From Tribonema minus (Eukaryota; Sar; Xanthophyceae; Tribonematales; Tribonemataceae): a stretch of 64,000 bases of DNA. Position 1 is the first letter of the stretch, and every line of letters begins with the position of its first letter. Under the pieces are notes generated by a model, which saw nothing but the letters and a program-made list of their open reading frames with translations, had not been told where the DNA came from and did no database searches. Positions 1-64,000 of the stretch are shown here, piece after piece. The stretch is from contig JAFCMP010000525.1 of the NCBI GenBank assembly GCA_017506865.1, forward strand, positions 1,240,001-1,304,000. Reading direction: 5' to 3'. A program made the position numbers and the translations under genes.

Positions 1-373
1 ACAAGTGTGCCGTGCGTCTGCTTGCCGACTGGAGCGGTCCTCAAAGCTGCGCTGCGGACCTGGGCCCTTGGGACTGGAATGACAACGTGCAAAGCACTTC
101 TGACCTTCGTGCTTGATGTGAGGACATTGCGGACATGACCGGCGCTACGAGCGCCCGACGGCACACCACGCAGGCAGGCTTGCTTCGGGAGGGCTTTACG
201 GTTTCGTTAGGAAAGCAAAACACATCCGCGGGGCGTCAGCGGGCCGTACCATGACGCCTTCCTGCTTGATCCACATTCCATCAGTACGTCACGCTGCGCG
301 TTGGGCGCACTCCCGCCCCTGCGAGCATGGAGCCAAAGCACACATCACGTCCGCCCCGGCGCCTGTAGGGCAG

Positions 374-2509
374 CGCTCGCAGAGGCCACGATTGCGCTGG
401 CGGCGGCTCTGGCGCGTCGCCACCGCAGCTTCACGTACCGCGCAGCAGCAGTCTGTGAGCGTTTGCGATATTGTAGTGTATTCCTCATTGGTTGTGCTAA
501 GCACCCCGAAGCGCCCGCCTCTCCCTTGCGCGCAGCGACGACACGCAGTTTTGCATCAGCACTTCTAGCGCGCAGCTGGCAAAAGCTCTAGAGCGTCGTG
601 CCCGCACAGTCACCGCCCGCGGACAATGTCGGTGCCAGGCAGTCACTAACATGTGCGCATATTTGTCTTTGCCTGCTGCGCCGTCGCGAATGCAGCGGGC
701 CGCGCAGCTGCGCGCAGAGGCAGAAGCCGCGCAGGTGAGCGCAGTTTTGAACCTCAAGAATTGCCGCTTGAAGTACCAAGCGTTAGATGTTGTTCAACCA
801 AAAAGAAGGACGCTTCATTCACCCATGTAGGACGTCATGCAGCAGTAATCTGTGAATCGCAATTATCATGTGTACTAAGCAGGCAGCAAATGCAGCGGTT
901 CTCTGATCTGCCAGCGACTATGCATACGTACATACAGGTGTGTGGAGCACTGCCTTTGTGTTTCCTATGCAACACTGCGGTGCTCCTTGTGCCGCAGTAA
1001 GTTTTGCTGATGACTGAGCTTCTGCTGTGAGGTGATGAGTATGCTGACCATTGCATTTTAAAAAGCTAAAAAGTTAACTTCTGTTCCTTCAAAGTACTTG
1101 CTTGACGTATGTCACACCAAACATAGTGTTATGCCTGTGTTTTGGCCGCTGCAGATGGGCCGCCTCGTACAAAAGATAATGTAGCTGTATTTTCCAGCGT
1201 ACTTTGCGTACAGTCGGGAGGGTACATTTAGCGACCCCAATGGCAGCGTAAACCTTATTCGCTCGGCCGTGTCATGGCACGCCAGTCATCAACATGCGGG
1301 CGTGTGTACCGCGACTGATGCGCTGCAGGCGGCGTTCGAGATAGCGGCGGCAGTGGCGCTGGAGGCAGCGGAAGCGCGAGCGGCGATAGCGCGCGTCGAG
1401 GTAATGGCGCTTCCTATGACATTTCCTATGGACTTGAGAATCTGCAGAGGTACAAATTCAAGTCAGTACAGCATCGCACGAAACATTTGAATGGCAAGCA
1501 AGTACAGAGGCAGCGGCGTGACCTGTCATGCCTCACTCTGTTAGTGTTGCAGACAGTGCTGCGGCGCAGCTGTGTGAGCATCTGCCGAGAGGCGCATTTA
1601 CACTGTTCATTGCACTCCATCAACCATGGCGCGCATCTTCAGCGCATCCAGTACGAGGGCAACGCGGTGGCATCTCGCTACATGATAGAGCCCGGCCTGC
1701 GTCGGGCATGTAGCTTCAAGGTTCTGGCATCGGCATTCACAGACGCCAGCATACACCAGCGCAAGCAAGCGCCGCGCACGCCTACCAGCGCCCAGCACCA
1801 CAGGCGACGGCATCGTGGCACCTTGCCCCCATCAGAGACCTGATGACGAGCACTGCTGCTGCTGGCCCACGCTGCTTGGCCCGCAGTGCTCACCACATCC
1901 CGACCGCGCGTCTGCCTCGCCTTGCGCCGCCGCAGGTGGGCACGGAGTCCGACGAAGCCAAACGCACTTTCTCCGCCACCGCCACCGTCACCGTGCCCCC
2001 TCCGATAACAACCGCGTCTGCAGCAGAGCCGGCCGCCGCTGCGGCCGCCCCCGCTGCTGCTGCGGCGGCATCGGCGGCGGCGGTGGCGGGCGGGGGTGGC
2101 ACTGGCCCCGGCAGCCCTGTCAGCAGCTGCCCAGGTTCACCGCTGGCCGCCACGATGCCGAGCAGCCCCCGCGGCGGCATCGTTGCGGGGCTCGTGAATG
2201 CGTGGCCGCCGCGCTGAGGCGCTGTCAGGGCGCGGCAGGGGGCGGCGGCGACAGTGGTGTTGGGGCGTGCAGTTGATCCCTGGCACTGCGGCGGCGGCGT
2301 TGCCTGCGGCGGCGGCGACAGCGGCGGCGGCAGCTTCAGTGGAAGCGGCAGCGGCGGTGGCGGCAGCAGCACTTGTGCCAGTTGTGCGATCAACTCTCGT
2401 GACGGCGGACCTCGTGACACCGTATCCCAAGTCATCTGATGGCCTGCATGATCGCTGTCCCCCCCTCCAATGCAGCCTCGCTCTGGAAAGCACTTGCAAA
2501 GCTGCCTAA
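374..2509 (+). CDS. 3' exons of an unidentified Ala-rich coiled-coil protein gene (5' end uncertain)
   Basis: I do not recognise this gene. Candidate exons that stay in phase 0 are 696-734, 1,329-1,400, 1,553-1,573 (this donor is ambiguous), 1,936-2,193 and 2,273-2,509, ending in TAA. A possible earlier exon starts at 374. Acceptors are CAG (tgcag, gctgcag, gttgcag, ccgcag, gtgcag); donors are gtgagc, gtaatg, gtgagc and gtgaat. The first exons encode a short heptad-like Ala/Glu/Arg helix (RAAQLRAEAEAAQ followed by AAFEIAAAVALEAAEAR), suggesting a coiled coil. The 1,936 exon begins VGTESDEAKRTFS and runs into a Pro/Ala/Gly/Ser-rich stretch. The last exon is Ala-rich (LIPGTAAAALPAAAA) and ends in a Cys-containing tail. 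The in-phase joins favour a real gene, but low complexity means chance open frames cannot be excluded. Confidence 0.4.
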
Positions 2510-4369
2510 GGGAGCCACTGCGTGTGTCACCTTCTTAAACTCACCTACCAGGCTGTGCGGCCATAGAGCATGGGCAGGGCTCCAGGCAATCTTTGCAGAG
2601 GGTATCTATTGTGTCGCAGCAGAGGTGTCTGTGTTGTTTCAAGTAGTGTGTTGTCAAGGGGCTGGGAGTGTAGATGACCTGTGCACAGTGAAGGGGGCCA
2701 TGGGTATGGCGCAAGGGTGGGGTGGGCGGTGAATGCGGGGCGGGGGGAGGGCGGGGGCCCCGGGGGGGGGGGGCTGCACTGCTGCCGTGTATGCTGACAA
2801 TGACTACAACAGAGCACTCTGTCCAGATAGACGCATGTACGTTCGAAGACTACTATGAGCATTGCCAGTTCTATGCGGTCTGTCTGCCCCTGTTTCGGGC
2901 GGTACACCGATAGACAATACCACTACTATTCGTGACTTTCAGTCTGCTTGAGACTCAGCGCAGATGCCTGGCATATGTTGTGCTTTTGGTGTGTGAACAA
3001 GGAATGCGCATGGTGCTTGTGGGTCATCGTCAACGAATGTCATGTCACCGAGTGACTGAAAGCCCTCGCTTGCGTGGACGCATTGCTTGTCCGCACACGC
3101 AAGGTGCCAACTGAACAATCAATTTCTCACAGATGATATCGTCATGACCAATATCCCACTGTATGCAATGCACACGCGTGCCACAGTGATCAGCAAATGC
3201 TTGTCAAAAAAGGTACCAGGCATCAGGTAGCAAGTCTCGTGCATGGCACATGTGCCGACAACACCTGCCATGGACGCACATGTGCATTAGTAATATAGCC
3301 TATAAGGGGGGTAAGGTTTTGCCGCATTGACCCACGCCGGCTGCGGAGGCAAATTACGTTACAATACAATGATTGTTTTGTCCTAAAAATCCAGGAATTT
3401 ACAATTCCGGCAACTTGGAAAAAGCCCCTAATAGTAATCCTCTTTAACCCAGGCTATTGAATCATCACGATAGTCTAAGAGCGTACTTCTATACTCACTG
3501 CATCATGTTTGCTGATAAGTACGTGATTCATACTCAGTCTGTTGAAAAAAATGCCAGCCGTAACAATGTGTGGTCATGACGCACTACATTGGCAGTGCAG
3601 GCATCTTGCGCACCCTCTATCAATTGTGCCAACATACTAGTACCGTCATGTGCCAAATTAGGCCGGTCAGTCAACAATTAGGAACGTACCGAGCACCGAT
3701 CATGATTAGGCCTGGGTGTTCTATTGCAAATTCCTTTTTAGGCCTGGTGGCACCTTCTTGTGTTCACCCTATTATGGCATGCACATCATGTGTTGCTGGT
3801 GAGGCACACTAGGCACAGCATGCGAGCAGATGAGCAAGTGCCATTGCACTGATGCACAGCTTCAGAATCATTGCACCCTGATCTGTTTTGGGTCTCTGGC
3901 CGCAGCCTGCTTGGCCTCATCGGCCTTGTTCATGACCCAGCAGTGGTGCCTTCTCCTCAACAAACTTCAACAAGTCTGAGTTTCTTCTCGGTTCAACAGA
4001 GGAGACACACATGACAGCATGTCCCGTTGATGGTCATATAGTGCCCATGTGAAGGTGTCTTGAGTGCCATGTTCTAATTGCGCCTGGTGCTTTATTTGCG
4101 TGAACCTTATTCAGTGTCCAAGTGCTTTTTTCGTATGTTCTGAGTCGTTGACTGACAGGCCTAATTTGGCACATGACGGTAGTAATACACCAACAACTTA
4201 TATTTTGTACTTCGAAGTATGTATAGAAGTATGAAATTTTTTATTTGAAAAAAATGATGCCAACCACTTCAATGGCACTCCGACTCGTTTGCTCACACAT
4301 ACCATGATGCTGCGGCGCTGCTGTAGTTCTGGAGACTCTCTCAGACTGGTTGACTCGGAGGTGGCTTCA
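2510..4369. other. Intergenic, no gene seen
   Basis: No open frame shows a recognisable domain or consistent splice phases. The stretch contains a G-rich tract at about 2,730-2,775 and otherwise mixed-composition sequence. Short frames here are Cys/Met-rich and look like chance. Confidence 0.6.
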
Positions 4370-4510
4370 GAAATTCCAGCGACATTGTACTTTTTATCAG
4401 AATTCTCGCTCAGGGCGCGAAACAGCCCAGATGGTGGATGTCCATGGACTTGCAAGCAGAATCTACACCATGGCATGTGTCTTTATGAACACCTTGAAAG
4501 TGCCTCAATG
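4370..4510 (-). repeat. Older, diverged 3'-UTR copy of the adjacent LINE
   Basis: Read on the minus strand, this stretch matches the 3' UTR of the element at 4,545-9,050. It shares the GAGCGAGAATT box, the TTTCGCGC...CAGCCCAGATG block and the tail ...AAAAAGTACAAT(G/A)TCG. Its 3' end repeats the same terminal sequence as the full element, so two 3' ends sit head-to-tail about 170 bp apart. It is a 5'-truncated, older insertion. Confidence 0.6.
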
Positions 4511-4544
4511 GGCATTGCCGAACACTTCCGAAGTCTGAACGACA

Positions 4545-7500
4545 GCGCCATCGATATTGTACTTTTTATTAATTCTCGCTCAGAGCGCGAAAAAGCCCAG
4601 ATGATTGGCATCTAGCTGTAAGGAATCTACATGTCGTATGACAGTCTGAAAGTGTCGCAACGACAACCACTCAAACGCCACCGCCGCCAAATGGCATCTC
4701 GGGGTCCTCCCCTACGTCCTCCTCCATGTGCCCCCCCCCCTGGATTCTGCCATGTGTGTCATGACACGGCCAGAGTACGCCATGTGGAGCGCTGCCGACA
4801 GTGCCGAGCGTAAGCGCGCCAGGGCGATGCACTCGAGAGCTTTAGGGCGCGCTCCTCCGGGCACTGACATCCTGCTGGCGTACTCCGTCGCCACAGCCTC
4901 CAGCAGCTTCCGCCCCTGCTCCCCGATGCTGCCAAATGACCCTATTGCCAAAGTGGCAAGTTTGTAGCAATTCTGATCATAATGACCAGAATAGTGGGTA
5001 GTCTTGGCGGCCTCCTGGTCGCGGCAGCATCGCTCAGGGTCTGCTGCAGTCTTCGCCGCCCGCGACGCCACCTGTGCCTCGAAGCAGGTAACGTCCACCA
5101 TGAGCGGTAGGTGGCGTGTCGGGTCGTCGTAGCCGGTCACCGGGAAGGCGTCGGCAGGCAGCACGATGTCCATCCTGCGGCTCCCCGGCGGCCCGGCGGA
5201 CCCCAGAAACGGCGTGTAGTCCTCGTCAACCAGTCCCGTTTTGAGGTATTGCCGCAGGATGCGCTGCGTGGCCCTCTTGACGCTATTATGGACGATGGTG
5301 TCGTGCGCCTTGACGCGTGGCGCTTGACATAGCCGTGCATGCAGGGTGCCGCCCGGCGACTTCCCGCACAGCTTGCAGCCTGTCGTCTGTTCCTCTACTC
5401 CGATGGCGCGTTTGACGGCCAGTTGCCAGGATAGGCCGTCGAACGAAGCCGTTGTGGAGTACATGGGCTCGTTGAGAAATGCCATGCCGATCGAGTGCAT
5501 GTGGCGCTGCGACCGGAATCGAGCAAGTGCTTGCGTGCGTTGCGTGCCCTGCGGCAGCTGTTGCAGGTCCGCCTCCACCTTATCTGCAAGCTCGGTAGCG
5601 ACGGCATCTGCAAGCGCACTCTGATTGGGGCGCTTCAGGCTACACTGCAACTGCAGAGCACTGGCGTCAAGTACGCAAACAGCCTCCGCACCAGTGCCAC
5701 CACCTGCTGTCGGCCGCAGCGGCGGCTGCTGCGTAGGTGGTTGCTGCTGCAGTGCGTTAGCGCTGGTGGCAGTGTATGTTCCAGCTTGTCACCTGTTGCT
5801 GCACGTAGGGATGCGGCAGCTGTGGCGATTGTCCGCATGAGGGGCAGGCGCGCCACCTCTGCTGCTGCTGCGCCTTGTAGCATTGCTGGTGTGGAACGCG
5901 CAGCGCCTGCATTGACGGCTGCCGCTGGTGCGTGCGCTGGTTCTGCAGCTGCGCCGCCTGCCGTTGCTGCTGCTGCCAGTGGTGTTGCTGCTGCCGCAGG
6001 TGTTGGTGCAGCACCTGCCGCATTGGCCGCTGCCACCGCCATTGCCGCTGTCGCAGCCGGCATGATTGCGGCGCCTGCCGACGCTGCTCCTGTTGCAGGT
6101 GCTGCAGCAGCCGTAGTAGGGCCTGGAGCAGCTGTGTTGCCTATGCCCGCAGCAGCTGCTGTTGATGCTGCAGTTAGTGATGCCGCCGAGGCCACTTGAG
6201 GTACAAGTTGTGCTGCAGCTGCTGCAGCAGCTTCTGATGCTGGAGCAGCTGCTGCTGCCGCCGCCGCTGCTGCCGCCGGAGTAGGTGCGCCGTGCGCCGC
6301 CGCTGCTGCTGCCGCTGGTGCCGCCTGTGCTGCCGCCGCGGCCCCTGATCCAGCGGCAGCTGCGTCGTGTGTTGCCGGAATGGCTGCGCCATAAGCGCGG
6401 CCTGCCGCTGATGCAGTTGCCGCTGCCGGAGCGGTCGCGCCTCCACTGGCAACCGCCGCTGCCGCTGTAACAGTTGCCGCTGCTGATGCTGCTGGTGCTG
6501 GTGCTGCTGCTGCTGCTGCCGGTGCCGCTTGTGTTGCCGCATCCTCAGCAGCGTCGTCTGCAGCCGCTTGAGGAGCCGCCTGCTGCAGCACCCCCGCCCA
6601 TCCAGAGAGTGCTGGTTGCAGCGCTTGCAACGTGCCCGCCACATACGCAGCATCAGCGATGTCGCAGGCGCTGGTAATGCCAAGGCCGCCATGCCGTGTT
6701 GGGAGTCGCGCTTGCTGTAAGGCTGGGCCGTGCGCTGCCAGATGGAAGCGGGCCCCACTTTGCTCAAACTGGTGCCAGGTCTGGCCTGGTGGCTGCAGGC
6801 CCATTGAGTGCTCAAGCACCCACTGCGTGACACGATCCCACTCCTTGGCGGCTGGCGCTGTCTGCGTAGTGGGAATGGTGCGCAGGCAGTACGTCATGCG
6901 AGGCACCACGCAGTAGCGCAGTAACCTGAACATAGCCCTCGGAGATGTCAGGCGCGCGCATCGCTCTGCGAATGGAGCCCCTGCCCCGCCTGCACCCGCT
7001 TCCCTGCGCAGCCATGCGTCCACAAAGCTGCTGTGGCCCACCGGCAACCCCAGCAACACAGCACCGCGGTTCTGATTTTCATCCGTATCCCCCACTAGCT
7101 GAACGCCCAGCTGCTGCAGCAGTTGCCGCTCGTGGTCTGTCACCACATGCCCCCTGCCAGGCAGCGCGCGTGACTTGGTGAGGTTTAGCTCCAGCCCCAC
7201 CTCCGCAAAGTGTTGTTTGAGCTGCGCCACCGCCTGTATGTCATCCTGAGTCAGCGTGCAAGCGCCTGTTCGGACGTTGGCATCGTCCATGTAGGCGCCC
7301 ATCCGCCTCCGCGCGCGCTGCGCGGCCGCCGCCTCATTGAACCGTTTCAAGCACTGAGCAATGGCGCCGCAGAAGAGCATCGGTGCTGCGGGGTCCCCCT
7401 GCTTAAACCCGCGCTGAGACATGATGATGCGCGTGGAGCCGTCGACGTGCTGGAACAGCAGGCGTGGCCGAGTGCGAACGTATGTGCCGATGAAGTAGTC

Positions 7501-9050
7501 GAGGAAGTCCGGCAGCTGTGCTGCTACCCATTCCGCTGCCGCCAGGACGAACACCATGTTGAAGGCATTCTTGAGGTCCAGCATGAACTGCCAGTGACCA
7601 AGCTCATACGCGAGTTTGCCGGCCATGGCCGCTTTCTCCGCTCCTGCTGAGACGGCTACCCCATACTGCCCGTCTGGCTCAAGGAGCTCCGCCAGGAAGT
7701 CTTTGCGGTCTGCCACGTACACCGAAGTGCATAGTCGCTGCAGCACCTCGCCGCAAACGATGGGCCGCTGCTTAGCTGTACCATCTTCCTGTTGTTCTGC
7801 AAGTGGCGTCAGGCGCCCCGCGCCATGCAACTGCCAGAAGGCATCCGGCAGCCGCGCAGCCTCCCGCATAACGGCCTGAAGCCACCGTGTGAGGACAGCA
7901 GCAAACTCATGCCGTCCCCAGCTTGTGCGTAGCGCATCCTGCAGGTGGCTGTAGCGCAGCCTCGATGGGCCTGCTCCACTGTAAGGGCTTGCTCGCTGGA
8001 TGAGCTTGGCAACCGTCTCTGGCTCAATTCCCTCCCCCTGTAACAGGCTGAGTTCTGCTGGCATGTCGGCTGCTTTCGCCACAAGCTGAATCAACCATGC
8101 CAGATAGCTCATGGAGTTGTTCCCCTGGCGCAGCAGGGGGGTGTTTGGACTGCATGGCGGCAAAGCAGCCTGAGTCATCATCAGGTATCGCCACCGTTTT
8201 GGGCTGAAGGAAACGCGCTGCCTGCTGTAGCCCCCCCCGTGTGCCCATGCACTGTAGGACGTAGGCGTTGATCGCTGCCTCCGTTTGCTGGCGCGCGCGC
8301 CAGCGCCGGTGCGCACGCGCGTGTGCGAGGAGCGCTGGCACCAACCGGTCAAGCTCACCGCGTGCCAACATTCTGATTCTGTCGGAGCGAGTGATGCCAG
8401 GTGCGCCATCGGTGGAGGTGATGAGTGATGGCATGAGGTGGTGTAGAATCGTGGATCTTTGCAGTCGCTGCACCCGCCCTGCGGAATCTGGCTCCCGCGC
8501 CGCATTGACGAACATCGTCATTGTGTGTGCCAACAGATGTGTTGCTGCGTTCTCCAGTGCAGCTCCTACATAGCGGCGATTGCGTGGTCTAGCAAGGCTT
8601 CTGATTGTCGCGAACTGCAGCTTGCACAGCTCATCAAGGCTGATGCTATCAAGCACTGCTGCGACTGCAGGGGTTGAGATGGTCCACGTGAAAAGCCCAC
8701 CTGCCCCACTTGCTGCGCCTGCAGGCGCTGCCGCTGCTGTCGCCGCACCTGCCGCTCGGGGGCCCCCTCCGCCGCCGCCGCGGCCGCCACGACCACAGCC
8801 TCGTCCACCGCTGTCGCTGTTGCGACCGCTGCCACGGCCACCGCGGCCGTTTTGAGTTCGCGCGCCACTGCCGCTGTTGCTAGCACCGCCGCTGCGGCTG
8901 CTGGCATCACTGCTGCGGCCGTTGCCAGCGCCGCTGTCCTTAGTACCGGCTGCACTGCCGCCGCCGGCACCGCTGCTGCTGCCGCCTCCGGTTCTGCTGC
9001 CGCTAGTCGCTCTGCTACTGCTGACAGAATTATTAGGCGCGGCGAAGCAA
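4545..9050 (-). mobile_element. Non-LTR retrotransposon (LINE), restriction-like-endonuclease type
   Basis: A near-complete element reading on the minus strand. In order it carries a Ser/Gly/RGG-rich N-terminus (about 9,040-8,700), an N-terminal helical region, a reverse transcriptase, a very long Ala-rich linker (about 6,580-5,860), a CCHC zinc motif and a restriction-like endonuclease, then a short 3' UTR ending in a short A-run (AATAAAAAGTAC) at about 4,559, possibly extending to 4,545. A 5'-truncated copy of the same 3' end lies at 14,010-14,300 (+) and a decayed copy at 32,246-32,660 (+), so the family has been mobile in this genome. The 5' boundary is uncertain: upstream of about 9,050 the frame meets a stop without an obvious start codon, so the element may be slightly 5'-truncated. 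Confidence 0.85.
4712..9040 (-). pseudogene. LINE polyprotein: reverse transcriptase plus restriction-like endonuclease, frameshifted
   Basis: One reading frame is now split into three pieces: about 9,040-8,140, 8,140 to about 5,650, and about 5,785-4,712. The first break lies at a C-run near 8,137-8,143 (the frame runs from ...AAMQSKHPP into RQGNNSMSYLAW). The second is an indel between 5,785 and 5,650, just after the Ala-rich linker. RT motifs are visible: motif A WQFMLDLKNAFN (about 7,560-7,595), motif B RGFKQGDPAAPMLF (about 7,380-7,415), motif C GAYMDDAN (about 7,280-7,300) and the thumb box RHGGLGITSA (about 6,680). The C-terminal domain has C-x2-C...H...C (CKLCGKSPGGTLHARLC), then RMDIVLP and, after a spacer, LMVDVTCFE. 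This matches the zinc-knuckle plus PD-(D/E)XK layout of R2-type elements. The linker of roughly 240 mostly Ala residues is unusual for this family. Confidence 0.85.
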
Positions 9051-10282
9051 GGTCAAGGAGCTGTGAAGCAGCGTGAAGGAGGCAGTTCAGCGGTGAAGTG
9101 GCAGTGGTGGCTGTATTGGCAGCGCAGGCTTAGCAGCAGGAGGTGGAAAGGTTTGTACATGGCTGAGTCAAACATGTAGCTTTGTGTGCTGAGATTTTTA
9201 CCATTGCTGAGTGCCTGTCTCATACTTATAGCTTGGCAAATATCTGGTTGAATGTTGGGCACTTGTCTGGTGAAATGTCGGGGCAAATGTCTTGGTCAAA
9301 GGTGTGGGCACTTGTCTGGTCGAATGTTGGCTTGCGGGTTCAACAGTTGCCAGACTGCGATGCTCAGATGTTGTGTCAGGCGTGTAAGTAGTTGCCCATC
9401 CACCGCGCTCAGTGCCTCTGAGGTTCTCATATTTCAAAGTAATCTCGGCAAATGCACCCTAGAGCATTAGTATAGAGGGCGAGTGCACCATATCATGATG
9501 GTGTGTCAGAGCTGTCGCCCCCACACGCATGGGCCAAGCCACCACCCGCTGTTGCAACTGAATATCATTTGACTCTTACAGAAATCAGGAGAGTGTCGTA
9601 CACGCGCCTTTTTGCTTGCGCGCTATAGAAACTGATCCTGTTAGATTCGAGAATGGCTGAGTTGAACTTGAATGTTACTGAGACTTGAAGTTGATTATAA
9701 CTGGGCATTACATAAATCAGGAGAGCGTGGTTGATGAGGATGGCGGTCGCAGGCGAGCAGCGGAGCAACAGGGAAGCCGAGACTTGGTGATTGGATGGCT
9801 GTGGTACCAAAACAGCAGTGCTTGCTGTGGCTGACAAGAGAACTGATCTTTGTATTTACAGATGTGGGGTGGTGACGCCCCTCTAGGGCTTGCACTTGAA
9901 GTGGCACATCTAGGGCTTGAGCCTTGAGCCCTGAACCACATCAATCCCCCCTTTCAACAAGAGAGCTGCGGGGTCCGATAAAAAACCTTCCGGTGGCCCG
10001 GCAGGGAAACGGAACCCTCTACCTAGCCTAGGGCGTCGCAGACTTCGTGCCCGCTGCAAAGCGCAACACGGAACAACCTGTCTCCTCCGCCTTGTGTCTT
10101 GGCGCAGAGCCCCTTGACCTGGTCCGAGAGAGCCGTCCTTCCGTGCATGGCCTCCGCTAGTTCGCCGTTGACCTCGGCAGAACGAAGACCAGCCCTGCAT
10201 ATGAGGCGATCTCAAGGACTCGAACCAGCAGCCTTCGTCTTAGTATCCGGTTCAGGCATTCTGTCTCATTCCACAGCAGCGC
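9051..10282. other. Intergenic between two mobile fragments
   Basis: No gene is supported. There is an imperfect direct repeat of a GGGCACTTGTCTGGT block at about 9,257 and 9,306, and two exact copies of the ACTTGAAGT motif at 9,683-9,691 and 9,894-9,902. Confidence 0.55.
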
Positions 10283-11023
10283 TCAGTCTTCACGCACCGC
10301 TGGCTGTATTATACACCATGCCCCTACCGGTGCCCACTGCTTCCCGCAGTATTGCTGATTTCTCAATCGCACCTCTCTGGGGGTTTGCTCTCCCTCAAAA
10401 TGAACCATGTAATGCCCAGCGCGCACGTCATTAGGCGTCACAACCAGCTTGCCTTGGCTCCAGCCTGTGGAGAACATCACCCGTACAGTCGCCCCTTCGT
10501 ATGACCTGCCAAAGTCGGCGGGCACTTGCGGCACTACGGCCTCAGTGTAACCAGCCTGCTCTCTGCTCGGCTCCGGCCTTTTCAGTCCTCGGCGCGTCAG
10601 CACCTGCCCCAGTTTCACTGCCTTCTCAGTTTGCAATCTTGTCAGTCTCTCCCATTCACCGTTGCCGTACCTGACACGCCACTTCTGGTTCTGAAAACCA
10701 CGGACTGTACCCCACCGATATCTCAACTGCCCCGCACCGTCAAGAGGGTCTGTTTCCTTTGCAACTTCGGTGCCAATGGGAAAGATCCTCGCGGCCTGCT
10801 CTGCAGTGAGGCTCTCTTTCTTGTTAGGAGCTTGCCGCCTAGCATAAGTGGGCATCTGATGCGCATGTCTCAGTTCATAAAGCGCATGAAAGGTGTCCAG
10901 CTCAGACGGCTTCACCCATTGGCCGACCTGCTTTTCTGACAGCCATCCTTGCGTCGCGCCATCTCTGTTCCGTATGAGGTATTCCCATGCGCCACCGAAG
11001 TGAACACATTTCACACACGGTCA
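10283..11023 (-). pseudogene. Orphan transposon-like ORF with chromo-like and Tudor-like segments
   Basis: An open frame of about 245 codons ends with a stop at 10,283. The upstream in-frame stop is at 11,021-11,023 and there is no ATG at its 5' edge, so it is probably the 3' part of a longer gene. Segments seen: WEYLIRNRDGATQGWLSEKQ, resembling the chromodomain-like tail of retroelement integrases; IGTEVAKETDP...GTVRGF...WRVRYGNGEWERLT, resembling a Tudor/SH3-like barrel of the kind common in algal transposon proteins; and a second similar block (VRVMFSTGWSQGKLVV...GHYMVHFEGE) ending GAWCII. No polymerase, integrase core or protease is present nearby. I infer a detached C-terminus of an LTR retrotransposon or DNA transposon; a host chromatin-reader gene fragment is the alternative. 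Confidence 0.4.
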
Positions 11024-11949
11024 ATCTGAAAGGTGAGGCAGGCGAAGTCAGGGCTTCATTTTCGTCCCTCCAGGTTGCCTCTTCTTACACTCAACCTTGA
11101 AAAAACCATGACGCCAAAACTCAAATACGCGTTTTACTTTTACGGGATAGTATTACGCGAAACTGAAACGCCTGAAACGACTGCGAGGCTTTAGAGGTAA
11201 TCCTTGTACAAACGTCGTGGCACACCGATCATGAAGAAAAATACATGCACCATGACGCCAGAGCGGCTGCCACAGAGCCAGAGGGCAGCCAAACTGTACT
11301 GCCGTAACCCTCTGAGCGCCAACAGGCAGAACTCTGAGACCTCCGCCAACGAGCAGAAACCCTCTTGCGCCAGAAGCTTAAGTTTGAAACCGCAGCAGAG
11401 CGGTTACGTGTGATGCCACGCTCGGTGAGGCTTCAGAGGTAATCCTTATCATTTCTATTAGTAAGTCTCAGAGCTTTTCGGCACTGACATCCGAGTCGCC
11501 ACAATGACTGGCGAGCGTGCAAGCAGTTGTGGTATTGAACTTACTACTAGTAGACCAACTTACTAAAGTTCGATTGATTGAACTTCAATTGCATACTAGT
11601 AAGATGATCATGCAGAGCGTGAGTCACCGTGTCACACAGTCACGGTCACCGCGATCATCACACTGTGGCACAGTCACTGTGGTGCCAGTGGCAGCATCAT
11701 GATGATGCAGCTGCCAGCAGTGCCAGTGGTGATTTGAATAGAAATCATGTGGTGATGCACATTCGTATTCAGATCAGCGGAGCCAAACTTTGAATGTTCA
11801 AGTTGAGGTGACTCATCGGATGCATCATGATGCCATTGGTCTCAGTGACTTGCTTCACACACAACTTACGAAAGACTTTCGGAGGCTGTCTCTAAGTTAA
11901 ACTTCAAGAGCCTCCCAGAGTTTCCGATCGGCCGAGTCGCCGCCCCGGG
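11024..11949. other. Intergenic
   Basis: No gene seen. At about 11,600-11,720 there is a run of short GTCAC/ATCATCAC-type repeats, and the stretch is richer in AT than the flanking elements. Confidence 0.55.
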
Positions 11950-13800
11950 CCCCACTGGTGGCACCGTTGCAACTTGAAGAAGTTAGGAGTGGCGCCACGG
12001 GGTGCTTTCTTTTTTACAATGTGCAGAGCTGCCCCTGGGCCAGTGCACCAAGTAGCAGTGGCAGCGTGCTGGTATTGCCGCGCTTGGGCCCGCCAGAACT
12101 CACGGACATCGCAGTGCCACTGCGGGCGTCACGGTTGCCAGAGCGACGAGGCGGTCTGGGCATGCCGCTTTTGGGGCTACTGGCACCAGCCGCATACACG
12201 GCCCAGGCATGCACAACACTGCGGCCTGCAATAGTTCATGCCACTGTGGCAGCAGGGGCCCTGAGGCTCTTCACTGACGAACACGGCGCAGTCACCTGGT
12301 TCGCGCAGCACTCATGCGCAATACGCGAGGACCAGGGACTGCCGCCAATCATCGAGGCCGTGCAACGCTCTACGCGAGCGCTGACAGCTGATGGCGGCGA
12401 AAAATCACGCACAGCTGTGGCCGAGCAGCTCCCAGCATTGTTGCTACGGTGGGCAGCAGATACGACGGCCGCAGCGTCGACGCTCCCCACTGCGGTGCAA
12501 GCGATCTACGCCGCAACTACCGTCACGGGGACGGGGACCACCGAGCCAGCCCCACACACCCACGGCATTGTGCCTGGCGCCGAGGCGGCCGCTGCGGCGG
12601 CAACCATACCTGGCCCTCAAGCCGCTGCCGCGGCTGCCTCTTCCACTCCCACTAAAACACAAACTAGCGCGGAAGAAAGCAGCTGCAGCGGCGGGCAGGA
12701 GGACGACGACGACGACTGGGAGGCCTATGCTGACGAGATCTGCAGGAAGGTAGTGCCCCGCCGCCGGCGCGGTCACTTCACGCACGGACTACAAGCCGGC
12801 CTTTCAAATGTTCTTCGACGTCAATACGAGGACTGCTTGGTGGAGGACCTAGAGGCTGCCTCGGCTGGTGCCGTGGGCAAGCCGACGCAAGCTACACTTA
12901 TTGGTGACTCGCGTGACACCAGCCGCCGCCGCCAACAGGCTAGCGCGCGGGTCCTGGCGCAGCTGCGCAGCCAGCGTGCGTCCGGGGCAATGGCGTGGAT
13001 GAGCGTGCCACCCGCTGCCAATGACCGCCCGGGTGCGGCGCCCATGTCCAGTATGGCAGCAGCCACGATGATTTTGGTTGCGATCTTTATAGACGGGTGG
13101 GGCATACAGGGCGAGGTGTGCCCATGGCGGTGCAGTGACGTGAGCCCCACCTCCACGCATGCGATCAGCTGCCCCAGCCAGCACATACGGGGGCACAACG
13201 CGACACACGCTGCCCAAAAGCGGTGCCTACAGCGCATCTTGAGACAGCACCATGTCTCTATTGTCCGCAATGAGGACGCTCGCGTCTTCAAGGTACCGGG
13301 GTATCGGGCGGACACAGTCATTGACCCAGGGTGTCTGCACTTTAGCAGTGCATACCGTAACAAGGGAATAGTGCTAGACACAAGTGTGCGCGCGCCCACA
13401 GCGAGCTCGTACCTGACAGGCAAAACAAATGCCTCGAACACGGACGGCTATGCTGCTGGGGTGGGGGAGGACGCGAAGGTCAAGCACCACACCGGCACCT
13501 TGACGTCATCTTGGGCTTTTGTGCCATTCGTGCAGGAGTCGTACGGACGGCTGGGCAAGCAGACAAGCCTTTTTGTTAAGAAGTTGGCAATGCACTCAGC
13601 ACTGTGCTCAGGGGGGGGGGGAGGCAGATGTGTTACGCAAGGCCGGGTTAGCTAAGCGTCAGATCCACATTGAGCTGAGCATATCGCTGGCGCGGGAGTT
13701 GGCGGAGCGCGTCATGGCATGCACACGTGGAGCGCGAATGCTGGGCTGTGTTGCGGCGCCGGTATCCAAACTCCTAGGGCACAGCGCAGACTAGGCTGCT
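11950..13800 (+). mobile_element. Second, divergent non-LTR element, 5'-truncated (thumb to endonuclease)
   Basis: The frame 11,958-13,655 begins within the RT thumb (RLPERRGGLGMPLLG, equivalent to RLPTRHGGLGITSA in the first element), so the RT palm is missing. Then come an Ala-rich stretch, an acidic patch (QEDDDDDWEAY), the zinc motif CPWRCSDVSPTSTHAISC with IRGHN, and the endonuclease signature YRADTVIDP ... IVLDTSVRAP. A frameshift at the G-run 13,610-13,621 moves the last part (AKRQIHIELSISLARELAER) to a second frame that ends at about 13,794. Domain order matches the first element, but the sequences are too different to be the same family. The 5' truncation and frameshift make it inactive. 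Confidence 0.75.
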
Positions 13801-13852
13801 GCGTTGACGCAAGCTTTTCGATTGCATAGGCAACCCGGCCTCCCTTGGGCCT

Positions 13853-14012
13853 TTATAAATACAAGTCCATACGTGCACCAAGTCGTCCAAGAGCAGCGGC
13901 AGCCTGAGGGAGCGTTCAACTTCACACATTCGCTGTGCCAGTGGGGTCCAGCTTTCAAAACTTTCAAGCACGTCAAAACCTGGGTGCGCCGTAACCCCCT
14001 GCTAGTAGTACC
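13853..14012 (+). repeat. Short dispersed repeat, also at about 29,115-29,260
   Basis: The stretch before the LINE fragment shares peptide-level similarity with 29,115-29,260 (HQ..xEQRQxPEGA near the start and LLVVPxA at the end) and DNA blocks such as CAGCCTGAGGG and AGTAGTACCT/GGTAGTACCT. The first 22 bp (ttataaatacaagtccata...) recur at about 14,403. It is probably part of another repeat family; no function is inferred. Confidence 0.4.
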
Positions 14013-14300
14013 TAAAGCTCTCAAGGGCATCACCCTGGCGCGCTTACGCTCGGCACTGTCGGCAGCGCTCCACATGGCGTACTCTGGCCGTGTCATGACA
14101 CACATGGCAGGATCCAGGGGGGGGGGGCACATGGAGGAGGACGTAGGGGAGGACCCCGGGATGCCATTTGGCGGCGGCGGCGTTTGAGTGGTTGTCGTTG
14201 CGACACTTTCAGACTGTCATACGACATGTAGATTCCTTACAGCTAGATGCCAATCATCTGGGCTTTTTCGCGCCCTGAGCGAGAATTAATAAAAAGTACT
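14010..14300 (+). mobile_element. 5'-truncated copy of the first LINE (last about 290 bp)
   Basis: From CTAAAGCTCTC onward this is nearly identical to the reverse complement of 4,559-4,850, covering the end of the ORF (ARLRSALSAALHMAYSGRVM), the 3' UTR and the terminal AATTAATAAAAAGTAC. After this point the flanking DNA differs (TTCAAATACATC), marking the insertion edge. The high similarity indicates recent activity. Confidence 0.85.
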
Positions 14301-14805
14301 TCAAATACATCAGGGGTCCGCGGTGGTGGGCTGCAGGAGACTGCCAGTGAGTAATTCCTGCGCGAATGAATTATTGCCGTAAAAACCTTGAAAGTACATC
14401 TGATTATAAATACAAGTCCATACGTACATCTGATTTCAATATACATCTGATGTAATGTGGCATAATTTGAACCTGCTAGTCGTCGTTGTCATCACGTCGT
14501 GTGTCGGTGTCGTGTGTCGTGGCGTGTAACGGTGTCGTGTGGGTATCGGTGTGCCGGTGCCGATGTATTAGGTGTTAGGTGCCAGTGCCGGTGCAATCGC
14601 GACGTCCCGGTGCTGATGCATGAAATGCCGGTGCAAATCGCGAATATCGCGACGGACGGACGTCCGGTGCATCAATTGACCCGGCGTCCGTCGTTGCACC
14701 GAGGAGATCGCCCGATTGCCTCTTAGATTTTTCAATATATTTTCCGCATCCGTCGCTTGTCGCTGCTTGTCGCAGCACACTTTCAGCAGCTGCCGGTCTG
14801 CCATC
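14301..14805. other. Upstream region of the protease gene with GTGTCG/GTGCCG simple repeats
   Basis: Between the LINE fragment and the protease start codon. It contains three ACATCTGAT copies at about 14,396-14,455 and an irregular run of GGTGTCGTGT and GTGCCGGTGC units at about 14,490-14,640. No core promoter element can be named with confidence. Confidence 0.45.
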
Positions 14806-17800
14806 ATGCCACGCCGCTGGCTTGCGGCACTGGTCGTCGTCGCGACCCTCTCTCTGGCGTCAGCCGCAAACTCCTCTGGTGAGTGTCGCCCATTATGTTC
14901 ATGCATGCATGGCTGTCGAAGTGCATTCAATGCAACAGATTGATTTGATTGAATCTGCTTCAAACAAGCTATACATTCTGTCATCTTCAAATAGAGCCAG
15001 GCACCACGTGGTGTCATATATCGTCATTATATTGCCTCAACGCAGCCTATTGTCTACTTTTCGTCTTTTGCTAGTTTGTTGTTCGGCACCACCTACCCTC
15101 CGAGTTGCTGCCATGATGAACTGCGCGCAATTGCTGGCTGGCCATCATAAACTGCGCGCCGCAGTGCGTCGTAGCAATCATGCAATAGTACAGTCAACAG
15201 GTGCCGCACAAACTTCAGCACAGATAAAAGGACATACTTGGCACATGACCTTTCACAACGTTGCAAGCACGTGGCTTGAGGTGATGCGATGAAGTGCTGC
15301 TGCCCTGCCTGCCCGGCAAGAGTGCCTGGTGATGCGCTGGCTCTCCCGTTGAACTACTTCGAAATGGCAAGTCTCAATTTTCTTTTAAGATAAGTGTGTT
15401 GCTGCTACATATGTGTAAGGTTTAACTTACTGTGACTCACATTGTCATTATGTTACAGCTACTGTAGCGGCCATGCAAAGCACAGATTCCTGAGACTTCG
15501 GAAATGAAGGCCACGGCCATGCAGTGCGCACTTCAACACGGTTGATTCGAGTGCGAAGAGTTGTGAGCAAATGCCAGCAGTGCTTTCTTCACAGGCTGAT
15601 ACTATTATGTAGCTGCCAAAAAGTTGGGAAGGACACTGTTTTGTAAACAGTGTCACTCTGTTGGCAACTATAATAACTCAAAGTTAAACCCTGAAAACAT
15701 CCGGGACATTGAGTGCCAGGCCCTAATGCCAGCATGATTAGTAAGATCCTCAGGCTGTTGTTCCGAAGTCAAATTCTACTGTCACACTTACTACTAGTAA
15801 TAGTCTAGTGTTCGTCCAACTTTCAAAATTCTAGAACTTCAAGTAAGAAGTGATGGTTTTTAAGACTTAGCACTAAGTTCTTGAAGTATGCGTTTTGGCA
15901 GCAGATGCAACACATATGTTAGTAATACACCGGGCCCAAACTGTATGAACACAATTTTCATGTTCAATGGACGTCCGGACCAGCCTGAGGTGCTGCTGAG
16001 ACCTACCGTGTTGTCCATAATCAAGGCCCCAGCGGGACACTTAGTCTAAGTGACTCAGTCACTGAGACTATTCCGATCCTGGCGTAAAAAGGGGGGGGCG
16101 TACTTTTTGTGAGGCGAGTCAAAAGGGGGGACGCTCGTTAAAGCTTGCATTATATTGTGTACTACAGCGTACTTTTTGTGAGGAGGGTCAGAAGGGGGGA
16201 CGCTCGTTAAAGCTTGCATTATTATCAGGTCCTCACCACCTCATCCCTGTTTGGTCACCAATGGTTGCATTGCCCAGGGGCTTTGCATGCGCGGCAGCTG
16301 GGTTATTCTGCCATTGCCGATTTTGCCAGCCTCTGAGTCAGGGTCACGCTAAGCCTTGAAGTTCATCGCAGTTTCACGTCCGACCACGAGCCCCTCCTGC
16401 TTCTGCTGTGAGGATCTGTGGGCTCTAACAAATCGAAGATCATCGCTGCCACAATTGTTGTTTCTGCTTGTCGTCAACAACTCTGAGGCACTCACCTAGC
16501 CGCTGGCAGCATCAGATTTTCATTGATGATGATCACGACAAGAATTTATGCCCAGCTGACCCAGGAAAAAAAGGTGTGGACAGAATTTCACTGCAGCCAA
16601 TAAAAGGGGAGGCGTACTTATTGTTGCTGTATTACAGTAGTGAAGACTAACTACAAAAAACATCCGGGGGCCTTAATCATCGACAAGACTGGTACTACGC
16701 ACTTCCACCTGTTGAACTGTGACTCAGTGCGGCAGTACCAAACTTTAAGGGTATACCGCATCAGGACTCCGAAAACCAGTCTGAGCCTCTGGCATACTAG
16801 TAGCTACTAGTGAAATTAGTGTGTACCTGCCACACATGTCATGTATTCCTCCGGGGCCCCTCAGTGACACATTGAATTTCTCCCCTACTCATTCAAGTTG
16901 TTTGGCCGATTGGTCCAAGTTCCATTTTTTCCCAGGCCTCGCGATAATCATAATCTCATTAAATGGTTGACATTTTAGCACATCTGTTAGTTCGGGCATT
17001 TTCAGTTCTAAATCAAAATTTCACTGTCACAGTGGCACTCTCCGTGACTTCAACCTGAGAATCAAATGGCCCAAGGAACTGTGTGCCACAGTGACTGCCA
17101 GTAGCAGACACGGCTGTATTCAAACTGGTAGCAAGTCGGGTGAGGTGTAGTCTATGATAATGCTGGTAAATAAATTTAAACACACTGGCAGAATCGCAGT
17201 GCATTACTGTAAGTCTTAGAGTAACTGTGAGCAAGCAAAAACATGACCCTGGCACATTGTAATCATTATGGACACGAAGCACGTGTGCCAGGGGCCGGGT
17301 GGTACAGCCCAGCCCATCATGATAGCAAGCATGTGCAGTGCGGCAGCCTGTCAGTGAGAGCAACATTTATAAACTTGAAGTAGAGATCAGGATGTATGGC
17401 GCCGCAGTGTGTAGCACTCACATTCAACTGGCCAGAGTTGGGGGCTTGGTGCAGGAGCCTCAGAGTCTGAGAGTGCCATCAGCTGAGCTTGTGGGGCTAG
17501 GGATGCCACTCCGGTGGCTGGTCTCGCCACCTTGTTGACAGTAGCTTTGCTATCATAATGTGGGTGTGTCAACTCGTTGACAATCCTATTTACTAGTAGA
17601 GGCTCTCTGGGATGACGCTCCACTAAACAGAACTGCCAGTGTCTGGGGAGAGCTCTCCAGGAACTTCGATTGAATGATATGCGGTTGCTTCTGTAACCGG
17701 CATGCTGTGCAGTTCTCATCGCAACTGTGGCGGTGCAGCATTACATTTTGATACTTACATGATACTGCCTTGCCGTTGCATGTGTGGCAGGTCCACCTGC

Positions 17801-20800
17801 ACCTGTACTCGTCAATGTGCAGGCACAGGCAAGCATTGCTGCTGCGGGGGATGGTAGTGGCTGCACCGGCCCTGCCAATACTCCTGGAGGCAGATGCAAG
17901 GCACAAGTGCTTGATCCCATAGCACAGAGGCTACCAGAGGTCAACAACCTTAAAGGTGGGCTAAAGAGTTTCGAAGTTCTGAATCAGTCACTGTGGAAAC
18001 GTGCTACTAGTTGTAGTAGGAGCTGCAGCTGTTACAGTTGCCGACTCAGATTTGAAACAGACTCTTCGGAACTCTCAGTCTGAAACTGGCTCTGACTCTG
18101 AAGGCTAACTCGTTGCTAGATTTTTTGTCAAATACTTTCAAATTAGATGTCACACACTGTCGGGAGGGAATACTTTCTTCAGACAAAATAGTAGCCGCAA
18201 ATAGTCAGCCGGAGCATGAGCTGAGCGTGCCGCAATGTGCCAGTGAATGCCATGCAGTGCGGCACAGGCCCTGCTAGTCTAAGAGCTGTCAGTGTCTCAG
18301 TCAGTGAGTGCTGCAGCAGCAGTTACTGTACTACTCATACTTCAACAATAACTAGTAACTTCTCAAGTGCCAGTTGCTAGTACTAGTAGTGCAGGTCCTA
18401 TCGTGACAGCATACTTTCAAATTGTATGAGTAAACATTCATAATACTTTCAAATTGTTACATGCAGAGGTGGCCGCCCCACGTTAACTTCAAGTTGTTGC
18501 ACCGGTACTATGACCTTCACACGCAATATATACTGGTTGTCCTTCCAAAAAACTGGAACACCAGGTGCAGCTGATGAAAACTCAGTCTGGTTGCCATGGA
18601 CCAGTAATAACCGGCGCAACAAGTATACTGGTACCGGTTGGCACAGCGCACCAGTCAAACTTGTATGGGTAGCTACAGCTACCAGTTTTGGAATACAGGG
18701 GGGGTCACAATATAAGAGTGGGTCCGTCCCGCCAGCCTCACCGCTCTTATACTCAGTCTGTGAACGCTCCTACTGTGACCGCTGCCAAATCGTCCTTGTG
18801 CCTAACTAGGGTTAGGGCTAACCCTAGGCTGACCCTAGCCCTAGACCTAGGGTTTGAAGTAATCTAGGTTTAGTGTGCCAACAGGTGAAGTTGGCTATGA
18901 ATTAAGCCGGAAAGCCGAAAGCAACCGCACCGTGCGCTATACGCTGTGACTGATCGATACGCGCTTGAGCGTCGTTGAATATCACGCCAAAGCTGCTGCT
19001 CAGGCATCGTTCGTGAGGCGGCAAGTGGTAGGTGGGCACGATATAAGAGCGGTCTGTCCCGAGCTGCTCCAAATCGCTCTTATATTGACCAGATCCGTGT
19101 TCGGCCGTCAGACCGCTCTTATACTGTGACCGCTCTCATATCGAGCGCTTATATCGTGACCCCCCTATGTACTCATATGCGTACTACTTGTCAAAAAAAA
19201 TCTTGCGCTTCGCGTGACCGGTGCAGAGATGGCACTACGCGCCATCTCTGATTACATGATAATCATTGTAGATCCACATTGAGTCTTAGGCTAATTTAGT
19301 ATATCATTTACTGCGTGAGTGCCAGATCATCCTGCATTAAACATCCTTCATTAAACATGATCACATTATGTCATTTTACATATACTGTGAACAAATACTT
19401 TGACGTAGAAGCACGAATTATCATAAATAGATCAGGCTGTGATTATACTACTAGTAGCTGTCAACAAAAACTGAATGGCTAGTGCTTCTGACCTGTCAGA
19501 TCTGAGACTACGGGTTGAAAGTTTCCTTGCTAATTTATTGACAAGTATACTAGTAGTAGTATAGTCTACTACCTGAGCTTGCGGACATCCCTGCGGAAGG
19601 AATGCATGGTATGTACTACTTGTAGTACCTGTAGTTTGCCTACAGCACAGGGCATGATACTCGTAGGTATCAAATTGCCAAGTGCATGTCAGACATGCAC
19701 TGTGATGTTCAGGCGCTTGATGAGCCTCTGAGAATCACAATAAATTATAATCACTCTTCCAAAATAAAACTCAGAAAGTCTTGAAGCCACTGGCAATGTG
19801 AAACTCACTCTAACTTAGTAAGCCTTCAGCCTTTAGTCAACTACGCGGCGCCTGACCCCGGGCCCCAGTAACCCTCTGAGATGGTCGTGACAGTCACTGG
19901 TCAAGGAGTGCCTGTCAATGCTGGACGACCCTCCACCTGCATGATGCAGCTAAACCAGCATAACTTATGGAATGTGACTCAGATTATTGCCTACTGAGCA
20001 TGTCAGTGAGAGACCTCGAATGCCGCCAGAAACTGACCAGATCTATCGACTGACGTCGGCCGCAGGTCTGAAGGCCATGCAATCATTGATGCCTGAAAAC
20101 AAGTTCAATAGCTGCTCCGAGCCACGCAAATCATGACCCGATTCATAGCGTCGCTGATGGCATGTCCGAGGATTAGGGCAAAGGTTGGCAAGAGTCATGC
20201 CCGAGGATTGGGGCAAAATTTAAGGTTCAACTTGGCAAGAGCATTTTCCCACAATGTCCCACCCACAATCCATATGCAATCACTGAGAGCTGACAGCGTT
20301 TAACATATTTTTTGAGCGGTATCACTGTGGCAGACTCCGAGTCGGAGACTTTACGTTGATTCACGTCACAATGACGGCATCCCATCCATCCCTGAAGCTG
20401 TGCAAACCTGAACCTTGTACCACGAGCATAAGCCCACAAGTTGGCTCTTCTGCCAGTGGATTGGAGAACTTTTATCACTGACAGAAGACTGAGTGCAGTA
20501 CCCTGTGGTCTTTTTCATATGAATGCAAAGGGTCACCGAGCTATAGTTACTGATAACATTAATGGTTGTTTCCTGTTCCAATACATTATAAGACTCTCGG
20601 ATGTAATACCAAAGCTGTGCCGCCTCTCTGACATCTGTGCAATGCTGTGCTACTTACTGCAGCCTGAGTGTCTGGGAAATGCACGTGGTACCACTGTGAC
20701 AGCTTTGTGAGAGTAGTACAGATCACCACCATCAGAGTGTGGCAGAAACTACACAGCATCGTTGGTGTCCATTGTAGCAAGGTCATAAACGCGTGCACAG

Positions 20801-23800
20801 GCGCAAATTAAATGACAGCGCCGATGCACTCCAATACTGCCATAATTGATTGCTGTGTATAATCTTGTATCGAATACGTTGGTAGGCAGATTCTGAAGCA
20901 TCACCAGGACAGGACATAGGCTGGCTTCTGCTCGATCTACAGGTGTTGCGATCATGGTCGCATAAGCACAACACGTCATAGCTTACACATTGTGGACTTC
21001 AAGTTTGAGTTATGTAGTCTGAATATCATGATCGCACACTATGGTCGCATAAGCACAACACGTCATAGGCTTACACATTGTGGACTTCAAGTTTGAGTTA
21101 TGTAGTCTGAATATCATGATCGTACACTATGCGGTGCCTCGTCACCACCTGAATGTTCAAGTGCAATGCTTCATTCCTAAATTGTTGCCCAGCACCCACT
21201 TGCGTTGTACACTTCTGCCAGTGTTAGTAGTAGCCTTGGTATTCAAACCCATCAATTATTGGCTCGAGTCATGATGGCATTGCCCGCCGGCGGCCAAAGT
21301 TTAGGGCGACCATCATCAGCTGCGCCTCCAATCACTGACAGTGACAGTTGAGGCAGCCCGTGCATGTTGACTCTGTTGTGTGACCCACCATGGTAATCGA
21401 TGAGGGGTGCTGGATCCTCAGGCTGATTCCATGTATAATATGTTATTAACCGCCATTTGTGGTCATAGTACTTAAAGCATTGGCCACCAGTACTTCAAGA
21501 TCAGGTTCATACCTGGCACAGTCTATGTGTGTTCTCAGCACTATAGCACTCCGAATCGCGACTATGGCAATCAATTGATCATTGTATTACCAAAGCTGTC
21601 AATGGCGTGCCGGCTCAGTGTGGCTTCGCTCATGATATATCATCTGATGTCTTGGTCCTCGTTCCTCTATCACCATTCTGAATGCTGTGCAGTTAAACAA
21701 GCCCAGAAGGGGACCCTCAGCTGCGATGCTTTCGTCAAGGCCACCAAAGCAGCTGCCAACGGCATGCTGGCGCTCAGTCTCGTGGGCAGCGTCATCACAG
21801 CCAAGCAAGACCATTATGAGGCGCTGAGCGCTGCCCCCTACTACGCCAACAGCACCGCGCCTCAGAGCGGCTTCGAGGGACGCAAGGTGTGGACCGGCCA
21901 GCTGAAGGGGCAGCCGGGCACGCTCACCGTCGTCTGGAACGACGCGTGCGACGCCGACGTCTTCCACCTCGACATTGGGCTGCCCTCAGTCAGCGAGGGC
22001 AGCAAGGTGCGCGCGCGATCCATCCAGTCTGTCCCGTGCCCGCCTGGCTCCAGCATCGACAGCTGCACGTGGCTGGCGGAGATCACGCATGACCCGCTCC
22101 CCCACCCCGCCAGCCGGATGCCTCCCAGCGGCGGCAAGCTGCGCCACCTCTCGGAGGAGGATGCGGCCGACGCCGCCGAGCACGCCGCCGACCTGGAGCT
22201 GTTGCGCCTGGTGATGGACGGCGACAGCGACGCGACCCACCACTTCCACCGCAACGGCGGGCGGCACCTGCAGGAGGAGCGCGCCGCGATCATGCCCTCG
22301 GGGCGCAGGCTCGACGACGGCTCGCTCATCAACGTGCTGATGGTGTACACGCAGAACGCGGAGACGGCCGCCGGCGGGTCCGCACAGATCGTGAGCAGGA
22401 TAGCAGCCGCTGCAGCGACGTCGACTCAGGTGCTCAGCAACAGCCAGCTGTCGTACCGCATGCAGTTCTCGTATGCCAAGGTGACCTACACGGAGTCGAC
22501 GACAGCGGAGCCCTTTGGCGCAGCGCTTGGTGCGGTGACCAACAACCAGATCCCGAGCGTGTTCGGCTGGAGGGATACATACAAGTACGACCTTGTACAG
22601 CTCATGATCAACGCTGGAGGATACTGTGGGTAAGTGCTGACGCCCGCAAAGAGGCCTTTAGTCTAACACATACATGCAGCCCAGCCTTGCTATCATGGTT
22701 TGTGACAGCAGCAGAGCGCAGGCAAAACCGCTGCAGCGCAGCGCATGAAGCTAACCAGTGAACATTGCGGGGGCTGCAGCTCGAGCGATCACCAGTGGTG
22801 GCTATGGTGTACCACGGAAACTGCTGTGGCAGCTGCTGCTTCCGTAGCAATGCGTAGTGCAGGGACTATCACTTGCTGTCAGTTTTATGAGACATTTCAC
22901 CTTCAGCGCTGCGTCACGCATGCGGCGATCACCGAGGGGCGCAGTGTAGGATGGTGAGGCCAAGATGCCGCTGCTGTCAGGACCAATGATGCGCTGCTCA
23001 CTTGAAGGACCGGCTGTGGGGTAAGGTGCATTGAACCAGATGAGTGTGACGCAACGTTGGTCATGGCTTCTGCGTTCAAGTGTTATTTGGCGCTTTTGTT
23101 CACAGCGCGCAGGTGGCACGGGACAGCACATATTATAGGGTCTTCCTTGAGGCTATAAATAGGGTCTTCCTTAAGGCTATGATAACCCTGCAACAATGAG
23201 CTGAAGCGCGCCGCAAAGCCTGGTCAAATATAAGTAGGAGGACTCAGAGCCTGTACTTGCACATGCATTCAAGCATTGGCTGAAATTGCGACGTAGGAAC
23301 GGCTTGGCCATGTCTCAGCATGGCCTGGGACCGCTTTGTCGTTCGCGTCATTTTCACTCTCCTTTTATTATGCACCTTCAGATGCATGTGCCATGCTAGC
23401 TGTGGCTGCATGCAAATTCTGTGAGCAGTGAGTATGAGGATGTCATGGATCATTTGCTGCGCTAGAGTACGCCAGCACGACTACACTTCAAGTTTGAAGT
23501 ACCTGTATGTAGAAACCAAATCCGAGCGAGTATCTGTGATTCCCCTCATAAAATGTGGTTTGTTATAACAGTTGGCTGACGATGCCAAGTTGAACATTGT
23601 AGCTTCCAGTGATTGCGTTGGGCAGCCAAATATTGATGAGCCCCTGCATAAGTGAGATGGTGAGCCAGGGTACGCTTGATTGAACCCATGTTGCAATTAG
23701 ATGTATACCACCACTGCAACCACCTGCAACCACCTGCAGAATTTTAAAATTTCGTGGCATCATCTGCAATTTCTGCATCTGCCGGTTTGAATCAGTATGC

Positions 23801-26482
23801 TCTGGCCAACGCTGAACTCGTGGGATGTCATGAACTGCATATATGCAGTCGAGCCCGCAGTGTTTTCGTACACCGCACATTGAAAAACGAGCTGCTGACG
23901 CCATAGCTCAAACTCAGCACACTCATGCTGCTCTGCAAGCTGTTTCTTGAAGACGTGGATTCAAGTTGAGCTCGTGTACACAAGCACAAACAAAGTTTTG
24001 GGTGGCTGCTGCTGCTGATGCTGCTACTGCTGCTGCTGCTGCTTCCGCCGTCTGCTCCTATTTTTCTATGTCCCCATTGTTGCTCCTGCAGCCTCGGCTA
24101 TCTTTCATTCCCCCCTGTATCCAACTATGCCGGGCTCGGCTTCAGCGTTGTTGGCGTTGGCTGCATGGGCAGCGGATCAACTGTGCACATGCACGAGATG
24201 GGACACAACATGGGTAAGCGGAAGCTCTATGCAACTTCGCCATTCCAGGAAGGAGATTGGAGGCGTATTTCAAGTTGTAGTTCTTCAATTGCAGAAACGA
24301 ACATGGATCTTGAAGCATCGGCGTACACTCGATGATTACTTGGCGCGATCGCAATGAGTCTCCTTCTGGCAGCACGTGCCGATAAAATGCGCACCAATCA
24401 GCAAATGCGGGATATCACGGTTTAATTTCATGCATGTAGGGTTTTGTTGAGCCCCCCGGATCGCGGCACGGGGAAGAACCTGCAGTGCAATGCTGCACAG
24501 CGCTGCTGACCGCCCCCCTACATGTGGCGGCCCACATTCAGTGTTGAGGCTTTTGTTTGTGTCGCTCACTTGTGCAAGTTTTTGTTGAGAGCATATGGGC
24601 ATACACATTTGTCCGATCATGCAGTTGATGCATGTATTTTTCCAAGTTGCACTGCTGACCTAGTGTGCTTCAAAAGAAGGGGTCACCCCCCCAGCATTGA
24701 TGAAGTGCTAATCTCTTTTGCGCGCTTCTGCTGCAAGCGAGAGCAGGCGCTGCGTAGCTAAAGTAATTACTTCAGGGACTGGTTCGTATCCCCTGTCATC
24801 ATGGGTGTCATGCATTTCAGTTGCCTACAACAGCCACAGCACTCGCTCTGTTTGCATCATGATCTTCAAGTTGCAGCCATCAGGTTCATTGTACAATCAC
24901 ATTTCCAACTCGCCTTCCCGCATCCACCGTCGTCTGGGTCCTACAGGAGCGTATCACGACAAAGTCACTGACAAGGGCTCGACGCCTGGCTGGCCATATG
25001 CGTGGGGGTACCGCCAATGCGGCTCCGCTTCAACCACCAAATTCAACACCATCATGGCCTACAACGACTGGAACTGCGCGGGCCAGACAGGAATCCCCTA
25101 CTACTCGTCGTCGACGCTGAAGTGGAATGGCGTGACCATGGGGTCTGCCGGCGAAGACAACATACGTGTCTTCAAGGAGACTTCTCTGCCCATCTCCAAC
25201 TACCGGATCACCGCCGCTGCTGTCCCAGGTGCGCTACTTGACAATGTGCTGTTGTTGCTGATGGCTGAGTACTGTATTCGAGTTCTCCGGAGGCCTGCAA
25301 TTGTACAGCACATGTCTGCATTGGCGCTGTTCTCTGTTCTCAAATATGTGCGTCAGGGAGGTAATACTATATGCCTGCCTGCCTGCCGACGTTTGCAACG
25401 GGCTGAAGTGTCGGTCGATCAAAGCTACGCACGTTCGTCTCCGTGCGTGCGCGTAAACGGCCAGAGTGTGCACGGCATATCATTTGTACTGACGTCTCAT
25501 GATGTTTGCCTTGTAATCTGTCAAGAGATACCCTTTCGAACTGCCGGCGCTGATCTGCCGGTCTGGCATTATGTACAAACTCCCCGACAAGTGCTGACTG
25601 CGCCCGAAGTTGAGGCGCTGAACGCGCTGATACGATATTGCACTTTTTTTATCGGGGTATCGTCAACACACGCGGCTGCTGTCAGCGCCGGCACGCGCTC
25701 TCGTGCATACTGCCATCCGCATGTGTGAAGTGGCAACACGGAGCTCCCTGCAATATGAGGGTGTTTCAGCGCCACAAGGTGCCTGTATACATCCAGCTTG
25801 CAAAGATTGAGGCCATTGTGACCAACTCGCGTTCTTTACCACCTGTTTCGGTGAGGCGTTGGAGCCTGCTGTTTAAATTGCCTATGTTGATTGCCATGCC
25901 GCATCACACGTCGGTGCAGCACAGACATCATGCGCCACAGCTGCCACTGCTGCCTCTCCTGCTCCCGTGCCTGCTCCTGCTGCTGCTGATGCTGCTGCTG
26001 CTGCTGACAATACGCCATGTGCCGCATGTGCCACCGCATTGCCAACAACAGGCTCCGTGAACGACCTGGGCCCGGACAAGGTGCCCGCCAACATCGTCTC
26101 TGTTGTGTGCCCTGCCGGCACATTCGTCAACACCATTAACGCGCGCGGCGGGTCCTGGATAGATGCCATCAGCTCCATCGTCTGCTACAACCCCACTACC
26201 AAATCCTCAACCACTCTGGCCGTCAACATCGGCGGCAGCGGCGGCGGTGCTGTTGCGGTGACGGCGTCAGGCGGTTTCATCGCCGCCAGCGCAGGCAACG
26301 TGAGCGGGTACCTGTCGCAGCTCAAGCTCACGAGGAGCGACGGCACAGTCGCGGCCGCGATTGGCGGCTCCGGCACTGCAGGCGCCACCGTGCAATGCCC
26401 CTCGGGCACCACCTTCATCGGTGTGCGCGCATCCGCAAACGGCCCCTACGCGGACGGCTTCGGCTTTGTGTGCGGCAAGTAA
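14806..26482 (+). CDS. Secreted zinc metalloprotease (metzincin, M12B/M72-like) with jacalin-like C-terminal domain
   Basis: Exons 14,806-14,878; 21,693-22,629; 24,092-24,213; 24,947-25,228; 25,920-26,482. Phases agree at each join and the total is 658 codons plus TAA. Exon 1 is a signal peptide (MPRRWLAALVVVATLSLASA). Exon 2 carries a propeptide-like region and, after RRLDDGS, the start of the catalytic domain (INVLMVYTQNAETAAGG). Exon 3 ends in HEMGHNMG, which exon 4 completes to HEMGHNMGAYHD, the metzincin HExxHxxGxxHD zinc site. FNTIMAYNDWNC supplies the Met-turn. Family knowledge: such enzymes cleave extracellular proteins. Exon 5 begins with an Ala/Pro-rich Cys-containing linker, then a Gly-rich beta domain ([27 protein letters not shown]) resembling a jacalin-type lectin fold; that assignment is weaker. 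Intron 1 is 6.8 kb. The link to exon 1 rests on phase and on supplying the missing signal peptide. Confidence 0.85.
16098..16223. repeat. Tandem duplication of a 57-bp block in protease intron 1
   Basis: Two copies of a block starting GCGTACTTTTTGTGAGG and ending GTTAAAGCTTGCATTAT, at 16,098-16,154 and 16,167-16,223, separated by 12 bp. A third partial match (GGCGTACTTATTGTTGC) lies at about 16,610. Confidence 0.8.
18801..18853. repeat. Telomere-like repeats in both orientations
   Basis: GGGTTAGGGCTAACCCTAGG followed by degenerate CCCTAG units, so TTAGGG-type and CCCTAA-type motifs meet within about 50 bp inside protease intron 1. Confidence 0.6.
20161..20242. repeat. Two-unit tandem repeat in protease intron 1
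   Basis: Units CATG(T/C)CCGAGGATT(A/G)GGGCAAA...TTGGCAAGAG at 20,161-20,195 and 20,196-20,242. The second unit carries a small insertion. Confidence 0.6.
20954..21128. repeat. 87-bp tandem duplication in protease intron 1
   Basis: Copies start ATGGTCGCATAAGCACAACA at 20,954 and 21,041 and differ by a 1-bp indel and one substitution. Each contains ACTTCAAGT (20,996-21,004 and 21,084-21,092). Confidence 0.9.
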
Positions 26483-29114
26483 GCACGCTGCATCAGCAGT
26501 CGTCCGCAGCCTGCAGTCTGTCGTTAGAGTGCGGTAGTAATGCGGCTGCAGAGAACATCAGGGCTCACTGTGATTGTTTATTTTGAAGACATGCAAGAAA
26601 CAAAACTTGAGCCAGGCATGCCAGCGGCGTGGTCAAGGGGACCGGGCACCTCTGGCCCACATGAGCACTAGAAGCATACTATAGAAACCGCGGTCCTCGA
26701 GCGTTTCTGCCTCCAAGAGATGGAGACATCGGCTGCGATGGCTGTGACTCAGACTGGAGCCACTGTGTCGGGTCCCCAACTAGACTGGTAGAAACTTGCA
26801 ACACGGCGGCCTTTAGGGTCTGTCAGTTTTTTTTCCCTTCTTCACACAAGCAAAGCCCTCCTTGGGGCTGCAGTTTATTTTCAAAGTTAATACATGCACA
26901 TTACACAACGAGGAGCATCGCAAAGTGCCGCCAGCGTAATGTGTGAGTTGAGAGCATCATGCCGGGCATGTCAAGTTTTCATAGCAGCCTGGAAGGATGA
27001 GGTGGTTGTTGGAAGGATGAGGTGCGTTGCTAGCAAAGATACGTACGTCTTTAAATTATGTGTGAGGCGCCTTGTTTCAGGCTGTGTGCTCTCAGTGCAT
27101 AGCGCAGCACTGCAATTGACAAAGTTTCTTTAGAAGAAAGTGTACCGCTCTGCTGCAACTGCATCAGTCGTTGAACTCGGCTGCCTGACGTGCCACAACT
27201 TGAATGCTTGACTCTTCTGTCATGCCGGCTTGCATTCAGACCCAACTCAAAGCACGTGGGCAAAGTAACCTAGGCAGCTGCGGTGGCATTCATTCATTAC
27301 ATGCACATGGTGATCTCAAAACACACGTCAATCCTTGGCATGCTCATCTGCTTAACACCTCGTGTTCAACTTGCTAAAGTGCTTGAAAGCACCATGAGAA
27401 GGCGCTGTAGCTTGCTCACTGCGCGAGAAATGACCTTCCACCAGCAACGCTTCTGAATGACTAAATTTGACCGGTGGGGCAGTTCAGTCCCGACTAGCGC
27501 TTGCACGACATGAGCTGAGCCCATGCTGGTGCCCTGCATATGACACTGACTTGGGGTCTGCAACACTTCGTCCTCCGAAGACCTGGCACTATGGCGGGGG
27601 GCGTCAACCAGATACTGGACCACTTTGGCAATTAGCAACGCAATTGGCGCCCAATGGCATGCTCAGGTCTATCCTTTGCCAACCGCTCATGTGCAAGAGT
27701 ACAGAACATAGACACCGCAGAATGCAAGGCACAAACCACTACTACTAAACAAAGATGGACACCATCATGATTGCGTCAAGTGAAATGTGTCATGACATTG
27801 GGTGCGAATCCAATGCCGTTGTGTGAAATAAAATGCTTTGTGCCGCTGAGCGGGAAGCTAACCAAATCACCAGGCCCAGCTCACACAAAGTAGAATTACT
27901 TCAACTGCCATGTCTTGTCACGGATGCAGACACGCTCCTGAAGTTCATCACGTCTACACTTGATGACACGACGCGGATGTGATCATGTCTGGCTCTGACT
28001 CTGTCTGACTGTGCATGCTAACTTATTGAATCTACCACATGCAAGCCAGCACTGGCAACTTAAAGGACCAGCAGGCACCTGCAGTGTGCTCATATGATAT
28101 TGCGACTACGAGTGGCCACCTATTGCTATGTCTCGCTGATCCTTCTCAATTTATCCCGGCACCAGCAGAGCGAGTCTGCCAAGTTGGCCAGCCTAAAAGT
28201 CCCTTGGCACAATGCTAAATTGAGCCCTGTAAAACATGCGTAACAGAATGCGATGACAGTCTGCAGGTGCAGATGCTGATGCAGCGCCGCTCTCCGGAAA
28301 GTGCCAGCTCCGCGCAGTTTGCGCGTGCTGCTGTGCCATGGCCATCACACACTGAGCGATGCCACATCGGCTTGACCTGTGTAAGTGTGGGCAGCTGCAG
28401 CTATAGTGACGCCATGACAAGCTGATTGAGCTCTTGGTTGGTATTACTGTGCTGGTGCTGAGCAGGCTGGTTCAGGACATCTCATCAATGCTACTTAGGG
28501 GCACCTACAGCACATCAGTCACGCATCATGTACCAACTGGCCAGGGTGAAGCTCGGAACAACTTGAACACACTGTGGAAGTGAGCAGTAGAATCTGATGC
28601 AGTCCCTTCACCAGTGATATGGGCGCCAGTCCCCCGCTTGCGAACGCGTCATTGTCCAACATCAAAGCTCTGCAATTGGCATGAAGTGCTGGTGCACTGA
28701 AACCGTGAATGCATGCATTCTATGAAGGATCAGGCACATGACCACATCTATGGCACGCGCTAGCAGCTGAAGGGCAGCGACAAGATGCGCACGCAGTCAC
28801 TGAGTCTCTGCGGCACAGAATTCGCGGGCAGCGAACACATGTCCTGTAGATGTAGTCAGCTGATTCACTTTCATTGAACTGATTATGCTCTGACGCCTGG
28901 TGATACACTGCAATACAAACCGTCAGCAAACAACGTGAGGAAGGCCTGAGACGCATTGAAAAACGACAAGACTGTAAGCAGATGCGCAAAGCACCTGCTG
29001 CCCTTTAAAAAGGCAAAATGCAAACGAAGAGCGTCAAGTTCCTGAGCTGTGGCTGCAGCACGCACGCACACAAGCTGACGGCCTGCCAGTCTGCAAGCGT
29101 TTGGCGTGATGCCC
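26483..29114. other. Intergenic, no gene seen
   Basis: Between the protease stop and the repeat at 29.1 kb. Open frames are short, lack recognisable motifs and do not join in phase. A small duplication of GGAAGGATGAGGTG lies at about 26,993-27,025. Confidence 0.6.
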
Positions 29115-29459
29115 TGAGCTGTGCATCAGCTTGCTGAGGAACAAAGACAGCAGCCTGAGGGTGCTCTACCCCCGCGTGTTTTGTCCCGCTGGTGGTTGAA
29201 AATGCCCCGCGGGCAGCTACTGGTAGTACCTGAGGCACAGGTACCTGACATTGCGTGCCCTGAACATTGCGAGGACTCCTGGAAAAAAGTCATGAAGACC
29301 CGCTGCGCTACGTGTAAAGGACTTTTTGCAAAGCCTGGCGGTAGCACATTTGCCTTTTGCCGCTGCTTATTAGCCTGTAGTTTACCGCACCATGAACAGG
29401 CGCAGACCGGATTGCCAGTTCGACACCAGCTGTTTGTTACAGGTATCAATAAGCCTTAG
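29115..29459 (+). repeat. Dispersed repeat fragment with a 112-codon open frame
   Basis: The frame shares EQRQ(Q)PEGA...LLVVPEA with 13,876-14,012. Downstream it holds two Cys pairs (CATCKG, CRCLLAC), which are not diagnostic. No start context or neighbouring exon supports a gene, so I treat it as repeat-derived. Confidence 0.35.
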
Positions 29460-29645
29460 GGCGAAGCTATGCTGAAAGTAAAACGCGCCCCTCTTGTGTC
29501 CTATCTTGGGGAAAAAAGAAAATCACAAAGAACTAAACTGCACCACAACCCTGTTGCACTGTCACGTTGTGTGCGCACTGCAGCTAGACGCGTGCTAGCA
29601 AAGAGCGTCCTAGCACTGTGGCATGTACACCAATGAGCAGTCGAC

Positions 29646-31190
29646 TCAGAATGCAGTGCCGGGGCCCGCGCGAACCTCTTTGGTGATGAAGTACACCCTT
29701 TTCGACACCCACTTGTCCAGCGCAAAGTGCAGCACGCCGTGCGTGAGCGTCAGCACCGACAGCAGGTACACCGGCCACGACAGCCACGCGCTGCCGCACG
29801 ACGGCAGCGCCAGCACCTGCGCCGGCATCCGGTCGCCCGCAAGCTCGTTGCGCCACACGAACTTGTAGCTGTCGTCGTCCTTGTAGTGGGCGTGGTGCAG
29901 GTCGCGGCACATGGCGTCGTACGCCGCCTGCGTGGCGGCGTCGACGTAGATGACGCGCACGCGCAGAGTCAGCAGGACGGGCCGCCGGGCACCTTCGGAA
30001 GGCTCCAGCGGCGGCGCTGACCCGTCGCGCCAGTTCTCAAAGGAGAACTTGTGGACCGCGGAGAACGTCATGACGGGGAGCTGCGGCGGTGGGACAGCGC
30101 ACAGCGCAGCGACAGCATGAGCATGAGCACATTGGTCGAGGGGGGGGGGGGGGGGGGGCTGTACTGTCTGCCTCTGCACTGCCACCATAAAAATGCAAGA
30201 CTTGGTGACGTTGTGCAGGGACAGCGAGCGAGCGCTCGGTAGCTTCGTCCCATTCTGCACGCTGTCAGTCAAGTTGTGTACTGCACATTTTGTGGTCAGC
30301 TTGTGTGTCCCTCGGCAAGCAAAGCTGCAGCGATGTACACGGCGCATGGCGAGCGTCAAAGAGTCAACGACAGTTCAGGCAATGGCCGTTGGCACACCAT
30401 GTACCATCAGCATCATCATCAGATGATCTGTCCACGTGCATTCTGAGTTGGCGCCTTGTGGAAGCTGACAAACATGCATGGACAAACTGCAGCGGACACA
30501 GCAGATGCGTGCCCATGAGCTCGCAGCGTGAAGCGACATGTACTGTACATGAGAATTGCGCACGCGCACCTCTGCGATCGTGCGCTGCTGTCGCCTGCGG
30601 TGCCCACCAATGGCGAAGTTGCTACCAGTTCCAGAAGCAGACAGGTGGCTGGCCACGATCCTTGTCTCCCCGGTTCCGCCACCAGTGACTGTGGTCACTG
30701 AGTTGCCGTGAAAACATTCGATGGCTGCAGAAATGTCTGGTGGAACCTGACGAAGCTCCTCCACCTCGTCCAAGACAGACTCCACGCTCTTGCCGGGCTG
30801 TGACCACAGGCTGTGGTGAAATGCGCCAGGAGAAGCCATTACGGCAGCTGTGCCCAGGTGTACAGTCAACGCCACCGGTAGCATGAAGAAGAAGAAGAAA
30901 AACAGCCATGTAGGGCCGAAGTCTTCATGGTCATCGTGGAAAAAATCGTCATAGTCTGAGTGAAGAATTGTCCACAGGCTCCCCCAGGAAAATATGTTTA
31001 CTGCAAGGGCAGCCGATCCAGCCGATCCCTCTGGTGAGCGGATGTGCTCTTCTTGCGCCTTCTGCCACTCCACAAAGCGCTTATCGTAGGCGGCATCGTC
31101 TGCGCAAGCCTTGCCATGCGCCACAGGCTGCCACTGCGATGCAGGCGCGTCCCGACGATTCGTCAGTGCAATGTACTGAGGGGGGGGCAT
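29646..31190 (-). CDS. TMEM151-like integral membrane protein
   Basis: Two exons on the minus strand: 31,190-30,570 (207 codons, donor gtgcgc) and 30,080-29,646 (144 codons plus TGA), both phase 0, giving 351 aa. The first exon has a hydrophobic segment ending in a Phe-rich membrane helix (TWLFFFFFFMLPVALTVHLG) and then PPDISAAIECFHG, like the conserved Glu-Cys-[HY] block after the membrane segments of TMEM151 proteins. The second starts LPVMTFSAVHKFSFENWRDG, matching the family's x-F-x-[FY]-xx-W-R-D stretch. It later contains DDSYKFVWRNEL and a hydrophobic C-terminal segment (WLSWPVYLLSVLTLTHGVL) followed by a basic stop-transfer. TMEM151 function is unknown. The first in-frame ATG is used; no signal peptide is needed. 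The intron contains a 19-nt G run (sense C) 60 bp before the acceptor. Confidence 0.8.
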
Positions 31191-33135
31191 TATCAGCTGT
31201 TGTGTCCGCTACTTCCTTGTGTGGAGGAGAGCGTGCTCGGAAGGCTGACGCTGGCGGGAAACACTGACTATGCGCTCACTGCAGTCAGAAACGCTACTGC
31301 TACTGGATGTATACTTCAAGTGTGACTTCAAGTTTAGGTGAACTTTCACTTAGGTGAACTTTCACGGAAAATGCCGGGACTGTGCTTTCTCAAAAACTAA
31401 CAGATGAGGGCCTCCGCCTCCGCCGCTGCCCTCGGGGGCCTGCGAATGTGTATTTTTTAAGGGCATCATGACATTGTGCTGCCTATTATAAAAAATAGGT
31501 TTATGAATGGTAATTTTATGTGTTATATGTATGGATTTTGCCCCCCGTACTGTAGCTGGAGCTGATTGAGTGCACCACATCAGCACATGCTGACATATTG
31601 ACATATACTCAATCCGGAGATCGCACTAATACTCACATGTTGTCCGTGGTATAGTCATGAAATTTGAAACCGCGCCCCATACACTGAGCTGACTCTGACT
31701 CCAAGCCCTAACTCTACCTCCAACTGCTGTCGCACCTGCGGTTAGGGTTAGCTGTTCTGCCACCTTGAGATGGCGACGCTCACTTGAAGTTCCTATCCAT
31801 GCCCCAACAACAGCTACTGTGAAAGCATGTGCAATCGACAGCTCTTCAAGTTGGTACAGGCAATCCAGTGGTGGCTGACAGCTGTACAGGCAGCAAGCAA
31901 AGGACCTGCGAGCACATATGGGTAAAAAACATAATGTATTCCTGCAAAATACGCGCCTACTAGTGTTGTTGGCTAAGTAAAGTATACATATTATCGCAGG
32001 CCCTACCCCAAGCCCAATTGGAGAGCTCCACAACAAAAACTGGGGCGCAGCCAAGTAGGACATGAGTCACATGACCGTTGCGACAACCCCATTTGCAGTG
32101 CAGCGAAAAGCGCAGCCCTAGTGTTAGCAATCACTATCATTTTAAAAGCACGGCTTCAGCGGGCCCACGTCCCTCTGCTCGCGCGCCGCATACTATATAT
32201 AGTAGTATACATATATACTCGTCCGCCATCATATCGTGGATCAGCGCGCGCGCGCAGGCACGGGCAACGAAGACTGCGGCAGACCTGGAGCGGTGCTGCC
32301 ACGCCCAAGAGGCCGTCAACCAGACTTGCTATTCTGGTCACTATGATCAAAATTGAAACTTGTCAGTTTCACGTCGAGTCATTCGGCTTCGGGGGCATAG
32401 GGGGGCAGAATGCTTAGAAAGCTGCTGGGGCTGGAGGCCGTCGCCACGGAGTACGCACGCTGGATGTCGGTCCTCGTAGCAGCCAGTACTCTAGCGTTTT
32501 TAAAGCAATAGCGCTGGCACGCATGCGCTCAGCCCTCTCGGCAGCGCTCCACGTCGCGTCCTCTTTGCGTGTTGTGACACACATGGCGAAGTCCGTGGCG
32601 GAGTCCAAGGGGTGCACAGATGGACGAGGACGTGGTGCCGGTGGGGGGGGGGGGGGGTAATCTGGTAATGTCGTCGACAAATTTGAAAATGATTGTCAAT
32701 GTGCCTTGAGACACCCTCAAGTTGTTGCAAGATGCATGTTGATTCTCACATGGCAGCAAGCTTCAACCATCTTGTGTCCCGAAGCGAACCCCCAAAACCC
32801 CTCTGGGATCAGAACGTAACCGTTTTTGTTGATCATGCTGCAATAATGCCAGTGATGTAGCTAGCTAGCGATTGCAACAGCAGCACACCGGACTGAGTGA
32901 CAGCTGCGCCTCACTTCTGCGTAGCGCCAAGGCACTAGTGATGGTGGTCAGATGGTGACAGGAGCCGGTCTTGTCATCAGAGACTACGGAGTGCTCTCCA
33001 TCTACTAGTAGCATGCCCCTGATTTTATAGCTTGTGTGATGTTTGCCAGGTCGGCCAGTGATAGGAGGCAGCCGAAAGAGGCTGCAATGGAAGTACGTTT
33101 TGAGTGATTGCTGCCGCTGCAGCAAGCGTGTTGAC
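31191..33135. other. Divergent intergenic region between TMEM151-like gene and kinesin
   Basis: About 1.9 kb shared upstream DNA. It holds three ACTTCAAGT/ACTTGAAGT copies (31,313-31,321; 31,325-31,333; 31,782-31,790), a duplicated TTAGGTGAACTTTCAC at about 31,335-31,365, a TTAGGGTTAG stretch at about 31,741, and the LINE fragment listed separately. No TATA box or initiator can be assigned with confidence. Confidence 0.5.
32246..32660 (+). mobile_element. Decayed 3' fragment of the first LINE family
   Basis: The plus strand encodes a degraded version of the end of the element at 4,712-5,100: KTAADLERCCHAQEA and YSGHYDQN match KTAADPERCCRDQEA and YSGHYDQN, and further on MRSALSAALHVA corresponds to LRSALSAALHMA. 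Stops and frameshifts interrupt it. It ends near a G-run at about 32,642-32,657. Confidence 0.75.
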
Positions 33136-36100
33136 ATGCGCAAGGGCGGCGCCGGCCTGCGAGGCGCTGCCTCCGCTAGCGCACTGCTTCTGCCTTCTTC
33201 TGAGGACAGTGGGGCTGGCGGCGAGCCATCGAAGGAGTGCCCGATTCTGGTGGCGGTCAGGGTCAGGCCGCGTAACGAGAAGGAGCTGGCGTCGGGAGAC
33301 CCACCTTGCGTCCGGGTGCTAAGCAGGTCGCACCTTTGCATCAGCAAGAATGAGGGCGTCAACCAGTACCTCAACAGCCAGAGGGGGAGGGTGAACGACT
33401 ATGAGTTCGACGTGGTGTTCGATGAGACCGCCACGCAGGCGGAGGTGTATCAGCGCTCAACACAGGTGAGAAACGCGCTCGCGCAGTGACACACGTAGCT
33501 GCCTTGTGCGCAACTCGTCTTACTACTTGGCAATTCAAGTGCATGCAGTCAGGCGGTGAAACGTGCCCCTTCCGCGCAGATGAGCAGTGCCGGTGCCCGC
33601 CGCGACACTGAGGCGATGACACATTGCCGCCCGAGCCGTGCTCTCCGCCAGATGCTGTAATGCGCAGAGTGTAGCTCGCGGTGACAGTTCATGGCCGCCA
33701 AGGTGCAGTGATGCCTTCGGAGAGTTGCAGGTAGCGAAGTGTGCGCGTTTGGCTGCATGGCATTTGATGAGCGGAGCAGGCCCGGCATATGTAGTGCTAG
33801 GGGTTGTTGGGTTCTGAATGTTTGCATCCCCACCGTTGGCATTGGCGCACTGCGCTGTAGCGGCGCACGTGCCAAGCCTGACATTTTTGCAGGTGGTGAT
33901 TCTCGGTGCCAAGCGCCGCAACAGCCGCCGCATGCCATCTGCTGGTAGCACGCCGCTGTTGAACTACGCACCATGGCAGATCTCATGGAGCGCCGGACCT
34001 CTCAGTCACTCTCTACTGTCTGTGGCCACGGTTCACTAGCCCAATATATTCACCTCGCAGCTTCCCGTACACGCCGTGGTCGACGCTCTCGGAGCCGTTT
34101 CACTCATGCTCTGCAATCTTTCAAAAGCGTGACGAAATGCCACACTTGTGGAGGCGCTTCACTCGCGGCGCTGGCGGAGCCGCTTCGACACGCCACCACC
34201 GCACCCGCGTTGCAACTGTTCTTCCGCGGCGCAGGGAGGCATGGCTACCCCTAGTCTACTACTCCCCGGCTCAGCCAATATGACGGCATGTTGATCATGG
34301 CGTGCCATGGGGCAGTGGCCATGGGGCAGTGGCCATGGGGCAGTGGCCCACCCATCCGAATTATCCGTGCCCTCTGTGCCCGATTGCCTGGCCCATCACT
34401 AATAGCTGCCCGCGTCGCTGTTCACCACAGCTACTCCCTCGGTGACCGTGTTCTCTCCCCCGACTGCCTGAATCATCACTAATAGCCGCGTTCTCTCCGC
34501 CTGTGCGCCCCCCCCCCCCCCGCAGCCGCGCGTCGCGTCCGTGCTGGATGGCTACTCCCTCACAGTCTTTGCATATGGCGCCACGGGCAGCGGGAAGACG
34601 CACTCCATGTTTGGTGAGCGGCGCCGCGCCTGAATTCCAGTCTCATATTCAACATCAATCGTGCTCTCGCGTAGGCCCGTGTGCTGGCAGAGCCGCGCCA
34701 CTTGCCAGCGTGCGCACCTGACGGCGCCGCTCTCGGGCAAGTGCGCTGCCGCCGTGCGCGTGCAGGGCCGCCCGCGCGCTGCGGCGGCAGTTGCGGTGGC
34801 GGCAGCGGCGGGCGCGCAACTCGTAGCATTCAGAGCGCATGCGTGTGGGTTTCATGCAGTGTTGCCATTGAGGTGTCAGCAGGGCACGGTGTGCGTGTGG
34901 CGGGCCAGCCACGTCGTCTGCGCAGGGCGCGAGCGCTGAAGGCAAAATTGAAGTGAGGCAACGTTGAAGTGGATCATCGCGGCTGGCGGCGCGCCCGCTG
35001 AGGCCGGTGGTTCGCAAACAGGCGTCGGCTGCTGCCACTGGCCCTGAGGGGCGCCGCCGCTTATGGCAGGCGCGCCGTGTCTCTCGGGCGTCACGTGCGT
35101 GCATGCGCTGTTGGCATGCATGCGTATGCGCTCTCCAGCAGGCGTGCAGGCATGCATATTCACTCAACATATCGCAGAGGATCCTGTTCTTCGAAGCACA
35201 TTGTTGTATGCATGCTGTAGCGTTTCGTACTTGTACATGTTTTCCTATGCGTCCGTACGCACTGCTGCGCGCGTGCGCATCGACAGCGCTGAGCGTGTCT
35301 ACGGACGGCGGCGCCCTCGATGCGCAGCGCTAAGAAGAAATCGTCTCATGCGTGCACTCAGCATGCGCACGCATACATGCCTCCATGCTGGCCTTGACGT
35401 TACACATTGTAACTGGCGGACCGCACACGCGCATCAAACAGGGCGGACGACGTCCATGGACGGCGGCTTCGACGTGCAGCTGAGCGGGATCGTGCCGCAG
35501 GCGCTCTCGGACCTGTTCGTCGCGGCGGCGGCGCGCCGACACGAGCGCTGGAGCCTGTCCGTCAGCTACCTGGAGGTAACAACGATGTGAATCATCGTGT
35601 GATGCTTGTTGTCAGACTGCTATGCGGCGTGTGCGCACTACGTTCCGAGATGGGCAGAGCGCGCTGCGGTAGGATGTCGGGTCGCGGGGCACAGACGCTG
35701 GCGCAGAGCGTGCACACGCGGCAGCTCCGCTGTTGGGGGCCTGGTAGCTGCAGCGGTGGCGCGGCAGCGCGGCGGCGCAGCAGCGCGGCGGCACGGCGGC
35801 GCGGCGGCGCGGCGGCGGCGCGACGGCACAGCAGCACGGCTGCACGGCGGCACGGCGGCGCGTGCACCGGAGGCCGCCGTTCAGCCAGCTGGAGGAAGGG
35901 AATGCAATCGCGGTGGTGTTGTGTGCAGTACGTCGGGGCGCATTGCGAGAAGCCAGTCACAGACACGGGCGCGCTCGCAGCACCGCGCAGCGCCGCACTG
36001 CGCGTGTTCGTTGCGCCCCCCGGGACGCCGGGCATCACAGTTGAAGTACCTAGTCATGCACGGAGCCGCGCGGTCTTGCGGCAGGCGCAGTGCGCGGGTA

Positions 36101-39100
36101 CGTGCGCTGGGTCGGGGCTACGGCGTGACAGTGGGCAGGGTGCCGCTGACGACCGCTCGCAAAGCCGGTGGCGACGCCGCGGGGTGCGTGCCGCGCACGA
36201 GGGGCAGCGTGCGCAGGACCCCGAGGACGTAGGGTGTTTGACTGGTGGCAGTTCACGAGCAGCACTCCCGAGGCACACGCGCTGGCACCGGCCCTCAGCG
36301 CTGCTCTGGTGTAAAGCGACAGGCTGCACGTCCAGCTGAGCCGCAGCGGCGGCGCGCCGCTGTGCACATCTCCCTGCAAATGTGTACGCACGGGGCGTAT
36401 TGCTGAAGTCAGCGTCATGTTCACTCTGGAACAACGTGCGCTGGTACCAATGCTAGCCCTGCTACCCTGTGGCACCACACATCTCCCCGTAAACAACATG
36501 TAGGTACAGTTTACTGCTGAAGTCAGCTTCCTGCTCATTCTGATTAACGTGGGCTGGCATAATGCTGCCCTGTGTGCAGCTTACGTGTACAACGACAGGC
36601 TGTACGACCTGCTGAGCCCCGCCAGTACTAACCCTACCCCTACTACTGTACTGTGGCACCGCTCAGGTGTACAACGACAGGCTGTACGACCTGCTGAGCC
36701 CCGGCGATGGCGCGCCGCTGCGCATCCGTGAGGACGCGCGGCGCGGCGTGACGGAGGTGGCGGGGCTGACGCGGCGGCGCGTGTCGAGCGCCGCGGAGGC
36801 GCTGGAGTGCATCAGCGAGGTGAGCATCGCGGCGTCGCTACTTGTACAATTGCTGCATTTGACGATCGCCATGTTTGACGGCATACGTACTTCGAAGTAC
36901 ATGGTTCATGAATGTGACGCGGCGGCGCGTGTCGAGCGCTGCCGAGGCGCTGGAGTGCATCAGCGAGGTGAGCGCTTTGCGAGCAGGCTGTACCAACACA
37001 GTGGCGTGTGATAAAGCACGTGTACTTGAGGTGGCGGGGCTGACGCGGCGGCGCGTTTCGAGCGCTGCGGAAGCGCTGGAGTGCATCAGCGAGGTGAGAG
37101 CTTTCCATCGAAGCAGGCTGAATGTGGAAGTTGCGTGTGTTGAAGTACATGGTACTTGAGGTTTGACGGGGGTTCCCCCCGCCAGACCGCTTGGATGTGC
37201 AAGCTGGAGTGCATCAGCGAGGTGAGAGCTCCTCGGAGCAGCCACTTTGTTCAACAAGATGATTGTGTTGGACGGTATACGTAGGTACTTTAAAGTACAT
37301 GACTTATGAGTGTGTGACGTGCCGCGCTGCGCGTCCGCGCGCATATGGCCGCGTCGGTGAGGCACGATGAACACGGCTGGGGTCTTTCAGGCACCATACT
37401 CTGGGGAGATGAGGGGATTCCACAGACGGCACCTGCACTCACCCCGGGACTCACACATGCACGACGGTTGATAGGGTAGACTGGAAGAGCTTGCACAAGT
37501 CATAAGTCTGTCCTGCATGCCTGCTGCACTGGCGCAAGAACCCCACAGCTAGCATTGCTGTGAAGCAATGCGAGGCGCGCTTCTTGCTCGCGCCGGGGTC
37601 AGGGGCAAGGGCGAGGTGCTAGCGTAAGTGCAGGAGGGGTGGGGGGGGGGGGGGGGGCTCCCTACTCCATGCACAAACACAGGGCCACGTTAGCGGGGTT
37701 GAGGGAGCCGGGTTGCAGCGGGGCTTGCGCGCCAGCCTTGTGTATCCTGTTGCGATGCGGCCTTCTGAGGCAGCTGCACACTAACACTACCCGCCTTTGA
37801 CTGTGCGCTGCGCCTCGCGCATCACGCGTTCCGCAGGGCAACCACAACCGGCGCGTGGGCAGCACGGCGCACAACAGCGTGTCCTCGCGCAGCCACGCGA
37901 TACTGCAGGTGACGCTCCCACTTCAAGTTGCCTCCTCCCACTTCAAGTTGCCTCCTGCGGCGCTCGTCGGGCCCGCATTATCATGTTTGCTCTTGCAGTC
38001 TTTGATCTTGCAGTGCATTGAGACGCCCCGGGGTGCTGCTGAGCATCAATGCCTGTGCGGGTTAGAAGTGAACCGCGTGCGCTTTGTCGCATGCCCGCTA
38101 GCTGTCCGAAGCGGCTTGCCTGCTGCGTGGGCCAAGGCGGACTGATCCTGTTGGCTTTTTCTGCTCATACATTTTCTTTGCGAGAACCTGTTGTGGCACG
38201 TTAAGTCTAGTAAAGTAAAGTAAACGTGAGATCTATGTAGGGCCAACTGCAGCTGCTAAGCGGGGAGGCACGTACACCAACTTGGAGTGTGAGTTGGCGC
38301 ATGAAACAGGCACCGGCGCAGCGTCCCTCAAAGCGATCACCACAAGTGTACCACCTGCAGACTATACATGACCGCATCAGTTACATGCAACCGTTCGTTG
38401 TTCAGCCAGCGCAGCCCCCCCCCTCACCCACGCATGCAACCCCACCCCTCTCCATTCTCCCCACACCCCACCCACCCACACCCACACACACCCAACCCCA
38501 CCCCTCTCCATTCTCCCCACACCCTACCCACCCCCCCCCCCATTCCCCCCCCCCCCCCCCGCTTCAGGTGCACGTCCGCAGCGACGGCGTGCAGGAGTGC
38601 AGCGCGGTGATGAGCCTGGTGGACCTGGCGGGCAGCGAGCGCGCGGGCGCCGCCGCCAAAGACCGACAGCGCCTCACGGAGGCGTCGCACATCAACCAGG
38701 TGCGTGTGCGGCGGCGGCGGCAGCGCTCGGCTCTCTCACAGCCCCGCACGGGGGGGGGGGGGCAACGTGCGCGCTGGCAGCGTCGGTTCCCGGGCGCAGT
38801 GACAGCAGTGGCAGCTCTCTTCCACAGTCCTGTGCGGGTGTGTGTACGGGGGGGGGGGGGCAGCATGCGCCGGCAGCGCCGCTTCCCCAGCGGCGCCGCA
38901 AGCGAGCGGGCGCGCGCTTCGGGTGGCGACGCTCGCGAGTGGAATGCCAAAGAAAAGAAAAAGAGTTCAACGCGCGCGAGCAAGCGTCGGATCATGAGTC
39001 GTGCGGAGCTGCCGTCGGCGCGGCGGGGGCCGCGCAGAGAGCCGCATCGCGGCGCGCCGGGGGGGCGCGCGGGGCCAGGGGTACGGCGGGCACCAGAGTG

Positions 39101-42100
39101 GACGGAGCGCGGCGCGCGCTCACGGACGTGTCCACACCGGTTCTGTTGTCTTGAGCTGGTGGTACAGGTCGATGTGCGCGATGCTGGCCAAAAGGGCGTC
39201 CGCGGAGGCAGCGCTCGGAGGCGGTGCGCGCCTGTGCCGAGGCATGGTAGGTCACGATCCGCGGACAAGTGCGCAGTCTGTCAGCCACGCTTGCGTGGTG
39301 ACGGAGGCCACGACAGGGGGTGTTCTGAGCACTGTGCATCTGCGGAAGCAGGGTTACGGGGGCGGCTTAAGATGAGGCGAATGCCGCCGCTGGTCATTGC
39401 TGCAACGCCGCGCCACACGCGCCTGCTTCACGCACCCCCTGCCACGTGCCCCCCGTGAGCAGTGGGAGCGGCGCCGTCGTCGTGATCTTCCAGCCGATCA
39501 CCACCGCATCACACCAGCGCTTTCTACAGCGTTGGCTCTGAGAAGCGGGTGCGTATGCCGCGAGCGCTGACGCTGTGTCCCATCTAGCAACCGAATCGTC
39601 ATCGTGTTGAACCCCAGCTTATGACTACTGCGGTATGCCCCCCTCATCCCCCTACCCTCCGCTCGCCGCGCAGAGCCTGCTTGCGCTGGGAAACTGCATC
39701 AACGCGCTCAGCGGCGAGGGCGACGCGCAGTGCCAGGCCAAGTACCGCGACTCCAAGCTGACGCACCTGCTCAAGGTGGGTACATAGGCATGCCAAGACT
39801 TGAAGTTGACGCACCTGCTCAAGGTAGGTTGGTGCTTACGCGCCGCTGCCGCTGCTGCCGCCGCCGCTGCCGCCACGGCCACGGCCACGCAGTGGTCGGC
39901 ACGCACCGCCACTGCCGTCGCCTCGCGCGCTGCTTGCAATGCTGCGGCACGCACTGGGCCGACTCTGCTCGGTCAGCTCAGTTCACACGGTCGTCAGTGG
40001 GATCGGCCCTCTGACCACAGCAGCAATGACGCAAGCATGCATTGCGGGCTGGCAGCGAGTAGCATGCCACGTGCGGCTTTGGCAAACTCTATGTTCAATC
40101 CCGCTTGCGCACCGCGTTACGCTGCGTGTCTCAGGCAGGAGAGCGTGGTGCGCCACCGCAGTGTGGCGACTGCAGCGAGCTCGCTTGGCCTTGAGCAGCA
40201 CAGGGGTGGATTGCCGGCTACGAGCGCTGTTCCCACAATTGGTTGTAAGGCGCCGACGTCCCTGTCACCATCGTCAGCAGCGTACCATGTGCCAAGAAGA
40301 GGCTAGGTCTGCTCTCAACCGCCCTTGACGCACCAGACTTGTGTGCACTGAACCCCGCATGGGGCAGCCTCGTGATGGCCGTCAGCCAAAACCCTAGCCT
40401 TGACCTGAACTCTACTCAGAACCCGGAACCTCGCCTGGTCTCCGCCATAACCCTACTTGCGCCGCGCCACTCTCGCGCACAGGGGAGCATGAACGGGGCA
40501 CTGCAGCGTGGTGATGATCGTGGCGGTCGCACCTAAGCCTAGCCCTAACCCTAGCTCTGATCCTGACCCTAAGCTATGATCCTGACCCCAAGCTCTAATC
40601 CTGACGCTAAGCCTGAGACTGGGCGCACCACCCGAACCCCTGTCGTGCTGCTCTCACGCGCAGGGAAGCCTAGAGGGGCACTGCAGTGTGGTGATGATAG
40701 TGGCGGTCGCGCCCTGCAGCGGCACGTACGAGGACAGCCACAACGCGCTCAAGTACGCCAACCGCGCCAAGGAGATACGCGTCAAGTCCCCGTCCAAGGT
40801 CGGTTCGGGCGCAGCAGGCGCGCCCCCCGGTAGCTCGAAGTGTTGTCTCGCAGCGCCGGGTGGACGTTGAAATGTAAAGTTCTGATCTGACGCAGCGGCC
40901 GAGAGGTTGAATGACGCAGGGTAACCAAAGGCGTGCATGCGCGCGTGCCAATCAATGCGTGGGCATCACGGTTCACTGCCAGTAAGCTCTCGGGTACTTC
41001 ATCATAAAAGCGCTCATGGGTGCCTCAGAGGGCCCGCGTAATGATTTTCAAGGGCCAGTCGAATGGCGGGGACTGCGCCGTCCGCGCGTCTGGTGGGCAC
41101 CCGATGCGCAGACGGTACTGCCCCTGCGGGTGGGTTGCTGCAGGTGACGACGTGCCACTGCAGCCCGGTGCCAGCCGCAACTTGAACATGTTGCATTGCC
41201 TGTTGAGGGTTGCCCGCAGAGTGCCATCGCAAGCAGGAGGCAGGACAGGAAGCTGGTCTGCTCGTGTGAGGCCGTCGCTGCAGCTCACCGCGCGACGCTA
41301 GGCAGTCAGTCGCAGGCGGCGCGCGCAAGCGCATGGCGCGAATGCTGCGACGACCGCTTGCGCGCCTGCTTACAACGGTAATTGCCTGCAAGCGTCGGTT
41401 GCGAGCTTCAACTGCTGAGCGAGTGCACGACACACACGTGCAGCGGTCGCACACGCAACGTCATCAAATGCACTGCAACTTGCTGCGCAACGATCGGCTG
41501 CAGGCGGCGGAGCCTGCGCTCACGGCGCGCGAGCGGCGGCTCGTGGAGCTCAACGAGGCGCTCGTCGCAGAGAACGACGAGCTGCGTGCGGAGGTGCAGC
41601 GGCTGCTGCGCGTCGTCGCCGACGCGGAACGACGGTGAGAACAGAAGTACTTGTTGACTTCCGCTTGCGGGGCAAAACCCCTGTTTCGCACCACGTCACA
41701 TCACGTGTGCTCCCATTGAGGTCGTGCACGTTTTTCCCGCTGGTGTACGTCGAGCATGCACAGACACTCGCGGAGGTATCGTGGACTTGTGATTACACCG
41801 AGAGAAGCCGAGTGTCAGGAGGTTACGCAGGCATGTTACCACGATGCGGCGCCTCAGACCGCGCTGCCTGGACACCGGCGTCGCCACATGCGCGGCCCGG
41901 CGCTGCAGCTCCGCACGCGCAACGCATGATGATGCGCTGCGTCAGAAACCGCCGTTGACATGCAGTCTGCAGCGGCGGCGCAGAGCATGCGCATGCGCCG
42001 CGCCTCTGACGACGTCTGGGCGGGCGCCGCTGCGGCGGTGCGCGCCGCAGCATTGCTCAGCATCAGCGCTCGACCCACAGTAAGGCGCGCAGCGGCCGCA

Positions 42101-44550
42101 GCGCAGTGGAATGACGCTATGAGAGCAGTCTGTGTTTGACTGCGTGGCGCGCCCCTCCGCGTCAGGCAGGGTGGCACGCGGCTGTGCTTCTCAGTGGCGC
42201 CCCTCACGAGTTGCGCTCCTTGTCAGGGAGTACTTTGGGAGTCTGTGCATGATCAGGGCAGCGCGCCACGCGGGCGAGCCAGCAACGCGGACGGCGCCCA
42301 ACGCGAATGCGCGGACGGGGCGCGGCGTGCGGCGCAGCAGCGCGCAACGGCAGCGGCGCGGCGTCACGTGCGCACCAAACTCGTACCGTACCTCAGAGCA
42401 GCTCGAAGCGCTTCAAAGCATCGCGCTGCACGGCAGCGGTCCGCAGGTGCATTGCACAGGTGCTGCGCTGACAAATCCCTCACAGATCCCTGCGTACCGC
42501 GCGCTGCGGCAGGCGCGGCAGCGCGAGCACGGCCGGCGGCGGCGCGGCCAGCGACGACGGCGGCGCCGACGCTGACGACGAGTGGGGCTACAGAAACAGC
42601 AGGAAGCAGGTGGCGGAGTCGTCCTCCGCGGCAGCAGCGGCCGCGGCGGCGGCGCTGGCGCTCGCCATGCCGCCGCCGCCGCTGCCGCCGTCGCTGGCTG
42701 CAGACCTGCTCTCCCCTGTGGCCAGGCGCAGCAGCGGAGGCAGCGGGTACGGCGGCGGCGGCACCGGCGGCGGCGGCAGCAGTTACGGCGATGCGCACAT
42801 GCATCGGGAGTGTGCCGTGCCCGTGATCCGTGGCGGTGGCGGCGGTCGCGGCGGCGGCGGCACTGGCGTGGCCGGCAGCGCCACGGGTGGGCGCAACGCG
42901 CACTTCCAGCATGACTTCGTTCCACCTGTTGTCCGCGGCGGCGGCGGCAGCAGCAGCGGTGGCGGCGGCGGACACAGCACTGGCGGCGTCGCTGCTGCTG
43001 GCGGCGGCAGCGGCGGACTGCACGCGCGACGCCCATCCAGAGAGTCGCACGAGTCCATCGTGTCCATGGAGACCGTTGGCAGTGGCCGCGGCGGCGGCGG
43101 AGCGAGCGCCACCAACCACAACAAGCGCAGGGCGTCGCCGGTGCTGCCGTCGCCGCAGGCGCCGCTGCGCAGCAGCAGCGCGGCGGCAGCAGCGGCAGCG
43201 GCGGCGGCAGTGGCACAGGCGGAGATGGCTATCGCGGGCGCCATGGCTGCGGCGGCAGCTGCAGAGCGCGGCGGGTATGAGGATGCGGCGGAGGTGTCAG
43301 CGGCGGTGGCGGCGGCGGCGGTGCCCGTGCAGCAGGCGTCGTTGTGGGTGAGCTGCGTTTCATGCAAGCAGATGAGCGTGTTGTGGTCGCAGACGGCTGG
43401 GGTTTCAGCAGTGCTTTACCTTGCAGAGGTGGCAAACTTAGACAACAACAAATGCCTCTCATTCTGCAGTTTTCTGGCACTCTCAATGGCAGCTGTATGG
43501 GTGACGGTGCGCTGCTCACCGAGCGCGGGGCGAAGCGCCACGGCAGAGCATGCCCCCTCTGCGGGGAAACACGCCACTAATGCAGTAACGATGGGCACAG
43601 CACCGTGTGCAGGTGTAACCCTAGCCATGAGCCACAAGTGCGCAGCGTACGCCACCTTGAGCTTCCAGGGTGCGCACAAACGGGAATGCAGCCTCACACA
43701 ATGTACGCTCTCCTGCTGCGCGCGTGCAGCTTGCTGCGCGCATGGTGCAGCCACGGCGCGCGTCGGTCGCGAAGCGGCGGCGCGCCAGTTCAAGACTCGA
43801 GGACATGCCGGTCAGCGCGCACGCAGGGTCAGCGGCGGCGGCAGTGCACGAGCCGTTTCAGGTATGCCACGTGCTTCTGCCGAGTGCCCTGCTGCTAGGG
43901 TTGGTGTGTGATGACAGTCGTAGGCGCAACGAACCGCCTGACTGCTGTGCGCCGTACCCTCTGCCCGCCCTTCCAGCTGTCGCTGAGGACAACGCCTGAC
44001 GACTGTTGGCAGTGCGGGCTTGATCTAGCAAGGGATGTCAGGGCCTGAGCGCTGCGTGTCTGGCGCGGCGCTGCTTGTGTGAGGGGCGCGCGCGCGCCGA
44101 TGGCTCGACAGCAGCGCCGCGCGCCTCACCGCGCAGCGCTCCCCTGACACACACGTCGACCATCAAAGGCGAAGCGGAGAGCTCTGCATGCGCTGCGCCT
44201 GCCGCATGTGAAATCCGCCCTTAAGGCCTCAGGTGCTGACGATGCTCTTGATGCCGCGCTGCACGTCGCTGCTGGCGCAGGACTATGCGCTGCCCTGCGG
44301 CTCGGACCCGCCATCGCCTATCTGCAGCAGCCAGGCGTGGACAACCGCTGCCGCCATCGTCGGCGCATCCGCCGCCGCTGCGCACAGCAAGGCGAGCGCT
44401 GCCGCCAGTGCCGACCATTACGCGCAGCAGCGGCAGCTGCAACAACAGCAGCATCAGCACCAGCAGCAGTACCAGCACCAGCAGCAGCACCAGCATCAGC
44501 AGCACCAGCAGCTGCCGCAGCACCAGCAGCAGCAACAGCAGCACCATCAC

Positions 44551-44582
<32 letters not shown>

Positions 44583-45505
44583 AAGTCGCAGTGTCGCTGC
44601 GCTCGTGCACCGCCCCAGCTTTGTGAGCACCCCGACGGGCGCTGCAGGTGGCAGCGGTGGCGGCAGCGGCGGCGGCGGCGGCAGTGGCGGCGGCGGCGGC
44701 AGCAGCGGCGCGGTCGGCATGCATTGGACTCGCAAGGGCAGTGGCGGGAGCAGTGCGGCATCGCCGGCAGCGGCGCCCCAGCAACCCCTATCATTACAGG
44801 TATTGTGCACGCAGACTGGAATGCAGATGTACACGTATTTTGCAGGCGCTGTATGTACATGGCGCCAGGTGAAGTTTTCGTCTGGTGTACCTCAAAAGGT
44901 GTGGTTTTGTTGCATTCTCACCAGGCTTGGGACCTATGCCTTTGGGGCCCCGCAGTTGCAAGAAAACGGCATGACGGCAGCGGCAAGCAGCGGCGGCGGC
45001 GCAAATTGCCTGTCTCAGCGGCTTGCTGCCAGTCGCAGCAACGGCTGGGGTGTGGCGGTTACAAAGTTTGCGCTGGTTGCAGCATTCAGCCCAGCTCTGG
45101 CACAATGTGGTGATGTCAACGCTTGCTTCCTTCCTCCAACGTCAAAGTTGCCATTGTTCTGTCATAGCGTCACCTTATTATGTACATGTGGTATTAATTC
45201 AGCCCTTCAAAGCTGGAGACTTTGGAGTACATCAAGGTGATCGTCAACGTAGTTTAAGACACATTGTCACCACAAAGGTACATGCAGACTCTGTGGGCAA
45301 TGTTGACATTTACACGAACCTGGACTTTTTGCGCCCTCAGCAACAACCAGCAGCTGCATCAAAGTCACCACAACCTATACTATTGCCTTCTCACCGACAA
45401 AACACTTTGTGGGTATGTATGGGCATGCAGGTTCCGAAGTGGCGCACGTCGCTCAGCGCGCGATTACCCACCAGCCCGTGTCAGAAGCCGCCGCCGCCGC
45501 CGCAT

Positions 45506-45540
<35 letters not shown>

Positions 45541-47669
45541 GCCGCCGCCGCACCTGTCGCGCGTCCGCAGCTGGGTCGGCGGCGGCCACGCAGCCATCAC
45601 CGAGGGGCGCAGCCCCAACGGCACAGGTAATGGTGCCTGCTGCGGCTGACTTGCGTGCGCGTAGCGCGCCATGGCTGGCGCAGTGGCGGATGACGAAAGA
45701 GTGCTGTGCCAGCACAAACCTCAGAGCACGAGTGTGCTCGCGCGCCGGACCTCGTGGACAGGCGCCGTGCACACTTGCGAACGTCGGCAAAATCCAACAA
45801 CGCGCAATACCGCGTTAAAACGCGCTGCGAACGCACACCAGTGCGTTAATGCGCATTTCTGCCACAAGCTTGCATGCACCTTTCCACATCTTTGTGCGTT
45901 AAAGAGAGCTACAACGCGTTCAAACGCGTTACAACGAGTTTTCCGAAAAAAAGCACTACAATGCGTTTGCCCCGTGTTGAGGTTTCATGCTGAGGGTCAA
46001 AAACGCACTTTAACGCGTCACAACGCGTTTCTGGCAGTGGAATATGCCACAAACGCGCTATAATGCGTTTGCCGTTGTGTGGAGAATGCACTATAGCGCG
46101 CTATAACGCACCATAACGCGCACGTTGTGTGGAGAATGCGCGCTATAACGCACTATAACGTGCTCGAAACGCACAGAGGCGCGTTTCAGTGCACTTTAAT
46201 GTGCGGTCGGTTTTGCAGTGATGCCCACGCTTGGATGGTGTAGTCGGGGCGGACCCCATCCTCCCCCTGTGTCTCTTCCCATCCGAGCCCTTCGATCACC
46301 ATCCGATGCGGCCTTGGCGCGCGCATAGTCCACTGCTCTCTGCGCCAACGTGCGCGCCCCTGCCCGGCGCACTCAACCCGACACGCTCTCCCCCCTCCTC
46401 CCCCCCCCTCTCCCCCCACGCCACCCCCCGCAGCAGCGCACAGCGCCGCGCGCGCATCGCCGCACGCGTCGCCCGCCGCTGCCGCCGCGCCGCGCCTGTC
46501 GCTCATGTTGCCGCGGCCCGTGTCCGGCATCATGAAGGGGGTTGCGGGGGGGCGCGCCGCCGCTGCCGCCGCCGCCGCGGACAGGCGCGCGGCGGCGGCG
46601 GCGGCGGCGCCCGCGGAGGACGCGCGCTACAGGCGGCGCGCGCCGGGGCTGCAGCTGTTCCGGCAGGACTCGCTGGGTGAGTGTTTCGCGACGGTGTACG
46701 GGATCCACAGCACATGCATGTATGGCCGCTGACCCGTTGACCATGCTTCCACGTGTGGCTACGCTGGCACGTGGTGTGGAATGTTGTTAGAGAGGGACAA
46801 GGCATCGATGGTGGGCCCTTACGCTACACGCGGGCTGCGCGCGCGCGGAAGCGCGCTCACCGGGGCCTGCACGACCGCGCCGGTGACGCGTTCAGCGGTG
46901 TCCCCGCCATTTGGTGGCGCGTGGCATCAAAGGCGCCAGTGCGGCGAGCTGCGCCGCAAGTGCTGGCCGCGCACGTTGGGGCCTGCAACCGGTCTGGCCC
47001 GATTGCGTTGCCGTGCGCGCCAACACATGCTGTTTTGTACTTGGTGATGGTGGATTGCCGCCATGATCGTTGCGTTGACGTGGTCATCAGCGTCTGCGAT
47101 GTCCGGCGGCGGCGGCAAGATGGCGAGGGCAGTGCGCCAAGAAGCATATCGCGCCGCGGCGGGCACTGGCACATGCTCGCCGTGTGTGCTTGCACGCGCT
47201 GTGCCGTCTCCATGGCATGGCATGTCGCTAGCGCCATGCTGTTTGGTAGCGAATCAGAGAGAGCAGCGCCCGTTCACAGCACCCGGGGCTGCCGCACACT
47301 GGCAGTGCAGTAGTCGGGACCCCGCACATGGGCAGTGCGGCAGTCGCTGCTCCCGCCGGACCTAGTGGAAAAGGCGCATGTCACGTCGCGTTCGCGCGGT
47401 GTGCACCACGGTGCGTCGTTGAGAAGTGGCCATGCTCAACAGCGGTACGGAACAGACCAGCCTGCATGCGACAGCGTGCGTCACAAGGCCCTTGTTTAAA
47501 TATTGCGCCTTTCAAAGTTCATTCTAAAGACATGACGCCGTGCTGCTGAAGTGATGCCCTACTTGCACCGCTGCTGACGTCTCTGAGCACTGCTATCCCC
47601 CCTCCCCCCCGCCTCCCCCCCCCCCATGCTGCTGCTGTGTGTGTGTCGGTCCCCGCAGCTGGCGCATGA
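33136..47669 (+). CDS. Kinesin-8 family motor protein (KIF18/KIF19-like)
   Basis: Fifteen exons with agreeing phases: 33,136-33,465; 34,526-34,613; 35,442-35,575; 36,667-36,819; 37,837-37,908; 38,568-38,699; 39,674-39,775; 40,664-40,798; 41,504-41,634; 42,513-43,347; 43,751-43,861; 44,281-44,799 (could start at 44,233); 45,431-45,626; 46,434-46,676; 47,659-47,669. About 1,060 aa. Motor landmarks: [22 protein letters not shown] (P-loop), [11 protein letters not shown] (switch I), [12 protein letters not shown] (switch II), [24 protein letters not shown] and [10 protein letters not shown]. The [11 protein letters not shown] and [10 protein letters not shown] blocks fit kinesin-8, the plus-end-directed microtubule depolymerases of spindle and cilium. 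After the motor come a short coiled coil ([20 protein letters not shown]), a long Gly/Ala-rich tail, a basic patch ([15 protein letters not shown]) and a Gln/His-rich segment. The N-terminus has about 40 extra residues. The last exon (3 codons plus TGA) is the least certain. Confidence 0.9.
34308..34352 (+). repeat. 15-bp tandem repeat in kinesin intron 1
   Basis: Three copies of a CATGGGGCAGTGGC unit in tandem, ending in a CAGTGGCCCACC junction. Confidence 0.8.
36366..36575 (+). repeat. Imperfect two-unit repeat (about 110 bp) in kinesin intron 3
   Basis: Units 36,366-36,471 and 36,478-36,575 share ACATCTCCC, GCTGAAGTCAGC, the ATT/AACGTG blocks and a GCTGCCCTG/GCTACCCTG end. It lies directly upstream of the exon 4 acceptor echo, so it may be an older round of the same duplication process. 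Confidence 0.5.
36585..36703 (+). repeat. Acceptor-side echo of kinesin exon 4
   Basis: The first 37 bp of exon 4 (from GTGTACAACGACAGG) occur at 36,667-36,703 and, identically, at 36,585-36,621. The upstream copy has no AG directly before it (TTAC precedes it; the nearest GTGCAG is 5 bp away). Confidence 0.9.
36767..37227 (+). repeat. Donor-side echo array of kinesin exon 4 (four copies)
   Basis: The end of exon 4 plus its gtgag donor occurs at 36,767-36,825 (genuine), 36,916-36,974, 37,028-37,100 and 37,204-37,227. Donors start at 36,820, 36,969, 37,095 and 37,222, giving periods of 149, 126 and 127 bp. Intron spacers also repeat a TAC(TTCGAA/TTTAAA)GTACATG palindrome-like block. Confidence 0.9.
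37920..37959 (+). repeat. 20-bp tandem duplication just after the exon 5 donor
   Basis: Two copies of ACTTCAAGTTGCCTCCT(CCC/GCG) start at 37,920 and 37,940, twelve bases into kinesin intron 5. Confidence 0.85.
38702..38900 (+). repeat. Imperfect duplication in kinesin intron 6
   Basis: Two units of about 115 bp: GGCAGCGCTC...CACAG...G-run...GCTGGCAGCGTCGGTTCC at about 38,718-38,790, and GGCAGCTCTC...CACAG...G-run...GCCGGCAGCGCCGCTTCC at about 38,810-38,886. Confidence 0.6.
39749..39830 (+). repeat. Donor-side echo of kinesin exon 7
   Basis: The exon end plus donor (GACTCCAAGCTGACGCACCT... then CTCAAGGTGGGT) at 39,749 is repeated 48 bp downstream as GACTTGAAGTTGACGCACCT... CTCAAGGTAGGT. The second copy has its own gtaggt donor. 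Confidence 0.85.
40470..40710 (+). repeat. Acceptor-side echo of kinesin exon 8 with telomere-like spacer
   Basis: 40,470-40,530 repeats 40,651-40,710 (acceptor plus the first codons of exon 8, including CTGCAG(C/T)GTGGTGATGAT and GTGGCGGTCGC). The upstream copy retains an acceptor-like CGCACAG. The spacer 40,531-40,620 consists of degenerate CCCTAA/CCTGACCCTAAGCTCT units. Confidence 0.85.
44438..44580 (+). repeat. CAG/CAC trinucleotide tract coding for Gln/His
   Basis: Within kinesin exon 12, interrupted CAG/CAA/CAC codons give a long Gln/His-rich segment, followed at about 44,640-44,710 by GGC repeats coding for poly-Gly. Length variation between individuals is expected. Confidence 0.85.
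45799..46205 (+). repeat. 10-bp-phased AACGCG array in kinesin intron 13
   Basis: Decamers of the form AACGCGNNNN recur in clusters. Examples: AACGCGCAAT/ACCGCGTTAA/AACGCGCTGC from 45,799; AACGCGTTCA/AACGCGTTAC/AACGAG from 45,913; AACGCACTTT/AACGCGTCAC/AACGCG from 46,002; TAACGCACCA/TAACGC from 46,104. Spacing inside clusters is 10 bp. Two copies of GTTGTGTGGAGAATGC also occur (about 46,074 and 46,124). Confidence 0.85.
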
Positions 47670-50171
47670 CGGTCGCCTGCCGCCAGGGCGGAGCGCGCCG
47701 TAGTACTCCGATGCACGCCTAATACAAGCTGGGATGCGCTAGACGATGGCGACGACGAAGCCGACCATTGATACACACGCCTGCAGCTTCAAGTTGTGGT
47801 GCACGGCAGCCACGGCCGCCACCCCTGTAAATATAAACTTCTCAAATATATTACCACTTTGAGTGTGCGCGGAGCTACGGCCTCAACGCTTCGGAATGGC
47901 TGCTGGGCATCGTTCTTGCGAGTGTTGCTGCTGTTGCTGCTGAGCTTGCTTGCGCTTGGGTCTCAAGAGGGGACTGGAGCCCTTTCTCTACTGCATGCTA
48001 GCACTGCATGCTTCGAAAAAAGCGCCAGTAGTTGGCGCCACCACCATGCCTGGCGTGCCTTCGACACTGCTACCGTGCAACGAGTGCAGCGCAGGCGCAA
48101 AGCTCATGTCGCCATGTGCTGGTGCCGCCCTCTTGACTGCGGAATGGCGTTTGCTGTTGTGCAGGTTGATCTGCATTTGCTGCATGCTCAGCTAGATCGT
48201 GCTTCTCATGCAGGTTGATGCATGCTCCTCTAGATTGTGCCTCTCACCGTGTCGTGCATTCCATGTAGCAATGACTACATGCGCTGCAGCATGATGGCTG
48301 AATGCTGTCTGTCACAATGTACATTGCGCAGTGCTCAAGCTGGCATCCGCAACCGAGGCTGCTGACGCTGATGCATGCCTGGCGTGCCGAGGCTCTCAAG
48401 CCATCGAGGGTACAGATGAATACAGCGACGAGTACAGCCGTCACACAAGGTTGAGTGTCGATGCTGCAATGCTCAACCTGGCATCCGGAATCGAGGCCCG
48501 AGCCCGATGCTGATGCACGGTTGTGCGATTTCTTTTGCAAATGCCTCTATACCCTTCTTGCATTCTGGACATTTTAACCACGCCAGTGTCGGTACTGCGA
48601 CAACTGCTGCCTCACGTCAATGGGTCTCGCTCAGTCTGCATACATGTTGATTCTGGCTGGGCAAACACTGAAGCATAAGAACCACCCGCCCCTCTCTACA
48701 CACCGCATCGTGGTGATGCAACCACTCTCAACCACCGCGGAACGCGATCATGTGCAACATGGGTAAGGCCATAGGCACATCTTGTAAACAACAGGCAGAC
48801 CCAGCGGAGGCGAAGTGCGCGCACACAGATCATGGCGGCGAGGCAGCCCGCGGCAATGGGTGCAAATGTTGTATTGTGGAATCCGGTGGCGGCGCGTGTG
48901 CGCGCCGACCCATGGCAGTTAAAGAGTCCGCGCCGCCGAGCCGCGCGCATGCGCACACGCTAAGCCGTGGCGTGCCACCGTGCAACATGACATTTGTGTT
49001 TGTGTGCAGAGGGCGTGTGTGGGGAGGGGGTTAAAGGGGGTCTCGGCCCACGCCTCGTGGAGCGAGCCCCCCTCCCTCGCCCCCCCCTGGGAGCGCCTAC
49101 TTCTTCTTCTTGCTTGTCTGCGCAGGGGGGGGGGGGAGGGGCGAGTGCAAACCTAATTCAGCACGGCAAAGTACAGCAATGCTGCGGCGGCAGCAGTTTA
49201 CTTTAGTGCAATAGGAAAGGGGGGTCATGCCGTCCCAAGAAACAGTGGCCGACACACCTGCAGATATCCCACGTGACGTGTACATGGCGGAATACTTTTT
49301 CATTTCAATTCATGTGAAGTGCGTTGTGCGCTGCCCCCCCCCCCCCCACACACACACGCAGCTCCCCACACGGCCCAACGACCACGCAGGCTCGCTCCGC
49401 GGCATCGCGCGCCGCGCATGCATGCATGCACAATGCCTGCTGGTGGCGTTAAGACGCGCTCGAGTTCCGGCGGGGCGTGCACGCCAGCCGACGGGGCGCA
49501 CGCGAGGCGCATGAATGGCGCGCCTCCATGTCCTCACGCACACGCGCGGCGGCAGACGGCGCTCTACGGCAGATCCGCGCCGTCGCTCCGCCGCAGGCGT
49601 GCATACAGCTCAGCACATGCCTGCTCATCGTCTTTCAATTGCTGTCCCTGCTGCACGCCCAAGACGTAGCCGCGAACCCCCCCCCCCGTCCCCCTTGAAA
49701 GCAGTACTTTGAAACGCGTAGGAGGTCTGACCGCGCATCGTTTCCGGCGCTCGCTGGCACGCGGACATTGTGCAGAGCTCTGCAGCTGATGGCCTCAGCG
49801 TTGGGGTCGCGGTCGGGAGCTGGGGTTAGGTTTACATGCGCATACGGAAGCCAGCACGCGCGACATGCAAGACGGCACTTCAACCCATCACGGACATCCA
49901 CCACTAGACGGCGCTCTATAGAGTAGACAGCCCCAATCGCTCAGCTGCAGGCGTGCTCGCAGCTCAGCATGCGCGTCGTCATCTCTCAAGCACTGTCCCC
50001 GCTGCGCGCCCAAGACGTGGCCACGAACCCCTCTGAGCCCTTCATTACAAACCCCTGCCTGAACCATGAGCGGGGTGAGCCTGATTGCGCATTGTTCCCG
50101 CCACTCGCTGGCTCGCGCGCATAGCGCGGTGCTCTGCGGCCGATGGCCTCAGCTGCGCATGTGCACACGGC
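47670..50171. other. Convergent intergenic region between kinesin and PA2G4
   Basis: No gene is supported. Contents: a CAGGTTGAT...CTAGATCGTGC duplication (about 48,163-48,245), a GC(A/G)(A/G)TGCTCAA(C/G)CTGGCATCCG duplication (48,327 and 48,466, period 139) and the larger duplication listed at 49,555-50,157. Long C/G homopolymers are frequent. Confidence 0.5.
49555..50157. repeat. Diverged tandem duplication, about 354-bp period, downstream of PA2G4
   Basis: Units 49,555-49,802 and 49,908-50,157 share, in order, GACGGCGCTCTA, GCAGGCGTGC, GCTCAGCA, CGCCCAAGACGT, CGCTCGCTGGC-like and GATGGCCTCAGC blocks. The unit ends next to the last PA2G4 exon. Confidence 0.7.
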
Positions 50172-53100
50172 TCAGCACACGCGCAGTGCGAGCCTCACCT
50201 TCTTCTTCTTCTTGGCCTCCGCCTTCTCCTGCGCCGCCTGGAGCGCCGCCGCGCTCTCCTCATCGAGGGTCTGCGGCACAAAGGGAAGCAAGGCGGCAAC
50301 GGCGGGGGGAGGGGGTTAACCTGATGCCAACATTTAAAACACCCTGACCACCACCCCAACAGCGTGGGCGGCAGGGGGGGGGGGGGGGGGGAGCCTGATG
50401 CAAACCCTAAAAAAACTCTAACCACAAACCTCAAGGTCCGTGCGGGAGCGCGCATGCGTATGACTATAGATATAATGAGTGCACCGCTGACAGTGCTGCT
50501 TGCACGTTGGAGCGGGCCTGACGCTTGAAGCGCAGTGTGTGCGCAGCACGGGCGATGGACGGGCAGCGCTGCCGCGATGCGCAGTCGGACACCGCGCTCT
50601 CGGCGGACTCGCTGTGCGAACCGCGCAGCCACCAGGCGCCGACCTCAATCGCCTTGCACGCATAGGTGGAGTGCAAACATTGGCACGTACTACTGAACCG
50701 CACCAGACTAAGCACTGCCTGAATCGCAAAGCAACACTCGCTTTGTCAGACTTGTACGCCTCGTAGTCAATGAGCGACCGCGCAACCTACGGGCGGCACC
50801 GACGGCAGCATCAGCACCATATTCTCGAAAACCATTTAACAACGGCCGAACACCCCGATCCTTTCTGGAGAGAGGAGGTAGCACTGCTGGAGAGCCCATT
50901 CTGATCACGAGACGCCCCGAAAAAGGAAAAGGACTTCCCGAGTCTGCGACAAGAGGGAGTGCGCACGCACGCACCTCACCTCGTCTGTCTTGATTTCACG
51001 ATACAACGGCGCTCACCTTGTCCGACTTGTACGCCTCGTAGTCGATGAGCGACCCCGCAACGACAGGCAGCACCGACACCGGGAGCAGCGCCACATTCTC
51101 ATGAACCGTGCATGAGGTCCGCACACACTGGCAATTTTCGAAGGGACGAGGTATCGCCGCTGGAGGGCCCGCTCTGGTCATGAGTCCCTGAGCTTGCGAA
51201 AAGAATCAGTGCGCATGCGCGCCTCACCTTGTCCGACTTGTACGCCTCGTAGTCGATGAGCGACCCCGCAACGATGGACGGCCCCGACGGCAGCAGCAGC
51301 ACGGTGAACTTGGCCTGAGCGATGACCTCGCCGCTGTGCCCGTAGAGCACCGGGAAGGGCTCCAGGAGGTCGTGGTTGACGCACTCCTTCACGCCTAGCC
51401 GCGCCTGCGAGGGGGTCGTACGGGGCGCCGTGTGCGCGCAGCGGCGCGGTGAGCTTCGGGCCCGCATGCGCGCGAGGCGTGTGTGCGCAGGAATGCGGCG
51501 CGCACGCCGACACAACTGTGCGGCTTTTTAGCCATCGCTTCATTGACAAGCAAAGCAGAATTCAAAACAAACTACAATTGAAAGAGGTTCAACAGTCGGA
51601 TGGGATGGTGGTGGTGCGGAACGGACTGCTGCACACGTCGCACAGCGGGGAGGGCTCCAGGAGCTTGCGGTTCAGGCACGCCTGCACATCCGCCCCCTGC
51701 GGGGATTCTGCGAGCGTCGCAGGCGAGGGACGCAAGGCGCGCACACGCCTGTGGCACATGCCGGAACGCGGGACGCGCGCAGACGAAGTGGGGCCGAACC
51801 GAACGAGTGCGCTGAGAACGTCGCGTCTCCGTCCCTGAGCCGCAACAGCACAGGCGCTGCATCTGTCGCCTGACAAGCAGAAAATGCCTCGCAGGGCCGC
51901 AAAAGTGCGTCATTGCGCGGCGCATACGCGTGCGTGCATGGCGGCGTACGCGGCATTCGCACAGCACTTGCGCGGTTTGCTGTTCTGCGCTGAAAGTGCA
52001 AGTGGAGACGCTCTGACATGACAGCTCTCTCGCATGCTCACCTGCCGCTCGTCATCAAAGGCGCGCAGGCAGAAGGGCAGCGTCGGGAAACGCACGCTGA
52101 TCTGGTTGAACAGGTTGCGGCTCGCGTTCATCTTCAGCTTGTACTTCTGCAGCGGCCGCGGGCGACGCAACGACAGCAGCAGCAGCAGCAGCGATAGACG
52201 CATTGCGTACCGTCAGAACTAGAGGCGCGCACGCTGATTGGGTGCTTGAGTAAAGTTTCATTCATAGGCGCCAAGTACATGCAATCTGAGCTGAGCACGG
52301 TGAGGGGGACACAGCGGGGGGGGGGGGGCGCCTCTGCAGGGGGACACGCTGCCGCGCGCTGGTGCACCCGCTGCTGGTACGTATTGAGTCCACCGAAGAA
52401 ATGACCTGTATGCAGGTGTCACAACCCCAACGCTGAGAGCAGAGATTACGTCGTAATGCTGCGTGCATGCCGAAACCGTCAGTGCCGCCGCCGGCCGGCC
52501 TGCACAAGTACAGGCGCCCACGGTCCGCAACCCTAACCCTAACCCTAACCCTAAGCTGGCTGTCACAACGCTGTGACATGACCAACAAGTTGAAGCGGCA
52601 CGCGATGCAGGGCACACAGAGTTGATATCGCGCTGCGTGCGCCATGGCATTGCGACGGGACCAGGCCATTCAAACTTCAACTCTCAGTCAGCAGTCGCTG
52701 GTTCGAGACGCCCCCTTCTCGCAGCGGCGCGGACGACAGCACGCCTGCATCGTGCCGCAACGTCGACTCTGAGGCTGGCTAGCCGCGAGGCTACTCCAGC
52801 ACAGCGATTCCTCTTCGGGTGATCGCTCAGCTTCGCAGGCCTTTGGCCTGCAAAGCACGCTCTTGCGCTCACAATCATCCGAACAGGACAGGCTGTACAG
52901 GAAGTGGCAGGCGTAGGCCTGCGGCCAGCCAGCCTCTGAATCGAAGGTGCAGTACGCGGCAGGCGCGCTGTCGTCAGCGCCACTGCGAGAAGGGGGCATT
53001 CAAGCCGGCGCATGACGCGGCGCAGCGAATGGAACAGACGCATCAGCGACCTCAATTTATCAACTTCAACTCTGGCCTGACACGCGCCACTGGCACGGCG

Positions 53101-56100
53101 TGCTGCTCGCCATGCCGACGGCGCACTTGAAGACGGCCGCGGCGGCGAACGGAACAGGCGCATCAGCGACCTCAATTTAACAACTTCAACTATGGGCCTG
53201 AGAAGGACCAGTTGCCCCGTGGCTGCTGCGCGCTGCGTACCTTGTCGATGGCGCGCTTACGGAGACAGGTGCATCAGCAACTTCAGCTTTCAACCACTAA
53301 ACTGTGGTCAAGGTCTGACAAAGTGGCTGCTCCCCTTGTCCATAGCGCGCTTGAAGACAGGCAAGGCACGGCGGACGAGACGTGCATCACCAACCTCAAC
53401 TTTCAACTTCAACTCTGGTGGGCTGCGTCACCTTGTCGATGGCGCGCTTGAAGATGGTGGTCGCCTGCGCGCCCTCCTTGGGCTTGCCCTCGCCGCTGGT
53501 GACCAGCACGTTGACCGCGTACACCTGCGCGCGCGCACGCGGGGGCGAGCACGCGCCAGTTGTGAGCATAATTCTACTTGAAGTGCGGCAGAAGCGCTTG
53601 GACACATGCATGCAGCTGAGCCAAAGACGCAGACCAGGTTCGCACAGCGAGACGTGCCTCACAAGAAGGATAGATGATTTCACGCGACATTGTACAGTAC
53701 ATGAGTATTATTTTATTTCACATCGCTGACTTCACTTCAACAGCCTGGTTCAAAGTCCAAGACGAGAACTTTGTAGCGTAATGCGCAAAAGAGAACTGGC
53801 ACCACTGCATCGCGAGAGCGTGCTGAATGCACATCCTCGCGTCGGCGCTGCGCACGCGCATGCATGCCTTCATCCTACAAGGGCATCAAACGCGGCTTGC
53901 GCACCGCATTTACTGCACATGCAATGGCCACCTAGCCCTAACCCTACGGCGCCACGCACTTCAACACTGGCAGCACGAGGTCTGCAACAGGCTGTAGTGC
54001 GGCCCCGCGTCAGCGCGCGCACATACATCATGCACATACACATGCGACAGAACGAAAGGCAAGAAACGCACCTCATTCGCCGCAAAGGTGATGGCCTCGT
54101 GCTTGGGCTCGTCCTGCCAGAACAGAGGGAACACGCGAGGGCACTCGTCAGTATAGATATAGAGGGTCAAGACACAAAAACACGCTTGCGCCTACTACTA
54201 CTGGCCAGCCCCGACCCAACCCTCACCCCTTGCGTGCGCCCAAAACCACCCCTCTGTAATCGAGCGTGCAACCCTGACCCGCCGAGCTTGACGTGCGAGC
54301 ACGGACTCGTTAGTGTGCTGCAAGCTAACCATAACCCTAAGAACAGCCGTCAGGCCCGTCGCCCTTTGCACGACAAGTGTACAGGTAGCAAGAGAGGCGG
54401 CGCCCACACACGCTGTGCGCACTCCAATCCACACAAAAAGCATTAAGCCTGACCACCCGCTAGGAGTGCTGCCGCGAGCGGTGGCGCATGAGCCCTGCGT
54501 GCTCCCCACAGATACACACCTCTTGAAGTTCAAACACAGCAGCGCTGGGGCAAGTGCTCTGACGCAGTGTGCCAGTGCGCGCCGAGCTATGCTCGCGGAA
54601 GCGCGCTCTGCCTCGCACGCGCAGCACCGTGTTTTGAGAGAAAGCTATAACATTCGACAGTTGCAGCTAAAAACAGGAGGGCAAACTCACCGCCCGCGGC
54701 ACGACCGTCTTGGAGCCGTTGATGATGTACGGCTTGAGCTGGTGCATCTTGGTGCCCGTGACAATGTTGACGCCGTAGCTCGTGGCCACCTTCCGCACCG
54801 TCTCTGCCACCTGCATTGTTGTGTGCGCGCGGACATCGTCATGAGTGTGAGTTAGTTTGGTGCAGTCGTGGCCACCTTCCGCACCGTCTCAGCCACCTGC
54901 GTTGTTGTGTGCGCGCAGGCATCGCCATTAGCGTGCGATAATGTAGTGCAGAATAACGGGCCTGCCTGTACGTCGTGCTGTCCGCCATTAGTGTGGGTGC
55001 TGCAACTATAGTCAGCGAGTTGGTCTAACGCTTGAAGGGTTTGAATGTGATCTAATGATTGAGAAGCTGCCTGTGCCTGCGCCTGCGCCGAGTGCGCACA
55101 CACGCTGTCGTTAGTGCGTTGCTTTGACGCGGAATAAATTACCCAAGCGTGTACAAGTGCCAGCGCACCCCTTGATTGCGTTGCATACAACTCCAAGACC
55201 ACTGCCACCAGCCAGCTTCCTCAAGGCGTTGCCGCTCACAGCTGCGGCACCGCCGCCGGCGTGGCTAGCCGTTCCGGCAAGCGACAGCCGCCTGCCAGTT
55301 CATCCACGTGCATAAGAGCAAAAACTCCCCCCCCGCCTGTGCCACCAGAGCCGTGCGTGCTCTGCACTGCCATCAACCTCAAGCGGACGCGCCTGCGCCA
55401 TCCTCCGCCCCCCAGCACCATGAGTGCATATTGCTTACAGGCACCTTGCCCTGCACTGCGCAGCCTGCAGCGAGCGCTGATGCATACTGCCCCAGCGCTC
55501 AGCATGCGATATCCATCACCGACGCCTGTTGAATTGTACAGCCAACGAGAGTACCAATGGCGGCAGGCAACCTGCGCCGCTTCGGCAACGGCGCTAACTG
55601 CAGCACCGCCGAAGCTGCTGCTTCTGGGGACACATCTTCCCAATTCGCAGCACGCCGCGCAAACTAGCCTCCCGCTTCGCAGCAGACGTAAACGCCATAT
55701 GACTGCTGCCTCCCTCCCCCCTCTCCGTAATCTGCTCCAAAGCAGCCACTACCACACAAAATGCAGCCGCTTCCACTCCCCCCCCCCCGACACAAAAGTA
55801 ACTGCCACATGTAACCGTGTAACCGCCGCCGCCTCACCTGGTCGTTGGTGGCGCCGGGCACCATGGCGGCGGCGGCGAGCTGCGCGGCCTGGTAGCACGC
55901 CAGCATCACGTCCGCCTCCGCGCCCGTAGCGGGCGCCTCCGCCGTCGGCGCCGCGCCAACCTGCACCGCACACGTCAATTCACACGCGCGTTAACTTCAA
56001 CAACAGGGTGTGTGTGCGAAGCACGCCAGCATCACGTCCGCCTCCGCGCCCGTAGCGGGCGCCTCCGCCGCCGGCGCCGCGCCAACCTGCACCGCACACG

Positions 56101-59100
56101 TCAATTCACACGCGCGTTAACTTCAACAACAGGGTGTGTGTGCGAAGCACGCCAGCATCACGTCCGCCTCCGCGCCCGTCGCGGGCGCCTCCGCCGTCGG
56201 CGCCGCGCCGACCTGCACCACGCGCGTGCATCACAGGAATGTCAACTTCAATAGCGGTAAGTTCATCAGGGCGCGTGCGAGAAGCACGCCAGCGCCACAA
56301 TACGTCCTCTCCTCGCCCGCCGCGGGCGCCTCGCCGTTGGTGCAGCGCCGACCTGCACAACACGTGCACGCCACAGCACGCTAGCCTCAGCAGCAGTAAT
56401 GCAACAGAGCGCTTGCGTGCCCACCACCATGGCATTTCACCACGGCGTTTCCCGAGTACATTGCGCGATGGCATGAGGGCGGCGACTCATGTTGCTGTGC
56501 CTGCCAGGCCCGCGCGCCACCGCCGATTAGGATGCACAAACTCATGTGACCCAGCAACCCCCCCCCCCCCCCCCCATGTACGCACGCGCGCCACCCCTGA
56601 ATCATCGCGCTCGCCACCGGGCGCTAATTCATTTTTTTAGGCATGCTGCTGTTGTCGCGATAGCCTCCCCCCTGCCCCCCCCTCCCTCTCACGCGCCCAA
56701 AACGGAAGGTGACGCACACGCCGGCTGGCTGAGCACTGCTAACAAACAGACGGAGCCGCCACGCTCGCCAGCCTATCTCAATAGGTGTACGAGCGCGCAT
56801 ATGGCAGGCGAGATAGCGGCCGGCCTTAAGCACGCGGAGCGCGCGCCGCCGCCGCCGACGCAAGCGTACAGACAGCTACAGCAGCAGCGCTCACCTTGAC
56901 GGTGTGCGCCGCGACGGCAATGTAGCCGGCGACGTGGCAGCCGAGCTCGATCTTCACCAGGTCGCCGTCCGCGAGCGGCGGCTGCACGGCGCGCGCGCAG
57001 CGCGGCGGAGGCGCGTGTGATGGCGACAGCGGGCGGCGCGGCGCGGCGGCGACAGTGACAGCGGTTGCGCGATGTCAGCACGCGTGTCAGGAGAGAGAGG
57101 GACAGAGAGAATGAGAGAGAGACGGAGAGAGTGTGTCCCTGCGCGACGCAGTGAGCGCGGCGCAAAGGTGGAACGATTGCGGAAATGCGGGGCAGTGTGC
57201 GGTGAGGAGTGTGCGGCCTGAGCTCCGCGCGCGTTCGCGAGCGCTGCTGCCTGAACAACGTGGACGCGCTCCCGCGCCGCGACGCACATGCGCGACGCTG
57301 CCACGACGCGAATGCGGCGCCCAGCTGACCCGCGCTCTGCACGACGCTCCATCATTCATCGGCGCCACTGCCGCATGCGCCGAGAGGCATCTACTGCAGT
57401 GAGAGTCGAGCAAGCGCGGGTTCCTACGGGGCATTTCGAGAGAGGCAAAGCAGGGGGCGTCCAGGTGGGGTTCGTGCAGGGGGGCCGGGGGGATGTTTGG
57501 CTGGGGCTCCAGGGGCGAGAGGCCACCGGCCGTGAGAACAGAGGGCCGCCGCCGTAGCGAAGGGCACTCCCCGCGCCGCCCGGAGCGCTGCCGCGGGCGC
57601 GCGCGTCCCCCCCCCGCGCATCGAGCCCCCGAGGGGGCGAACGCAGGGGGGTCATCGCGTGCGCCGCTTTCGTCTTCCGAGGTAGTGGACCGGCTGACCG
57701 GTCAGAGCCCTCCTCGCTGGCCTACTAGGCCCCCCTCGTGAGAGGGGGGACCCTGCGGGCTGGAGGCTGGCGGTCGCGGCAGCCACGGTTGTCCGCTCGG
57801 TGGTGGGGTAATGGGGTTCGTCAGTTTGCAGACGGCGTGTGTGCTTTGTGTACTTCAAATTCTGTACTTCAATGTTTGTGTACATGAGTGTTTGCTCACT
57901 CGGTGAGTGCGAGGGCGGGTCGTCGGTATACTTGGTGTGTGCTTCAACCTTGTGTACTTCAACGTTTATGTACATTAGTATATTTCTGGACGACGCGGCA
58001 GGTGAGTCTGTTTGTTGATACGCGAGCGGTGCGGCGAAAGCTTGTGAGTGTACAGCTGTGCAGGCAGCTGCTTTCTTGCTTCGTGAGTTCGTCTCAGCTG
58101 GAGAATGGAGGTCACTACGGCCACGTTAATCTGCCAGAGCGCATCAGCCTCAGGACGAGGGGCGTAGCGTGGCTAGCAAGCTGGCGGAAGCAGGGCATAT
58201 GCCCCCCCTCCCCCCCCACATCCCTTCACGTCAACATGAGCAACCTCGCACAGACGTGCACGGCGCGTCATGTGTCGCTGCAGCGCAATGAGGGATGAGA
58301 GTCAGCGCTCAGTGGCGCGATGCACAAGTACTACCGCTTCTCTGAGGGTCCCCCCTTGGAACAGCCCATGATTGATGCAATCCTGAGCTTCTCTTCCGCG
58401 GACAGTGCGCTGTGACAGCAGTGCTCGTCTACGGCCATTACACCAGCAAAACGGGCGCAGAGGGCATTGTGGTCACCTGCTGTTCAGCCTCTGATTCCAG
58501 CGGGCTGTTGTTGCAGACGCACTCGTTCACCGAGATGCACGTTGGGAATGCAATCCCCTTCTCCACTGCCACCCCCTTGACCTTCTTTTGAAAGATCTGA
58601 GCGCACCTCTGAGAGTGGCAGACAGCAGAGCAACGGAGCAGTACCAGCAGACAGGCATGCATGGACAACAGGATCAGACACTGCAACTATGCATGGCAAG
58701 TAACTTTTTACTATACATTGTGCACCAATGTGAGCTGCAAAATCAGAAGCCTTGCTTGATAGAAGCATATGCTGAACTCAGCCCTGCAAGACATGAACTG
58801 GCAGGAAGCAAGGTCACAGCAACGATGGTGGCATTGGCACATGTACAAGTTGCAGTGCGATCAGCGAAAGCCATTCGCCCTTCTCACCGTTGTGATGACG
58901 GTGTCTCCGAACTTGCAGAGTTCCGTGAGTCGTGCGCCCGCCACGCACTGCTGCACAACGCCGCTGAGGGCCAAGTTGACTATCTTAGCCGCCTCCTGAT
59001 ACTTGGTGGTCACGTCCGAGTTGCTCAGATCCTGAACCTCCTCCCCCTCCTCTTCCGCAGCAGTAGGCTTTCATGCACAGATGCAGAGGGAACAGCATGC

Positions 59101-59213
59101 GCCGACAAGTGTCAGAGACGGTTGCGCGCGATCGGATGACTTGCTGCGCGTATGCGATGGAAAGATCGCCCCTGTTAGGGACTCACCACGTCCATGTCCT
59201 CTGCGTCGGACAT
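50172..59213 (-). CDS. PA2G4: Proliferation-associated protein 2G4 / EBP1 homologue
   Basis: Eleven exons on the minus strand, all phase 0: 59,213-59,187; 59,067-58,888; 58,608-58,477; 56,981-56,895; 55,960-55,838; 54,810-54,691; 54,113-54,072 (42-nt microexon); 53,524-53,432; 52,146-52,042; 51,404-51,228; 50,270-50,172. Predicted 394 aa, the same length as human PA2G4. Recognised blocks: EKGIAFPTCISVNECVC, GDLVKIELGCHVAGYIA, AHTV, MHQLKPYIINGSKT, VYAVNVLVTSGEGKPK, FPTLPFCLRAFDDE, AKFTVLLLPSGPSI, and a C-terminal Lys-rich tail (KAEAKKKKK). Family knowledge: a methionine-aminopeptidase fold without catalytic metal ligands that binds ribosomes and RNA and regulates growth. The last exon either reads to TGA (VRLALRVC) or is spliced at the gtgagg after the Lys run. 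Exons 5, 6, 8 and 10 are flanked by partial copies of themselves. Confidence 0.93.
50742..51320 (-). repeat. Donor-side echoes of PA2G4 exon 10 (three copies)
   Basis: The exon end coding SLIDYEAYKSDK occurs at 51,228 (genuine), 51,017 and 50,742, with periods of 211 and 275 bp. Copy 2 is identical over about 47 bp and keeps a gtgagc donor. Copy 3 has diverged and its donor reads gcgagt. Confidence 0.92.
51620..51716 (-). repeat. Acceptor-side echo of PA2G4 exon 10 (decayed)
   Basis: On the minus strand this encodes ADVQACLNRKLLEPSPLCDV, comparable to the exon 10 start GVKECVNHDLLEPFPVLYG. It includes the shared DNA block GGGCTCCAGGAG (plus-strand sense). Confidence 0.65.
52529..52555. repeat. 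Interstitial telomere repeat (CCCTAA)4
   Basis: Four consecutive CCCTAA units in PA2G4 intron 8. Shorter, degenerate units occur at about 31,741, 36,628, 40,535-40,620, 53,935, 54,327 and 59,335. Confidence 0.85.
52699..53007. repeat. Imperfect inverted repeat (arms about 90-100 bp) in PA2G4 intron 8
   Basis: Arm 1 (52,699-52,796) contains CCCCCTTCTCGCAGCGGCGC and GAGGCTGGCTAGCCGC; arm 2 (52,912-53,007) is its reverse complement with few changes (e.g. GCGCCACTGCGAGAAGGGGG). The first 38 bp of the match have about 3 differences. The loop holds a small GCAGGCC-TTT-GGCCTGC hairpin at 52,834-52,850. Confidence 0.8.
53009..53457 (-). repeat. Donor-side echo array of PA2G4 exon 8 (four units)
   Basis: The exon end TIFKRAIDK (plus-strand CTTGTCGATGGCGCGCTTGA at about 53,433) recurs, decayed, at 53,332-53,362, 53,239-53,269 and 53,109-53,138. 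A companion intron block CATCA(C/G)C(A/G)AC(C/T)TCA...CAACTTCAACT recurs at 53,041, 53,161, 53,270 and 53,384. Confidence 0.8.
54777..54945 (-). repeat. Acceptor-side echo of PA2G4 exon 6
   Basis: CGTGGCCACCTTCCGCACCG at 54,781 is repeated at 54,867 (period 86), extending through the acceptor (CCACCTGC(A/G)TTGTTGTGTGC). Weaker CGCCATTAGYGTG remnants continue to about 55,000 and 55,110. Confidence 0.85.
55900..56390 (-). repeat. Acceptor-side echo array of PA2G4 exon 5 (four units, 126-bp period)
   Basis: Units start CCAGC at 55,900, 56,026, 56,152 and 56,288. Units 1 and 2 differ at one of 126 positions, unit 3 is diverged in its intron part, and unit 4 is decayed. Each holds the 5' part of exon 5 (ATGAEADVMLAC) and its TGCAG acceptor. 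Only unit 1 continues into the full exon. Confidence 0.95.
57836..57985. repeat. Two-unit repeat in PA2G4 intron 3
   Basis: GTGTGTGCTT...GTACTTCAA(T/C)GTTT(G/A)TGTACAT(G/T)AGT at 57,836-57,889 and 57,934-57,979, period about 100 bp. Confidence 0.7.
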
Positions 59214-60638
59214 GATCAATGCTGTTGGAGGTTCACGGGTGCTTTTCCTTCACGTTCAGCTTTCCACACCTCCAGCAACTCCCTGCCAGCACGGTGCTGT
59301 ACTCCAGCTTTTCACACGAGCCACAGATGACGGGGCTAGGGTTAAGAGAGTGACAAGTAGGGTAAGGGGAGGGTGAGCAGCTCTCAGCAGCTGAGGAAGG
59401 CGTGCATAAGCTCAGTGGGGAGCACATGTGTTGTGTACAACGCGGTGCATGAAGGGTTTCCGCCCCTCAAGTAAAAGTCGTCGGATGCATTGACTCTATG
59501 GCCGAGTTCTCACCACCTTGGTGAACCTTTCGTACAAGCAACACTTATTTTTACAGTTCACCCCAGGGGAGTATGCATGGTGTCAAACATTGCAATGGTG
59601 TGGCGCTGACTCAGCGAGCATCATCCAATCAATGCAATGCACTCAACTGACTGTGATCATGTTAGCCGCTTTGATGCCCGGGGCCCTTAGTGCCAGCATG
59701 GCTGAATGTGGGTACACATTATGGAAGAGGCACACGCAAAGCCTCCTCATAATGCCATCGTAATTGTGCGCCCAGGTGTTGTCGATGCAACGCATCTCGG
59801 TCCCTGTACGACACCAGTGACACTAGTAGCGTTATACTGACAACACCTGGGCGCACATCGTGCCGCAGTTTTCTTCGTAGCATGCAAATGCGCACCGTGC
59901 CATCGCTGATGCGACTGGCGCAAACAACTGCGCAAACTCGAGCATCTGCCAACCGCCTATACACTGTACAGTGTAAAGCGTGTACACGCTTGAGATCATG
60001 CACCTTTGCCGGACCATGTTGTCCCTCTCCACGCTTTGGGACACTGTCACCCTCGTGGATGCATGCTGGCACATATATACATATATATGCTGGCACATAC
60101 CTGCTTGCAATCATTATTTGGATGAGCCTGCAGTGTACGGAAGCGCTCTGACATGTTGCACATAGGCAATGCATGTCATGTTATGTGTGTAATACACTGT
60201 GTATGGGTGTGCTGTTGTTGTTGTCGGTGCCCCTTGACGAGCATTTGTACCAGACATCAGCCTTTACGCCTCCCATTCACTCTCATCGTTGCGTCTTCAA
60301 CTGCAGGGCGGCGAATGCACGTCAACGAATTCTGCACCGTTGTGCCCATTACCATGCGCCCAATGACCGGCGCAAGGGCCATACGTGACAAGTTGGCAGA
60401 GGCGCGCACGCGAGACGCGATTTTGAGGAGGCATGCGTCAGAGGGCATTATACACAACATCACACACATGCAGCAAGGCACGCGCCGCCCCTTGCAACGC
60501 ACCATCCCCATTCGATTCAACGAGTACATGTATGCACAGGGAGAGGACGGACGGTCGTAAAACATAAACGGGTACACGCGGGCGGCGCGGCGGCGCGCAG
60601 CGCAGCAGCAGCAGCAGCGCGCAGCGCAGCGCAGCGGG
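59214..60638. other. Intergenic, upstream of PA2G4 and downstream of the membrane-protein gene
   Basis: No gene is supported. It contains the perfect inverted repeat at 59,765-59,857, a TTAGGG-like CTAGGGTTAAG at about 59,335, a CACATATATACATATATATG stretch at about 60,067 and a CAG-type run at about 60,601-60,630. Confidence 0.5.
59765..59857. repeat. Perfect 19-bp inverted repeat forming a hairpin
   Basis: TGTGCGCCCAGGTGTTGTC at 59,765-59,783 is exactly complementary to 59,839-59,857, with a 55-nt loop whose ends can add an AACGC/GCGTT stem. Flanks share TCGT (left CATCGTAAT, right TCGTGCC), so a small MITE-like element or a small-RNA hairpin are both possible. Confidence 0.8.
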
Positions 60639-63600
60639 CTACCCCGCCTTCCGCACGTCCCTGTGTCGATACTGCGCCGAGGAGCCCCCAGAGCGCCCTC
60701 CTGCCGTGCCGTCGCCGTCGCCGCTGCTCGACAGGTTGCCGACGGCGGCGCGCATGAGCAGGAGCAGCACGCCGAAGATGCAGCAGATGAGGCCCACGCC
60801 GCTCGTGTAGCGCGCCTGCGAGACGTCGACCTCGTGGATCTCGCGCTGCGCGGCAGCACCCGGGGGGGGGGGGGGGGGGGGGGGGGCGGAGCGGCGGCGG
60901 GGCGGCGACAAGAGGTGTAGACCAGGCACGAAGCGCGCGCACAGCCATATGGATGACGTGACGCATACCGAGCGTCAAAAAAGCACCCTACTTGCGAAAA
61001 GAAAAATCCCTCACAACGCATCAGCACCCCCCACAAGCGATGCACGGGGGGTGGGGCCGCGCCGTGCGTGCAGCGCGCTGTGGCGCGGTGTCAAGCGCCT
61101 CGTGTCGTTTGAGATCATCGCGAGTCTCTCCGCCATAGCGACCGCATTGCAGCCCTAGTGACGTGGACCGTGAGCTTCTGCGCGCGTGACCTTGGCGAGC
61201 GCACCAGCGGTGTGGCAAGTACGGGGGGGGGGGAGTTCTATTGAGCACATCATGCGAAGCGCGCCGATGACAACTCCATTCCCCGTCCTCACGCGCTGCT
61301 GCCGCCGCCCAGTCGCCTGAGCGCTGCTGGTCTTGAACGCATGGGGTCCTGAGCACTGATTCCAGGCGCAGCTGAGCGTTGCCCCTGCGAAGTGGAGCAT
61401 CTAGCTGATCGCTGACTCACGAGCCTGAACACCGGCATTGGACGTGATCACGTGATCGCTGACGCATGCGCCCAAGAACTCATGTACTGCATGTTCCTGA
61501 GCGAAGGCCAAAAAGGTGCACGAGCAGCACCTGATGCATGCGTCTGAGCACCTGACAGGTGCCGTTCGTGAGCGCTGACGCAACTACCCAAACACATGTT
61601 GAGCGCTGTCGTGTGCGCCTGAGCACTGACCTTGATGTACTTCATGATCTCCTGTACCCGCGACCGCGGCACCTGCCGCCCCAGCCCCCTGCTGCTCATC
61701 GGCCGCATGTGCGTCTGCCGTTGAGCGTCCTGCAGGGAGGCGAACGAAGGCGCGCGCACATGCCGGCAAGAGCGTGCTGTCAAGAGAAAGCTCAGCTTTG
61801 CTGATGGAGCGCCGCGGCTTTGCTGACGCAGCGGCGCCACTGGAAACATGCATGAAGCGCTGCAGGGTCACGTGATGTACGACTGGAGTCGCTGATGCGA
61901 TTGAAGAGGCGCCGTACGTGCTACATGGGGCCGCCGCTCCAGGCGCGCCCGAGGCAGACGGTGCAGGGCATCGGGCACCCATCCCATCCCCCCAGGGCCT
62001 ACTAGACATCCAGGTTTATGTCCTTGTATTTTGTAGACGCGCCCTCCTTCCCCCCCCCTCCCCCCCCCCCCCGCCCGCAGCAGCCGCGTTGTACGCACCA
62101 CCCCCCTTAACGACGAAAGCCACTTCGGCGGCCGTCGGCACTGCGCGCTGCCGCTGACATCAAACGCAGTGTGCAGCTACCGGCTGGCCCTGCGAGGGTA
62201 GCTCGTAGCTCGCGCAGGCGCTGATGGCTGTGCTGTATTGGTATGTGTCTACTTGGGACTAAGGTTAGCAACACCGGCCACTTTCCGCGCCATGTGCTGG
62301 CGGCGCGCTGCCCCAACTGCCCGCGCGGGTCTGTTGCATTTCAGTGCAGACGGCGGCGCCGCTGGGCGCACGGCTGGTGCATACCCTGACTGAATCACTG
62401 CTGTGGCGCCTGCTCGTTGCGCTCCATCGCGTCCGCATATCTGCGGCACGCATGCGCGCCGACGACGGCCGCCCTCCGCGAGCGACCCCCGCGCGCGACG
62501 ACGACGCGCATCGTAAATGCGACAGACGCGACGCGCAGCAGCAGCAGCAGCAGCGCGCCAGCAGCGTGCGCAAGGCGTTGCGCCGCGAGCAGCCAGAGCT
62601 CCGGTGCGCGGCAACGCACCCGACCCGAAAACCCACAATCGAGGGGCGCTGCTCGTGAAGCGACGCGCCTTGCCGCGCTCACCAACCACTTGATCCATCA
62701 ACAGACGCTTGCGAGGTCACGAGCCGTGCTCACCAGCCACTTGATCGCGTAGCTGCTCGCCGTGGTGCGCCGCTTCTGCCGGCTGAGCGACGTTGGGTCC
62801 ACGATCTCCCCCTGGTACAGCCGCACGAGCTCCGCGCTCATGAGGTTGACGCGCGGGAACGCCGTCTCCTCTCTGCGGCGCGCGGCACGCGAGAGAGGGC
62901 GCGCGCGCGACGCGGCCATGTGAGAGCAGAATATCATTCTGAATATGCGATGCGTGCGCGACTTTCACGCATACTGCCGGCAATGTGAGAGCAGAGTATG
63001 CAATGCGGGCGCGATTTTCACGCGTACTGCCGACGAAGTGAAAGCAGAATATGCGATGCGTGCGCGGTCTTCACGCGCGCTGCGCACCGTCCGCGCGACG
63101 CGGTGCCAGGCAAGCAAGCTGCGTCTCCACCCGTGCGGCCAGCGAGCGCTGAATACTAGCCCTAATCGCGACACAGGTCGGCCGTGGCGCAAGCTCGAGA
63201 GCGGCGCCAACAGCTCAGATGGGCGCTGACGCAGCAAGTGCGCCACAGCTTCTTCCTGTCAACTGCCACATTTGCTGGCCTGCAAGAGCACCAGCAGCAT
63301 GACCCACCCACAACGTACTCAACTTCAACATCAATGACAAAACTGCCACATCGTGCACCACTGGCCTCCTGTCGCTAACACCAGCCCCACTGGCGCCCGT
63401 GAACGCAATGCTTACCACTGCTGCAGAAGGGGGGGGGCTGCTTCATCTGTGGTCGCAGAATCTGCACGCTCTACTCATCTGCTTCATCACATGCTGTGTC
63501 CTGGAACCCGGCTACAAAAATCATGCGTGCCAGTGTTGTGCCCTGCCCCCGCCTTGCCACCCCGCCGAGAGCTACCCACGCCTGTATGCTGCCAGTCGGA

Positions 63601-64000
63601 TGGGATCTCTGCGCAATACGCCGCCGCACCCTACATGCGTGCCTGTTCCATGGCAGCAATGGCGGCGCGCTCAGCGCGGCGCGCCAACTGCCGTAACAAC
63701 AAACCGCCCCCCCTCCTGCGCACCATCGCTACGTGTGTACTCTACTACACACGTGTGTTCGCGCGCCATGAGGGCCACGAGTTCAGTATTCGCAACGCGC
63801 ACGCAAGTGACGGCTGCCGACTCACATGACGGCTCCCCCGCGCACCATGGTCACCACGCAGTCCGTGCTGTCGCACGCGATGCGGCTGCTCTCGCTGTTG
63901 GAGCGGCACTTCAGAAACCCGAAGACGGACAGGAACAGGCCGAACAGGGTCCAGCACCAGCTCAGCAGCTTCAGGGGCGTCACCTTTGGAAGTTCCCGCA
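60639..64000 (-). CDS. Uncharacterised membrane protein, 3' exons (5' end beyond the window)
   Basis: Four exons with agreeing phases on the minus strand: 64,000-63,826 (continues off the window), 62,872-62,734, 61,729-61,631 and 60,845-60,639 (TAG). The first has a membrane helix (LLSWCWTLFGLFLSVFGFL), then a Cys pair (FLKC ... RIACDSTDCVV) and VRGGAV. The second reads ETAFPRVNLMSAELVRLY and QKRRTTASSYAIKWL; the third MRPMSSRGLGRQVPRSRVQE and IMKYIK; the last REIHEVDVSQARYTSGVG, then a second helix (LICCIFGVLLLLM) and a Ser/Gly tail. The arrangement (helix, Cys-containing luminal loop, FPR...AELVR motif, C-terminal helix) looks like a conserved protist/algal family of unknown function; that resemblance is from memory. 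No catalytic motif is seen. A 25-nt sense C-run precedes the last acceptor by 16 bp. Confidence 0.7.
61350..61630 (-). repeat. Seven dispersed copies of the exon donor motif in one intron
   Basis: The exon ending at 61,631 is followed (minus strand) by gtcagtgctca. Close variants (GTCAGCGCTCA, GTCAGGTGCTCA, GTCAGCGATCA twice, GACAGCGCTCA, ATCAGTGCTCA) sit at 61,600, 61,569, 61,545, 61,453, 61,406 and 61,350 (plus-strand left ends). Confidence 0.7.
62674..62760 (-). repeat. Donor-side echo in the membrane-protein gene
   Basis: The exon end ATCAAGTGGCTG|GTGAGC (about 62,728-62,745) is repeated 53 bp downstream in the intron as ATCAAGTGGTTGGTGAGCGC (about 62,677-62,696). Confidence 0.7.
62930..63092. 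repeat. Three-unit tandem repeat, about 55-bp period, in the first visible intron
   Basis: Units of the form GAGCAGA(A/G)TATGC(G/A)ATGCG(T/G)GCGCG...TTCACGC(A/G)(T/C)(A/G)CTGC, at about 62,935, 62,992 and 63,047. Confidence 0.8.

Follow-up and report, generated by a model that had tools for sequence, protein, structure and literature searches.

Decaying copies of exon-intron junctions in the neighbouring introns of Tribonema minus

Why should the edge of an exon, complete with its splice site, reappear several times inside the intron that it borders? The question is raised by 64,000 nucleotides of the Tribonema minus (Xanthophyceae) genome, here called the window (contig JAFCMP010000525.1, positions 1,240,001 to 1,304,000), where such copies, termed echoes, had been noticed at about ten junctions of three neighbouring genes. 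The pattern is confirmed as real and beyond chance and is also found outside the window: approximately one in five of the T. minus exon-intron borders tested carries decaying self-copies in the neighbouring intron. The PA2G4 gene (peptidase M24 fold; reverse strand, 49100–59213) comprises 12 exons defined by spliced alignment of the deposited T. minus protein P0001, with which the protein spliced by hand displays a 100% match, and its identity is supported by a PDB match to PA2G4. The kinesin (KIF18/19-like) motor-domain gene occupies 33136–40798 of the forward strand, with exons at 33136–33465, 34526–34613, 35442–35575, 36667–36819, 37837–37908, 38568–38699, 39674–39775 and 40664–40798, and contains PF00225 matches at C522:1274526 and 1280661. 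Three of its edges (both of 35442–35575 and the start at 36667) are supported by homology and open reading frames and the remaining junctions by spliced alignment of the deposited P0121, which does not include exon 35442–35575 and begins exon 4 at 36626 instead of 36667. Rfam searches at gathering thresholds gave no match within the window.

Eight of the roughly ten junctions pass a 40-bp edge test with a threshold of 34, corresponding to 8 of the 32 junctions tested in the two genes. Kinesin exon 4 is echoed on both sides. Its acceptor edge is repeated in a recent copy at 36585–36621 (score 74; exon part 37 bp, identity 1.00) and an older one at 36309–36348 (score 45), while its donor edge recurs at 36928–36967 (score 70, GTGAG intact), 37054–37093 (score 65) and, in shorter form, 37203–37221 (score 38). 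The donor of kinesin exon 7 is echoed at 39797–39823, followed by GTAGG (score 39), and the acceptor of exon 8 at 40495–40523 (score 48), all on the forward strand. Similarly, on the reverse strand, the acceptor of PA2G4 exon 5 has three echoes, the nearest at 56047–56086 (score 75; 126-bp unit), the second at 56173–56212 (score 70) and the third, least similar, at 56314–56352 (score 42). The exon 6 acceptor is echoed at 54866–54896 (score 57), where an exon part of 31 bp and an intron part of 55 bp add up to the period of 86 bp. Donor-side echoes are displayed by exon 8 at 53335–53357 and 53241–53258 (score 36 each) and by exon 10 at 51017–51056 (score 80, edge 40/40 identical) and 50743–50779 (score 64). 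The two other predicted junctions fared less well. The exon 10 acceptor fails the edge test with a score of 21, its echo at 51643–51687 stopping short of the exon edge, although the whole exon scores 45 against the intron, above the maximum of 200 mononucleotide shuffles (27). The echo proposed near 62,690 for the membrane-protein exon ending at about 62735 retains a core of 10 exact exon bases (62686–62695, reverse strand) and was carried through the donor by eye, but its score of 20 is weak and alone not significant. The head-to-tail tandem arrangement is clear in an unrelated FERM gene (L008:1700–2550; PF00373 at 23.7 bits against a cut-off of 23.8), whose array consists of seven intact copies of GCCACCAAG joined to GTGAG and one degenerate copy.

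Across 12 genes, 30 of 114 junctions have their 40-bp exon edge copied in the intron next to it, as do 5 of 46 junctions of five other kinesin genes; together this makes 35/160, whereas controls are close to zero. In a small set of non-kinesin genes the figure was 1/22, and this variation between sets counts against the tandem-duplication explanation favoured below. All these counts refer to introns of at least 60 bp with a flanking exon of at least 30 bp; for other genes of the random sample, Pfam scans covered 30 of 43 candidate coding stretches, and three of the genes found were modelled. Dinucleotide-shuffled introns matched in 0/2280 comparisons for the first 114 junctions, and introns of other genes in 3/2280 for the first set and 0/920 for the further kinesins. 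Reverse complements matched at 1/114 junctions, reversed sequences at 0/114 and the wrong side of the exon at 0/37 and 0/37; the echoes thus lie on the same strand as, and adjoin, the segment copied. The matches are concentrated at the edge, as exon 40-mers taken 60 bp away from it matched in 0/37 donor and 1/36 acceptor cases. A small form of the edge-against-interior comparison proposed with the original prediction gave 14/56 and 16/56 for edges and 1/45 and 2/45 for 40-mers that begin 50 bp into the exon. A probe joining 20 exon and 20 intron bases has a match within the intron it comes from at 13 of 52 donors and 15 of 52 acceptors, so that the repeated unit spans an existing boundary. That such copies are errors of assembly is hardly credible: one pair, originally read as 125/126 identical and here recovered at 99% over 126 nt, is what an expanded assembly might produce, but the majority of copies diverge from the exon by at least several per cent and the pattern occurs on many contigs.

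Echoes are located 48–515 bp from their junction, the nearest lying at 80–300 bp in 27 of 29 junctions measured. Their exon part covers 18–124 bp, mostly 20–90 (n = 49); a whole exon is duplicated in none of these 49, the longest part representing 124 bp of a 142-bp exon. Added together, the exon and intron parts match the period to within 1 bp in 4 of the 49, as tandem duplication predicts: the donors of L023 intron 4 (119 against 120) and L024 intron 4 (100 against 99) and the acceptors of PA2G4 exon 6 (86 against 86) and L027 intron 3 (285 against 284). The sum is shorter than the period in 41, a shortfall that decay or later indels would produce, and longer in 4; for these cases later insertion, deletion, arrays or another mode of copying must be assumed. 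Up to four echoes per junction are detected at the test threshold, and 19 junctions carry at least two, against 4.1 expected under a Poisson distribution. The proposal of local tandem duplication across existing junctions, recurring at the same junction, is supported.

Nearness to the junction and similarity to the exon tend to go together. When identity is measured across a set length of 30 bp at the edge, the nearest echo surpasses the farthest at 17 of 20 junctions (2 ties, 1 reversal, p = 0.0001), and across 50 bp at 13 of 20 (5 ties, 2 reversals, p = 0.007). Score ranks them in this order at 16 of 20 with 3 ties, but when all echo pairs are compared by score the nearer one wins in only 38 of 57. 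Locally aligned identity alone, counted by hand, places the nearest first in only 12 of 20 (2 ties, 6 reversals), since short cores that have survived yield high identities. Splice dinucleotides are intact in 48 of 57 echoes, in keeping with the predicted creation of putative decoy donors and acceptors. These intact sites would also suit a reading in which echoes are retained for a function, for instance as splicing enhancers, decoys or alternative exon ends, as would the bias of differences to third codon positions, where they are about 2.5 times as frequent as at first and second positions, somewhat above the neutral-echo expectation. Nevertheless, changes seen in only one echo copy affect all codon positions (41, 39 and 62), 8 of 304 differences are stops, similarity declines with distance and the deposited PA2G4 model uses the splice sites adjoining the exon bodies, leaving retention for function very improbable. 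The single-copy changes and stops mostly represent drift, with some constraint, mutational bias or exon-to-echo conversion as possible sources of the third-position bias.

Introners and introner-like elements are dispersed families that, like the echoes, represent a lineage-specific addition of sequence at splice junctions. Mobile introns of this kind, or RNA-templated copies inserted at AG-GT sites, are suggested by two echoes, at PA2G4 exon 10 and L022 intron 3, in which up to 40/40 exon bases are identical while the intron side becomes unrecognisable shortly past the donor. Read by eye, a short GT...AG stretch seems to have entered at the precise position of the fossil junction, an outcome not expected from plain tandem duplication. 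Unlike introners as generally described, however, the echoed exon edges are private to one intron, the matches in introns of other genes being those 3/2280 and 0/920, and the copies hold intron sequence beyond the splice site, with a mean identity of 0.70–0.75 at 10–20 bp against 0.49–0.56 for random sequence. Either kind of insertion is thus a very improbable source. Most likely, the echoes are what is left of short tandem duplications that recurred on a segment containing the live exon-intron junction. Such a duplication would be tolerated because the copy adjoining the exon body still works, leaving the protein unchanged while the outer copy turns intronic. Similarity between the live edge and its nearest echo could then promote further copies through unequal exchange or replication slippage. 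Fresh copies would arise at the junction, older echoes being displaced inward and fading, and introns would lengthen from their ends while accumulating predicted decoy donors and acceptors.

Whether the junction itself attracts duplication is a separate matter. In a 260-kb sample, 9.6% of the sequence belongs to local direct repeats, so this type of duplication is genome-wide. In a separate count, local direct pairs numbered 154, with 0 once the sequence was locally shuffled, and inverted repeats made up 0.3%. Intron-interior 40-mers are also repeated, in 8.0% of cases downstream and 5.9% upstream (72 introns). Anchoring at junctions is partly geometry, since tandem duplication places exon sequence in an intron only when it spans the junction, and partly visibility, since a conserved exon keeps the match recognisable for longer (a factor of 1.87 in simulation). 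These observations favour uniform tandem duplication, cleared from exons by selection and merely conspicuous at junctions without any preference for them, an account that we find doubtful. Junction-spanning events outnumber intron-only events by 43:23 = 1.87 (CI 1.29–2.68), whereas simulation of the uniform model gives 0.48 and 0.51, or about 0.81 with a full twofold visibility advantage (226/557 x 2 from the simulated events). The intron-side edges exceed the interior by 1.7–1.9 (CI 1.1–3.0) at equal target lengths, which is the cleaner measure. Uniform duplication fits better with the donor-side intron edge, whose ratio of 1.5 (CI 0.7–2.6 and 0.7–3.0 for two target lengths) displays no clear enrichment, and with the least favourable count, 43 against 70, which includes all intron-only HSPs, among them nested ones that we think are parts of the same arrays. 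It is weakened rather than displaced, as its null rises if intron-only copies decay faster than assumed. The excess tests cover introns of at least 300 bp and, at equal target lengths, of at least W+80. The ratios given replace first values of 3.5 (exon edge) and 2.3 (intron edge) over interior, obtained with unequal target lengths, and the event count replaces 42 against 18, in which intron-only repeats had merged into junction clusters.

After these corrections an excess at junctions of about 2- to 4-fold, depending on the measure, remains. The original interpretation is partly supported: local tandem duplication across existing junctions agrees with the data, but the anchoring is partly geometry and visibility, and repeats of this type also lie within introns and at other places in the genome. 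Exon edges probably have a true, if modest, excess, and a junction hotspot is suggested. Tentatively, the T. minus exon-intron junction may be a duplication hotspot: recurrent copying of the live junction would extend introns from their ends and leave age-ordered, ring-like echoes, far more often than duplication affects the interiors of the same introns, perhaps via splicing- or transcription-linked breakage or misalignment of exon edges. A more mechanical version, in which transcription-linked breaks, nucleosome edges or GC-rich microhomology make exon edges prone to duplication and selection leaves the junction-spanning part, is possible but somewhat doubtful. The 43:23 excess and the intron-edge ratios agree with it, as do the short exon parts and the GC content of 63.8% in exons against 56.8% in introns. 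Against it, no breakpoint motif was found, microhomology was seen by eye in one case (GTGCGC, L022 intron 3), length minus period is -16 to +3 for six tandem pairs of young age from the random sample, and the same data fit preferential retention equally.

Changes in intron length are usually credited to transposons and small indels. The predicted enlargement of introns by echoes is borne out, as echo-bearing introns have a median length of 1027 bp against 640 bp, and a median of 651 bp once the stretch from the junction to the farthest echo is subtracted; the extra length is accounted for by the arrays. A route to longer introns is thus legible from sequence, with the junction copied, the older copy moved inward and the arrays explaining the added length. 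This lengthening is not intron gain by tandem duplication, because an intron's two borders are unlike: they match one another (score at least 26) in 1 of 76 introns, with a control of 2.3%. Four introns of 63–81 bp were dropped from this comparison because the two 120-bp windows overlap, their scores of 114, 102, 90 and 78 being twice the overlap. The deposited PA2G4 model likewise contains no new intron derived from echoes.

The echoes resemble known boundary-crossing tandem duplication. In Ma, Lan and Niu 2016 (PMC4974935), the potato RdRp gene displays a tandem duplication that crosses an intron-exon boundary and includes the branch site, tract, 3' splice site and exon start; the copies differ at few sites and the outcome is a new intron with both exon copies retained. 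The tandem unit of T. minus similarly crosses an existing boundary, but the potato gene, so far as described there, is one case with a new intron, whereas in T. minus 35/160 junctions carry up to four echoes each and the old intron lengthens with no sign of a new one. Intron gain via a duplicated exon segment that bears AGGT (Rogers 1989; Hellsten 2011; both as summarised in PMC4974935) shares with the echoes tandem duplication and splice-site bases within the unit; unlike in that model, the T. minus unit starts at an existing junction and the borders of one intron match in that single case of 76. Rogers and Bendich 2025 (PMC11782384) describe direct repeats of 4–30 bp between the 5' and 3' borders of one intron, considered insertion footprints. 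These are also direct repeats near intron-exon borders, but the T. minus echoes are longer copies of one border inside the intron. Among the open-licence literature searched, no title or abstract concerned systematic junction echoes or T. minus introns. Echo arrays provide a natural series for testing how the spliceosome chooses among near-identical decoy sites, and supply boundary-crossing duplications, the proposed raw material of intron gain.

The word TTGAAGTT is strongly over-represented genome-wide (101 against 4.1 expected) and is present in both orientations. A tie between this word and the repeat units was set aside, as local repeats, with their 9.6% coverage, contain 17% of its copies, a mild link at most; the control words TTCAAGT, TTGATGT and TAGAAGT gave 20%, 6% and 9%, respectively.

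The spliced PA2G4 protein (window 49100..59213, minus strand) of the xanthophyte T. minus is 100% identical to the deposited protein, whose model backs all of its junctions. The neighbouring kinesin (33136..40798, plus strand) has junctions that are likewise backed by a deposited model, save exon 35442-35575 and the start of exon 4. The deposited kinesin model is without this exon and starts exon 4 at 36626, a position in window 35442-36666 that falls between the exon start at 36667 and the nearest echo, the copy of an exon edge and its splice site within the adjacent intron; gene prediction may have been misled here by the echoes. A purpose-written spliced protein-to-DNA aligner was used to model ten further kinesin genes outside the window (the assembly has 158 Mb in 554 contigs, the window being G000:C522:1240001-1304000). 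Pooled with the two window genes, these provided 57 introns, or 114 junctions, whose flanking exons each measure 30 bp or more. Each 40-bp exon edge was aligned to the intron that it adjoins (match 2, mismatch -3, threshold 34), and 30 of the 114 junctions in the 12 genes were echo-positive, comprising 14 donors and 16 acceptors, with 8/32 in the window and 22/82 outside. At the same threshold matches numbered 0/2280 in dinucleotide-shuffled introns, 3/2280 in stretches of other genes' introns, 1/114 in reverse complements and 0/114 in reversed sequence; the echoes of the original prediction are thus real. Their extension beyond the window holds for kinesins, also in a second set of five more genes (5/46 junctions; controls 0/46 and 0/920); a non-kinesin set with less certain gene models gave 1/22. 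The data represent one species and nearly all derive from kinesin motor domains, leaving the echo rate in other genes poorly constrained. A non-kinesin, FERM-domain-like gene met during a scan for coding stretches, and outside any blind count, has an exon end that, together with its donor, is present in seven intact copies and an eighth, degenerate one at a spacing of ~116 bp; a larger block is repeated there too (L008:1580-2560, a stretch outside the window).

Echoes occupy the intron adjoining the copied edge, with wrong-side matches in 0/37 and 0/37 cases. The comparison proposed earlier, here on a small scale, separates exon edges (14/56 and 16/56 40-mers matching) from segments starting 50 bp inside the exon (1/45 and 2/45). 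In the 43 echoes reaching the junction, identity peaks there and declines both ways, falling from 0.98 to 0.63 across 60 exon bases in donor echoes and, towards the intron, from 0.84 to 0.49, against a random-intron level of 0.49-0.62. Exon part and intron part, measured by extension, sum to the period within 1 bp in 4/49 echoes, the mark of true tandem duplication; the sum is shorter in 41/49, as expected if the intron part decayed or was interrupted, and longer in 4/49, as in arrays. Of the echoes whose alignment ends no more than 2 bp from the edge, 20/24 donor and 28/33 acceptor copies keep the splice dinucleotide, which would supply the predicted decoy sites. Exon-echo mismatch rates at codon positions 1, 2 and 3 are 0.064, 0.061 and 0.161 (0.041, 0.052 and 0.132 with one echo per junction), a third-position excess that stems partly from changes in the living exon. 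Changes confined to one copy of an array number 41, 39 and 62 (p = 0.03 against even) and 8/304 exon-echo differences create stop codons, so that drift accounts for most of what happens to echoes; a mutational bias, some slight constraint or exon-to-echo conversion may contribute as well.

The 66 echoes lie on 35 junctions, 19 of which hold two or more against 4.1 expected from a Poisson process, so that further echoes tend to arise where one is already present. If a live exon-intron junction were duplicated repeatedly, the nearest echo would be the youngest and the most alike, and this near-to-far order was examined at 20 junctions with at least two echoes at a laxer score of 30. The nearest echo exceeds the farthest in identity to the exon edge at 17/20 over a fixed 30 bp (2 ties, 1 reversal; p = 0.0001), at 13/20 over 50 bp (5 ties, 2 reversals; p = 0.007), at 16/20 by alignment score (3 ties, 1 reversal) and at 12/20 by local-alignment identity alone. 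The order is weaker in mid-array, the nearer echo scoring better in 38/57 of all pairs. Echoes also enlarge introns, as anticipated: the median is 1027 bp with echoes (31 introns) against 640 bp without (49 introns; p = 3e-6), and removal of the junction-to-farthest-echo stretch brings it to 651 bp and abolishes the difference (p = 0.48).

Local direct repeats belong to the genome at large: a 260-kb sample, made up of 200 kb taken regardless of gene content and the window's first 60 kb, has 154 pairs at distances of 30-600 bp where its locally shuffled counterpart has 0, and direct repeats cover 9.5% (9.6% with pairs to 700 bp), inverted ones 0.3%. Exon sequence can reach an intron by tandem duplication only across a junction, so that the anchoring is partly geometric, and copies of a conserved exon stay visible 1.87-fold longer in simulation. 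Uniform duplication without junction preference predicts ratios of junction-spanning to intron-only events of 0.48 and 0.51 in simulation, whereas 43 and 23 events were observed in 72 introns (1.87; CI 1.29-2.68); faster decay of intron-only copies than the simulation assumes would shrink the gap, and a count that includes nested pairs (43 vs 70) would nearly close it. Once targets are equalised, copies of the exon edge are 3.2-3.3 times as frequent as copies of intron interior (CI 2.2-5.0); for the junction's intron side the factor is 1.7-1.9 (CI 1.1-3.0), chiefly at acceptors, where branch-site constraint may add to the excess. The predicted junction-anchored process therefore survives as a likely excess of about two- to fourfold, beside the contributions of geometry, visibility and genome-wide repeats; the data here fit a duplication hotspot and retention at junctions alike.

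A tandem duplication across an intron-exon boundary of one potato gene is reported to have created a new intron (PMC4974935), and short direct repeats linking both borders of introns have been described (PMC11782384). An intron's own two borders are similar in just 1/76 T. minus introns, and the echoes were accordingly rejected as intron births. A search of the open-licence literature yielded no account of systematic junction echoes.

The TTGAAGTT / AACTTCAA word occurs genome-wide, 101 times against 4.1 expected in 264 kb (for example window 57860-57990 and L006:8033-8290, the latter outside the window), and sometimes adjoins its own reverse complement. TTGAAGT/ACTTCAA lies mostly outside exons, with 92 occurrences in 65 kb of introns and 5 in 20.6 kb of exons, some of which were counted twice. 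Telomere-like CCCTAA words turn up at internal sites across the genome (TAACCCTA 57 vs 1.2 expected; window 52529-52554 and 40540-40620), CCCTAAC/GTTAGGG falling inside local repeats in 0/64 cases. Runs of G9/C9 begin at 413 positions in 260 kb. On the minus strand, an open stretch encodes a reverse transcriptase domain (PF00078; window 7018-7752), and another single one joins a pyroglutamyl-peptidase-like domain to the beginning of a peptidyl-tRNA hydrolase PTH2 domain downstream of it (L008:8205-9935).
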